A stretch of DNA of 64,000 bases from Lophium mytilinum (taxonomy: Eukaryota; Ascomycota; Dothideomycetes; Mytilinidiales; Mytilinidiaceae), in contig MU004192.1 of the NCBI GenBank assembly GCA_010093605.1, positions 1,253,774-1,317,773 of the forward strand, read 5' to 3'. Made by a program: the position numbers and the translations under genes. The notes beneath the pieces were generated by a model. That model saw nothing but the letters and a program-made list of their open reading frames with translations, was not told the origin of the DNA and ran no database searches. Shown in pieces: positions 1 to 64,000 of the stretch; position 1 is the stretch's first letter, and every line of letters begins with the position of its first letter.

Positions 1-1153
1 GTTTCGTAGTCTGGACTCGTCACCGTGACGGCGACCAGGGAATCGGTGATGATATCCAGCATCGCTCCAATGGCATCGCGTCTCTCCCCTGATTTGTACT
101 TTTGAACAAGTTCAGGAGGAACTTCGACCGGAGTTCCGAATTCGATGACAGCCCGAGAGCGGAACTTGTGGGCGTGGAAGTAATTCATTCCTACTGGGAT
201 GATCTTCAGACCACAATCCGGCCTGTTGGCGAGCGCTCCCAGAGCCATGATGGCCACACCAGCTATGCGGAATTAGAAATCTATTGTCGCTAAAGCCTGA
301 TCTCAATGGGTAGATACCTTTCAGTGGCAGAAGCTCTGGTCTGTCATGACTTCCTCCCTCGGGGAAAATCCCAATACATCCGCCATGCGTCAGAGTATCA
401 AATACCGCATCGTAAACCTCCGTCTGGTTGACTTTCGGCGCAACCTTGAAACTAATCCCCTCAAAACCCTGCGCTGGTCCATTCTTCGCCTGCGCCCCGC
501 CCTCAAACTTCCCATCTTCCGTGACATCCTCCCTCCCCGTCAATTGCTTCAGTGGCACACCTCCTTTGAACGGCCTCTTCAACTTGATCTCTTCCGGCCC
601 ATTGATCGCCGCAATCTCCGAGCTTGCTGAAAGATTATTTACAGACGGCAGAACAATCAGTCCTCCGACCTGCACTTCTTTACTCTCAAAATTGGTCCCC
701 ACGCCCCGAATCAACGTAGGATCATTGACCGGGTCCGGGAGGTATATTTTCCCCTTGACCGCTTTCGTGGAGTCCAGCGCCCTGCCCACCGGGAGCGAAC
801 CAGCCATGCTCGCCATTTTGCCAATAAACTTCCGATCCATGGATTTCGCGGCGATGAGGAAGTGGATACGGCGGTCGGCTTCCTTTTGAACGACGCGCAT
901 GAGGATTAGAGGGTCGACGAACTACAGTATGCCTCTGTTAGCCAACCTAATCCTTCGCATCTTGGGTGGATAAGTGTAGACCAACCTGATTCGCGTGCGG
1001 CGCGCACACAAACAGCACCGGTCCCTCCTTTGGTATCTTCCACGAGCTCCGCGGATGCACCTCGCGGAAGAACAGGTCCACCAGTATCGAGAATATCCAT
1101 AGGAATGCATCGTAGACATATGGGTTCATGTAACCAAGCTTCTTCTTCGCCAT
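1..1153 (-). CDS. SCT1: Glycerol-3-phosphate O-acyltransferase (SCT1/GPT2-like), C-terminus cut by window edge
   Basis: Predicted ER/lipid-particle enzyme that acylates glycerol-3-phosphate at sn-1, the first step of phosphatidate and triacylglycerol synthesis. Exons read 1153-986, 921-318 and 262 down to the left edge; introns 922-985 and 263-317 have GT-AG ends and keep frame. About 344 residues are visible. Near residue 52 is the HANQFVDP block, the family's version of the acyltransferase histidine-aspartate site; around residue 240 is the FPEGGSHD block, followed by a conserved IIPVGMNYF stretch. A hydrophobic segment (FLWIFSILVDLFF) precedes the active site, as expected for a membrane enzyme. 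Fungal SCT1/GPT2 proteins are about 700-800 residues, so the membrane-rich C-terminal half lies outside the window. I cannot tell whether this is the SCT1 or the GPT2 paralogue. Confidence 0.9.
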
Positions 1154-2225
1154 TGCGGCTACTCCGTGGCAGCTGTCCAGCTGCTGGTGTTTCCTGCTAC
1201 TACGATGTGTTCCGGAGGACCAAGAGAGCGAAGGTGTAACGCAAGAATTCTCTTGGGAGGGTAGCGATCGGAGTTTGATATTTGTAGAGGGTTTCTACGT
1301 CCTGTACGGACTGCGGCGTGTCGTACTCTACGCGGGAGGTCAGAACCAAAGTATTCTAACCAAAATGCGCCTGGGAACTCAATGCAAGAGAGTTCCAGGT
1401 AGGAGTGTAAGGCTCACAAGTAATGGGATAGTGAAGTTAAGGATCAGACAGCGAAAGCAGAGTGACGATCATGTTATGGCCTACGTGCAGTTTCCCGCGG
1501 AGAGGATTCGCAACAGGAAGGCGCAATGAGGACCGAACTAGCTGGGAAGGAGGCTACGGCCGCGGATAGCCCGGCAACGGTGCAGATTTCAGTATATGTC
1601 GGGTATAGGTGTCTTGTGTTGGGTGGACCAGCGGAAGACGCAGGGCGTTGTTGAGCGACGTGACATTTGTGAAAGGTTGGCCGCTGTCTCTAGCGTGGCG
1701 TGGAGGGGTCAAACAGCCTGTCTGGGGAAGCGTGGCTGTGGCTGGAGACACGGGGAAGGATCACGCGAGGCAGGGAGGGTTGAGATATCACAGGATATAG
1801 TTATAAACACACAGTATACATTTGGAGGAGATACAGACCTCAGAGCATTTGAACAAGAGCATGTGAATAATGATTTTATATTCACGGGGATCCCGCAAGG
1901 CGAAGCAGCGGGTTCCCACTCCCTAGCGCTATGCTACCCAACCATGGATGCAATATCCTATACCAATCCGTCCGTGCTATGCAAAAACCCATCCCAAACA
2001 CCACCCATGCAAGTCGATATACAAGTGCTCGAGAGCTGCCGTTTTCCTAACCTCTACAAAGGACCTCGAGCCGTAACACCGAAGGTTGAAATGGAAGACC
2101 GACCCTAGGAAAGATACGGAATCTAGGGAATTGAGGAAACCCAGTAGGAGGGAATGAGATCTAGGGAATCTGAAGAATAGGAAAGTTTATTAGTATTAGA
2201 ATAAGAAATTTTGAACAATGAAACA
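1154..2225. other. Intergenic region 5' of the acyltransferase gene
   Basis: It must hold the promoter of the leftward acyltransferase gene and the 3' flank of the GH76 gene. Short open frames occur on both strands, but none shows family motifs or splice-supported extension. No repeat or RNA gene was recognised. Confidence 0.5.
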
Positions 2226-3714
2226 TTACCATACTCCCACGACGGCCGCGCCAACAGCTGCACCGCCTAGCACCCCTCGGACCCCTCGGGCCATCATCGC
2301 AGCGTTCTTCGTGTGTGTTGGAACCGCTGTGCTGGTCTTGACAGGCACAGCTGCCGTGGTCGTAGCTGGCTTGTTTACGATATGGACGTTAGCCTGCGTA
2401 TCCGGGGCGCCAGCACTTCCAGCCAAAAGGGCCTGCGTAACCTCCAGCGCGTTGAGTTGTTGACCAAGACCGTATGTACCGTCATAGCCTCCAACATACC
2501 ACCTCGTTCCACATGTAGTCCCGTGGCTACCACCAGAGCAAGACTTTGCCGCTGCCGCTGCGGAGGTGCGGAGGAGAATCTGGACCGCTGGGGCAGTGAA
2601 TTGAGCCATAATAGCGGTCTTCGCAAGGAAACGACCCAGATAGGCCTTAAAGCTCTGCTGGTCCGTATTACAGCTATAGGCGCCCTCGCAAGCAGCTTCC
2701 CACATGACATTGGTCGCATTTTTGAAAGGCGAGAAGAAGACAGCGCTTCGTTCTAGGAGTCCAGAGGTCCGCTGCTGCCAAATCGCAGATCCGTTGGTAA
2801 AGTTGTACATGGTGGCCGCGCCGTGTAGGTAAATTCCAACGCCGTAGCTCCATTGCATATGGTTGACCTCCGAGCAGTTGGACTTGTCGTCGGTGCCGTC
2901 GAAGATCTCATATTTGGGGCCAATCAGCCCGATCCTCTGGGACCAGTCCCATGTCTTGACTGCCCAGTCCGTGTATGTCTGGTTGCCTGTGTATCTAGCG
3001 AGCCGTGCAGCGAGGGCGAAGAAGGCACCGTTTGACACGCTGTTCTTGTAATCGTATCCAACGACGCTGTCGGGGTATATCTGCCACTTCAGCCCACCAT
3101 TGCACGTCTTGGTGTCCCAGCGCGCCGCCATACCGTCGAAGGCTTTCTTCGCAACATCGAGGTATTGAGGATCGGAATCTGAAGGAAGGGGGAATTGGTA
3201 TTCCAGAGCAGACATAAGCGCAAAGATCCAGAAAGCTTGATCATCGTTGCCCTGCGGTTTCGTTAGAAAGCTAGAAGAATATAATAGGTATTGCGAGTGT
3301 ATACCTCTTGGTCCCGCTTATTTGGCATGATCAGGTCTTGATTAGGACCGAAGTTGGCCACCAGGGCGTCCCTCGTAGTATTGACATAGCTCGAATCGTT
3401 TGTGTAAGCCCAGTAGTCTATCAGGCCTCCCCATACAGCGCCAGACTCCCACCAGTAGTACGGAGGTTTTGGGAACGACCCCACTTCGTCTTTGGGGGTA
3501 TCTGTGGCGTTGTTTTTGTAGTAGGTCATCATTTCGTAGGCGTATGTAGCCACAGTACTCATGATAGAAGCTATCTTTGTCAGTATCGAGATCTCGCCAA
3601 AGAAATACCAGAGTGGAAAATACCCTCATCGTCCAGGTTTACGTTGACCGAAGCTACCAGTGGCGATAACGCCACCACAGCTAGAGCTACCGAGCTCGAC
3701 CAGTTGAGCTTCAT
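2226..3714 (-). CDS. DCW1: GH76 mannan endo-1,6-alpha-mannosidase, DCW1/DFG5-like, probably GPI-anchored
   Basis: Predicted cell-surface glycoside hydrolase or transglycosylase of the DFG5/DCW1 family, which is thought to link GPI glycoproteins to wall glucan. Exons are 3714-3624, 3570-3305 and 3251-2226, joined by two 53-bp introns, giving 460 residues. An N-terminal hydrophobic segment ending near VVALSPLVAS looks like a signal peptide. Family landmarks are the WWESGAVWGGLIDYW segment (about residue 65-80) and GNDDQAFW (about 120), which carries the paired aspartates expected at the active site. Several N-x-S/T sites are present. The C-terminus is Thr/Ala/Pro-rich and ends in a short hydrophobic tail (GVLGGAAVGAAVVGVW), as for GPI attachment. 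Total length matches the family (about 450). The start is the only ATG that yields a signal peptide. Confidence 0.93.
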
Positions 3715-5129
3715 GATCGCGGGGTTTGTGGTGTTGTAGGATTACAGTGGAAACAAGACAAGGAAGACAGAAGCAGAAAGATAAAGACTCCATGGCAAAC
3801 GCAGGACCTGGACAAGGTAAATAGGCCCGCCCCTCGGTGTCCGGGCACGGCCACGATTATTCAACTCGCGACCTTCACCACAGCACAATACCTCTAGCCC
3901 CATGGTGAAGGTGGTCGGCGAGAGCGATTGCGGTTGGACAGCACCAACACGGCATTGTCGCGCGCCTTGGCTGCCGCACTCCACTCCTTGCCGCACCAGT
4001 GTGCCAAACGAAACAATTCATCGTCATTGGGTGCTGGGTTCGGGGCTCAGGGGCAGTGAACGGGCTCTTCAGGTACCGCTGGGATGCTCGCCGTTAGACG
4101 TTGTTTCAGGGACCCCCCTCGGAGCGGCGGCGAGGCCAACGGCAGGAGTCGTTTCTATTCTTGCTCCTCCCGCGCGCATGGTAGCCACCCGCCCAGAACG
4201 GAGTACAAGCACAGTTGTATCCTTTTCGCTATTTTCATGGTGCATCTACGCCTAGACATCTCCTTGTCAACCACTACCTTCATTCCATTCTGCCCGTTCA
4301 CCCTGATCCAACCCTCACACCATCCACCGTATCCAAGTATGACGCGCCCGTGCCTCCCTCCCCATGCAGCTAGAAGCCTCCAATAATAGCACTCAGCCTC
4401 ATATCCGCTCCTCGTAAAAACACCACGCGATGTAACTTTTCGTCAACAAGCGCCAGCCGGGCATGATTCGACTTTCTTCGTGAACGCAATTTCGATTTGA
4501 CCACCGGCGTGAGTTAGTCGCGCGATTACTAACGCCGGGGGTGCTGATAACAGGGCCGAATGTGCCGAAAGGAGAGGTTGATAGGCTCGATTCGGACGCA
4601 GAGATTTATTGGCTTGAGGTGGACAAGGAGGTTGGGAGAGGACCTGGGGTTTGCGGTGGAGCAGTATCATGACTTGGAGGATCGATCTGACTGTTAAAGG
4701 GTAAGAGCTTTTGCTGCATTATGTATTTGATTGTTATTGCATTTGCGTTGCATGTGAAAAGTCTCTCGCATTGCTTCATTCCTATGGGCATTGCTACGAC
4801 TCGACAGATTTTCGTGTTAGTGGAGCCCTCTGAACAGACACACCCTGTCACTCCGCCTGAACACGACATGCAAATCCTGTTTCGTAAGTTCGCGAGCGTC
4901 AAGCTTTCCGTGGCGCGGCACGTGGAAACGTGAAAGCTTGGTGTCTTTGTGGCAACCCGATAAAATATATTGGCGAACGGTGACAAATTTCAGGTCAGCA
5001 TCACTTTTCGCCCGTGATCGACTTCGTTCCCCCAGAACGTATGCTCGTTGCTCATGGCAAACATGTGCCCAAAACAAAGGAAACCAATGATACATGAATC
5101 ATGCTCGTTGCTCTTGTCCATCTTTTCCT
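3715..5129. other. Intergenic region between two leftward genes
   Basis: Upstream region of the GH76 gene and 3' flank of the Hsp70-like gene. Only short, unsupported open frames are present. The 13-mer atgctcgttgctc occurs at about 5041 and 5101, near the 3' end of the Hsp70-like gene. Confidence 0.4.
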
Positions 5130-7275
5130 TCAATCATACTGCGTGGTAACAGATCCATACTCCTGTCCATTGAACGTAAGCCAGAACTTGAGATTCGATT
5201 CCAACGAGATGTTGATTTTGAAGTTGGCGATGAAGTATGGTTTCCCATGCGGACCACTCCGCGCAACCTGGAATTTGTGTTCGGGTACAGAACTGAGGTC
5301 TGCCGACAGGATCGTGACGTTATATGCATTCTACAACATCATCAGCGACAGCCAAGCCTAATCGAGGAGAGGAGTCTCTTACCGCATCCGCATACCGCCG
5401 CGGTGCAACATCATCGTCACAAGCCACCAACCGCGCCTTGAACACCCGACTCTCGCTGGCATCGAACGTCCGGTATAGCTCGATCTCGGCATGCCGCACC
5501 TGAGAAGAGACGAGCGCACAGCCCTTCGTAAAGAGCCAGCTCATTTGGCCTTTGGCGTACTTTTCGCCATCGTGCTCGTCGATATAAGCGTCTTCTTCTG
5601 CGTGTTTGAAGGCTGAGAAGGGTTCAGATGCAGGAGTGCCGTAGTGTCTCCGACATTTTCGTAGATAGATGAGGTCGGACCCTTTGGATTCGAGACCTCT
5701 GGCGACAGCGCCACGGACAACAGCGGACCAGCTGTGATAGGGTGTCAGTTACATAATTGGTGGGTATGGTCGGCATCTTTCACTTACGCTTTCGTAGGTT
5801 GGATTGTGGTGATGCCTCGATCTTTGGCGAACTGACTAACTCGATCATACATGTATGGTGATTTTCCGAACCCTCCTACAAGGAACACGTACTACGCGTG
5901 TGTTAGCAGTAACATCTAGCCGCTATAGAGTCTTGAGGTTTTATTACCTTGACGGTGGAGCCAGCTCGTTCGACTTGATCAATCTGTCCCGCGATCAAAG
6001 CACAAGTCTTTTCAACACATGGATCAAACATCTCTTTCAGGTCCTCTCTGGTGTGGCTGTTAGTACTTCTTCAGTACGAAGAGTCGCACAACTTACGATG
6101 TAATGAATATTTCTCCACCATCAATACCTCTGTCCGGGTCGTCAAGAGTATTTAGTGGCGCGGGTAATGGTAAGATGTGCTCCTCGTCCTCTTCGCTACC
6201 AAAGCTGGTCTTCGCCGTCAAGAACGCTTGCATCAGTCTGCCCATTTTTGGCTCTAGTCGTCCTTGTTCGTGCTCTCCAGCAGAATTATCAGCAATTTTC
6301 TTGTAGTCGGCAGTGCCGAGCTTCTTCTCGAGCCACTTCGTAAAGTTGCGATCGACGAAACTGCCGCCACACTTCTCTCCAGTACCAATGGCTGCCTCTT
6401 CAATCGTGAAAGTTGGCTCGACGGTCTTGACACGGTATGAAATAAGGTCCACGGTTCCTCCTCCGGCATCACATAGGACGAAGCAATCTCCAACAACAAC
6501 GTCCTCCCCCAATCGGCCTCCCTTCATAGTCTTCAAGACGTAGATAGCTGCGGCTTCCGGCTCTGTGACCATGATAGTCTCCCGGAGATTTGGGAAGGTC
6601 GTTTCATCGAAGCCAGCTTGGGCGACGGCACGGAAGGTGCGGTCTTTAGCACGATCAGACCAGACGGCTGGCACTGTGATAACCAGGTCAATTGGCATAG
6701 TCAAATAGACGCCTCCATAGGTTCTCTCGAGATTCTTGATGAGTTGTGCTTTGACTTGGGTCAGGTAATCCGCAACAATGTCAACAGGATCCTTTCCAGG
6801 ATATGCCGGTGGGCCACCTCGGTCAGAGAAACGGCTGAGGTCCAGGTTCCCAATGCCCGTAAGCATTGCGATCAAGTTCTTCAGATCATCCCCCTCCTTC
6901 TTCTCATCTAGTTCCAATTTCGTCCACACCTGGCGTTGGGCATGTGGGGGAATCAAGGAACCCCAAAGAACTCTTCCACTTGGTGCTGCGGAATAAGATA
7001 TTTCACTGGGCACCTTTTCTTTGGTTCCTAGTTGACCGTGCGGTCCGGGCCAGTCATGTACGACCTCAATTTTATCGATGTTGGTGTCATCACTTGTGGC
7101 CTCACAAAAGGCAACACCTGTCCCAAATCAGCGACGATGCTTTTTCTGAGTATGAGAAGCACTTTTACTGTACCTGTGAATGTGGTTCCATAATCGAGGC
7201 CTACCTGTGAGTGAGCCGAGAAGTAAATTTCACTCAAAGAAGCCTCGTACCAATGATCAGCCGGTTCCCGGACAT
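5130..7275 (-). CDS. Hsp70-family ATPase, HSPA12-like (non-canonical Hsp70)
   Basis: Actin-fold ATPase of the divergent fungal Hsp70/HSPA12 group, not a canonical folding chaperone; its client or role is unknown. Seven exons can be joined in frame: 7275-7251, 7200-7174, 7117-6097, 6056-5948, 5891-5788, 5731-5383 and 5330-5130, giving 611 residues. Introns are 40-56 bp. The phosphate-1 loop GLDYGTTFTG lies at residues 9-18, split over two tiny exons. Phosphate-2 (CDAGGGTVDL) lies near residue 220 and the adenosine-site-like block VGGFGKSPYM follows. The C-terminal third has no canonical substrate-binding domain or EEVD tail; it ends in a short beta-rich stretch, typical of this group. The start is supported because it alone joins correctly to the phosphate loop. 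No clear heat-shock element was seen upstream. Confidence 0.92.
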
Positions 7276-8443
7276 AGTATTTACTTGATGAGGCTTGGAG
7301 CTAGAAGATAATTGTGGATTTCAGGGAGCGGATTCAAATAAGAATAGCAAGGTATGAAGATGTATACGTGGCTAGGTAGCTAGAGAAGGTTTAAAAAATA
7401 TGGGAAAAGAGAGTTGAGAATCAAATATCAAACAAGCCGAGTTGGGCGTTAATGAGTGCGAGACTGCGGGGCAGTTTAGCCCCAGGCGCGGAAAGGAGGC
7501 AGCCAGGCTGATGCGATGGCGCAGGCCATGTCTGAAAGCTGTTAAGCCTGGGCCGACGGGCACTGGGGCTTGGCTTTCGTGGGGTTTCGTTTGGTCCTGG
7601 AGGCTGAGGAAGCGTCCAGACGAAGCCAATGGGATCCGCTTATTGATACCGTTCTGAGGTGGTGCAGGAGACATCTGCAGCTTGCATATCGGGATGCAGC
7701 GAGGCTGGAATACGCCTAGACCATGGTGTTTCTCACATGGACGCGTTCTTCAAGCTTTAGCGACACTGACCAAGGGGTATGTGACGAATTGGGTCATCTG
7801 AACCGGGATATCGGCGCGTCTAATGCTATATTGAAGTGCTGCATGTTGTCGAGACGGAGCTTGACGCTGAGTGAAGGAGGAGAAACCCCCCACAAAGCGG
7901 GACGTGCGCCAAGCTACCCACGCGGAGTCTCTCACCACCTCCTCTCTTCAGCAAGCATAGTGGCTTTCTTATCGCCTACAGCCGTTTCGCTAGGTATGTG
8001 TCGAACCTCGCCCCTAAGCCACTCGTCTGCACCGCTTCATCCGGCGCCTGCATGCGGCCTCATGCATCACGCCCAGGCTGTGCAGAGCGACAGCTCAGGC
8101 AGCCCTCGCATCAAAGATCCGCCAATTGGGTGATCAACAGCTCTGGACTTTTCAGCCTTGCACCTCCCACTTGGTGGCGTTCAGTGCCTGCGTGAATCAT
8201 GCTCCAACCCGCGTGTACTTCGCCTGCGGGGCACATCCCCTTCATTTCCCCTCCTGTCGAACCCTCTTTTGCGAGCCCATATTCTTCTCTCGTGCTTCTA
8301 TCTCCCTTCCATTACCACTTCCACATTTCCCGAAGAGTACTTTGGCATTCCCCGCTAGTGAGATATCCAATAGCAGGGTAACTCGATTGGAAGCATCACC
8401 CTTGACACAACCCTTTCCCTTTTGTTCTCTCCGCAAGCTACCA
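7276..8443. other. Divergent intergenic region
   Basis: Shared upstream region of the Hsp70-like gene (-) and the coiled-coil gene (+). No coding signal or repeat was recognised. Pyrimidine-rich tracts before 8440 are consistent with a fungal core promoter for the rightward gene. Confidence 0.4.
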
Positions 8444-10161
8444 ATGAATGTGTATTCCTTAGGTCTTCGTCTAGTAAGCACTCCAGGTTGAGATTAACTA
8501 TAACAGTGTCCTAATCTGCAAAACAGACCGGAGGGTTGGGGGCTAGAATGGACCCTAATGTCAAACAAAACGAGCGGAAACCACGTGAGTTACGCAACGA
8601 TAGTGGTGAGCCCCGAGTGCGTCGGCCACGCAGGAAGCAACCCAAACCATACGATTCCGGGAAACCGGATCCCCTAAGTGAAGACGATGTCGAAGGAGAC
8701 TCGGATGTCGAAGAGTTGTATCACGAGGCCAAGACCAACGAGCCTCCCTCTGAAAAGGGAGACGTTCAGTCGGACTCGGGCAGTGATGACACAACTCCTG
8801 AAGTAGACGAGATTATCAAAGAGCGACAACCATACTCTGGATTTATGGAGAAAATGGACGAACTGGAAGTCAATATTACGAACCTGCGGACGGATAACAC
8901 ATCACTGAAATCCGGCGTAGAGTCACTTCAGACTAAATGCACAAATTACGAGAACACGATACAAGAGGAAAGGGCATTTCATGAACACGAGGCTAGGAGG
9001 CTGCGAGCTCACCGAGAAGACTACATGAAAAGCTTAGCAGTCATCCAAAGGAAGCTACTTTGGGACTACTATGCCACGAAGTACCCTGAAGATGGCATTC
9101 GTCTCAAAGAGTGCCACAGAAACGGCGAATGGCTCCCGAATGATGAAATTGTCGATGAGCTCTTACACGATTTCGTGACCCTGGGGACAAGAAACGCAGA
9201 ATTGCTCTCAAGAAATGCTGAGCTACTGGCTGGCAATGAGAAACTACATAGCAACCTCGACACCCTCCAGAAAAGCGCACTTAATAATGTTGAACGATTC
9301 CAGCCGACACAAGACGACGAACTCGGGGAACACTTTGATGGCCTCGCTTCCGCTATCAAAGTCCTAACCCGCGAGATTCCAACTAGCATTGATCCTGACA
9401 CTCTCGCCGAGTTGTTCGGGGAATGGACGCTGCTCCGGGGAGTCTCGAAATCTTTCTGGAGGACTAAGCTCCACATGAGATGCCTCCTAGAAGCCGCAAT
9501 CTGGTCACTGCTCATAGACACCGTCTTCTCCACCCCCTTCTATATAATCGGCGGAAACCACGCCAGCGTGTGCATGCAACAGTGGATGGAACTTTTCGCT
9601 CCAAGTAAGTCACACTATTTCCGCTCATTCTTGCCGTTCTAAACATTCACAGGAGAGACCTTAGAAGCAGCCAGTGAATCCGGCACATTCCACTGGCCAG
9701 CCCCATCTCCCCTTTGCGAAAAATGGCGATACGTTACCATCGAGCAACTTAAAAGCAAAGCTTTAGGCAGCGAGGGCATCTCCATCGACCCCATTATCCA
9801 GACTAGCCACCAAGATGCCAAACTTGGCATTGAGAAGCTGCTCACCGACCACCTCTCCCGCATCGCTCCTGCGCTGAAATCCCTCAAAATCCAAAAGATT
9901 ATCAAGAAAGCCTGGGAATTAGCCGTCGAAATGGGGGCGCAGCGCTGTCGGTTGCAACTCGTGAGTCCGGGTTTGGGAGAGGAATACGTATCTGGCGAAT
10001 CGAGTAACTTGATGGGGATTTCTGGGTGCGAGAATGTGATTAAGGGAAGGGTGGCATTCATTGTAAATCCTGGGCTGAGGAAATGGGGAGACGGGCATGG
10101 GGCGAATCTGCAGCACTATTTTGACCTCAAGCCTGCATTAGTGTATGTTGAGGAAATATAG
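8444..10161 (+). CDS. Coiled-coil protein of unknown function
   Basis: I do not recognise the family. The main reading frame is open from 8527 to 9604 and continues after a 48-bp intron (9605-9652) to the stop at 10161. A short first exon 8444-8473, joined over intron 8474-8526, adds ten residues in frame; otherwise the first ATG is at 8548. Length is about 550 residues. The first 110 residues are highly charged and disordered (Arg/Lys, then Asp/Glu/Ser-rich). Residues about 120-280 have heptad-like Leu/Glu/Lys/Asn spacing with repeated NAELL motifs, suggesting a coiled coil. The C-terminal 200 residues look globular. No membrane span or signal peptide is visible. The start is the least certain point. 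Confidence 0.75.
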
Positions 10162-10577
10162 AGAAGCATGAGCGTTGTATACTACATGAAAATCTTGCTG
10201 ATAGAGTACGAAATTGGTATTACACTGTTTTTGATTGGCTAGTGCAGACGAAACTGGAGCTCAACCCGGAGTTCCCCACCCATCATGTCTCCACCACTCA
10301 TCAACAACGCATTTCCCATCATTCGTCGCGTCATGTACAACATACGATATACACGCGCTTGGCACGCTCTTCTCTTTAACACGATATGAGACTGCACCGG
10401 ATGCTACGGCATTGTTATGAGATGACCGGCACAGGCCCAGATATCACCAGACACTGACCTGATACCTCGACCCTGGCTCGGGCGAGATCAACTTCAACCC
10501 CATCACGTAGTGCATGTATTTGTAAAGCTACACAGCCTTATAGCTTATCTTCCCCACTTGCTTGTGAAACTGTTCCC
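10162..10577. other. Intergenic region
   Basis: Spacer between two rightward genes. It should contain the promoter of the hemerythrin-like gene; I see no gene or repeat in it. Confidence 0.4.
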
Positions 10578-11622
10578 ATGCCTCTCGTCAAATTCACCCA
10601 CCTAGTCTACCTAGCTATCCTCGGAGCTACAGTCGCGCTACTCTACTCACGATCAGCTTCATACAGTTCAAAGCCGCTCGATATGGCACAGAAAGTGCAG
10701 CAACCATGGGCAGATGGGCCGCTGAAGATGGTCACGACGCCGATGTTTGAGACGAAGAAGGTGGGTGATGGTTAATTTCCTCAATACTCTTCTCATACTC
10801 ATAAAACTGCTCTACCATACTTGAAAGAACACCGACTAACTATGAGACTTTCACTCTAGGATGACACATTTACGATCGGTGCCTCCCATATGGCCGTTCT
10901 TCACAACGCGATGCTTCGCGGCTACAACTCCATATACCTGCAAGCCCCGCATGTCAAGCCAGAGGACTATGCAGACTTCATCGGGTACTCCTTGACCTGG
11001 TTCAAGTTCGTCAAGGGCCATCATGATGACGAAGAAGCGAATTTGTTTCCCAAGGTTGTGGAAGTGCTTGGGAAGGAGGACGGGGAGATCTGGGGGAAGA
11101 CACATGGGGAACATGGTACGTATCGTTGAACTTTACCATGCTAGGCAGTATACTAACAAAATAATAGAGGCAATGCTTCCTGGCCTCGCCAAATTCCACG
11201 AGTACCTTAGCACCCTCCCCTCCCCCGCCTCTTTCTCAGCGACCACCCTCCTCTCGATAATGAAGGAGTTCGAAGAGCCCTTTGATACCCACTTCCATTC
11301 AGAGATCGCCTCGATTGCTAGTCTCGGTAAATTCGGCGACTTCCCTGCCGCAAAGCCAGTCTTTGCGACCTGGGGCAAGAACAGTGTCAAGAGTGCCGGA
11401 TACACCGATGTTGTTCCGTTCTTGTTCCTGAACTTTGATCGGACAGTCGAGGACGGGCTATGGGCCACCTGGCCACCAATGCCTGCGCCGATAAGATACA
11501 TGCTAGTGAGAGTAGGCGGTTGGTGGCATGGCGCATGGTGGAAGTTCGCTAGCTGTGACGAGAACGGAATTCCGAAGACGCTTTATGCGCTCGGTGAAAA
11601 GACGGAAGCAGTTGCAGGATAG
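10578..11622 (+). CDS. Hemerythrin-like (HHE) domain protein with N-terminal membrane anchor
   Basis: Predicted four-helix HHE cation-binding protein, a fold that binds a di-iron centre; the substrate is unknown. Exons are 10578-10760, 10860-11115 and 11168-11622, giving 297 residues. Residues about 7-23 (FTHLVYLAILGATVALLY) form a hydrophobic anchor or uncleaved signal. Candidate iron ligands fall in the usual order: His in VLHNAMLRG, the HHDDEEANLFP motif, HGEHEAMLPGL and HFHSEI. The arrangement matches other fungal hemerythrin-domain proteins. The first intron is 99 bp and the second 52 bp. It ends 118 bp from the convergent MDR reductase gene, so the 3' ends of the two transcripts may overlap. 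Confidence 0.9.
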
Positions 11623-11740
11623 GTTTGAGATCCGAGTGCCGGCGTTGTTGTCGAATCTTCGGCTTTCATTGCACTCTAATTACGGTTTCATTGGCTGGGT
11701 CCTATTTGTACGCTATTAAGATGTTCACTTGTTCTTACAT

Positions 11741-12932
11741 TCACTTCGTCTTATCGCTGTCCTGAATTCTGATAATGATCTTGCCCCTAGCTCTCATACT
11801 CCCTAAGAGCTTGTATGCCTACAAGACTAGTCAGTACTTTTCTCTGAACAGTTTATGCAGAAACCTTACCTCGATCACGTCCTCTAAGTCGAAAACTTTG
11901 TCTACCACCGTTTTCACCTTGCCTTCAGCAGCAAATTTCGCGATAGCAGCAGCATGCTCATTAGTAGATGGTACACCGAGCCCTATGAACTTCCTCGGCG
12001 TACCCCCAAGCCAGCGGGGCAAGAACAGATTCCGCAACCCGTTCAAGACAAACCTCCAACCCCCCTCGTACGCCCCAACATTGATAAAAACGCCATCTTC
12101 CTTAAGATACCGCGGACTCTTCGAGTACAACGCCTGCACGCCCACAGTATCAAAGATCCGATCAAACGGCTGATCCCCATACCGCTCCGCCAAATACTCA
12201 CCAACCGGATGATGCGCCTGGTAATCAACGACCTACGCAAACCCATCAGCACGCTCACAAGCACACAACAAGCAACACAGAACTCACCTCATCCGCCCCC
12301 AATCCCTTCACCATTTCCACGTTCCGCCCCGAACAAACCCCCACCACCTCTTTCGCACCCATCGCTCTGGCCACCTGCACCGCCATCGTCCCCACGCCCC
12401 CACTCGCCCCATTCACAAGCACCCGCTCCCCCTCCTGCATCCCAGCCGCCCGACACATATTCAACGCGGTAATCCCGCACGCCGCGAGTCCAGCCCCTTC
12501 TTCGAAGCTCCAGCTCTCCGGCAACACGGCCACCCCCGCCTCGTCACTGCTGACTGCGATGTAGTCCGCCAGCACCCCTTTTCCCGCGGTCATGGCCTTG
12601 AGGTGCAGGCACCCGAACACGCGCGCGCCGATAGGGAATTGGGAGGGAGCGGAGCTGCCGACGGCGACGACGGTGCCGGCGAAGTCGATCTCTGGGATAG
12701 AGGGGGCGGCGCGGAGGAATTGGGGGATAAGGAGCATGAGGGAGGTGCTGCCGGGGTTGAGGGCGGCGTGGGAGATGCGGATGAGGAGGTCGGTGGGTTT
12801 GGGGGAGGGGGTTGGGAGGGTGGTGGTGAGTTTGAGGACAGTGGTGGGAGGCCCGCGGGCAGAGACGAGCCAGGCGCGCATTGTGGGGGCGATTGGGGGG
12901 GTGGTGGCTGTGGAGAGGGGAAGGGAGGACAT
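11741..12932 (-). CDS. Zinc-less MDR oxidoreductase, quinone reductase-like
   Basis: Medium-chain dehydrogenase/reductase, most like NADPH quinone or enoyl reductases; the physiological substrate cannot be read from sequence. Exons 12932-12288, 12232-11870 and 11818-11741 give 361 residues. The N-terminal GroES-like domain contains HAALNPGSTSL and the DFAGTVVAVGS segment. The nucleotide-binding fold begins at NGASGGVGTMAVQVARAMGA (about residue 150). Structural-zinc cysteines are absent, as expected for the quinone reductase branch. The C-terminus (RARGKIII) is typical. An ATG at 13070 is also in frame but would add an unlikely leader, so 12932 is preferred. Base composition flips from C-rich to G-rich along the gene. 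Confidence 0.9.
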
Positions 12933-14366
12933 GATCTTGTGTGTAGCTGGAGAAAAAACGGTTTGAGGGAGTGATTGCAGTTGAGATTTTTGAAGAGAGT
13001 CCTTGGAAATGAAGGAGAAGCGGGAAGTGTATGTAGTAGATAGGGTGTTGATGTGCGTATATACATACAAGAATCAAAAGGTAGCCAATTGCACCATCCG
13101 CGCCCTTAACTTATAGTCTATGTCTCCTGGTCACCCTCTACATTTGCTGGTGTTCTGTGTATCCTGACGTCTTAGGGGTCTCGAATATGAAGATTGTCGA
13201 GCGGGCGCTATCCAAATTCGCATAGCTCCCGCTATCAGGTGGATACCAACTCCGCGCACTACTTACGGTTTGGTGTTTCACGGACGAAAACCTCAGGAAA
13301 CTGAGGTTTTAGGCGTGTATAGTAGCATAGACATCATGATCGCTAGGATGGTGTGGTTAAGCAAAGCGGACTTCCGCGGCCAAACGGACGAAAAATGAAC
13401 CGAAGTCAGGAGGACGACTAGGGACCTGTGCGGGACGCTGTGACAAGGAATGAAGGAGAGGATGTGAAGGAAGGGGGACAGGGAATAAAAGAGAGGGCAT
13501 CAAGGGAGGATTATCTGTCCCCTTTTGAATACATCGGAGAACTTGAGTCTTCGTGTTCTAGTTTTGGTGTGTGTGACTAGTTAGCTAATCAGCGTCCGTT
13601 AGAACCAGATTTACGTATTTGATATTGAAGGGTTTGGACGAGAAATCTTTTATCATCTGACAGTATTCGGGAGTAGCCTGCTGTGCCATTACCTACCTGT
13701 TCGGGGGATCTCGAGAAACTCAGGAAGCTGATGGACGGGGACAAGTCTTATTTCTGCTGCATGTGCCTGACGATGGCATCTCGGAACGACTACTCCTTCG
13801 CGCAAACGCGAAGACGCACACCTTATTCCTCCATATCGAGAGTGTAGTGTCTAGTAAAAACAGACTACGCGTTAGATAAAGCTGACTGGAGTAAGATGGC
13901 GTAAGTCACGTGATATACACCATATCTCCATTCCTTCTTCATACCTAAGGTTCGGTCTAATTGTCTCAAGGAATGTATGATACGCTCTTTGTTGGCACTG
14001 CCGTGGGCGACATAGACCTTTTATACACAGATCTCTCTCGGATTGGAATAGATCTCACCAATCACACGACATGTTGTCCGAGTTGGGCAGAAACCTCCGC
14101 ACGGCAAGACTCCACGAACTTCCTCTCCTGAACATTCTTAACGTCAACCTTCACCCGGTTGAACGCTTGAAGCTTTCCAACCCCGAGCGTTCATATATGG
14201 CTCCGCATGGCACTGATAACGCGCCCCATTGACCCAGACTCTCATAGCGGGGTAGAGGGAAAGGTGAAGAGTATAAGATTCATCTCGTAGACGCGTTCAC
14301 AAGCTTCTCTTTCATTTCTCTCATCCTCAATTCTATCATCACCCTTCGACAGAGCATACTGTCACC
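12933..14366. other. Divergent intergenic region with one perfect stem-loop
   Basis: Upstream region shared by the MDR reductase (-) and the Gfo/Idh/MocA gene (+). No coding frame was recognised. It holds the hairpin listed at 13287-13310. A TATA-like stretch (gagtataagatt) lies near 14268, about 100 bp before the rightward start. Confidence 0.45.
13287..13310. repeat. Perfect 10-bp inverted repeat with GAAA loop
   Basis: The arms aaaacctcag and ctgaggtttt are exact complements separated by gaaa, a GNRA-type tetraloop if transcribed from the + strand. It sits alone in a 1.4-kb spacer. Confidence 0.8.
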
Positions 14367-15615
14367 ATGGACTCCCTTCACAACATGTCCCCCACAGCCC
14401 CTTACGGCAAGATTAACATTGCCGTTGCCGGTCTCGGTCGCATGGGCAAGCGACATGCTAAAACTCTCCTCTACCGCGTTCCACACGCCAACCTCGTTGC
14501 TGTATGCAGCAACGACGCAAAGGAACTCGAATGGGCACGCGAGTTCTTCAAGAGCGATGAAAAAAAGACCGAGATAAAGGTCTTCGACTCGTACGCCGAG
14601 ATGATCGAGCTTCCAGGCCTACAAGCTGTGTGGGTGTCAACCAGCACAAACGTGCACGCACCCTTCACCCTGCAGGCAATCGCAAAGAACCTCCACGTGT
14701 TGTGCGAGAAGCCCATCTCGCAGAGGCTAGAAGAGGTACGTAACCTACTGTCTTTCCTGTCTTTCATGGTAAACTCACGCGACAAGTGTTCTACATACAG
14801 GCTAGAGCCGTCGTCGACGCTGCGAAGGCAAATTCGCACTTGAAGGTTATGGCTGGCTACTCAAGGCGCTTTGATGCTAGCTACAGAGATGCAAAGGATA
14901 AGGTAGACAAGGGTGTCATTGGGAAACCCTTCCTAGTTCGCTCGCAGACTTGCGATCTATTGGACGAGACTGGATTCTTCGTTCGATACGCAGCGAAGAA
15001 TGGTGGCGTATTCGTGGATTGTGAGAAACCTTCTTCCCCCAAAAAGCTCTGAATCTAACAGTGATAGGCTGTATCCACGACATCGATCTGTCCCTCTACT
15101 ATCTTGGAGACGTGATTCCCAAGGCCGTCTGGGCTATCGGAACAATCACGCACCACCCAGAGCTCGAGGCCCTCAACGACGTCGACAACGGCATCGGCAT
15201 GGTCGAGTACTGGGATGGCAAGCTTGCCTACTTCTACTGCTCCCGAACCCAAGCCCACGGCCACGATGTTGCGACCGAGATCACCGGTACGTCTGGCAAG
15301 ATCTCCGTCAACGTTCATCCCCGATCCAACAACGTGTTGGTGTCTGGGTCCCATGGCATCACCAATGAGGTACAGCCAGAGTACTGGGAGCGCTTCGAAG
15401 ATGCGTTCGCAACGGAGGCCAACGAATACCTCGAATCGATCATCCAGGACAAGCCGGTCCCGCTACCGCTAGAGCTCGGGATCCGAAGCCTTGAGATTGG
15501 TTGGGCCCTGCAGGATGCTCTGCTGAGTGGACAGACGCAGCAATTTGACCGCCAGGGAAGGCGTGTGCCAGCACCACCTGCTGCTAATGCCACTAACATC
15601 AAGGGTAAGGCATAG
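14367..15615 (+). CDS. Gfo/Idh/MocA-family NAD(P)-dependent oxidoreductase (inositol 2-dehydrogenase-like)
   Basis: Cytosolic sugar or cyclitol dehydrogenase; the nearest familiar activity is myo-inositol 2-dehydrogenase, but the substrate is inferred only. Exons 14367-14735, 14801-15020 and 15068-15615 give 378 residues. The Rossmann motif VAGLGRMGKRH lies at residues 20-30 and the catalytic-region CEKPIS motif near 115. The second half carries the family's IHDIDLSLYYLG segment, with the conserved His/Asp pair, and GTSGKISV. Both introns are short (65 and 47 bp) and keep frame; the second uses an acceptor at gatag just before GCTGTATCC. No signal peptide is present. Confidence 0.93.
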
Positions 15616-15750
15616 GTAGTGTGAAAGAGAAGAAAGTATGATCGCGGTTATGAGTGACCTGATTTAGTGCACCATTTCATTTTACACATCGCTGTTGTAT
15701 GTCTTGTCTCCAATCTATCCACAAGTTTGCCCCATATCTATCCCAGTCGA

Positions 15751-16231
15751 CTATGCTTGCTTCTCTTGTCCATCTTGACCTTCAACAAATGATGAACTGG
15801 CGTCCACATCAAGCATCAAATCATCAAGCGTCCCTAAATAGATGTCCTCCTGAGAATTGCCTCTAACGTCGACGTTCTCGGCGACGACGACCGAAGCCAC
15901 GTTGTTCCACACTTGGTCTCGTACCGACTCCTGCTGCCATCGCTGCATCGGATCGGGTCCCTCGGGGCCCTTGGGGTAGTCTACGCTAGATCTCGTTTCT
16001 TGCCATGGTCGAGGCACAAGGCGGTAGGACGGCTCGTGGTTGGCTTGCGGAAACCGGTTTTGCTACGCTATCATCAGCAAGGGCGCTCATCTCAATGAGA
16101 AGACTTACCGTAGGAACTGCCTTTTCACGCTCTGGTGTCCATGCTGCTTTGCTTCTAGGAAGTTTGCTGGCTGTAACTTCTGTGGTATTTCTTGGATCTT
16201 TGATTCCAGCATCCGTTTGTAAGAGTCCCAT
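15751..16231 (-). CDS. Small hypothetical protein, two exons
   Basis: I do not recognise this protein. Exon 16231-16109 (41 codons) joins exon 16062-15751 over a 46-bp intron with GTAAGT donor and TAG acceptor, giving 144 residues. The join is needed because each exon runs into a stop on its own. The N-terminal half is basic and polar; the C-terminal half is acidic (EDIYLGTLDDLMLDVD) and ends EGQDGQEKQA. There is no signal peptide, membrane span or Cys pattern. It lies 135 bp from the 3' end of the oxidoreductase gene and is convergent with it. An additional upstream exon cannot be excluded. Confidence 0.5.
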
Positions 16232-17278
16232 GGCTTCTAGAGGCTGATTGGGAAGTTGCTGAACGTCGAAAGTTATCGGTTCCCTTAGGCAGATGTCGCG
16301 TACCCATCCTCACTCGAGAAACAGGCCCTTATATGGATTGTGGACACATTGGGGCCTCCACTCTCAACATATGGAGTTCCTTCCCCTTGGCGTTTGAGGC
16401 CAGAAAAGCTGTCCTATAGATTCGTTCAACATCTTTATGCTCTGGGGCTCTTCTTTGTATCCTATCGCTTATTTTGAAGCCCCCCAAGTCCCTCCTTAGC
16501 TCCATCCCGATCTGATATGAAGGAAAATTCGCCACAAAATGATTGGACGATACCAAAGGCCCCAGTGCTCTCAGGCTTGTGATTGGTTAATTGAGGACTC
16601 ATTCACCGCGACCACCCGTGACGGAGCTGCCACTATATTCTAATCGGATGGTCAAAGAGCAGTATATGACTTAGCACTTGAGGCGTCCTTCATAGCGCAT
16701 TCCGTACCCCCTCCACTCCGATATCTCTCACAAACGACTTGTCAATTGATCTATGTGCACATGTCATGCCTAAGGCAGACATCAATATCTACAGAATACG
16801 CATGAACCAGGATGCTCAGCCACAAGGCTCTTTGCCGGGGCAATGCGAGCGGCGATCGCCGGAGATCAATTAGGCACTTGATTGGTGGCCCCGAACACGT
16901 CAAGCCCCTCATACGAAGTATTAAGCCTCTACGCGCCGTCCTGCCTCGCTCTCACTCCTCCTCCCCACCTTCCCCTCACAAATTCCTAGGCGCTCTCATT
17001 ACGCATCAAGATCAGCGACCAGACGGTCCTTTCGTTCCCTGGGTGCCATTATAGGCAACTCCAGGGACGGCTCTCTTACTGCTTTACCAAGTCCATTGCG
17101 GTTTTCCGACTTCACCACCGAAAGAGGCCAGCGTATAGCAAGGCTGGACTCCTAAGGTTGCTGACTCTTAGAAGCAGATTAGTAGTCTGCACATAACAGG
17201 TACGCTCAGAAAAAACACTCAACTGCTCCCCATGTTTATAGCTGCAATTAGTACGGTGCGCATTCTTACTAACCTTAG
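16232..17278. other. Intergenic region and possible unlocated 5' exon
   Basis: Divergent spacer between the small hypothetical gene (-) and the zinc-finger gene (+). The first exon of the zinc-finger gene is probably here, since its reading frame has no upstream ATG. A possible donor is at 17200 (CAG|GTACGC). Confidence 0.4.
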
Positions 17279-18561
17279 TCACCCTAGACAAGAACTCGCG
17301 GCAGGAGCGCAGAGCTAAGACTCTGCGCAACCGTCATCCCCGAGAACTACGATGATTATCGCATAACGTGTTCAGAGCTCGACCCAAGACCTCTAGAGCA
17401 ATGTAATCCCGAACTTAATGATTGCGACACCTATGGAACTGTCCATGCTTCGAAACAGTATCAGACCTCGACGGAGGATACTTATCCAAAGTCGGCCGAA
17501 GTCTCGCACGCGTATTCCTGCCCTTTGCAAGATTCTTTAGACATTGAACAACCCAGATTCTTCTATGAGGCGTTTGGGGAGGAGCTCAGCGCAAAATGGA
17601 GTTCGAGTTCAGGCATCATTCCTGATGCTCCAGAACCGTACCATCCTTCTCCGCAAGCCCCCCCTACGTCTCTTCGAGACCTAGAGAGTTCATTGAATGA
17701 GTTTTTGGAGCAAAGTGCACTCGAATCGCCACCTACTTCCGCCGAATGCGACGTTGATATTGTGAGTGACGCTGGAATTTGCGACCTTGATTGTCATTCT
17801 TCATTATCTATACCTTACGACACCCTCCTGGCTTCGAAGCCAGCATCATCAACTGAACTCGACGTATTTCCCATTTCTAAGAATGGATGGAATGAGCTTG
17901 CAGTATTCGATTATCAACCACCCTATCTCAACCTACGAGATACGCAATCGAAATCACCCTCATCCGATTCCAATTCGCTGCTTTCTATCCCACGAACCAG
18001 CTCTGTTTTGCCTTCGCTATCGCCTGTGCCTGATCCTCTGCAGAGTATGCAACTATGTCAAGCAACAAGTGCGCCCAAGAGGGAACTTCGTCGCTTATCA
18101 CGTCTCACTTGTCCACATTGTCAGCAAAGCTTCCTGGACAATAGTCGTTTAAGGTGCGTAGTATGCAATATGTCGTTGCGGAATTTATGCTAACATCTTA
18201 CAGCCGACACTTGGACGAGAAGCATAGAGTATTTCAATGCGACATTGGTTCATGTGGAAGGGTCTTCCCTGACCAACGGACGTTGAACCGGCACCAGAAG
18301 ACTACAGCTGCCCATAACAATCTACCCGGCTATCAATGTAGTTGCGGTAAAAGCAACCCCAGGAAGGACCACCACCGGCGACATCTCCGCACGTGCCAGC
18401 GTCCTCTTTCTTCCCGCCAGTACCAGTGCATATGCGGTTTCAATAGTTCCGGGAAAGACGGGAAAGACCACTATATGCAACACCTCCAACACTGTTCTTA
18501 CGAACAAGCAAAGAAAGAGCCGAAAGCAAAGACAGAGCCGAAAGCGCCAAGGCGCCGTTGA
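17279..18561 (+). CDS. C2H2 zinc-finger protein, 5' end unresolved
   Basis: Probable nuclear DNA-binding regulator. The frame is open from an acceptor-like site (CTTACTAACCTTAG, ending 17278) to 18153, then continues after a 50-bp intron (18154-18203) to the stop at 18561; about 410 residues are visible. The first 280 residues are Ser/Pro/Asp-rich and disordered, typical of an activation region. Zinc fingers lie in the C-terminal third: CPHCQQSF...RHLDEKH, split by the intron, then CDIGSCGRVF...RHQKTTAAH. Two further Cys/His clusters follow (CSCGKSN...HHRRHLRTC and CICGFNSS...HYMQHLQHC). The tail is Lys/Glu-rich with a final basic cluster. No in-frame ATG occurs before about residue 255, so at least one short upstream exon is missing from this model. 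Confidence 0.75.
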
Positions 18562-19134
18562 TGAACAATAGTGTTAGTAATGATTGAAGACGAAGAATGA
18601 TTTTCTTGGTGCCTGTTTCTCGGAGTCGTCGCGATCTATAGCTCAGGTGCTCTTTGTTCTATGTCGAGGACGAGTTACTGATAGTTTGGATAATCTTTTC
18701 CTTTCCTTTTCCCCGTTCTCATTCAGTATGGCCGATTAGAGCGTTTCCTCCTTTTGTAGATTGTGCTTCTTTCAAGGTTCTGGAATTTTTCTTCCCGATA
18801 GTTGGTCATGATATTCTCGTCATACTAGACTCGCCAACGACCACGTGTTTCCCTCTATGAGGTGCGGCGTTCCCCTCTATGAGGTGTGAGCGACCTCTTC
18901 GGAGTGGTTAATCCTCAGAGGGGCCGTGGCTCGAACAGTTTGACTTTGAAAGTTACTATCGGGCATACCTGCGGTGTTTTTCAGTAGCCTTACAACTTCT
19001 TTTATCCTAGCACACTTGCGAATACGTCATACGTCATGCGTTACCACATTCAGTACCCTAGTTTATCTATGCCGTGACGCATTTTGGCAGATAACGTAAC
19101 TTAAAGCGATATATTCATGACTCTATCTACAGGT
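18562..19134. other. Convergent intergenic region with a short direct repeat
   Basis: Shared 3' flank of the zinc-finger gene (+) and the large hypothetical gene (-). It holds the 14-bp repeat ccctctatgaggtg at 18851 and 18873, each copy containing a cctctatgagg near-palindrome. No coding signal. Confidence 0.5.
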
Positions 19135-21606
19135 TTAAACTTTATCACTCCTGGGTCTATCTTGCACATATTCTGATTCCTTTGGTCGATTGTTCTCAGC
19201 CTTCTTTCGCTGCCGTGCTCTTTTCTGTCTGAGTCGGGCTTGTTCCTTCTGCGCGGGCGTCTTCGATTTGATGTCGAGACTATCGTTACCACATGTTATC
19301 CGCTCGACCAGCTCACCGCTTGGAACCTCATTCTCCTCTCTCGCAATCGGATCGGCTAGCATGTTCAATGAAGGCTGAGGCGGTAAACTCGGAACGCTCG
19401 GTATGCTTGAAAGGTTCGTATTCAAGGCTTGAGCAACTGCGTAAGCAGCAGAAACCATGCAGCCTAGAAGCACGGGCGGCCCGAGCCATGGTATTACCGC
19501 AGCGGGTTTGCCTGCTCATCCTAAGTCATTCTCCATTCCCAATGACCGGTATATACGCTATGAAAACGGAGCTTACGGTCGTAATCCTGCCACTTTGGGA
19601 ACGCCGAGTCATACTCTTTTGTCCCTCGCCTCCCGATAGCGCCAATGAGCTTCTTCTCTGGAATTGCACTTGATTTAAGAGACGGTATATTCTCCGGTTC
19701 TTGCGCCAAGCGGTTAACGACATATTTGTACCCGTTTTGGTCCAGCGAGCATACGAACGAGGTTTTGTCTGCTAGCTTCTTGAGATTCCTGGTGCGGTAT
19801 TCGTATTGCTTCTTCGAGAGGCCATGCAATACGTATGCCTTTGCTTCGTACCGCTGATTTGTAAAGCAGAGGTCCTTCGCACTGTAAACTTTGCCATGGT
19901 TCTCGCATCGAAGAAGACCCTGAAGTCGGAATCTAGCGCCAATCACCGCCCCGATGAAGTATTCATGAGGTATTGCGAAGGTTGAAGGAAGGGCAGGTCT
20001 CGGCACTGACGTGTAGAGAGTTTCATCGTCAGAAACCAAATCAGGTTCATCATGCTGCTCTTCACTGTGTTTGTACCCATTAGCAGACCACCTTACATAT
20101 ACTAGAATGACCCAATACTCACCGATATTCCCACTGTTCATGAACATCCGCATCATCGACTAAGGTTTTCGCATCGCACCTCCGATGGACGTCGCTTTTC
20201 ACCCTACGAAGTACCCAAGACACAGGTCTGAATCCCTTATCTCGTCTCTGGAAGGTAATTGGTGCCGCATTGATAGGAACCGTGACCATCTCTTTCTTCA
20301 AAAGAGGACCATTCTTGGTCATGTACTGTCCTTTATTGCTTGCCTTGCTGAGTTTACAGCATCTCCATTCCTTACTCCGGCCTTGGGACTGCTTCCATAT
20401 TGCACCCTTTGCTTTGCCCCATAACATGTAATTATCGTCACTGATATTGGAATCACTGACCGAAAGTAGTTCCGAGCGTTGATCGCATATAGTGTTGTAT
20501 ATTGCCGTCTTAGTTTCTCGAGGATGTCTTTCAAAAGGCAAGCGAGTAGTTCGACAATTCCGTCTCCGTTCTGGCGCAGCCTCGGGCTTCTCATATCTGG
20601 ACAGCTTGAGAAACCTGGTGAGGGGATTCTGTACTTCTGGGTTGAGAAGTAGGAGAATCGCCCGTGGGCCAGGTCTCAGGCCCCAAGTTCCAGGTGTTAG
20701 GTCCCAAGTTCTGAGGTCCCAAGGTCTCAGGTCCCAAGTGAACTTTGCCTGGAAAATTTGTGCAAGAGATTTGGTACCCGCAGTCAGAGCATTTGCCTGT
20801 CTTTTTGCGCTATCTAGATTCGGTATGAAAGACAATTCAATGTCAAGTTCAACATCATGTCGTAGCTTATTACTGCCAATGATGTTGATAACGTCGAGAA
20901 GAATAGAAAGCTTGGTACCGAGGAGCGCTACTATCGAGATTATGCCTCTTTTGCAACTGACTTTGTGGCTTGATATCGACGCTGCGTCACCGGATGCCAT
21001 CATAAGGTCTAAGATCTTATCTCCGAGATCTTCATTCATGTCCGGAATCAAGCCTCTGAGACGCTGGTTGCTAGCGAAACGTAATGCGTGCGCATCCGTT
21101 GTAATACCCTCTTCATCTCTCTTCGAGGGCGGTTCTCCAACCATCTTCTTCGAATAATCCTCGGCCTTGGACCACTCTCGTTCATCATCCTTAAGTAGCT
21201 CTCTTGATCGGACCAAGTCCTTTCCCGCAAAGAACAATTTGTTGAGTGCTCCCAAAGACACAATTCGTTCTTCATCATCATCTTTCATACGCCATATATC
21301 ACTAGCCGTCCTAGCTTCGCGACTCTCACTCGACGAAACCGGCGACCCCGACGGGTTCAGCGCCGCGGGGATACAATCGTCGCATTTGAAAGTCACAACG
21401 GACCCATCGCTATGGCGCCTCTGCACACATTGGCGGCAAGCTTTCGAAGTGACGTGCGAGACGGGCAACGAGTTTTGATGATTGCGACTAGTAAGAGCTC
21501 CCGATCTATCAGCCTTGGACTTATCCCCCGGTCTTGTGTTAGATTTCGTAGAAGCCGGAACCGGGAGGAAGCTGTGCCCTCGTGGTGGATATTGGGTAAA
21601 GGACAT
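19135..21606 (-). CDS. Large hypothetical protein with basic C-terminus (782 residues)
   Basis: I do not recognise a family. Exons 21606-20123, 20064-19577 and 19511-19135 join in frame over 58- and 65-bp introns. Near residue 56 a CRQCVQRR...FKCDDC pattern gives four cysteines that could bind zinc. Residues about 95-160 are charged. Around residue 290-315 the protein carries a WDLRPWDLRTWDLTPGTWGL-type tandem repeat, encoded by an imperfect DNA minisatellite. The second exon contains a compact region (HEYFIGAVIGARFRLQGLL). The last exon ends in a strongly basic, Gln/Arg/Lys-rich stretch (QKEQARLRQKRARQRKKAE), like a nuclear signal or basic DNA-contact region. A nuclear role is plausible, but nothing proves it. 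Exon 3 joins as DYDRKPAAVIPWLG, which reads like real protein. Confidence 0.7.
20660..20745 (-). repeat. Imperfect coding minisatellite (WDLR repeat)
   Basis: The + strand repeats variants of ggtcccaagttctgaggtcc about five times. On the coding strand it reads as Trp-Asp-Leu-Arg/Thr-Pro/Thr units within the 782-residue protein and does not break the frame. Confidence 0.75.
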
Positions 21607-23642
21607 TGGCTAACAGTGTATTTATGATAGGATAGCAACACGAGTCGGTGATGGAGTGATGGTCGTATGTCATTCTTCTGAAAGCCGCGAGGTTCCAGCA
21701 GCCCCCTTGCCGCCGTGGCCACGGCCACAATTGGGGTGCTGCATGGCATCCAATCGATTTCAGCCTTGTCCTCTTGGCTGGTAGACTCTGAGGCTGAGAG
21801 AATCCGAGTCATTACAGAGTTTTCATGTTCTCTATTGGGGAGAGAACTATGATTGGGGCTAATAATGTCCCCGACAAGCCCTCAAAACGCGGATATAGCA
21901 TGCCACAGTAGGCGAAGCCTGTCGTGTCGCTGTTGAAATTCTTCTATCCCTCAGAACACCACAACAACGAACTGAAACTTCATGAAGAGTGGCTAGACTT
22001 CTAGAGCGAGGCCGTCTTCATTGATTTTGCAACTTTGCTTGATGGAATCGACCATCGTTTGATGGTTCTAGGGTTTTTCCTTTCGGCCCCCACCGACATC
22101 ACGGACTTCGCTCACTGTGATGCTATTGGGTCTGGCGCGTAGTACGTGCCAGCTTTCATAGCTGGGTAGATTAGTGAGAAATGGAAATGTAAGTATAACT
22201 CGTAGACGAGAATCACTAAACTTAGACAATGAGAGGCAGCTATAAGAATGAAGACAAAATGTGAGGCTGAAAGATGTGGTAATGATGAGAACGAGGAAGC
22301 TGGCTATTCGGGTGGCAGGTTGAGACTGCTGAGTAAGCTGCTGGAGAAGAAGTGGCCCGAGTCCAAACAAACAAAACAGAACCGAAAGGGGCTAGAATAC
22401 AACTCTTTAGTCTTCTCGTGTTTTAACACTACCAGCCCTGCTTTAACACAGCAACAATAATAACAACAACAGGAAAGGATGACTACAGTGGCAGAAGAAC
22501 TCGAACCTCAACACTGCCTACACTCTGCAATCGGCGATCCCACCCAGGCTTGTCGAAATGTTGAGTCTCTCGAAACAGGCTGCCCCAATTAATACTTGAG
22601 CTAAGGAGAAACGGCAATACACAGTAGTAGCAGGATATAGCCCCGGGAGCGCCCCTACATTCCTTGGAAGGATTCCTACTACCACTACTAGACACCCACC
22701 ACTAAGCCGATCCCCCAAGCCTTATTCAACGTCGCACCGACTTTCCTTTTAGCCAACCCGTTGACACAACGATTTCCGCAAAATGCGCTGCTTCTCCGGC
22801 GAAGGATTCTGTGGCACGATGAGTGCGTTCTCTCATCCACACTTTGGCCCTAGCCAAATACCCTAGTTCGGGGATCCCTGGAGCTGCGCATCCCTTCTGA
22901 CCCCCTTTTGCTCTCCTGGGGATTCGAGCGATTGGAAAGGCTGCAGCGTCTCGCGATATGAAAGAGCTGGAATATGATGGGAAGAGCGAGTCTGTAAGGG
23001 CAGTGGAGCAGACTGCCTATCAAAGCTGATGGGCACGCGCCACAACGTTGTAGAACCAGGCACGAGCACGCTCTAACAGGCAGGTCGAATATTCCTGGCT
23101 CGCAACTCGTGAAAGAGAAGGGGTTGGGTGAACAAGATGCACTCGGACGATGACACCCCATGGACCCCAATCCCGGGATACAATCCCGCCATTCATTGCT
23201 ACAGTTGCTAAAATGCTTATACTCCCATGGCACTGCTTGACAGCAACAGCTGCTGCGCGGCTATTGGTCGCCAGCCGGATTTATGCAGGCCGCGACCAGG
23301 CTCCCTGTACGCTGGAACGAGCGGATAATCTGACTTGATGTCTGCAAGCCTCATTGGGAGCGCCGTCTCGCCATCATCGTTGCACGATTGGGTATGAGAG
23401 GGGTTGAGGCGCAAGGTTGCCTGGGAGGCTGACTGCAGGGCTTAGGAAAGAGGACATTGGCTTGCATATCTAGTAATTGGGACCGTGATCCTTCTTGTGA
23501 TACTCCGAGACTTTGGAAGTTGGAGTGTGATGGTGCTATACTCTACACTGCTTACTCGCTATGGAGACTGAACTTGCCCTCGCTTTTGTGGATTCTACTT
23601 GGTTGATTTTAGCGCAGCTGTCAGAGCTAGAAGGCTACTGAA
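21607..23642. other. Divergent intergenic region (about 2 kb)
   Basis: Upstream region of the large hypothetical gene (-) and of the secreted-protein gene (+). Low-complexity A/C-rich sequence occurs at about 22365-22470. Short open frames on both strands lack motifs. I see no RNA gene or transposon. Confidence 0.4.
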
Positions 23643-26600
23643 ATGGAAATCATGAGGTTGGCTCTTCTTGCGGGCTGGGCGGTGGTGCTGGTGAGGGCGG
23701 CGAGTGGTAAGAGATATCTCGTCCCGGTTCTTGAAGTTTTTGGGCACTGACGGCTTTGCAGGTTTGAGTCTGGCAGCGAATACCTCTACTCTTACCTTAT
23801 CATCTGCGAATAGGGTAGCTGCATTTATACTGAATGGTATCGGAGAGACTTCGACAAGCTCGAGCGTATTGTCGACGGCCGTTTCTACAGAGTTGAGCAC
23901 CTCCTTTTCGACTAGCAGCGATTCTCTCGATCTCTTCATCCGACAGTGCTGTCTCCAGTCCGTCGGCCACAGCTAGCTTAAGTCAACAGTCGTATGTAAA
24001 CCCATGGGTGGGTAATTACAGTGGGACGGTTGCTCCTAGCGGAACAGGTCAGTAGTCCTCTATACAATGCTTCTTTTCAAGAGTTGCAGTCATTCTAACA
24101 AGAGTCTAGGAAGTCTCTACGCAGCGCAATGTCAGAATAAATGGTACAGGGTCAGCTCATACACCGACTACCTGACGACCGTAAACTCTACCAGTGTTTG
24201 GACCACAGAGACAATTCGATCCGTGACAGTGACCGAGGTCCATACATATTATACCACTTCTGAATACACCTTTGCGATGGCCACCCTCGATTTATCTCGT
24301 CGTCTCCGACAGCAACATCTACGACTACACTTCCGCCCTCAACTACCACATGGTTTGCCCTCGTGATTGACCCTGCTACAACTCTCCAACCTAATTGCTC
24401 CATCAATTTCGATGACTGCGCGCCTCTATGGTCGACATATGACTCTGCGTCCAGCGTCTATGCCACACAATCATTTCCAGCCTCGACCACAGTCGTTTTT
24501 CTCGCTCCAGGCGCCTCTTTCGTTGTTGTAGCTGGGACGACGACCTCATTCCCTTCTCCCGTCACAGCACAACCCACAATCACAATAGGAACCGAGAAAC
24601 TCGAAATGTACGGCGTTGGGACATCTTGGACTTGGTTGATCAAGACTACTCCGCCGCCCGGAGGGTTTATGGGGGAGGCCTTGTGCTAATTCCTGGTGGA
24701 GTGGCTACGATTACCAATAGTGTTAGGTATGTTCTTTGGCTTCCTAGGCGCAAGTGCTTCGGCTTCCTAAGCCATTGTTAATTTATGGGACTGATGTAAT
24801 TATAGCACGGTAATAGCCCCATATAAGCCTCATTGCAACACCGATGCTCCGACTTGCACTCCTGGCGCAGCTTGCACGATTGACGGAGGGGATGTCCGCC
24901 TGTTTTACTTTCCGCCACAGACAAATGTGTCCAGAGACATGTGCGCCACTGCCCCAGTTGGTCGCGGAATCCCGGGAAATCAGCCCTTTAATACTAGTAA
25001 GCTATTGCTGGCTGCTCCCTTCGGTTTATGTGATAATCAACTCCAATGCTGACTCTCCAGCTTGGACTCCAATAACGACAGGCCCCTACACAGTTCTACC
25101 AGGCAATACAACCTGGTACTCTGGAAACGTATACGTCTCGCTACAAACCATCGGGGCTTATTGCAGATGGTCCAGCCAGTACCTACCAGTTGGCCAGACT
25201 GGAAAAGAAGGCAAAATCTTGACCATGGCGCCCTCAGATGTTTTCAGTCTACGCGCTACTCCTTACTCTCAGTCTGGTGGACAGTCCGGCATTGACTTCG
25301 GAGGGACGCAGTGGCCGTTCAACTACGCTGACCTCCAGGATCCGGTTCCGTGGTCTGCATGGGATGGTTTTTATACCTGTGTTTTTAGCAGATGTTCGGA
25401 GATTTCAGGATCGTACAATCCTATACTTGCGGTTCCTGCGGCGGTGAGGAGTTTGGACCCACGGTGGGCATCGTGTGATCTGGCTCTGGAAGGGCTTTGT
25501 AAGTTCCTTATCCCCATAATTGCACAACTCGCAAGTGCATAAAGAGACTTATTACCTCCTTAGATGACCCTCCATGGGCAGTAACCCCTGTCGGCAACTT
25601 CTTCCCTTCCACAACCGCAAAAGACCCTGGGTCCCCTTCAGCAACCCCTAGCCCTGGCCCACCCCAATCCTTCAATATCCCCACGAACACACCTCCCAAA
25701 CCACCCTCCTCACTTAGCGGTATCGTCCTCCCCTCATCAATCGAGCCAGGCAACAGCGGTAACCCAAGTGATCCAGGCGATCCAGGCACACCATCCAATA
25801 CTCCTAATCCAGGCATACCCAAACCGCAGTCCTCTGCCGCAGCCGGCATCCCACCCGTCACCACTTCTGACCCCTCAGATCCAGGGAAAAACAACAACCC
25901 ACCCCCCTCAGTCCCCACAACCCTCACCACCATCGGCGGTCAACCCATCGTCCCCAACCCTAACACCCCCGGCATCCTCACCATCGGCGGCACCACCACC
26001 CTCGCCCCCGGCGACCCAAGCACCGTAATATCCGGCACCACCCTCTCCCTCCCAGACCCCACCCACCTCATCATCGGCAGCACCACCCTGACCCTCCCCT
26101 CTCCCACCTCTCCCCCCCTCACAATCGGCGCCCTCCCCCTCCTCACCAACCCCCAAAACCCCGGCATTATCACCATCGGCGACACAACCCTCTCCGTCAA
26201 CGGCCCAGGCGCCGTAACCAGCGGCACGAGCAACACCCTCCTCGACCCTAGCCACATCCTCCTCAGCAGCCCCACCGGCATCTCCGCCCTCTCGCTCCCG
26301 GGGGCTACGCCCTCCGGCGCCGTCTTCACAGCTCCCAAGAACGCCGTCCTCACCGCCACTTATCTCGGCTCCAGCGTCGTCGTTGCGGGAATCACCCTCT
26401 CCGTCGGCGGTCCCGCACTCACGCTGCCGGGTGGGTTGGTCGTCTCGGACGCGCCTAGCGGGCTTGTGGTCGCGGGGTCGACGATCGGATTTAGCGCGTT
26501 GCCTGAACCGAGTAGTGTAGAGGGAGCGGTGGTGACGCTGGGCGGGCAGGTGTACACTGTTATGGAGCTGGCGGGGGGGAGTGTGGTGGTTGCAGGGACG

Positions 26601-26957
26601 ACGCTGTGGGTGGGTGGGCCGGCGGCGACGGTCGGGGGGATGGTCGTGAGTGAGGCGGGGACGGGATTGGTGGTTGGAGGGGTGACGGTGCCGTTTGAGA
26701 CGGTGGGAGGGCCGAGTAAGACTGGAGCGGCGCAGTTTACGGGGAGAGCAGGGAGGAGAGGGGCGAAGATGTGGGGGATAGGAGTGAGTAGTGGGGTTGA
26801 TTGGTGTGGGTTTGTGGGTATGGTGATGTGGAAGGGTACCGGAGATAAATTGTGTAGACGATCTGGGCGTCTTAACGGGGTGGCTGAACTGAATGAAAGT
26901 GATAGATTGAAAAAGGAAACATGCAACAAAATCGGGGTTCATAAGAACGCTAAATAG
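23643..26957 (+). CDS. Secreted Ser/Thr/Gly-rich surface protein with TIGG/VxSGTTL repeats; exon structure uncertain, frame breaks
   Basis: Probable secreted, heavily O-glycosylated wall or adhesin-like protein of a kind common in filamentous ascomycetes; no enzyme domain was recognised. It begins with a signal peptide (MRLALLAGWAVVLVRAAS). Proposed exon boundaries: 23643-23706; from 23762; ending 24047; 24110-24726; 24806-24996; 25061-25498; 25564-26957. Segments include a Ser-rich leader, a Tyr/Thr region (SYTDYLTTVNSTSVWTTET), a Cys-bearing middle domain (CNTDAPTCTPGAACTI, then YCRWSSQYLPVG and FYTCVFSRC), a Pro-rich linker and about 350 residues of repeated ITIGGTTLxxx, VISGTTLSLP and VVVAGTTLWVGG units. 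Frame breaks appear near 23.9, 24.27 and 24.64 kb; the first could be an intron at 23871-23946, while the other two look like single-base indels. The C-terminus lacks a clear GPI signal. It may be a decaying gene or carry assembly errors. Confidence 0.6.
25564..26957 (+). repeat. Coding Gly/Thr/Val tandem degenerate repeats
   Basis: Within the last exon of the secreted-protein gene, units of about 15-25 residues recur with a G-G/S-T-T-L or V-V-A/S-G core. They are diverged at DNA level, and the composition changes from C-rich to G-rich near 26390. Confidence 0.65.
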
Positions 26958-27333
26958 TGGTAAAGTATGCAAAAAAGTGACATGTATGTACCTAATCAGG
27001 CTTGTTAATTTCTTACGTATCCTACTTCCAGTCCAGTGTCCAACGAAAAAAGGGGTGTCTCATGCACCCTCGGTAAACATAAACCCCATTTCGTCCATTT
27101 TAATTTAGCCATCCCCAGAATGGAACCGTGACCTCCGCTAAGCGGCCGTTCGAAGTTCATAAAGACACATCGTACGGTCATCCCTATCGTCATATCCTTC
27201 ATCCACCCGCTAACAAGGGGCCATACATCGACCCGTAAATCTCGCATCGCAGAAATCTGCACAAGCTCAGCCTCTGCAGCCCAGTGAAAGCAAAAGCACA
27301 ACTCCGTAGCGAAGCAGGAAGCAGTCCAGCCAC
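26958..27333. other. Convergent intergenic region
   Basis: Shared 3' flank of the secreted-protein gene (+) and eIF2-beta (-). No feature recognised. Confidence 0.4.
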
Positions 27334-28562
27334 CTAACCCTGCTGCCTCTTCCTCTTTCCGACCTGTGCCGAGAAACCGGTCTTGATAGCCTGGACAGAT
27401 CGCCTGGAACCGCAGGTATTGCAGGTAACGAACAGCAGACGGTTCTCAGCCTTGTTCAGCTCGGTATCCGGAGACCGGCATGTCTTGCACGTGACATACT
27501 CCACGATGTAATGACGCAGCACACTCTCGATCTGCTTCTGCTGGAAACGGCCCTTGATAACTAGACGCCTGCTGCCGTCCACACTGCCGCTAGTTCCCAA
27601 CTCAGCGAACAGGAACTGGGTAACGTGCTCGTCGGTCCGCTTCATGCGCTTGCAGATCTCGGCGATGTTGGCAAAGATGGTCTTCTTGTTGCCTTCACGA
27701 AGGCACTGCGGTGGGGGGATTTTGTATGATTTTGTGCCGGTGCTGGCGAGGTCCGGGTGCTGGGCGTGGAGGAGGGTGAAGAAGCGGTTGAGGAGGAGAT
27801 TGTATTTGATCGGGGCGTTGCTGTCGTGGGCCCAGATGCCCGTGCCCTTCATCATGTCGCCGGCTTCGACGGGCGCGGCTTCTTCCTCCTCCTCTTCGGG
27901 CTTCTCGCCTTCGGCGCCGGCGGCTTGGGCGAGCTTGGCTTCGAAGTCGTCGGTGTCGGCCTACTAGGTTGTTAGATTTGACTCATCTCTGTTGTGGTAT
28001 GGGAATCTACCTTCGGTGTCTTCTTCTTCTTCTTTTTCTTCAGCGCAGAGGGATCGAACTCCGCATCCGCTGCCGGAGCTTCCCCGTCGTCCTCCTTCGT
28101 CTTGCTGCTCTTCTTCTTTTTCTTCTTCGCTAAGTCCTTGAACATATCGGTAACCTCGTCAACAGCATCTATAGTCCCGTCAGCCGACATCCTACCACCT
28201 GCGAACAAAGCAAAAGCATCAAGCTGACCCGAGGGCTCGCCGAGCGTACTGTGTGTGTTCAACTTACCCGCTGAGTGTGATTCTGCCGAGGCTTTGTCGC
28301 CGTTCACGTCTGCGCTCTGTTCCGTGACGTTGCCGTCGTTGTCGACGATTGTGGCGCCATCGCTGAAGGCAACGGACTTGCGGGGCTTGCGCTCGATTGG
28401 GGATTCGGCCTGGGAAATACTGTCAGCTCAAGATACATGGGATATGGGAGAGGTGAAGCAGCATGAGATTTCGGGGTGTGGCGCTCGATTGTTGGAGCCC
28501 GCCACAGAGGGGGATTTTGAACGTGGGGCAGATACTGAAATTCGACGTACAACATCGGCCAT
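27334..28562 (-). CDS. SUI3: Translation initiation factor eIF2 subunit beta
   Basis: Beta subunit of the eIF2 heterotrimer, which delivers initiator Met-tRNA to the 40S ribosome; it contacts eIF5 and eIF2B through lysine blocks. Exons 28562-28551, 28409-28268, 28198-28011 and 27960-27334 give 322 residues. The first exon is only 12 nt (four codons) and is followed by a 141-bp intron, the longest in the gene. Two poly-lysine blocks lie at about residues 75-80 and 103-110 (yeast has three). The conserved core runs from [20 protein letters not shown]. The C-terminal zinc ribbon is intact: CKTC then CNTC. The C-terminus ends KRKRQQG. Length and motif order fit other filamentous ascomycetes. Confidence 0.97.
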
Positions 28563-28918
28563 GATTGCGGTTTGCTCGGTTTGCGCCTCCTGTGGCTTCG
28601 TCTCTGCAGTTCACGTGTCGGACGAGTGTGTGTTGTTCTTTGATAGAGGGCGTTGGTGGTGGAGGAAAAGAGGTTGAGTTGGTGGACTACGGGCTTTGAG
28701 ATGAGTCGTCGATGCCAAGATTTCCCACGATCACGTGCCTTCAACTCGAGAACGCCACATCGCCATCCACGACGCACCTACCACCTCTCAGCATCGCTCA
28801 ACCTCCCCCCATCCCATCGCCAGCGCCGCAGGCCTCAGGTCTCCCATATTCGTCTGCATGGCCTGAACGGTCGTTACTACGCGACCCAGTCTCCTACCTC
28901 GAAACCCACCCCGCCGCA
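28563..28918. promoter_or_regulatory. Divergent promoter region of eIF2-beta and MIM2
   Basis: The two start codons are 356 bp apart on opposite strands, so both promoters lie here. No specific factor site is claimed. An ATG at 28712 is in frame with MIM2, but would add an unusual Pro/Ser leader. Confidence 0.5.
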
Positions 28919-29357
28919 ATGTCTATGACGAATTCGGCCTCCTTCATCGAGCACGAAGACGATGATGCCGACGAGATCGACTCTCTGCCTTCCTCCACTA
29001 CCGACTCGATAGATGACGACGAGGAGATCTCGGATGCGGAGCGCGAGTGGCGGGAGAGCTTGCAGCAGCTCGAGTTGCTGTTGACGATGGTGTTGGTGCC
29101 GTATATCGGGAAGTACTTTGGGAGGAAGTGCGCATATTGGGGTGAGTTGGATACCATGCCGCGCACGCCAAGAATGATGGATATGAAGTGTCATCCATTT
29201 CAAAAGGCTGGAAAATGTCACAAATGAACGGCTACTAATACAATTGCTCGTAGGTTGGGCAAAGTTCATGGAATGGAAATACCCCGTCGAGATCGTCGTG
29301 ACGAGCCCAAAGTTGTTCAAAGGAACCGGAGCGATCGAGGCGGCAGCGTCGTTGTGA
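28919..29357 (+). CDS. MIM2: Mitochondrial import protein 2 (Mim2)
   Basis: Small subunit of the MIM complex, which inserts alpha-helical proteins into the mitochondrial outer membrane together with Mim1. Exons 28919-29141 and 29254-29357, joined over a 112-bp intron, give 108 residues. The N-terminus is acidic (EHEDDDADEIDSL...DDDEEISDAEREW). Then comes the conserved WRESLQQLELLLTMVLVPYIGKYFGRKCAYWGWAKFMEW core, whose hydrophobic part is the single outer-membrane span. The end (VVTSPKLFKGTGAIEAAASL) matches the fungal family. Identification rests on recognising this core. The open frame extends upstream to 28712, but the shorter start gives the usual family length of about 100. Confidence 0.88.
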
Positions 29358-31699
29358 GGGTCACGCTTGTCAACTTGTGTATACGGCATCTGGCCCCTCA
29401 AAATAGACTTGGAGGCTTGGGAGGCGGGCATGCTATTGGCGTTCAGGATTACATTGCGAGGATGAGACTTATCAACACCTACGGAAGCTATCCAATGTCT
29501 TTCTAGCATCCTCAACGGAGAATTATTATATACTCGAGTATGAAGCCCGTTCGAGACAAGATTAGATCTTGCATTCATGGTGCCTACTTGCATTCACTTT
29601 CTAAAAGTCCCATAGGAATCATCCTAAACATCTAGTGTGATACCATTATATATCACGATACGACTCGTACCTTATACGCAAACGCCTAGCCATTCAACAC
29701 CTTGAGCATGTTACATCCTACCTATGTCGTCAGAGGCAGTGCCCTCTAAACTATGTTGATAGCCTGTAGGTAAAGTTATGTTCTAGCCTGCGTCAATTTC
29801 GTCTCCTGTTTGCTCCACACTGATCCCGCTGCGCGAGGTTCTCTAAACTGAGCGACTTGAATGGACAGACAACGCGGTTGTGATTCCCGAGTTACTTTTC
29901 TCTTCGGAACTTCTTTCCACGTTGACCACACTGCTTGAGGTGGTCCATAAGGTTTGAGTTGAATGGAATCAATATAACGCTGTTGGCTGTATATTGCGCG
30001 TCGCTCTTTCTGAGATGATCTCTACGCGAAGCTAACACGTGAGTTTCTTCAAAAGAGTGTCCAGAATTAGCACACGATGTCAACTTCTTAAGTGTGCAGA
30101 TCGTGAGTCGCGTTCCCTAGGACCCCCTTTACAAAGCGATGGCGTTGTTTGATGTGGCCCCATAAGGTCAAATCAAGTGGCAGTGAATGTAACAGTTGAG
30201 ACAGCGCAGATAACGAGCCAGCGATTTGCAGCAGTGTGCCTTGTTGAGAGCGATACTAGGCGTGGCCCCGGGGGACGAAGATCGAAAAGCAGTGAATTTT
30301 AGACTGTGAATTGAAACCGAACTCTTTAGGGGTCATTCTCTATGCTAAACCCGGTGTCTAGAGGGCCTCCACATGTTCACCTCAAGCAGCCTGAAGGTAC
30401 ACGGATGCAGGTTGCAAATCGCGGGTGGGATCTTAGATGCTATTTTCTAGGCTGAACGCAAAGTGTGAGGTGGCCCTGTGAGCGATTAGACCGTGGGCGA
30501 ATATTGTGACCCGGCGTCTGTATAACGAACTATATGTCTTTGCAAAGGTGGTAATAATGTTTGAGTTGGCTCCGTAGGTTCTTTCAGAGTTCCAATTGCT
30601 GTAGATGTTTCGAGCCTAGGAATCGCAGCGCCAGTCCTCAGGGGTTTACTTGTTCGCGAATTTTGGCTTCCATGTAATGCGTGAAGCTGACGATTTAGAT
30701 GGGGCTTTGAAGGTCTTCTGAATGGTATAGGCTCAGCTAGAATAAGAAACGCTCGACTCGTGACAGAAGAGCGTGACCGAATTCAACACGTGTTTCGAAC
30801 CACGAGTACGGCATGACTTAACTCGAACGCCTTACTGGCCGTTTCGAAACAGAAAAGCGCCACGATTTGTGATGTAAAGGACTTCTACTCGCTCTCGTGA
30901 GGTTGTCCACAATGTCGAAGCTTCGTCTGTGACTTGATGGCTCACTGACGCTCAACAACGTCCACAGAGCTCTCTTGCGAGCCAGAAAGCGCGACCGGGC
31001 GGCCCATACTTCTAGGTAGAAGCGCTTAGACAGAGAATAGAAACATCGTCGAGAACAAATCGTCGGCTTCAGTTGTCGCAAGTCGTTAGATGGCTCGTCG
31101 CCCTTGCTCGGGCAAGGCAGCAAGGCGTCACGATTCAGGCTAGAGGTCCAGCCAGGCCAGCCTCCCGCATTTCGCGACACCCAACCACCAACCACCCGCT
31201 TTATCGGCTGCGTTTCAGACGCGCCCGACGCCCCCTGCCCTGAGCTGTTCGCTGGCCGGACCAGGACGATCGAAGCTCAGCGACCACTCGTTGCACACCG
31301 CGGAGGAGGGGCATGGCCTGCAGCGACAGTGAACTCTCCCCGTCTTCTCGCATGTCGTCCGACTCGAGCGCAGCGCACTCAGCGATTCCCTTCTTCAGTC
31401 ATCGTCTGTTCCTAGATCTGCTGCCACTTGAATCAGGCACCGGAACCGTATATGTCTTGTAGGGCTGCTGCGTCACAAGGGGCTTCCATGTGCAGCGCGC
31501 GCATCATTCACTGAGTTGGAGAACGAAGCCTTGCACTACGCGACCGCGACCGCATCTGCGACCCCCAGCCACCTAGAATCGCCTTCGCAATACTAGCAAT
31601 CTCTCCTTCCATCCATTTTCACTGTCCCATACCGCGAGTTCCCGAAGCGCATTACTACAACAGCACTACACGCACGAGGAGATACACACTTCACCACAG
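29358..31699. other. Long intergenic region containing a degenerate tandem array
   Basis: Spacer of 2.3 kb between two rightward genes. It contains the degenerate array at 29880-30960. From about 31100 the sequence becomes C-rich and likely holds the promoter and 5' leader of the downstream membrane-protein gene. No supported coding frame. Confidence 0.5.
29880..30960 (-). repeat. Degenerate tandem array, period about 106-110 bp (array A)
   Basis: A tggccc/tggtcc-type core recurs at about 29942, 30154, 30262, 30362, 30471 and 30576, spaced by about 105-110 bp or twice that. The reverse complement of about 30115-30180 resembles a unit of the 36.6-37.8 kb array: both have a TTA-GGGG block, then CAAAC, then TGTAAA in order. 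Copies are strongly diverged. Confidence 0.55.
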
Positions 31700-33625
31700 A
31701 TGGTCTCCGCCTACAGCACCCACCGCGACATGAGCTCCACCGATCTAACCCCTCAACCCCTCGATCGCTCTCAGCAGTCCCTCTTCGACCACGATATCCC
31801 CTCTCTGTCCGCCTCCCTCGCCGCCTTCGGTCAAGACCCTGAGAGCAGCACCCACAGCGGCTTCTCAACTCGCTCGCCCATGTTCTCTTCCCGATATAGC
31901 GTTGATGAATCGGAGCCTGAGTCCGAGGGGCCGTGGGCGCCACCAGCATGGCAGAAGAGCAATACTGGCTGGTACCGGAAGAGCATCATGAGCGACAGCG
32001 CGATGAGGAGCAGTCCTTCGAGGAGTAGAGGAGCGAGTCCACTGGAAGGAGGCGGTGGAGGTGGAGGAGGAGGCTTCGTTAGTGAGAGGGAAATCACGCC
32101 AAGCCATATTCCGTTGCCAGAGAGTCCATTGAAAGGGTCACCACGGACGAGTCCAGAGCCGGTGGGGCTCGCGGAACAGCAAGCACGGTTGCGGAGTCCA
32201 GAGCATGAAGGGTCCAGAATGCACACACCGGCGTATGTGGGGCAGGAGCAGGAGGGTGGGGAAGGCGAGGACGAACACGGGCATGGTGAGGATCCTGCGC
32301 AGTTGGATGGTTGTGAGTGTTCCCATGCATGCGATTCTTGCGTTTTCGGTGAATGAGACAGCGCTGACTCTGTTTGATAGTTGTGCGGTTTGCGTTTCGT
32401 GCGGAGTCCCTCTTCAGAACCGCGCCGATTGAGGAGAGCCTACAATCTGCATCCAACATGTTCCGCAAAACGATCCACTCTAAGATACGGCTCTTCAGCA
32501 CAATATTCGCACTCTTCTTTGCGTGGTTCCTGTTCCAGCCATGGGACGCGGGATTGGTGCCGGATCTCGCGAATGCGGCGGCGATTGCGACGAGGTTCGA
32601 GCCCCTGATCTATGCGTCGGAGAATGTGATCCCACGATCGAGAGAGCTAGCGGAGAGCAGCATCGCGGTGTGGGATCTGGGAGAGAGTGTGCGCGTCACG
32701 AACATGTCCGCATCGACAACGATCTTGAGCCAACTGGAGTTGCTAAGTGACAGCTTGAAGGTGTTGTCAGAGAAGTTGACGAGCTTCTTCACACATGTAG
32801 ACGGAGATATCGATTCGTGAGTACAGTCAAACTCCCTTCAATCATGCATTACTAATGATACCCAGCATCCTCTTGACCATGGAGTGGGCGCGGCGCGAGC
32901 TTGAATCAATTCATACCCCATCCCAAGGCCGTATGTCAACTGCAATTGGCAACGTGCACTCTGCGCTCTGCAAAGTCGGTGTGCTAGAGTGGGAGGGTCA
33001 GCCCACCGCTGTGGGCAAAGTCGTCAAGGCAATCGTAGGACAGACATCTCAACAGCGCTCCAAAGCGACGCTCGAGCGCACCTTTAACCACCTAATCTCC
33101 ACCCTGGAAGAGAACATCAGCAACGAGATGGAGCGCGCCTCCACGCTCTTCCAGCTCTTTGAAACCGTCGACATCCAATTCCAGCAGCTGCACCGCTCTG
33201 TTGCGCGCGAAGAGGACCAGATGGCGAACGAGAAGGACCAGTTCCTCGCATCACTATGGCGCCGCTCTATGGGGAGCAACCTCAAGCTGAAGAAGTACGA
33301 GAAGAACCTGAAGCTGCTGAGCACGGTGCGCAGCAGCACGTTCAACAACCTCATCGACTTGAAGGAGCACACGCGGCTCATTAGCTCAGTGCAGGAGCAG
33401 CTCGACGGCGCGCGCAAGAAGCTGGTTAGCCCGCTCATCCAGAGCGCGCAGAGCAACTCATTCGGCCTCGAGCATCAATTCACGGATCTCTCCAAGACAT
33501 ACTCGTTCTTGAAGGGGCTGAGGGACACGCAGCGTCACCGCGTCTTACAGGCGCTGTGGGCCGAGCCGAAGCAGCGCGTGGCTATTACGTCGGGCCAAGA
33601 CACGCCCGAACTCGACAGCTACTAA
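31700..33625 (+). CDS. Predicted membrane protein with coiled coil, unknown function
   Basis: Not assignable to a named family, but it reads as a genuine gene of a type seen as a conserved hypothetical in filamentous ascomycetes. Exons 31700-32312, 32381-32816 and 32866-33625 give 602 residues. Residues 1-205 are disordered, Ser/Pro-rich, with a run of nine glycines near residue 120 and acidic repeats. At about 245-265 is a hydrophobic span (FSTIFALFFAWFLFQPW). The rest is helical and charged, with probable coiled coil (ISNEMERASTLFQLFETVDIQFQQL, KLKKYEKNLKLLSTV). Topology would be one span with a long soluble C-terminal domain. Introns are 68 and 49 bp. A second in-frame ATG lies at residue 11. 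Confidence 0.82.
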
Positions 33626-34583
33626 GTACAGTACTACAGTGCCTAAATGTGGCGCATGATGTGTTTTCAGTGTACGGATTAGACAAATAGGTGGCTGGAG
33701 TTCCGGGCGGCTGGTGTTTCGGTGTCACTGTGGCGATTCTTGTTTTTCACGGCATGGTGGCTGGGTCGTTCAGACTCTTGGAAAGGGGCCTCAGGGTACA
33801 TATCGCCCACTGGGCACGTCTTGGATGTTCTTGATAGCTTGGCAAGATGTTTGGCAGGGTGTTCCTGAGCTTGACCCCATTTTCTGATATTTGGCGGTGA
33901 AGTGCCGTAGTGTCGTCTACGTCAGTGCCAGCTTGGACCATAGCAGAGCGCTCATATGCAGCCTCAAACTTGAAATAATAGCGCTTATGCATGCTTCCCA
34001 TGCAATTGGAATATACAAGAAGGGCTTTGGTCCCGCTGACTGACTACATCTTGCTCACTCATTCACTGCTTGCCCCCCCCTCTGCTCGTAATCAGTGCGC
34101 GTTTTCCGATCATCGCGACGTTGAATCTGGCTGTCAGTCCGGTCTGCCGACTACTGCATCGTAGCTGCTTGGCATCGGGGGGCTGTGCAAAGTGCTGTCG
34201 CCAGCATCCAATCAGGGGCACAGGGGCGTCATCGGAGCCAGAGCTCTCCCAGCTGCAGCACCCAGTTCGTTTGAGCAGCTCGTCGGCAGCTTCATCACTC
34301 ATCAACTCTCGCTGCTGCGCCCTCTTCCCCCGCTTCCGTGCCATATCAATTCTCATCCCGGCCGAGATCTTCTTCGCTGTCGGTGCTGTTATCGACCGAA
34401 TCACGCCTCGTTTGATATTCGCGTCGCACACTCTCGCCCAAGGTACTGCACTCCACCGGGCGGCCTGACCCATCCTAGCTTTCCACGAGGACCCGCGGTC
34501 CTGATCCTCCCTCAGGTACATAGCTAGAGCAAAGCCACCCAAGAGTCTGCCCGCCGAGACTTGTCATTTCTACTTCTGCAGCC
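33626..34583. other. Intergenic region
   Basis: Spacer between two rightward genes; upstream region of the Ca2+/H+ exchanger. Opposed open frames at 34063-34542 overlap each other and show no motifs or splice support. Confidence 0.4.
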
Positions 34584-36376
34584 ATGAGTGAGTCCTCGCC
34601 ACACTAGCACCACCACACCCCCATCCCATTCCATCACTACATCAGGCTCTCTTTGTCTACCTACCCACGAAACCCCCCTTCCAAGCATTCTGCGGCTCTG
34701 GGCAGCCGCGCACTGCCAGGCGCAGCACCTCTGTCATCAAGTCAGTCTGACCGATTACAACCTCATGCTTGGCGCTCATTCCGTTGCGCCCCGCCATCAA
34801 CTGGGCACATCTGGAATCTATCCAGCACTGCCTGTACCAAGACCTCTTGGCTAATCAATTGTTCGCCTCGCAGATAATATAAGGAAGCAGTTTCACCACC
34901 ACGGTCGCCATCCTAGCGGCACCCGACCCCCAAGTATGCCACAACCTCCCAACGGCACTGCCGATGAAAACACACCCCTCGTCTCGCACTCAAACGACGA
35001 CGAGTCGCGCTGGTCTAGCTTGCCCAAGTATGTCGCCCGGACTACCTGGAAGACGCTCGCGAGCAACTATGTCAATGTCTTCCTGGTCTTCGTTCCTGCG
35101 GGCATCATCTGCGGTGCGCTGCACGTCAACCCCACGGTCGTCTTCGTACTCAACTTCATTGCGATAATCCCGCTGGCTGCTCTTCTGAGCTTTGCGACGG
35201 AGGAGTTGAGCGCGAAGCTGGGACAAACTTTGGGAGGACTCATGAATGCGACCTTTGGAAATGCTGTCGAATTGATTGTAGGTTTTATCTGCATGTGACA
35301 AATGATTAGATGATGGGTATGGCGCTAATATCAACCTCAGGTATCAATTGTCGCGCTCCGTGAAGGCGAGATCAGGATTGTTCAATCCAGCATGCTTGGT
35401 AGCATCCTCTCAAACATCCTCTTGGTAAGTTATTTGCGCTAGCACAAACCCCTGTGTATTAGGAGCTATACTGATGCCAAATCTCAGGTCCTGGGATGCT
35501 GCTTCCTCGCTGGTGGAATTCGCTATAGAGAATCAACCTTCAATGGCACTGTCGCCAGCACCATGTCCTCGCTCATGGCTGTCGCCAGCGCCTCGCTCAT
35601 CATCCCGGCTACACTATACGCAGCTCTGCGGTCCTCCAAAGAAGAAACCGACAAGAACATTCTGATGCTGTCCCACGGTACCGCCATCATTCTTCTCGGT
35701 CTTTATATCCTATACCTCTACTTCCAGCTTTTCAGCCACGCCGATCTCTTCGATGTGGAAGCACAGGACGGCGAGGATGCTGATGGCCACAAAGACGGCG
35801 AGGTTCTCTCCCCCATCGCGGCCGGCGTCGCTCTCGTTCTCGTCACTGTTCTCGTCGCAGTTTGCGCCGAATACCTCGTTGACAGCATCGATTCCCTTGT
35901 CCAGACCGCGCACATCTCCAAGACCTTCATCGGTCTCGTCCTCCTGCCAATCGTCGGCAACGCCGCTGAGCATGTCACGGCTGTCGTCGTAGCATACAAG
36001 GGCAAGATGGACCTCGCGATCAACGTCGCCATCGGCTCGTCCCTCCAGATCGCCCTTTTCGTCACCCCATTCCTCGTCGTTCTTGGCTGGATCATTCACG
36101 AGCCCATGACACTGCACTTCCAAGGCTTCGAGACGGTCGTGCTCTTCATCTCAGTCCTAGTGGTCAACTACCTGATCCAGGACGGGAAGAGCAACTACCT
36201 CGAGGGCGCAATGTGTATCGGAACGTACGTATATCCCTCATTCTTGAACTATCAACACCCTGCTAACCGTACATTCCAGATACATCATCATCGCGCTCGC
36301 CTTCTATGTCTACCCCGACGACGCCAACGGCAACCTCGGCGGCAACTTCATCGCCAAGTTCTTCGGCACCCAATAA
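34584..36376 (+). CDS. VCX1: Vacuolar Ca2+/H+ antiporter (VCX1/CAX type)
   Basis: Vacuolar-membrane exchanger that removes cytosolic Ca2+ using the proton gradient. Core exons are 34936-35277, 35341-35424, 35488-36224 and 36280-36376 (419 residues from the ATG at 34936). A better 5' end is likely: the four bases ATGA at 34584-34587 join over a 286-bp intron to 34874 and add 22 codons in frame without a stop, giving 441 residues. The two diagnostic alpha repeats are present: GNAVELIVSIVALREGEIRIVQSS and GNAAEHVTAVVVAYKGKMDLAINVAIGSSLQIALF. About eleven hydrophobic spans are visible, with an acidic loop (DVEAQDGEDADGHKDGE) between the two halves. The short C-terminus ends GNFIAKFFGTQ. It converges with Argonaute across a repeat-filled spacer. 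Confidence 0.95.
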
Positions 36377-36629
36377 GGGGTGTCTCCAACCCACATCCTC
36401 GGCGTCCAGCCCTAAATCTCCTTCTGTGTTTTCCTTTGTGGTATACACCTTGTGTTTTCTACCAGAATTTGTGGGGCACGGCGTGCACCCGTTGTACTAT
36501 ACACCATGGCTGGGGCAATCGGTGTGTTTTCTTTGGTTAGGCTTTTTCGGTTGAAAAAGTATGTATATATCACCAGGTGGAGGGGTGGTCTGTAGGCCCT
36601 CTAGGGGGTAATGAACGTGTTAAATGAAC

Positions 36630-37760
36630 ATGTGTGCTCTGGATTGTGACTTTGACGGCGATCTTTATGGTATGTTGGGGGACTTCAGACGGCGGCGTTA
36701 CGGTGGCAGATGGGTAAGCCTTTCGGTCTCAGTTAAAGTCTCTGGTCCTTGACTGGTATCATCGATGCTGCTTCAAAGCGCCTGGAAAGGGGATGTGTGG
36801 TTTACGACATTGGTCTTTTACATCCTGTCTCGGTTAGGTGAACCCAGCACGGCCACCTCAGACGGCGGCATCTACGTGACAAAACGCACCGAATTGGTAA
36901 CGTGTGATTCAAGACCTGCAATCCTTTACATCCTGTTTCGATTAGGCGCATCCGGCGAAGCCACCTCAGACGGCGGCATCTACCTATTAAAACGTCCCGA
37001 GCGGGTGTCGTCCAATTCACGGCCTGCAGTCCTTTACATCCTATCTCGATTGAATTGACGTAGCTAGGCCACCTCAGACAGCGGTATCATCGTTCTAAAA
37101 CGCCTCGAGAGGGCGAGGTCCAAATCACGGACTCGAAACCTTGACATCGTGTTTGCATTAAAACCGCATCGCGAGGCTACTCCAGACGCTGTTATCAACA
37201 TATCAAAACGCCGTGAAAGGAGGATGCCCGAGTTGAAGCCTACGGAACGTGACATCGTATCCTGCGTTTTTCATGGTGTTAGAGGGCTTCAAACGGCGGT
37301 AATTACCGTGCAAAACGTTGTAAAATGGCTCTATTCAATTTGAAGCTTTCAGAATTTGATATAGTAAACTGGATCTTTTTAAAGTGCCAGCGAACCTCAA
37401 ACGGTGGTATTCACTGTGCAAAACGTCGTGAAATGGCTCTATTCAATTTGAAGCTTTCAGAATTTGACATCGTACCCGGAATATTTTCACGGTGTTAGGG
37501 GACTTCAAACGGTTGCATTCACGGTGTAAACAGCGCTGAAATGGCTGCATCCAATATGAAGCTTTCAGAATTTGACATCGTACCCGGAATATTTTCACGG
37601 TGTTAGGGGACTTCAAACGGTTGCATTCACGGTGTAAACAGCGCTGAAATGGCTGCATCCAATTTGAAGCTTTTAGAATTTGACATCGTACCCGGAATAT
37701 TTTCACGGTGTCAGAGGACTTCAAACAATAGCATTCATGGTTCAAAAACTCTGGAAAGGA
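36630..37760 (+). repeat. 108-bp tandem repeat array (array B), about ten units
   Basis: The tttacatcc/tttgacatcg anchor occurs near 36817, 36925, 37033, 37140, 37250, 37358, 37466, 37574 and 37682, a constant step of 107-110 bp. Each unit also has a CAGACGGCGG or CAAACGG-type core and an aaaacg/taaacag motif. The last three units are nearly identical; the left ones are diverged. The period equals 36 codons, so antisense frames stay open across units. Confidence 0.92.
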
Positions 37761-37799
37761 ACCACGAGCAAAGCACAGAGCGTCCTAGTTACAAATAGT

Positions 37800-37995
37800 G
37801 CCCAAAGCGTGACCCCTCTTTGTGGTAGATAGGCCTCAAAGCGTCTACCCCCTTTGTTGTAGATAGTCTACAAAGCGTCTAGCCTCTTCGTGGTAAGGAG
37901 TGTATAAAGCGTCTTATCCACAAACAGCACTAAAAGCACCACATCACAAACAATTCACAAAGCGTCCAGTCACAAAAAGTCCCCAAAGCGTGCAA
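37800..37995 (+). repeat. Short-period array with aaagcgt motif
   Basis: The heptamer aaagcgt occurs at 37804, 37838, 37872 and 37906 (period 34 bp), then near 37932 as a variant and at 37959 and 37985 (period about 26 bp). The first copies share ctttgtggtagat-like flanks. It abuts the 108-bp array and may derive from it. Confidence 0.85.
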
Positions 37996-38313
37996 TCATC
38001 AATCATCAATTCCGTCGCTACTGAGACCCTAAGAGACCACCCATTGTATCGCTATAGCCGCGAAGACCACAAGAAAGGACCCTCTTAGTCCCCTTTTAGT
38101 CGTAAAAAGCACCGCAAACCACCGCTCCCTGTCCCTATCTACCGCATCATCTCGCAGAAAAAGCCACCCATCGTCCGCTTCTTCCGCAAAGGCCACCAAA
38201 AACTCCATAGAACGAGCACGATAAGGCCTAGGTATTGCTTGGAATCGCTCACGATCTCGCATCATGAAGTGGAAAGAGATTCAAAAGCACCTACGCTCTC
38301 GCTTCTTAAACGC

Positions 38314-41300
38314 TCACAAGTAGAACATCGTGTCTTTGAGCGCGGGGTGGACGTCGCGGTGCCACGACGAGGCGTCGAAAGACGCCGAGCCGTCGCCCTT
38401 CAGCACGTTGTGTAGGTACGCGCGGCCTCTCTCGCAGAGAATGTCGGCGTAATAGGCGGGCGGGCACACGCTGACTGAGCGAGTTGCGCGGCCGAATGTG
38501 TAGCACAGATTGTGCGTCTTGTAAGAAATTAGCGTTTTTGGCACGGAAAGGTGGTTGAAAGAAGAAGAGCAAGAAGAAGTACTTACAAGTCTCTGCAATT
38601 GGTCCGCGCCAAGCTTGTTGTCGTCTTTTATGACGACGTAGTGTGCTGGTTTGGACGTGCCTTGGAGGCCTTGGTGTGCGACGAGGAAGAAGTCGAACAA
38701 CCGCTCGCCGGTGACGCCGCGGTCGACGACGGTTCCGGGCGAACAGTTACCAGTTCTGCCGTCAGCGTCTGCAGGCGTTGTGGGGTAGAAGCGCGTGTGG
38801 TGACGCTTTCCGACGACAATGATGGAAACTTTGGGATGTTTCGATGCTGCGCCGTACAACTTGTTGAAAGAGGCCACGAAGGCTGGGTACTCTTGCTCTA
38901 GCACGATGGCGTATTGGCCCTCGGACACGCCATCTCGGTACACGATCACCTTGTCTGGCAAACCTTTGTTCTTTGCGGACCAAAGCTTTAGCCGTTCTGT
39001 GATCATTTCTTCCAGGTCGGACACCATCTCCTGCCGACCACGCTGCGTGCGGAGACTGGCCGGGTATTGGGTGAACTTTGTATCGCAAGAGGCCACGACA
39101 CCGGCGATTGAAGGAGATGTTTCGGAACTTCCGGGCGAAGGGTGGGTGACGTCGATGCCGAAAACAATGGTTCTTGCGTCGAGAGGCTTCATCTCCGCTT
39201 CCGACACGTAGTGGTTCACGCCGCCCTTTTTCAGGTTGAATTTCAACGCCACGTTGGCGAAGTACTGCGCCTGCCCCTTCTCTTTTGAGAACTTCTGTCC
39301 GATGTTGCACACGGAGGGGATACCAAGCGTGACGTCGCAGAGGTATTTGACGCAATCGTAAAGGAAGGCGTTGTCGCTCGGTAGAAGAACGAACAAGAAC
39401 GCCGGCTTTGCGGGGAATGTTCTTAATGCTTGCTCGAGAACGCCCGTGATGGCCTTCACGTTGCGTGACATGAGGTCCGGACTGCTGACCGAAGCAGTCT
39501 TGAATGGCGTTGATTTGCCAAGTTTGACCCCATACCGGCCCAACGTCTCAGAGAAGTCGGCCAGGTACTGATTGGTAGCGTCGGCGCCACCGTAGACAGT
39601 CGGTCGGGACCCCTCGCTGATGACGAGGCAGTTCCAAGAAGGAATGTTCACGCCTTGGAAGAACGGACGAGGTTTGATGCCGTCCGCCAAGTTCCACTTT
39701 CCGTCACGTGGCCTGACCGCATTGGTGGTTTTGTGGTATTGAAGGGAGGGAGGCTGAAGGATGCGTCCGTCCACTGTGAGCATGGAGGCGCTCACCTTGA
39801 TGCCGTACTTCTGTAGCGACGTGTTGATGCCCTGAGACACCGGGTTGATGCCGACCACGTTGAGGCCGGACTCGACAATGGACGTGGCGTTCTTGTCGGG
39901 GCTTCGTGCTGCAAACTCGATCATTGATCGCGTTTGGTTCGGAAGAAGCATCCTCTTGGCCTGCTGGCCTGGAAGAACTTCACAGAGCTCGGCTGGGATC
40001 CACGATGGGTCGGTCCTCGTACCCGTATTCACGACCGGAAATGCGGGAGATTGGAGCTTGATCTGGTGCACTATAGACAAATTAGCAACCAATGTAACAA
40101 CAACATGTACCTCGAGGCCTCCATGGGGTAGGGAAAAGCTTACCTTGTTCAAAGTACGCGGACACAGTCAGACGCTTGGTGGCACCGGAGGCGTCAGTGA
40201 AATCAAACGACGTGTTAGTCGCATTTTGGCCTTTAGCTGACAGATCCGCAATGGTGTGGATCTTTTCCTTGCGGATGGGCCCATTCTTCCCCTTCTTTGG
40301 CTTGCCGTTCGCATCAAGCTCCATCAGATATCGGGTCTTAATGCGCAACTTTCGCGCAAAAGCCGCAATGCGAGCAGACTGTGCTTGATTTGCCGGAGGC
40401 CCGCCGTTGAACTCGGTCAAGAGGTTCATTAGTGGACCCGGCTTGTAGAAGGCACCGGTAGCGACGTTGATGTTGACAATGATCCGACGAACACCAGTCC
40501 GGACGCTGGAGTAGAAGCCTCGTAGGGCCACGAGGCCTTCACCAAGATTGGCCTGGACGAGCTCCGGGTTCGCGAAGGGGTAGAACTTGTTACCTCCGCC
40601 GACCGCATGATTCGCCTTTGAGGCCGGGCCCTGTGAGAGCAGGATATTCAGCGCCTGGATGGTCTCCATACGCAGCGGGTAATATCCGCCACCGCCTTGG
40701 AAAGAAATGTCCTTGATGAGGTCTTCAATGGACACGGTGGGGAGTTCTTCCACCAGAAGCTTCCGCAGGTTCCGCTTGCGGGCGGCGGTGCGCGCTGCGG
40801 GTTCACCGGCTGTGGGAGGAGGCATAGGCTCAGCACCCTCTGCGTGCCAGACAAGGTCGAATGACTGCCGGCCATTGAGTGCCACTTTGTCTGTTGTGAC
40901 GATGATCTGAGCCCCATCGCTTGCGGCGACGATGCCCTGAAATGGTGCTTGTGAGAGAAGCATCTCAATAAGACGCTTCTTCTTCGGCTTCGGAGTGGCG
41001 GTTCCCTCAGGCTGGAAGGCCACGCTGTACCGATAAAGGTACTTCTTGGACTGCTCAGTGGGGGTCAATGGGAAGTAATTGGCCCAAAGGACAATCTTCT
41101 TCCCCAGAGTGCCGTAGCCAGGACGGCGAGGCAGACGGTCGGTGACAGAGAGGTCCGACATTTGGGCGGACAAGTCGAACTTCATTGACGCGTCCTCGAG
41201 CTTCGTGACTTCGGGGTCGGGTTGGGGGAAAGTGCCGTTTCTGGAGCGAAAGCGTTAGCATTGCGTTTCAAGTGGTGAAAGTTACTTACCCAAAGACAGC

Positions 41301-41459
41301 TGCAGGTCCACCTCCGAAGCCTCCACGGCCACCTCCACCTCCCCTCGGAGGGCCACCTCCACCTCCCCGGGGAGGACCACTGTATCCACCACGACCACCA
41401 CCACGCGGAGGGCCATCATAGCCTCCACGGCCACCTCGACCGCCACGGCCGGTGCTCAT
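38314..41459 (-). CDS. AGO: Argonaute protein with RGG-rich N-terminus
   Basis: Small-RNA-guided silencing nuclease of the fungal Argonaute (QDE-2-like) family; it should act in quelling or RNA interference with Dicer products. Exons 41459-41290, 41240-40144, 40070-38587 and 38517-38314 give 984 residues. Residues 1-57 are Gly/Arg/Pro-rich with RGG repeats, a likely RNA-binding or methylation-target tail. The N-terminal and linker regions follow; PAZ spans roughly 320-460 (AYFEQVHQIKLQSPAFPVV...CEVLPGQQ). PIWI fills about 620-950: the first catalytic Asp is in DVTHP (about 729), the second in YRDGVSEGQ (about 801), and the last position is Asp in AYYAD (about 942); with a Glu finger this gives a DED-D type slicer site, so activity is plausible. 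Intron 38518-38586 is 69 bp with no in-frame stop. Confidence 0.97.
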
Positions 41460-41469
41460 TGTGGCCTTG

Positions 41470-41665
41470 TGTTGCTAGCGTGAGGGTGCGGGATTGAGCG
41501 AAGAAGTGACTGCGAGGTATTCTGGAGGACGTGTGCTGGACAACTTGTGGTGGAAGGGGTCTAGTACAGAACGCTTGGTGGAAAGCTTGTAGAGGAAGAG
41601 GGCTGAAGGAGGGCAGTTGGTGGAAGAATCGTGGAGGAAGTGTGGTGTAGGAGAGACGGAGAGGA
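41470..41665 (-). promoter_or_regulatory. Pyrimidine-rich presumptive Argonaute promoter/leader
   Basis: On the Argonaute coding strand this is rich in CCAC and CTTCC. The + strand repeats ttggtggaa-like motifs near 41547, 41575 and 41618. Location is directly 5' of the start codon; the function is inferred. Confidence 0.4.
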
Positions 41666-41840
41666 GTGGGGGTTGAGGCCCTTAAGTAGTGGAAGTTGCA
41701 CGAAAGCTGACGTAAGCTAGGCAGCTGTTGTAGCTGTGGGTGAGGAGCAGTCAGTACTGTTGGGAATTGATGGGGAGCGAGCGTGCCCTAGGAGTGAAGA
41801 TATGAAGAAGTGGTGGGGCACAGGAAACAAAGCTGAGCCG

Positions 41841-42130
41841 CCCACGCGACGTGAGATAAGTGATGTCAGGCACCTCACCCCAGATCACACGAGCCAGCCA
41901 GTATATCTGGGGGCGCAGCTATCTCATTGAGGCACCCCAGCGCTAATCAAGCTCGACGGTACCAGGTTGTTTGGGCGCGAGGCTGAAATCCACGCACGAG
42001 GTAGTTCAATTGAGGTCAGCCACCACACCCCAACACAGTTGAGTGAGCACGCCATCGTGACAGCCATGTTACTGCATTGAAGGGCCCCAGCAGCTATGAG
42101 ACCGGAGGCGACAGCGATAAGGTGCTCAAC
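41841..42130 (+). repeat. Two-copy diverged tandem repeat, about 147 bp
   Basis: Matching blocks lie about 147 bp apart: ccacgcgacgtgag with ccacgcacgaggta; gtcaggcacctcacccca with gtcagccaccacacccca; cattgaggcaccccagc with cattgaagggccccagc. Order and spacing are preserved. Confidence 0.7.
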
Positions 42131-43955
42131 CAAACCGCGAGTGAACTAACCCCCGCAGTCGACAAAGAAACTCCCAACAGACGTACCTAGTGACCACACA
42201 CGGGCTCCAGGACCGCGTAATGGCTGTGTTTAGATGTTTTCAAAGATGTTGTATATACGTTTGTTGTATGTATGTACAGAAATTCCAATAGGGCACGGAT
42301 GACGCAGGGTCTTTGAAGGGTCGAGAGAGGCTCCGTTCTTGAGACTCGAACTGTATAGAACGCCGGCTTTCAGTTTGCTGGAAGAACGACGCAGAGGGAA
42401 TACACAGGAGCAATATTGCAAGTGATTTGGGGTTTGTGGGCACCGGCAGCGGTGTGATGCTGCAGTCAGGTTTGCAGCGAACGTCGGAAGACGGTGACGA
42501 CCGAACGCGAAGCTAAAAGCACGCGGGGCTACGGGTAATCACGTTACCAGGCGTTTTCTGCTCGTCGCGTTCTAAGCTTGGTACGGTCTGGTGGGAAGAT
42601 TGTATACAAGGGTGCACAGTGGCTGATCAAAAGTATAAAACCAGAGCGCGAGGTAATGAGCAGAAAAGAGGGCACAGTGCACACTTTTATATGATTATTG
42701 AGCCATGAGAATATGATATCAGTCTTACAGCTTCTTTCGTGCAGTCCCGGTGCGCTCTGTGCATGGGCGGTGCGTCACTCGTTCCTCTCACCGGAAAAAG
42801 CAACCAAATGGGCTGCTCGCTGCCGGCAAGGAGTGCGAATATCGGCAGGGGTTTCGGGAGGAATGAGAGGCGAGCAACGCCCTGAAATTGAGGGGCTATG
42901 CACAGCTCGAATATTGAATATTGTGCAACTGTGGCGCTGGCGAAGTAGCTAGCGCATCGAAGATCATCCGAGTTGTGCAGAATCCTGGTCACGTGCATGT
43001 CATCTCCATGCGCTCTAAATCGGACGGGTGGCATTTCCATGTCGTAAAATAGGCATGCTTCAAACTATGATTGGAGCTATAATGTTCCTGGCACTACATT
43101 CAGTACCTCGGAAAACTTCTAGCACATGCAGAGTCTGGATATTGTGAATTTCATTTCCGAATCGGAAGCCTCGAATGCTCATGCCCTGAAATCAGAGTCC
43201 AGTAAATTGAAAATATCATGGGCCGTGCAGAGTCTTTCACTTGTGGACGTAAGCCCCGCGGAGGCCATCATCTTTGCGCATTGTTCTCTTATTGGCTACA
43301 TTGAGGCAAGCCGCAGAAGAGGAGGCCCACAGTAGCAAACAATCTCGACATTCGTCGCGTGTTTCACGCATCCATATTCCTCGCCATACAGATCAAGAAT
43401 ATGGCCATCACTCGTGTACTGATTCGTATACTCATGAAGCCCTCCCTGAAAATAGGCAGCCCACAACGCCGAGATGCAAAGAGCCGTAGTACTTGAACTC
43501 AGGCACCCGTTTTTCGGATCGATCTACCACGAGGTGACACTGCTTGGGGTGGCACGGTAGGTTAAGTAGGGACGGCAGAGGATGCAATTATCCATGCTTC
43601 CTCATCCAGGTACCGTCTTCTCGACCCTGCTACCACGTGGGTTACACGTCTAAAGCAGCCTGCTGGGCTGAGCAAGAGCCGCAGAGAATGGGACAGGTCA
43701 TGCACTGTAGATGAGACGGGGAGGTGTTGTGTCTTCCGAAGAGCTGCAGAACTGCGTCGCGGTCCAGACTGGGCCTCTGGGAGGTTCTTCGCGTCGAGGA
43801 TCGTTGATTTGTCTGGGGTCCTCTGAAAACGCCTCCGGTTTATCATGCAAACAGCCGATCGATGCTGCTTTAGTGGTGCTTGCTGCAATGAGCCGTAGAG
43901 GCCTTTTGCCAACAGCACTGACGTCGCTTCGTTGTTTCGGAGGAGCTGTCATGGC

Positions 43956-44995
43956 TTAGCCCTTTTGCCGCGTCGACCTTTTGCGTTCTTTCCTTCCTTC
44001 TCCCGGCTCAGTGTTCTCAGTGTGATGATTCCGGTAGTGTCGTAATAGATTATCGTGCCGCGAGAACCCCTTCCGCGAAGATGGGCAACCGGCATGGCGA
44101 CAGTAGGAGAAGCTGCCGAGTCGTATCTGCCTTCCAGGCTCTGATGAGATACCGTGAGTATTTTCGTGACGAACGAGGTCTTTTCGGAGCCGGAACGCCC
44201 ATTCGCAGGGCTTATGCGGGCACTTGTGCGGCTTTTCGTGGGTTTTGATATGCTGTCTGTGAGTAGGGGGATCAGCAAGTGGGCGTGTTCTTGTAAGAGG
44301 GAAGCTTACTGGAAAGACTTATGTTGGGGAAAGATGGCTCCACATTTTGATTCTTTGCAATGGAACGGCCCAGTCTGGGTTGAGGGAACTATCGCTTGAT
44401 TGACCGTTGTAGTTACTGCTGCTGTGACATCCACTGTAGACTGTAGAGTGGCAGTGCCCGTAGGATGTGGAACTGGATATTTCGAGGCATGAAGGTCATA
44501 GTGGTGAAGATCTGAGGGCGTTTGAGAATCTACGTTGAACCCATTTGCCAGGTTGGGCTGAGACTCGGCGGTGTGACTCAGTGCCGTCTGGGTGAGTGTT
44601 AACCATGTAGCTTTGGGAAGGCACCTCGTAGCGCTCACGTGTGAAGACCCGTTAGGAGGCCACCAGAAGGAGTTCGCAGGCATAGTGGTGTGCGGCGTTG
44701 AACCTGCCACTTGATGCAGCCCCGATAAGTCTGCTTCATCAAACACAGCATCGGTCACGGCATCAAATGGATTGAAAAGCGCCTGGTCTCCACTCGTAGT
44801 CCCAAACACATAGTCGCTTTCAAACCCTGAGGAATGACTGGGGCTATAGAGTATACCAGAGCTTATCGATTCTTGTGAGCTGTTGAGCAGGGCATGGTTT
44901 AGGTCGTCAAATACGCCAGAGGGTGTATGAAAAGAGAGCTGGCCATCAATGGTGTCAGGCAGCGGAAGGGAAAATTGACTCAAAGAATAGTCCAT
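43956..44995 (-). CDS. C2H2 zinc-finger transcription factor
   Basis: Probable nuclear regulator. Exons 44995-44310 and 44256-43956, joined over a 53-bp intron, give 328 residues. Residues 1-220 are low-complexity Ser/Thr/His/Asp-rich, as in activation domains. Three C2H2 fingers close the protein: CKESKCGAIFPQHKSFQQHIKTH, CPHKPCEWAFRLRKDLVRHENTH, and a longer one beginning CRHAGC, which ends RHDNLLRHYRNHH. The intron splits the first finger after KSFQ, and the join restores the His-x3-His pair. The tail is basic (GRKERKRSTRQKG). The open frame extends upstream to 45046, but the first ATG is at 44995. The targets are unknown. Confidence 0.88.
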
Positions 44996-45706
44996 TGTAC
45001 GCTGAAAGCTAGTCTCGTCACAAAAATGATCTAAAGAGGCTAGCAAAACAGGAGGTAGTACCTTCTTATGATCTTGTGGTTTGGTTTGTACTAGATAGAA
45101 GTGGATATCATGCCTTTTAGACTGCTGAATTTAGAATATTCAGCCTTAGCGGAGGCCTAGGTCCTCAGGGCCTCTCGGAGTCCTTCTGCATAAGGAAGTG
45201 TGCGAGCAGTGAGGCTTACGCAAGAAGGTGAGTGCGCCCCGGGCTGTGCCAAAGCCTGACTTGCTTGCAGCCAAATGCTCAGCTGAGAGAAAGCAGACAT
45301 TGCCCGAGGCCTTGACAAGGCTGCAATAATTCCACAAGATTGTGATGGTTCCGTAAGGCTTGAATGCTTCCACGAGGCTGTGATTTTCCCATGGGGCTGA
45401 ACGTAAGGGAGCCCACGTGATTTTCTTCATCCACGGATATCCGACAGTCAGCTGGTTACATACTTGCCTTTCTAGACTCTAAGAGAAAGTGGAGGTCTGA
45501 GAGTGCACTAGCCGCATTTCGTATGAACGGCGCCGCCCCTACTTGCCGCGAAAGCCGTATGGGAAGCGAGTGGAGGTTGGGCATTTGGGGCGGCCGTGTA
45601 TCTCGAGATGGTCGAGATTCAAACCTTGAGGAGCGGTACGACTGTGCCTGTTGAGCGATAAAAAGGAACGCCTACTACCAGTGTATATCTCTTTCTGGAG
45701 GTAAAC
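44996..45706. other. Intergenic region with a short minisatellite
   Basis: Upstream region of the zinc-finger gene. It includes the 19-bp minisatellite at 45330-45410. No gene recognised. Confidence 0.45.
45330..45410 (+). repeat. 19-bp minisatellite, about four diverged units
   Basis: Units read ttccacaagattgtgatgg, ttccgtaaggcttgaatgc, ttccacgaggctgtgattt and a partial tcccatggggctgaacg. The step is exactly 19 bp. Confidence 0.75.
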
Positions 45707-46132
45707 TCATCTTGTTTGAATGCAGTTGTCGCACCCACGACGGCCGCAATTGAGGCAGACAGGACAATTTATGATGTGGTGTGGACCGTTCCCTACACTT
45801 GCAATAACGTTTGGCAGGTTGCCAATCTTGTGAACTGGAAGTTGGTCAGACGGCTTTCGAGACTGCATCTCTATGCCCAGCGTAGCCTGCTGAATGGATG
45901 AGCATTCAACGCAGTTTGAGCACCTCCGTCGCTGGTGTATTTCCCGGGCCTTTGCCACCACGATTTCGTTGTGCTTGCCCTTACGTGTTAACATTGAATA
46001 GTGGCGTTGGCACGGCGAAGATGTGCTACGACGTTGTGGTAATGGCCGTACTATCACTTACCTTGACATTGCGTCCTGTGAGCGAGGTGTCTATAGCGAC
46101 CGCAACTTCTCTGATGGTGACATGCGCATGTT
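45707..46132 (-). CDS. Cys-rich hypothetical protein fragment, start not found
   Basis: I do not recognise the family. An exon at 46132-46062 (after a CAG acceptor) joins exon 45979-45707 over an 82-bp intron with a GTAAGT donor, giving about 114 residues ending at a stop. The first exon reads ...REVAVAIDTSLTGRNVK and the second GKHNEIVVAKAREI, so the join produces one continuous plausible protein. The C-terminus has a compact cysteine cluster: CSNCVEC near the middle and CPVCLNCGRRGCDNC at the end, suggestive of metal binding. No in-frame ATG was found in the first exon, and the next upstream exon was not located, so the gene is either incomplete in this model or a remnant. Confidence 0.4.
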
Positions 46133-47873
46133 CTGCGTGTCAGCAAGCGTTCTTCGCCTACGGTGAACGTAGACAGTGATATAGGGAGAGGAAATCGACT
46201 AACAAATAGTGTCTATTCAAAGCCGTCATGACCATAGATGAGGCGAATCGAGGGCAGGATGCCATGCCCGCCATCGCAACATCAAGACCACATGGTTCGA
46301 GGCCGACATAGAGTAAGAGTAAACAGTGCCTTTGTGAGAGCTTGCGCAGTAGATGTATTTCGGAGGCTCAGTGTTTGATGTGTTTGAGTTTCAAGAGTGA
46401 GGATACGGTCTCCCGTGAGGGGAACGTCAATGGTTATAACCATATAGGCGTTATCCGCGATAGCAGGGTTCAGCTATGACCTAGGAGCCTCAGATTCAGG
46501 CAGGCTTCAGAGACGGTGGCTGGCTGAGGCCAAAGCCCTCCGGGCTACGCCCTCGGCCCTCCACGCTGCGCCCTCAGTCTTTGCGATGTGAGCCTTAGGA
46601 TGCCGAACAAGCGTAGAGCGCCAATCAAACCTTCTCCTCAACCTGACATCGCTAGCAGTACCGGCATCAATGCTGTCCTGAGCGGCCTCCGGGCGGCCAC
46701 AAGGCACCTCTGGGAGGCCCGTTGCCTCCCCGCAGACCCACGGTAATCAGGCTGAAGATAATGAAGCATCCAATAACGAGCACTGCCAAGAAAGCCCCTC
46801 CGTGAGGCCTTCATCGAGAACCACTCGATAGCGAGACGTGATGACGACAAGAGGACTGTGTGCATGAGGAAGAGGCCTCCTGGAGGAACAGGGTGGTGTT
46901 AAGAGGTTGACTCGGCTAGGGCTGTACTTCGTACGCAAGGCTAACAACCGCCATGCCTAATACGTATGCTAGTGCAGGTTGGGCGGAATTCACGGTACTC
47001 AGGCATATGAGCGTGGATTATTGGCCAGTTGCTAACCCAGATTTCTAGACTCTTGGTTCGATATTCTAGTCCTCCTGACATTGTCAAACGGTCTGCAGAG
47101 TAGCATAGTCAACGTCCTAATATGGAAGCAGCTAGACCTATTTCGTAAGACCCGATTCACAGCGTCCATATGATTACATCGTACCCCTGATTTCTTGTGT
47201 AGTCCAGGAGCCCCTTCAAGAACTCAATGGGCTTACATTGCTACACCACCGAGAAGCTGATATCAATGCTGTTGAGTATTTCTCCAGACGTTCAATTCAC
47301 AGGGAGGAAACCCTTACATTGTCTTGAAATTTTCTTATAATGGGCAGGAGGGCACCAAAGGTTTGACCAGAAGCACAAAGCTGCAATACCAGTGCACTGA
47401 TGTTAAAGCTGAAGAACGCATTTTTAATACTAAATTAATGACGTTTAGATCTTTACATTATATCTCGAACTTTCTTCATATCTAGGGGCATCACAGACAG
47501 CGTCATTCACATGCAAATGGTCACTATTTCTCGAAGGCTAATGTGGGACCTCTAGAAAGGAACATTGTAGTATTTACAGACATCAAACACTTCGAAGGCC
47601 TTCAAATGCATATACAGATCTGCAAGACGCATGAGAACTCGATTCCATTCTGCTCGTGCATTTAGCACGGCCAAAAGAGCCCCCCAATCTAGCTAGTTGG
47701 TGGTTGTATCCAACTCAGCACCGCAAATTGGCATACACTCAGCCAGAGTTTACCGCACGCAGAAGCTCCATCAAGCTACTCCAGACGGTACCACCCCAGC
47801 ACCAAAACTCCCTCAACACCACCCAATTCACGCCGCCTCGCGGAACATCACCCTACTGCACTCCAAATCTGGC
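46133..47873. other. Intergenic region with degenerate repeats
   Basis: A 1.7-kb spacer. A short G/C-rich tandem (ccctccgggctacgccctcgg-like) is at 46528-46575. The right half holds the degenerate array at 46990-47650. No supported gene. Confidence 0.45.
46990..47650 (+). repeat. Highly degenerate relative of the 108-bp repeat (array C)
   Basis: ttacatcg/ttacattg/ttacatta anchors occur near 47174, 47232, 47312 and 47452, with aacattgta at 47561. The stretch 47480-47520 (ctaggggcatcac...gcgtcattcacatgcaaatgg) parallels the array B core (ttaggggacttca...gttgcattcacggtgtaaa). Spacing is irregular except for the last step of 109 bp. Confidence 0.4.
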
Positions 47874-48733
47874 CTATTCTCCACCGAACTTGAATGCCTC
47901 CAGAGGCGCCCAAGGGCCACCCCTCTCCTCCCCACGCTCTCGCTTCCTCCCCCTGATCTCCAGCTCCTCTTCCTCCTCCTCCTCGCAGCCCGGCAATCTC
48001 ACCGCCGCCGCCACACTCGTCCAATCCACCCCTCCCACCTTCACTTCCCTCCCCAGCCTACGCAACAGCGAGCAAAGAACCGACACCAAGTGCCAGGTCC
48101 TCACACTGTCCTGATGCTGTATCATCTTCTCCAGCAGCACCATTCCCCTCACTCGGAAGCCCGCCCGGATATCCTGGGGGTTCTCCAGCATCTCCTTCAA
48201 CGTAGCCCGACGTTGCTCGACCCACTGCCGATTCGGCTACACAAAAATGAACATGTCAGCAACCTCTCTCATCAATAGCTCAGAGGCAGAAGGAATTCTC
48301 AACCACTCACCCCAAAAAACCCCCCACTCGCCCCCCAAACCGCCCACCCCCAGCTCTCAACATCCAACCCCGCCGACTCGCGGCTCCGTAGCAGCGGCCA
48401 CAGCAGCGTACGCACGACGCGGTGGAGGTCCTCAAACGCGTCGAGCTCGCCGCAGCCGGAGCCCGACACGCCGCTCATCTTGCGGTACTCGATTGCCTGG
48501 TCGGCGGCCTTCAGCGAGACGGCCTCGATGTTCCTGAGGTCGCGGGCCGCGCGGGGGTGGCTGGGGACGCGGGAGAAGATGGGGAGGGCGAAAGCGTAGG
48601 GGCCGTGCAGCTCGATGTTGATATTGGCGGTGGTGAGGTAGCGTGCGAAGTCGGCTTCGAGGGCGGCGGCGTTGGGGAGGACGAGGTGCGAAGCTAGGTG
48701 GGGGGTGCAGGGGTCGTCTGCTGTGCGAGACAT
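47874..48733 (-). CDS. Hypothetical protein, two exons
   Basis: I do not recognise the family. Exons 48733-48311 and 48236-47874 join in frame over a 74-bp intron, giving 261 residues. The first exon reads as an ordinary globular helical protein (AALEADFARYLTTANINIEL; AYRK-like helices; LHRVVRTLLWPLL). The second has a Leu/Arg-rich helical region (SVRTWHLVSVLCSLLRRLGREV) and ends with an acidic run of Glu followed by a basic RGRKRERG stretch. There is no signal peptide or clear membrane span. The DNA is C-rich at the 5' end and G-rich at the 3' end of the gene, and this produces long spurious frames on the other strand. Confidence 0.7.
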
Positions 48734-49310
48734 TGGGAGGATTCTGGGTTGGTGGGTTAGGGTTGAGGATCAGAGAGAGGAGTGTTGATCACGTGAAGGG
48801 TGGTGACGGATTGGGAGGAGGGGAAGAGAGTTGATGACGGCTGGACAGGTAGATGGAGGAGAAGACTTACGATGATGTTGGTCTGATTTGAAGCGGTTTC
48901 AGCGTGTGAATCGACGGATAATCTAAAGCGCACGGAGCGGACGCGTCTTGTGATGTAGAGCTTGCCAGAACGAAGGAGCTCAAATAGCGGTGGACAAGAA
49001 AAGCATCACGAAGGTTATGAAGTTGATATCGACGCTGGTGGTGTGTGCAGGATGAGAGAGTGTGAATGAGGGCGTTTAAAAGGAAGAAGAGGAAGTCTGA
49101 AAGGTGGAGGTAGGAGACTCTGACAAGTGAAGTGGACCAGAACTGGTCTGTGCGACAGTGCCAAAATCGCAATGCAAGCGCGGTGAAAGTGAATGTTGCG
49201 GTGCAACACCTTGCGGCGTTGTCACCCCGTCTTGAATTGCATGAGTCTATCCCATCCTTTTGAACGCCTATACATAGCTGTGTCACGCAAGCCCCTGTAC
49301 AGACAAAGAA
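48734..49310. other. Intergenic region
   Basis: Spacer between two leftward genes: upstream of the two-exon hypothetical gene and 3' flank of the receptor gene. No feature recognised. Confidence 0.4.
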
Positions 49311-50699
49311 TTATATAGTCCCCGCCTCAGACGTGTACTCCACCACAACTTCTTTTGTAATCCCACCAGTGCTTAACATCATCCGCTCTGTACTGCTTGA
49401 CCGGTCCCGCCTGCTGGCTCTCGAGGGTCCAGTGACGCTGGTGACGGTACCAACGTTGTCGGGGCGGAGGTCAGCGAGCCAGTGGCTCCCCCGATGGTGA
49501 CCGAATCTGCTTTGGCGATTTGATCGTCCGCGGCCTCCGATTTGTTGTGCCGCACTTGGAGCAGAGGAGCTGAGCCCTACGCGCCAGAGCAGAGTTTGAA
49601 GAAGCGGTCTCAGTGTTGCCAAGCATCCAGCTGTGATGCCAATACCTGGTTCTACTGTAGACCAGATTGCCAGATCGGTAGTAGACCCTGCAGAGATATA
49701 TCATAAGAAAGTGATCATGTGTATAGAGAGAGCTGGACGTAGACAAATTGGAAGAATCGACAGCGGCGAAGAGGAGTTGTAGGATCGCAATATCAAGGGG
49801 AGACGCTTACAGAGGTAGTCCGCCGAATTATCCAGACCCGAAACGGAGGGGATGCGGACTATGGTTGCTATACCTCCACTACGGATCTGTCAGTTTTAAA
49901 TTACCTTCATTCTCTGACCGAAAAGCTTACATGGAAGCGAAGGCTAGAATCCCAGCAACATAGGCTTTTGCTTTCCGGTCCAACTGCAAATTCCACACGA
50001 GGAATATAGGGAGAATACCAAAAGTCCAATCGACGATCGCGGTGAGGGCGCTCGCGGCGTAAGTGGCCCCAGTAATGTATTTGGTGTCGACACATCGTGC
50101 TGACCCTGGAGAAACGGTCCAATAATCGGAGATTGGAGTGCATTGAAACATGACAAGGAAAAAGTAACCCGTTCCAAAGATACCGGTTCCAATCATGAGT
50201 AGACGTGTTATCCAGATATGAACTCTCTTAGTGGAGAAGCGCAGAAAGAAGATTCCCAGCGCGATTTTCAGTGTGCAGCTGCTTGAGATGTAAAATAGTT
50301 CGCATAAATACCAGTACTGTAGCCGTGTCAATAGGAACTCGATGCTTAATCTTGGTAGGGAGACTAACTCGCAACGCCGTTCGCTTGTTGTGAGGCGAGA
50401 GGTCTTTGGCATGTCTACCCGTGCCATACTGGACACCTCCAATCTGGCAGATTAGGTACGCCGTGAAGAGAAGCTGTGGGTTTGTGAGCGTCTTTTCTAA
50501 TTTGATGAGGATGCTTTTTGCTGGCTGATCCTCGAGGGATCCTAATTGCACTCACCAAGGTGGTCACCATAGTCCAGTCGTCAGCCCCGAAAGTTTTTAG
50601 CATACCGGCACGAACATAGACTCGTAGGCTAACGGTAATCCATGAAGTAACGAGAAAAAGAATGGCTACCGCAAGCACCTCATGGCTTCTGTCAGCCAT
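49311..50699 (-). CDS. Pth11-like seven-helix integral membrane receptor (fungal rhodopsin-like domain)
   Basis: Putative G-protein-coupled-receptor-like protein of the large Pezizomycotina Pth11-related family; the ligand is unknown. Exons 50699-50556, 50473-50369, 50316-49931, 49878-49811 and 49687-49311 give 359 residues. Seven hydrophobic spans are visible, starting VLAVAILFLVTSWITVSLRVYVR. Family landmarks are FGADDW after helix 1, QIGGVQYGTGRH, YWYLCELFYISSSCTLKIALGIFFLR, FFLVMFQCTPISDYW, and the helix-7 VEPGIGITAGCLATLRPLL. There is no N-terminal CFEM domain or signal peptide, so it belongs to the non-CFEM subgroup. The C-terminal 75 residues are Ser/Arg-rich and cytoplasmic. The exon 3/4 join uses the TAG acceptor at 49879 to restore the ASIGGIATIVRIP motif. 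Confidence 0.92.
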
Positions 50700-52894
50700 C
50701 CGGGCGGGGTTGGAAGCGAATGTGTTGAGGATTCAATAGGAAAAGTGACCAGCACAGCACCATCAGCGCTCACAGTAATGCCTCAGGCGATGCTTCGAAT
50801 TCGTTGAACCTCATGGACACACAGGACACGCAGAGTGGAAGTCGAAGGGTTGAAGGGGCAAGGAGAAAACCCATCTGACAACACACATGCACCCACGAAG
50901 CTGGGACCTGGCATGTGGGCTCTGGCCAACTACATATTCCGTCCTGTAGACGACATGCCTCGGGCCAATGCCGTGCATGAAGGACCATGGTACATGCTTG
51001 TGAATCTGCCGCCATGCGGGTTCAGACACGCTTAGCAGCTCCAAGACCCTAATTCCACGCTGGTCGCCCCCGGTCTTCGCCGCCCGCCCAATCTGCAGGC
51101 GTGGAGGCTCGCCGTACACGCGATCGGCCAGGGGCGGTGCTCCAGAATCTGCGGACGCGCCGGGTGAGATCTGGCGCCGTCGTTGCCTACTGGATGGCAA
51201 CGCGGGCGCCGTTGCTGACAGCCCTAAAGTATGCGGGGGTTTAACCTAATCGCAGTAGGGAGCAGCGTTTCAAAAATTTCTGGAAACTCTCATGCAGCCA
51301 CTCGTTGCGGATTTATTACCTCATATTACCTGATATTGCCGGAGGAGGCCTGATGCATCTGCGAGGCCTGGAGCCAGACCGGAAGCCTGCCTGTTGTGGA
51401 CACCCTAGTAACCTCGTTTGCAGGTGCTGAACCTTTCGAGCTGCTAACCGCGGCATAGTGGCATATGAAAGGCGTGTATAAGGGGTCCAACAGGGAGCTG
51501 CCGGTTCGCTGTAGCCGAGTAGAGGATTAGTGAACAAGTACTTTGTGAACTAGCAAGGAGGTTGTGTGAATCTTCTCGCTTTGCTTCTCCTCCGTGCTGG
51601 AATCGTATTTCGGAGCATAGCAGTCGTGGTGTTGAGTGCTCCTGGAAGGCCCGGCAGTTTTGCGGACACGAAGCTTGATGATCCTGCGCCCGGTCTTCCC
51701 CACAACGGATCGTAGAACACCAAGACTTCGCGTTGTACAACCCACGTAGTAATTCATACTATGCCTCAGTATCACTCCTACTCCCTTCCTTGTCTTCGAA
51801 GGCAGGGCCTCCTCAGTGGTAGGACCTGACTTCCTCCTTGATTCCAAATCTGGCGCTACTACACTCCTCCACCGAACGCAATGACCAACCCTCGACCTCG
51901 AATCGCCTTTGACTCGCCAGAACTTTCTCAGCACTGACAATGCGACCCCGCCTCCAAACAATTTATACTGGACCGCTCCTATGACTTGTCTGACGCCATC
52001 GTCGCGATGCCTCAGAGTTCACCTCCATCCGCTGCGTCGTTCCATCCTTCGTACCCCCTCCCGATCCACTCGCGGCGAGCCATATCCCTACATATTGGTG
52101 TAGACAAATGGGGGTAGGCAGCTGCTCGCCGCGAAGAGACAGGCTGGGTGACAGGTATTCTGATGGCGGACAGGGCGTCTTGGACCTACAACATACACCC
52201 GAGGAGTGGTCGCGTTTGGGCAATGGAATCTGCGGTCATCTCGACTAGTGGTGATGAATACAGCCTTCTGCGACTCTGCGCAGGCACGATCCCAAGAGCT
52301 TTTGAAGTATGAGACCTGGCCTATTCAGCCTTCTCCCCAGGTCCGAGACGCCGATATATTGTTCCTCAGCTTGGTACAGCTAGGAGCAGGCAGGGAATAT
52401 GATTCTTATGCATAAATTGTTCGTTTCTGATAGGACTGTTTGTTTGTATACCGTTGGGAAAACAGTTTGAATGCTGAGGGGGTGGAACAACAATTTGCGC
52501 TGTGTGTATACCAGTTGACTGTTTTATTGATATTCCATGTATGTCCAGAGCCATCCCAAAATCCTTTTCAATCGCCATGATTGAATGTATGTGTGTGTAC
52601 GGTGTCAGAACTCCAGAGGAAACATCAGATGTGTCTTCACCGCTTGGTCCCCTAGCCCAAACGCCGCTCAGCATCCAAATTGCGCTCATTGTGCCTCATC
52701 TAGTGTAGTATCGTGACTTCATGAGAAATATCATCTCTCGTTGTATCCTAACCGCTCGAATGCCGCTCGAATTCCACTGCTCCTAGCAAGTCCGTGTATG
52801 GTCGACCCAAAGTACCCATTGCTCTTCAAGCAGAAATGCCTATTCTGCACACCTCAATCGCCCTGCACTCTGACTCCAGGCCCAGAGCCACCAC
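50700..52894. other. Intergenic region (2.2 kb)
   Basis: Contains the receptor promoter and the 3' flank of the phosphatase gene. Open frames at 50811-51200 and 51527-51961 (-) show no motifs and no splice-supported extension. No repeat family recognised. Confidence 0.4.
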
Positions 52895-56182
<3,288 letters not shown>

Positions 56183-59100
56183 ATGCTTGTTCGCCTCTTG
56201 TGCTTGGTGGCGTCCGCCGCTACTGCAGCCATTGCAAGCCCCCTTGCGCATCCCCGCGCCGTTGTTGAACGCGGTTCAACCTCTTCCACCGACAGCTGTC
56301 CGGGCTACAATGTGTCCAACATCGTCAAGACCGACTCCTCCCTTACGGCTGATCTCAAGCTCGCGGGACCAGCATGCAATGCGTATGGAAAAGATATAGA
56401 CGCATTGAAGTTGCTGGTCGAGTACCAGACTGGTAAGTCGGGCCTGAAACAAGCACTTGTCTAGCCAGATAGTAACTGTGGCTGATAATCCAACAGAGGA
56501 CCGCCTCCACATCAAGATATCTGATGCCGCCGGTCAAGTCTACCAAGTGCAAGAGTCTGTCCTTCCGCGACCCGACAATGATGCTGTTGGAGCATCTGGA
56601 GCTGCTCTTGAGTTTGATCTGACCGAGAAGCCCTTCTCTTTTAAGGTGAAGCGGAAAGATTCTGGCAAGATACTTTTCGACACGTCAGGACCCGGTGGCA
56701 CGTTGATCTTCGAGTCACAATATGTTCGTCTCCGCACCCAGCTGCCGCAAAACCCCAGCTTGTACGGCCTTGGCGAGCATTCCGACTCCTTTCAACTGGA
56801 GACTCATAGTTACACACGCACGCTCTGGAACGCCGAATCACCGTTCATCCCTAACCATTCAAACTTGTATGGCAGCCACCCCATGTACTTTGACCACCGC
56901 GGCGGCAATGGCACGCATGGTGTGTTCCTCCTGAACTCCAATGGCATGGATATCAAAATCGACAATCCGTCTTCGGGCACTTTCCTGGAGTACAACACCT
57001 TGGGCGGCGTCATCGATCTATACATAGTAGCCGGTCCCGACCCTGTGGATGTCAGCAAGCAGTATGCCGAGATAGTCGGACTACCTGCCATGCAGCCATA
57101 TTGGACATTCGGTTTCCACCAATGCAAGTACGGGTACAATGACACCTTGGATGTGGCTGAAGTTGTTGCAAACTATTCCACAGCCGGAATCCCTCTCGAA
57201 GTCATGTGGACGGATATTAATTACATGGACAAGCGTCAAGACTTCACGACAGATCCCGAGCGTTTCAAGCTGAGCATGATGCGGGAGCTTGTTGACGTAT
57301 TGCATAGCCGTAACCAGCGATATGTTCTAATCATTGACCCTGGAATCCATGTAGCGTCAAACCTCAGCTCATACAAGCGAGGCGTAGACCAAGATGTCTT
57401 TTTGAAGACCGCAAACGACGCCTTATACCACGCCGTCGCTTGGCCTGGCGTAATTGCATATCCGGATTGGCTTGCTCCAACTACTGAGGAGTGGTGGACG
57501 GGCGAGCTTGGTCACGCTTTCGACCCGAAAACGGGCATTGATATCGATGGTGTTTGGTAAGCATGCTTTCTACGAATCAACCTCGAGAGCCGTTGGCGAA
57601 ACTTGACCCAAACTATGTGCTAATGCTTTTTAGGATCGATATGAATGAAGCCTCAAACTTTTGTGGGGATGTAAAATGTGTCCCTGAAGGTAGGATCAAT
57701 TTTGTCTGAAATGGATTCTCACAACATACTAACATGTGTCCAGTGCTTGCCCAGCAGGATAATATCCCACCAGAACCCGCGCAGGCACCTCGGAACGACA
57801 CTGGCCGCCGCATTCCTGGCTTTCCCCAAGACTGTAAGTACGCTAGAACAACATATCAGATGCTCTTTCGTCGGGTTCTCTGAAGTGCTGCTCGAGTCGA
57901 GTTTTCAGAAGCCCCTCAAGCAGTTCCTAAGAACTTCGGCGGCTAAGAGGATTTGATAACTGTTCCACCCATCCCCCTATACCATTCTTTTCTGACCATC
58001 CCCGTTACAGTCCAGCCTCATTCAAAGCGCGACTCCGGAGACGGAATGAAAGGCATCGCGGGCCGCAACCTTCTCAACCCTTCCTACGGCATTCACAACC
58101 ACCAAGGCGACATCTCAAACCGCGCCATCTGGACTAACATCTCCAACTACGACGGTACCGCCCAATACGACACCCACAATTTCTACGGCACCATGTCAGC
58201 CTACACCACCCGCGCCGCTATGCTGGCCCGCCGCCCCACAAAGCGTCCCTTCGTCCTCACCCGCAGCACCTTCTCGGGCGCCGGGCGCCAAGTCGCTCAC
58301 TGGTTCGGCGACAACGCCTCGCTATGGGATCACTACCGCACCTCCATCCAGCAGATGCTGACATTCGCCTCCCTGCACCAGATGCCCATGGTCGGCAGCG
58401 ACGTGTGCGGCTTCAACTTGGACACAACCGAGGACCTGTGCGCGCGTTGGGCCATGCTCGGCGCCTTCCAGCCCTTCTACCGCAACCACGCCGATATTAC
58501 CGCGGCCAAGCAGGAGTTCTACCTGTGGCCGATCGTCACGAAGGCCGCGAAGAAGGCGATTGACGTCCGGTATAAGCTCGCGGACTACATCTACACTGCG
58601 TTGTATAGGCAGACGCAGAATGGCACGCCGCTCGTGTCGCCGCTGTTCTTCGCGTACCCTAACGACACGAACACGTTCGCCATCCAAACGCAGTGGCTGT
58701 ACGGCCCTAGTCTCCTCGTGTCGCCTGTTATGGACCAGAACAGCACGAGCGTCAGCATCTACCTCCCTGACGACATTTGGTATGACTACTGGACCGGTAA
58801 AGCAGTCCGCGGTCACGGCAAGAGCGTCACACTGAACAATCTCGCACTTACGGATATCCCGCTGCACATCAAAGGCGGTAGCATCATTGTCCAACGCGCT
58901 TTCTCGGCTATGACGCTGGATGAGGTCCGCAAGCAGGACTTCAACATCACGATTGCGCCAGGCCTAGATGGGACTGCGCACGGGTCGCTGTATGTCGACG
59001 ACGGGGAGAGCTTAGTGCAAGACCCGCTCCTCGATCTCGAGTTCGACTGGGATGGCGAGAATTTGGTTGGGAGTGGGTATCTTCCGTCGGCTGAGATGCA

Positions 59101-59215
59101 AGTCATGAATGTCCAGATCCTCGACCCGGAGTCTGCGAGTAGTGCGGGGCATAAGCGGGCTGTCAGCGTGGATGGGCCGTGGAAGTTGAGCGAGGGGTTC
59201 AAGTGGAGTCTATGA
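56183..59215 (+). CDS. Secreted GH31 alpha-glucosidase
   Basis: Secreted exo-acting alpha-glucosidase releasing glucose from maltose, starch oligomers or related glucosides. Exons 56183-56432, 56497-57556, 57634-57689, 57744-57833 and 58011-59215 give 886 residues. Residues 1-19 (MLVRLLCLVASAATAAIA) form a signal peptide, followed by a PRAVVER-type propeptide site. The GH31 N-terminal domain contains YGLGEHSDSF. The catalytic nucleophile is the Asp of WIDMNEASNF (about 439), created across the exon 2/3 junction. The acid/base Asp is in HWFGDNASLWDHY (about 586), with GSDVCGF and FYRNH nearby. C-terminal beta domains end YDYWTGKAVRG and YVDDGES. Many N-glycosylation sites are present. An upstream ATG at 56054 would add a long leader lacking sense and is rejected. 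Confidence 0.95.
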
Positions 59216-60079
59216 TTGGGCGGAGGAGTGTGTGAGATCCGGCGACGGATGGGTTTTTGGATGTCAACTACACTGCATCTTCTAGCACTGCTGGATGATG
59301 TGTAGGGTTGGCATTCGGGAAGATTCTGCATATTGCTTGCGCGCAAGAACTGCTTGCTGCTTGCTACCTTTTCTTGGTGCTTGGTCCTGCATATAACGAT
59401 CACGAATTATAGATAAGACCTTTCGTCTTCTCTACCTCAGATATCTGTGTTACTATGGTGCACTTGATTTCATGTGAATTTACAGCTGGTGAATTATGTT
59501 TCTAGGCATTTCGCCACAGAAAAAAGTACTTTAGTACTTAGTTACGTAACGATATACCAGGATAGATATTCACTTCATCATCATTGCGCCCAGCACCGCC
59601 TCATCCCCACCACCTCATTCCCCAAAATCACCAGACGCGGCAACATGATATCCCCAGATATTACATGTGCCCGCGTGCGCTCGTGGTGGTGTTCTACTGA
59701 ACCCATGTCCCATAATGTCGTAGCCGACGACAGCCGCCCCACGCACAGCCAGCTCAGTCTGTGGTACAGGTACTGCGCGCCCACAAATTGCCATACTCTA
59801 TATTTTGCTAGTTGACGTGCGCGGTGCGAGGTGTCGCTGAAGGTGGGGGAGATTGTAAATGCCGCGGGAATAAGGCGGACGATGATGGTATCTGGGGTTT
59901 CCCAAAACCTTCGGGTATTGCGTCTAGCCGACGGGTGTCTGCAGGTGGGGCATCCGAGGCGGAGAGTGTGCCATTCATATGACGGCGGCAACGTGAGCAC
60001 GATAGGGATCGGAGACGCGTTTGTCCGTTTGTCGTTTGTTGTTCTGTGTTATACTGTATCGTATCGGGAGAGGATTGAT
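59216..60079. other. Convergent intergenic region
   Basis: Shared 3' flank of the alpha-glucosidase (+) and NCS6 (-). A 139-codon frame at 59581-60000 (-) begins with GTG and is overlapped by frames on the other strand; it is not supported as a gene. Confidence 0.4.
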
Positions 60080-61496
60080 TCAGTCCGGACCTAGTAACAG
60101 CTCTTGAACACTGTTGGCGACAGTATTGCTACTGGGAGCCGATTCTTCGGGATTGTCGTAGCTGACTTCGATGGAGTTCTTAGGCCTGTTCTTGTTGAGA
60201 CCTTCGAGTAGGACGCAGGCTTTGCAGATTTCCTGGCTCGAGAGGTAGCCACAGCGGGCGCATTGGCCCATGGTTTGCTTAGCAGGCTGCTTGCGGGCAC
60301 CATGAGGAGGTCCCTTCAGCTTCTTCCCCTTCTTACCGCTCACTAGTGGTATAGCGTCCGAGTCTGGGGGGTTTGGGGGCTTCGTGCCAGCTGTTGTAAT
60401 CTCGACCTCCAGACCCTCTTCAGCCGCAACCTCGGTCTGTGTGAGCTGCTTCTCCATGGAAGCCATCTCTCCTCCTGATGTTCGTCCATTGGAGCTCCCA
60501 CAACCACCTTCTTCTTCCTCTACGATTGTAGCGTGCCCTCCGCAGCCATTCCCGCAACTCTCGTTCCCACCAGGCACAAGTTTAGCCATGTCTTCACCAC
60601 TCCGCACAACATCCAGTATGGCACTAGGGCGTACTCGTTCGAGGTTCTTGATCAGGGCGCGAGCGCTGCCTCGGAAGGCTTCTGGCGAGTATAGGCATTC
60701 GGTGCTGAAGTAATCGAGGTTCTTGTGGTGAGCATAGAGCACAATCTCCTTCTCATAGGCGTATTTGAGAGGCTTGCTCCGCTTTATGTTCGTGTGTGAG
60801 GTCGTCTCAGGAGAGGATGGGACAATAGAAGGCGTCGAAGTTACGATTGAAGTCGTTCGAGAGAGTCTGGGTAGGTCTCCACGGAGCACTAGCAGGCGCG
60901 AAGGCCGTCAGCAACCCAGTCTTCCATCCCTGGGACAAAGGAAGGAAGCACTCACAGTTCATCAACACCGTTTCCGCAACATCATCGGCGTTGTGTCCCG
61001 TAACCACATGTCTGACTCCCAGCTTGGCTGCCCCTCGATCCAGAGCCTGCCTCCGGAAGACACCACAGTACGTGCAATTCCCTTTCTTACCAACCTGCTC
61101 CACGACCTGATCCATTGTCCATCCATATAGCTCATCGTAACCCAGTATTGTCAGCGGCATATCGTACTGTTTCGCATTGCGCTTGACGGTCTCGAGGGAG
61201 TCATCCCGGTAACCCTTGATGCCCTCATCGATCGAGAGTAGTATTAGCTCCACACCATAGTCGTATCGCTCGTTGAGAGTCTTCAGCACGCTCGCGAGTA
61301 CTGTGCTGTCTTTGCCGCCCGATGCCCCGATAGCAATACGTTCGCCGCGATGGAAGAGGTTGTTGGTGGTGATTGTGTGGTGGATTTCGGCCTCGAAAAC
61401 GGAGATGAAGCAAGGCTTGCAGAGCTTCTGGTGGTTCTTCGGACGTAGGATCAGTGCCCGATTAGTTTGGCAGACGGCACAGGGAGAGGGTGCCAT
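60080..61496 (-). CDS. NCS6: Cytoplasmic tRNA 2-thiolation protein 1 (NCS6/CTU1)
   Basis: Adenylating subunit of the Ncs6-Ncs2 complex, which thiolates the wobble uridine of Lys, Glu and Gln tRNAs using sulfur from the Urm1 relay. Exons 61496-60956 and 60888-60080 give 449 residues. The N-terminal zinc site is CAVC...CKPC (residues 6-29). The PP-loop ASGGKDSTV lies at about 58-66. CTYCGVFRR (near 142) carries catalytic cysteines, followed by [26 protein letters not shown]; this last motif is built across the 67-bp intron. The C-terminal zinc motif [22 protein letters not shown] is intact. An insert of about 100 residues, Gly/Glu/Ser-rich, sits before it and makes the protein longer than the yeast one (about 360), a common feature in filamentous fungi. 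Confidence 0.97.
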
Positions 61497-62690
61497 GCTG
61501 TCCTTAAATTATTATTTTGGAGGTGGTTGAAGGTGGTGGAGGGGCGGCGCTGAGGGGCGCCTAGGAATTTTGGCTGGGGTCTCAGCAGAGAGCTTTGGTA
61601 CGCGCGAGTCATTGCACGCCGTCATTGTTTCGATACTAAAGACGATATTTTCGCTGCTATTGTGATGATGCTACCATCGGTCTTGTTATCTTAAATCACT
61701 GTCACTGAGACGCGCTGCTGAGTGCTTTCAGGTAATTGGAGGGAAAAGTTCAAAGAGGCATGCCAATGCCGCCGCCAAACGATGAAGGATAGCATTCTTG
61801 AGGACTACGATGCTTTAAGGCATATGTCGCCGTCTCCCTGACTTTTATAGCTATATCCCTCAGCCACTCTTCGCAATTGGAGCAAAAATCCTCGTTTTCA
61901 ATCTCTTTTTGCCCGCTTCAAAGGCTACTACGTGCGAAGGATCAGATTATATCAAGAAGTAAGCAACACCAGCCGAAACCCTCTAAATATGCGGTTGACC
62001 ATCTGCAGCTACGCTCATAAAGCTTTAGATCCTTCCCACCTTAGCATCGCGGATGCTCCGGCGGACACTCCCGCCCTCCCGCCTCCGAAAGGTCTCGACC
62101 AGACTCTCATCCACCTGCCTTCTCCAGGCATTGCTCGACTTCAGCCTCCATATCAAGAGCCTCTGATGCCGCAGTCTCGACCAATGCTAGCGTTTCTGCG
62201 ACATCGAGCCTTACAGAAACATATATTCGGTCATAAATCTGGTAGAATCGCCAGGGACACTCGGAATTCCGCTCTGTTGAAACACAGCAATCCCTCCACG
62301 GCCTTGTCGGTAGGGCAGTCTTCGAGTGCGGCAGAACGGCTATAACTGCTTCAAGGCAATTCACTGACGCCGGCGGAGAATACCGTCGAGCGGAACGACG
62401 CATGTGGCTATTACCTAGCACAAGCTCATCGGTATACTACACATGAGTCAATCGCGAAGGGCGCAGGAGGATTAGTCAGAACGAAAGCTGTTCGGTGGCC
62501 CCTGGTCATTATAGAGTTAGGGCTTACAGTGGTTCCATCTTGCTGGTTATACAAGTAGCACCGAACTGCGGCATTCTTTCATACAACATCAAGGAAGCTT
62601 CCCCAATTCAATTTCCCAGACAGAGTTTTGAAACCATTTTCCATCTTCTACTGCTTTTGTAACCTGCTCGGTGCTTCGAGAAGTATCGAC
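61497..62690. other. Divergent intergenic region
   Basis: Upstream region shared by NCS6 (-) and the acetyltransferase gene (+). Opposed open frames at 61932-62345 and 62107-62421 overlap each other without motifs. No repeat recognised. Confidence 0.4.
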
Positions 62691-63730
62691 ATGGCTTCTG
62701 TCACCCCAAACTCGGAATATATTGTGCGGCCTGCAAAGTCTCTCGAAGAAGCACGCGACTTTTGGTGGCCTCAAATGCAGAAGCTGCAGTGGGTATGATC
62801 AAGTTTTATTAGGAAACTACTGTTCTGCTCTGGTAACTAGACTCTCAATAAGGCAAGACGCTAACAAACTCTCAGTCCCGCGACTTCAATGACGGCCAGA
62901 CCCACTACACGGTCGCAGGAAAAGAGGGCTGGCTAGTTGTGCAATCCAGAGACGACGAAACGGCTGAGGGCTGCATCGTCCCATTTGTCTACGCCAACAG
63001 CACCGGTTGGGTAGGCTTCTTCATCGTAAACGAGCAGCACCGCGGCAAAGGATGGGGCGCGGCCTTGTTCAGATCTCTTCTAAAGTTTTATGCCGACCAC
63101 AACACCGGTATCGTTGGACTCGACGGTGTCGCTGAGCAAGTGCCGACGTACGAGCGCAGGGGCTTTGTTACGAAATGTCCCCTAGTCCTCATGGTGCGTC
63201 CATCGGCGAGTGAGGCACCCTTAAGCAAGGCGGTCTTTGAACCGGAAGAAGGCGAGAAGCTGGTAAATCTCCGTGAGGTTCCGCAGAAGCTCCTAGTTGA
63301 GAGCGACCTCGCCCACACCGGATTCGAGCGCCCCAAACTGTGGTCCGACGAAGCATTGTTCTCCCGTCCTGACGTCTACGGATACGCCCTCGTTTCCTCC
63401 ACAGACGCAAACAAACTCCTTGGCTGGGTTATGGTCCGTCGAATGGAGCACGGGCACCGCTTTGGACCTCTGCTCGCTGATTTGTACAAGCAAGCGTCCG
63501 TTCTCCTGAATAAAGCAATGCAGGATATCGAAAGTTCAAAGGGCAGCATGGTGGCAGAGATATTCTCCCCGAATCCTGAGGGTAGGAAGGTCTTTGAAGA
63601 GCTTGGCTGGGTGTGGGGTGGTGTTGATTATCATCGAATGTGGCTGAATGGGAAGGCCCCAAAGGAGCAAGATGTCGGCGGACGAGGGGAGAAGGGAATG
63701 TTTGCAATCTTCGACGCGGCCGAGGGATAA
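62691..63730 (+). CDS. GNAT-family N-acetyltransferase
   Basis: Predicted acetyl-CoA-dependent N-acetyltransferase; the substrate is unknown. Exons 62691-62792 and 62876-63730, joined over an 83-bp intron, give 318 residues. The N-terminus (EYIVRPAKSLEEARDFWWPQM) is a typical GNAT first strand-helix. The acetyl-CoA pyrophosphate loop is QHRGKGWGAALFRSLLKFY at about 88-106. DGVAEQVPTYERRGFV follows, with the Tyr and the 'YERRGF' signature. A second, weaker GNAT-like half begins near residue 215 (YGYALVSSTDANKLLGWVMVRRMEHGHRFGPLLAD) and ends FEELGWVWGGVDYHRMW, so this is a tandem-domain GNAT, as in many fungal and bacterial relatives. No signal peptide. Confidence 0.9.
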
Positions 63731-63739
63731 ACGGTCTGA

Positions 63740-64000
63740 GTATGATAGGGTCTCATAATTGCACACTCTCTTGGCCGACTGGCTACCTTTCTGCCAGGGC
63801 CCTCCTCACAGTGGTGTTCATCGAACAAAGGTCCACCCGAGAATGCGAACGATGGCAAGCTTCACATATTGCACTTCCTCTTGGCCGACTAGCTACCTTC
63901 CTGCCAGGGCCCTCCTCGCAGTGGTATCTATCAAACAAAGATCCACCCGAGAATGCGAACCGGTAAGCTTCGCATATTGCACATCCTCTTAGCCGACTGG
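63740..64000 (+). repeat. Tandem repeat array, period 108-110 bp, running off the window (array D)
   Basis: The cttggccgact anchor is at 63770, 63880 and, as a variant, 63988. Units share gccagggccctcctc and ccacccgagaatgcgaac. The core ggccctcctcgcagtggtatctatcaaacaaag resembles array B near 37065 (ggccacctcagacagcggtatcatcg...aaaacg). The array starts directly after the acetyltransferase stop. Confidence 0.88.

Follow-up and report, generated by a model that had tools for sequence, protein, structure and literature searches.

The window, the whole 64,000-bp stretch of Lophium mytilinum DNA analysed here, encodes proteins with recognised eIF2-beta, Argonaute and fungal-rhodopsin domains, which fit a filamentous fungus, and contains four repeat regions designated A to D. 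A 5.8S rRNA comparison aimed at placing the species gave no match above threshold among the 39 candidates scored of 1268. Array B (36630..37760, plus strand) has a period of 108 bp by standard tandem-repeat search (TRF) and unit alignments, with a lag-108 identity of 0.62 (z 8.5). Its units start at 36817, 36925, 37033, 37141, 37249, 37356, 37464, 37572 and 37680, and further, more decayed sequence lies upstream of them. Array D (63758..64000, plus strand), also found by TRF, consists of 110-bp units beginning ~28 bp beyond 63730, where a GNAT open frame ends, and extends beyond the window edge as more family units followed by 107-bp B-type units. Array C (47000..47650, plus strand) comprises diverged units spaced by ~140 bp (lag 140, z 4.7), the best of them at 47452-47553. 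Region A (29880..30950, minus strand) is a cluster of decayed family fragments in inverted orientation, with weak matches near 29903-29945, 30058-30083, 30128-30189, 30408-30477 and 30539-30570; lag analysis gave a best lag of 85 with a z of only 2.6, and hence no clear period. The period near 108 bp that an earlier note ascribed to all four arrays therefore belongs to B and D, and not to C or A. Among the four, TRF reported only B and D because divergence is so high.

The kinship of the arrays is hidden at the level of plain DNA similarity. Queries with A and C each matched itself alone, and a query with two B units matched array B alone; B matched itself and one place on contig C13, and D matched itself, its continuation and 62 bp on contig C16. 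We then used a profile of the nine array B units and, for every array, compared its score over the full length with the scores of 400 dinucleotide shuffles. No shuffle reached the score of region A on the minus strand (12.9 bits; best shuffle on either strand, 5.5), of array C on the plus strand (12.3 bits; best shuffle, 4.6) or of array D on the plus strand (6.7 bits), the margin for D being narrow because its best shuffle scored 5.8. The plus strand of region A yielded no score, so the earlier reading of A as inverted holds. Individual matches to this profile in A, C and D were weak (E 0.05 to 9.4), and an E of 8.9e-12 for array C, obtained with a different profile that had already absorbed the C unit in question, is not independent. 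From dispersed elements, with window sequence excluded, we built a second profile; it recovered array B on either strand and region A on the minus strand (0/400 shuffles each) but failed to back C (146/400) or D (109/400). The proposal of one family, which the earlier note would have surrendered had A, C and D scored no better than shuffled sequence, thus stands for all three under the B profile and falters for C and D under the second. Overall, assignment of the arrays to one diverged family is supported.

Conservation within the family centers on a 17-bp core, GGCCACCTCAGACGGCG, present exactly at 36851..36867 (plus strand) and again at 36678 in the decayed sequence before the array B units, with inexact copies at 36959, 37067, 37175, 37282, 37390, 37498 and 37606. 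At up to two mismatches, the window holds nine plus-strand cores and zero minus-strand cores, all inside array B. Across the genome, 637 places match at up to one mismatch, versus 61 for a reversed control. Of 12 pairs of neighboring exact cores, 8 are spaced by 108 bp, and direct core pairs 106-109 bp apart occur at seven loci besides B, with one further pair at 119 bp. The genome-wide search that had been suggested was positive, with the spacing near 108 bp recurring. Family copies are non-coding and worn, number in the hundreds, and lie scattered between genes, built round this well-preserved motif.

Position relative to genes was evaluated with a coding model at 59 of 79 loci. Locus centers were non-coding in 58 of the 59, compared with 73% of random window positions, which together with the genome-wide core places bears out the earlier view of short arrays at many gene spacers rather than at one place. 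The zero coding score of arrays A-D themselves is circular, because the background of the model included them. No fixed placement relative to genes was seen among the 59 loci: predicted coding strands to the left and right were ++ at 8, -- at 10, -+ at 5 and +- at 4, the remaining 32 having no call on at least one side.

Evidence for block copying comes from the three-unit stretch B3-B4-B5 (37009..37317, plus strand), which recurs on the minus strand at C13:518056-518364 with 71% identity (BLAST E 1.8e-32). The three C13 units match B3, B4 and B5/B6 in order (77, 63 and 66%), and the block was therefore copied whole; its edges are abrupt and, by eye, free of inverted repeats. The middle C13 unit favors B4 only slightly (63% versus 60% for B8), and a tree supports this pairing only weakly (0.36). 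Adjoining units were duplicated locally, and tandem periods of family units fall at 108-110, 140, about 150, about 205 and about 225-235 bp. A classical satellite, with long homogeneous arrays at centromeres or in heterochromatin, is not what these arrays resemble, as they comprise ~2 to 11 units, often strongly diverged, on several contigs.

The core also occurs in dispersed elements that we call F1. The F1 consensus of 293 bp, derived from 31 aligned stretches at 30 loci, has 17-bp terminal inverted repeats (TATCCCTTGGCCCGTCG / CGACGGGCCAAGGGATA) and TA at both ends, a candidate target-site duplication. Genome search, with 40 of 56 candidates scored, yielded at least 48 matches, the query locus among them; many were 82-89% identical and had common ends, and sequence outside the inverted repeats was unrelated across the 30 aligned loci, several of which have one end missing. 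The terminal repeat occurs at 38 places versus one for the control. Nine pairs span 211-299 bp and a tenth about 440-460 bp; no pair 0.5-10 kb apart, as an autonomous partner would have, was found among those 38 places at up to one mismatch. F1 elements are thus short, non-coding, multicopy and bounded by terminal inverted repeats, as MITEs are, and their interior is tandemly expanded at C8:633 kb and C12:1237 kb. The ends of two further element types, F2 and F3, were read by eye from few copies, and no clear target duplication was seen by eye for F2. Within the window, F1 ends were absent at up to four mismatches, and the four matches to F2-like ends were nowhere paired round an array, the nearest lying ~570 bp from region A; arrays A-D thus lack flanking terminal inverted repeats of the F1 and F2 types. 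Repeat-induced point mutation was unsupported as the cause of divergence, given F1 stretches with 292 C>T plus G>A changes versus 224 A>G plus T>C, and CA changes not above CG.

The core additionally terminates a second module, in which two inverted motifs have outer ends 90 bp apart. A degenerate pattern for this inverted pair gave 62 genome matches and 0 in the control, merging by strand into 53 elements on 20 contigs. Their spans were 88 (40 elements), 87 (8), 96 (1), 98 (3) and 102 (1), forming two classes ~10 bp, or one DNA turn, apart; no inverted pairs with gaps of 82-112 were found. The best box lay at 90 bp in 55 of 84 tallied best positions. Across 22 non-redundant modules, spacer agreement was only 46%, versus 87% for the core. 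The two motifs do not keep the pairing that a hairpin would need: position 7 of the box shows C opposite A in 26 of 55, and position 6 in 30 of 55. These counts are not a random sample, because loci were chosen by core or F1 similarity, and a palindromic module can register in them on both strands. The module sits inside the ~290-bp MITE-like elements, is common to elements with different ends, and also forms tandem arrays of about 150-235 bp; at a single locus, C2:2288 kb, 90-bp modules, three 108-109-bp units and D-type units lie side by side. Within F1 copies, core and box have accumulated change more slowly than the remaining sequence (transversions in 13 of 1053 versus 265 of 6950 cells, p 3e-6, with counts rebuilt from rounded rates and cells not independent), a difference that could reflect use by the host. 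Coding repeats (108 = 36 codons, 90 = 30 codons) were rejected: whichever of the six frames of the 90-bp stretch is read, 11 to 21 of the 22 modules contain stops, and the spacings also include 106, 107, 109 and 140 bp.

The sequence comparisons suggest that the arrays are probably remnants, now decayed and amplified locally, of a superfamily of short, MITE-like, non-autonomous DNA transposons. A transposase, or another dimeric DNA-binding protein, would have recognized the inverted pair, and such recognition would account for the retention of motifs and spacing around a drifting interior. Insertion of elements may have seeded the gene spacers, unequal exchange, slippage or circle-based amplification may then have built the tandem arrays, and the old nests would now merely decay. 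The earlier note had suggested that the arrays may be a lineage-specific element of unknown mechanism; the range of mechanisms can be reduced, because this core recurs both inside MITE-like elements bounded by terminal inverted repeats and inside a block copied whole. Copying of a block of diverged units followed by local duplication also shows a route by which satellite-like arrays reach many gene spacers. Counting against the MITE-like reading are five tandem periods, unlike the outcome of simple MITE insertion, the absence of F1 ends beside A-D and of an F1 end pair 0.5-10 kb apart that would mark an autonomous partner, the unclear F2 duplication, the merely slight preference of the middle C13 unit for B4, and the slower change of core and box within F1.

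An alternative that we consider unlikely is that the inverted pair is a putative binding site used by the host (a chromatin boundary, a site of silencing nucleation or a CENP-B-box-like element), captured by several mobile elements and now under host selection. Retention of motif and spacing over a drifting spacer, the two spacing classes one helical turn apart, the slower change of core and box within F1 and the sharing of one module by elements with different ends all agree with such a site, but transposon ends give the same pattern, and placement relative to genes is inconsistent. It is doubtful, too, that the units are the central repeats of non-autonomous rolling-circle elements (HINE/Helentron-like) that spread arrays as blocks. 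The copied three-unit block, abrupt at its edges and without inverted repeats visible by eye, is compatible with that idea, as are different flanks around shared central units, reported for oyster Cg_HINE (PMC7492417); in contrast to Helentrons, which have subterminal repeats and a 3' hairpin replacing terminal inverted repeats, F1 bears terminal inverted repeats and TA at both ends. A structured RNA gene family or hairpin RNAs we reject as very improbable: nine 138-base inverted-pair stretches fold at -31.6 to -46.8 kcal/mol, values without a shuffle control, but Rfam gave zero gathering-score matches in the window and five loci, 16 aligned 108-bp-type units yielded no consensus structure, and partner bases do not covary, as the C opposite A above illustrates. 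Independent, unrelated minisatellites, alike by chance or composition, are scarcely credible, since the weak by-eye alignments of A and C, the near-noise individual B-profile matches in A, C and D and the failure of C and D with the dispersed-element profile are set against the B-profile scores that no shuffle attained, the excess of core places over control, the genome-wide recurrence of near-108 spacing and the ordered block, and the idea is already refuted for B, C13, C2 and the continuation of D.

A literal literature search with six core or end strings of 13-14 letters, blind to broken lines, figures and supplements, returned two papers, on mammalian systems to judge by title and abstract opening, which we judged chance, and no title or abstract opening among the papers listed in searches on MITEs, tandem arrays and satellites described this repeat family. 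Returning to the MITE-like superfamily, its design is best read as akin to MITEs, HINEs and bacterial REPINs. Fungal MITEs, like F1, are short, non-coding and multicopy, with terminal inverted repeats and TA ends; in Mycosphaerella graminicola, TA duplications are reported for 8 of 13 MITE families (PMC4522978). Unlike those elements, several end types here share one internal module, which also forms tandem arrays without recognized ends. In Crassostrea gigas, Cg_HINE and scattered satellites are described as similarly short satellite-like arrays genome-wide, with flanks and central repeats combined modularly (PMC7492417, PMC8268682), but the oyster elements are reported as Helentron-type, whereas F1 has terminal inverted repeats. 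BrickBuilt of Porphyromonas gingivalis is reported as a MITE enclosing a minisatellite, always intergenic; it differs in being bacterial, with a 23-bp unit and 19 copies in one strain, and its abstract does not mention an inverted-pair module (PMC4596501).

Bacterial REPINs are described as two inverted 16-17-bp motifs whose commonest spacings are 71 and 110 bp, with a less conserved spacer, occurring extragenically as singlets and ordered tandem clusters (PMC3116915). The module described here likewise consists of two inverted short motifs at a set spacing (90 bp), with a less conserved interior, in intergenic positions, 40 of 53 having one length and 8 being one base shorter, and singlets and ordered clusters again occur; it differs in belonging to a fungal genome and in lacking kept base pairing between the motifs. 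More speculatively, and with little confidence, the 90-bp module with its two 17-bp sites at fixed spacing may be a eukaryotic counterpart of REPINs that itself replicates. On this view, several transposon families differing in their ends would have carried it, it would have given rise to tandem arrays with five or more periods, and one dimeric protein, either a transposase that survives or one that was domesticated, would still read it at hundreds of spacers. Two motifs fixed 90 bp apart around an interior free to drift predict a dimeric DNA-binding protein, and if a host protein still binds, hundreds of spacers in this fungus would have a regulatory or chromatin site in common.

The 17-bp core motif common to the repeat family, GGNNACYTCARACGGNG, occurs with at most one mismatch at 324 + 313 places genome-wide (43.18 Mb in 24 contigs, C12 containing the window) versus 34 + 27 for the reversed pattern; among those listed, 100 places, all exact, span contigs C1 to C16. 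Neighboring exact cores 94-124 bp apart form 12 pairs, with none in the control, and are spaced at 108 bp in eight cases and at 106, 107, 109 and 119 bp (the last on C10) in one each. Two pairs fall in array B (window 36.63-37.76 kb) and ten at eight other loci on C2, C4, C9, C10, C16, C18 and C23 (two), bearing out the proposal of the earlier note that short arrays occur at many sites. A 5.8S rRNA search of the assembly returned none at threshold (39 of 1268 candidates scored), and rDNA may be missing, withheld or overlooked.

Arrays A (29.88-30.95 kb), B, C (47.0-47.65 kb) and D (63.758-64.0 kb) had been described as a single family with a period near 108 bp and with A inverted. The period held for B and D, with tandem-repeat periods of 108 and 110 bp and autocorrelation at the same lags (z 8.5 and 7.3), but not for C (lag 140, z 4.7) or A (no clear lag). 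Using a profile built from nine array B units, matches at E <10 in the window outside B were found in A (minus strand), C and D (plus), at 47773 just right of C, and as two strays at 58429 and 13195. When whole-array scores were compared with 400 dinucleotide shuffles of each array, A minus (12.9 versus a best shuffle of 5.5), C plus (12.3 versus 4.6) and D plus (6.7 versus 5.8) each exceeded all 400, consistent with one family and an inverted A. Beyond array B, this profile also matched three C13 units (E 1.5e-14, 3e-14 and 6e-12) and, immediately beyond the window edge, units in which array D continues (2.4e-7 and 1.5e-4 for the best two). A second profile, derived from dispersed elements and free of window sequence, supported relatedness for B (0/400 shuffles on both strands) and A minus (0/400), but not for C (146/400) or D (109/400). 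Overall, the two-profile shuffle tests and profile matches argue that the family is real, with A and C as decayed members and D as a diverged branch linked to the family mainly via its continuation beyond the window. The dispersed-element profile also matched window 61752-61814 on the minus strand, outside arrays A-D (E 0.019, versus 0.55 for the best match among ten random 64-kb control sequences), perhaps one more decayed fragment.

At many loci the core is paired with an inverted copy, CACCGYYTGAGG..., termed the box; core and box form the right and left ends, respectively, of a 90-bp module. This inverted-pair pattern with gaps of 51-81 gave 62 genome matches (control 0) and with gaps of 82-112 none; merging both strands of palindromic copies left 53 elements on 20 contigs, spanning 88 (40), 87 (8), 96 (1), 98 (3) or 102 bp (1). 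Spacings of 87-88 and 96-98 bp form two classes about one DNA turn apart, the longer comprising 4/53. Among extracted loci (103 distinct core sites), the box lay exactly 90 bp from the core in 55 of 84 tallied best positions. Agreement across 22 non-redundant modules was 87% for the core, 65% for the box and 46% for the spacer (shuffled 25%); module length is retained as the interior drifts. A peptide product was rejected because in any given frame 11-21 of the 22 modules contain stops, and an RNA product because box-core pairing is not kept. Taken together, these features point to a pair of protein sites with fixed spacing.

A search with one inverted-pair locus returned 48 matches including the query itself (40 of 56 candidates scored), many 82-89% identical with ends in common. 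The consensus of 30 aligned loci defines the ~290-bp F1 element, with TA at beginning and end and 17-bp terminal inverted repeats that are perfect at consensus level, several aligned loci lacking one end; sequence outside the repeats is unrelated between loci. The F1 end occurs at 38 genome places (control 1), which include nine pairs spanning 211-299 bp, one of ~440-460 bp and none 0.5-10 kb apart. F1 can be filed as MITE-like, with a putative target duplication; arrays A-D, for which no ends were found, cannot. The inner module also occurs within other outer arms, determined by eye, namely F2 (CAGGGTTYGTTGAACAA) and F3 (CTAGGTAGGGAAAAAGTGGCA). A 216-bp element at C20:425691-425906 has F1 ends and just one member of the inverted pair and by eye appears to be an internal deletion derivative. 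At C5:1043.3-1044.0 kb an F2-like module comes within ~45 bp after an F1 terminal repeat, the elements adjoining one another. Core and box transversions affected 13/1053 cells among F1 stretches versus 265/6950 in the rest of those stretches (p 3e-6, the cells not being independent), and this slower change leaves room for host use.

The F1 interior lies in tandem at C8:633 kb and C12:1237 kb, showing an element growing into an array; beside the former (C8:633.7-634.2 kb) is a different repeat, with GATACCACTGCTTGAGTGCCGCTTTTGCAACC and a near copy ~230 bp apart. In another array, at C12:1486.8 kb, units mostly recur every ~205 bp and each contains one inverted pair; at C13:515 kb the unit spacing is 224-235 bp. 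The three C13 units matched by the B profile parallel successive array B units in order, namely B3 (77%), B4 (63%, a slight preference over B8 at 60%, with low tree support of 0.36) and B5/B6 (66/65%), share only 47-52% identity with one another, and lie in a 309-bp stretch that aligns to B unbroken at 71% identity with abrupt edges, which argues that the block was already heterogeneous when copied. Local unit duplication is seen in B7/B8 (98%), two C2 units (84%) and two D-continuation units (75%). The C2:2288 kb locus combines, side by side, D-type units (assigned by eye), two 90-bp modules and three 108-109-bp units, and D-type and B-type units are likewise adjacent beyond the window edge.

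Window genes include Argonaute, a Na/Ca exchanger, eIF2-beta and a fungal-rhodopsin domain, which suggests a filamentous fungus. Locus centers were non-coding in 58/59 cases versus 73% of random window positions under a simple codon model, which predicts all orientation combinations of flanking coding sequence. Array B sits between the 3′ ends of the Na/Ca exchanger (+) and Argonaute (-) open frames (window 35443-41254). About 35 bp past it is a separate tandem array of 34-bp then 26-bp CAAAGCGTCTACCCCCTTTGTGGTAG-like units (window 37795-37998), and a motif scan of extracted loci was positive only in four loci, all covering array B. A GNAT open frame ends ~28 bp before array D starts, so some units may lie in transcribed 3′ untranslated regions.

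The best-supported account is a non-autonomous DNA transposon superfamily, with an inferred, unseen mover. Its end-like inverted motifs would be read by a transposase, and elements would be seeded into gene spacers, either individually or in blocks, then multiply on site and finally be left to decay. In design the family is closest to MITEs. It also resembles bacterial REPINs (PMC3116915) in having inverted doublets of fixed spacing and tandem clusters that are ordered, and oyster Cg_HINE elements (PMC7492417) in its scattered satellite-like arrays with interchangeable flanks.
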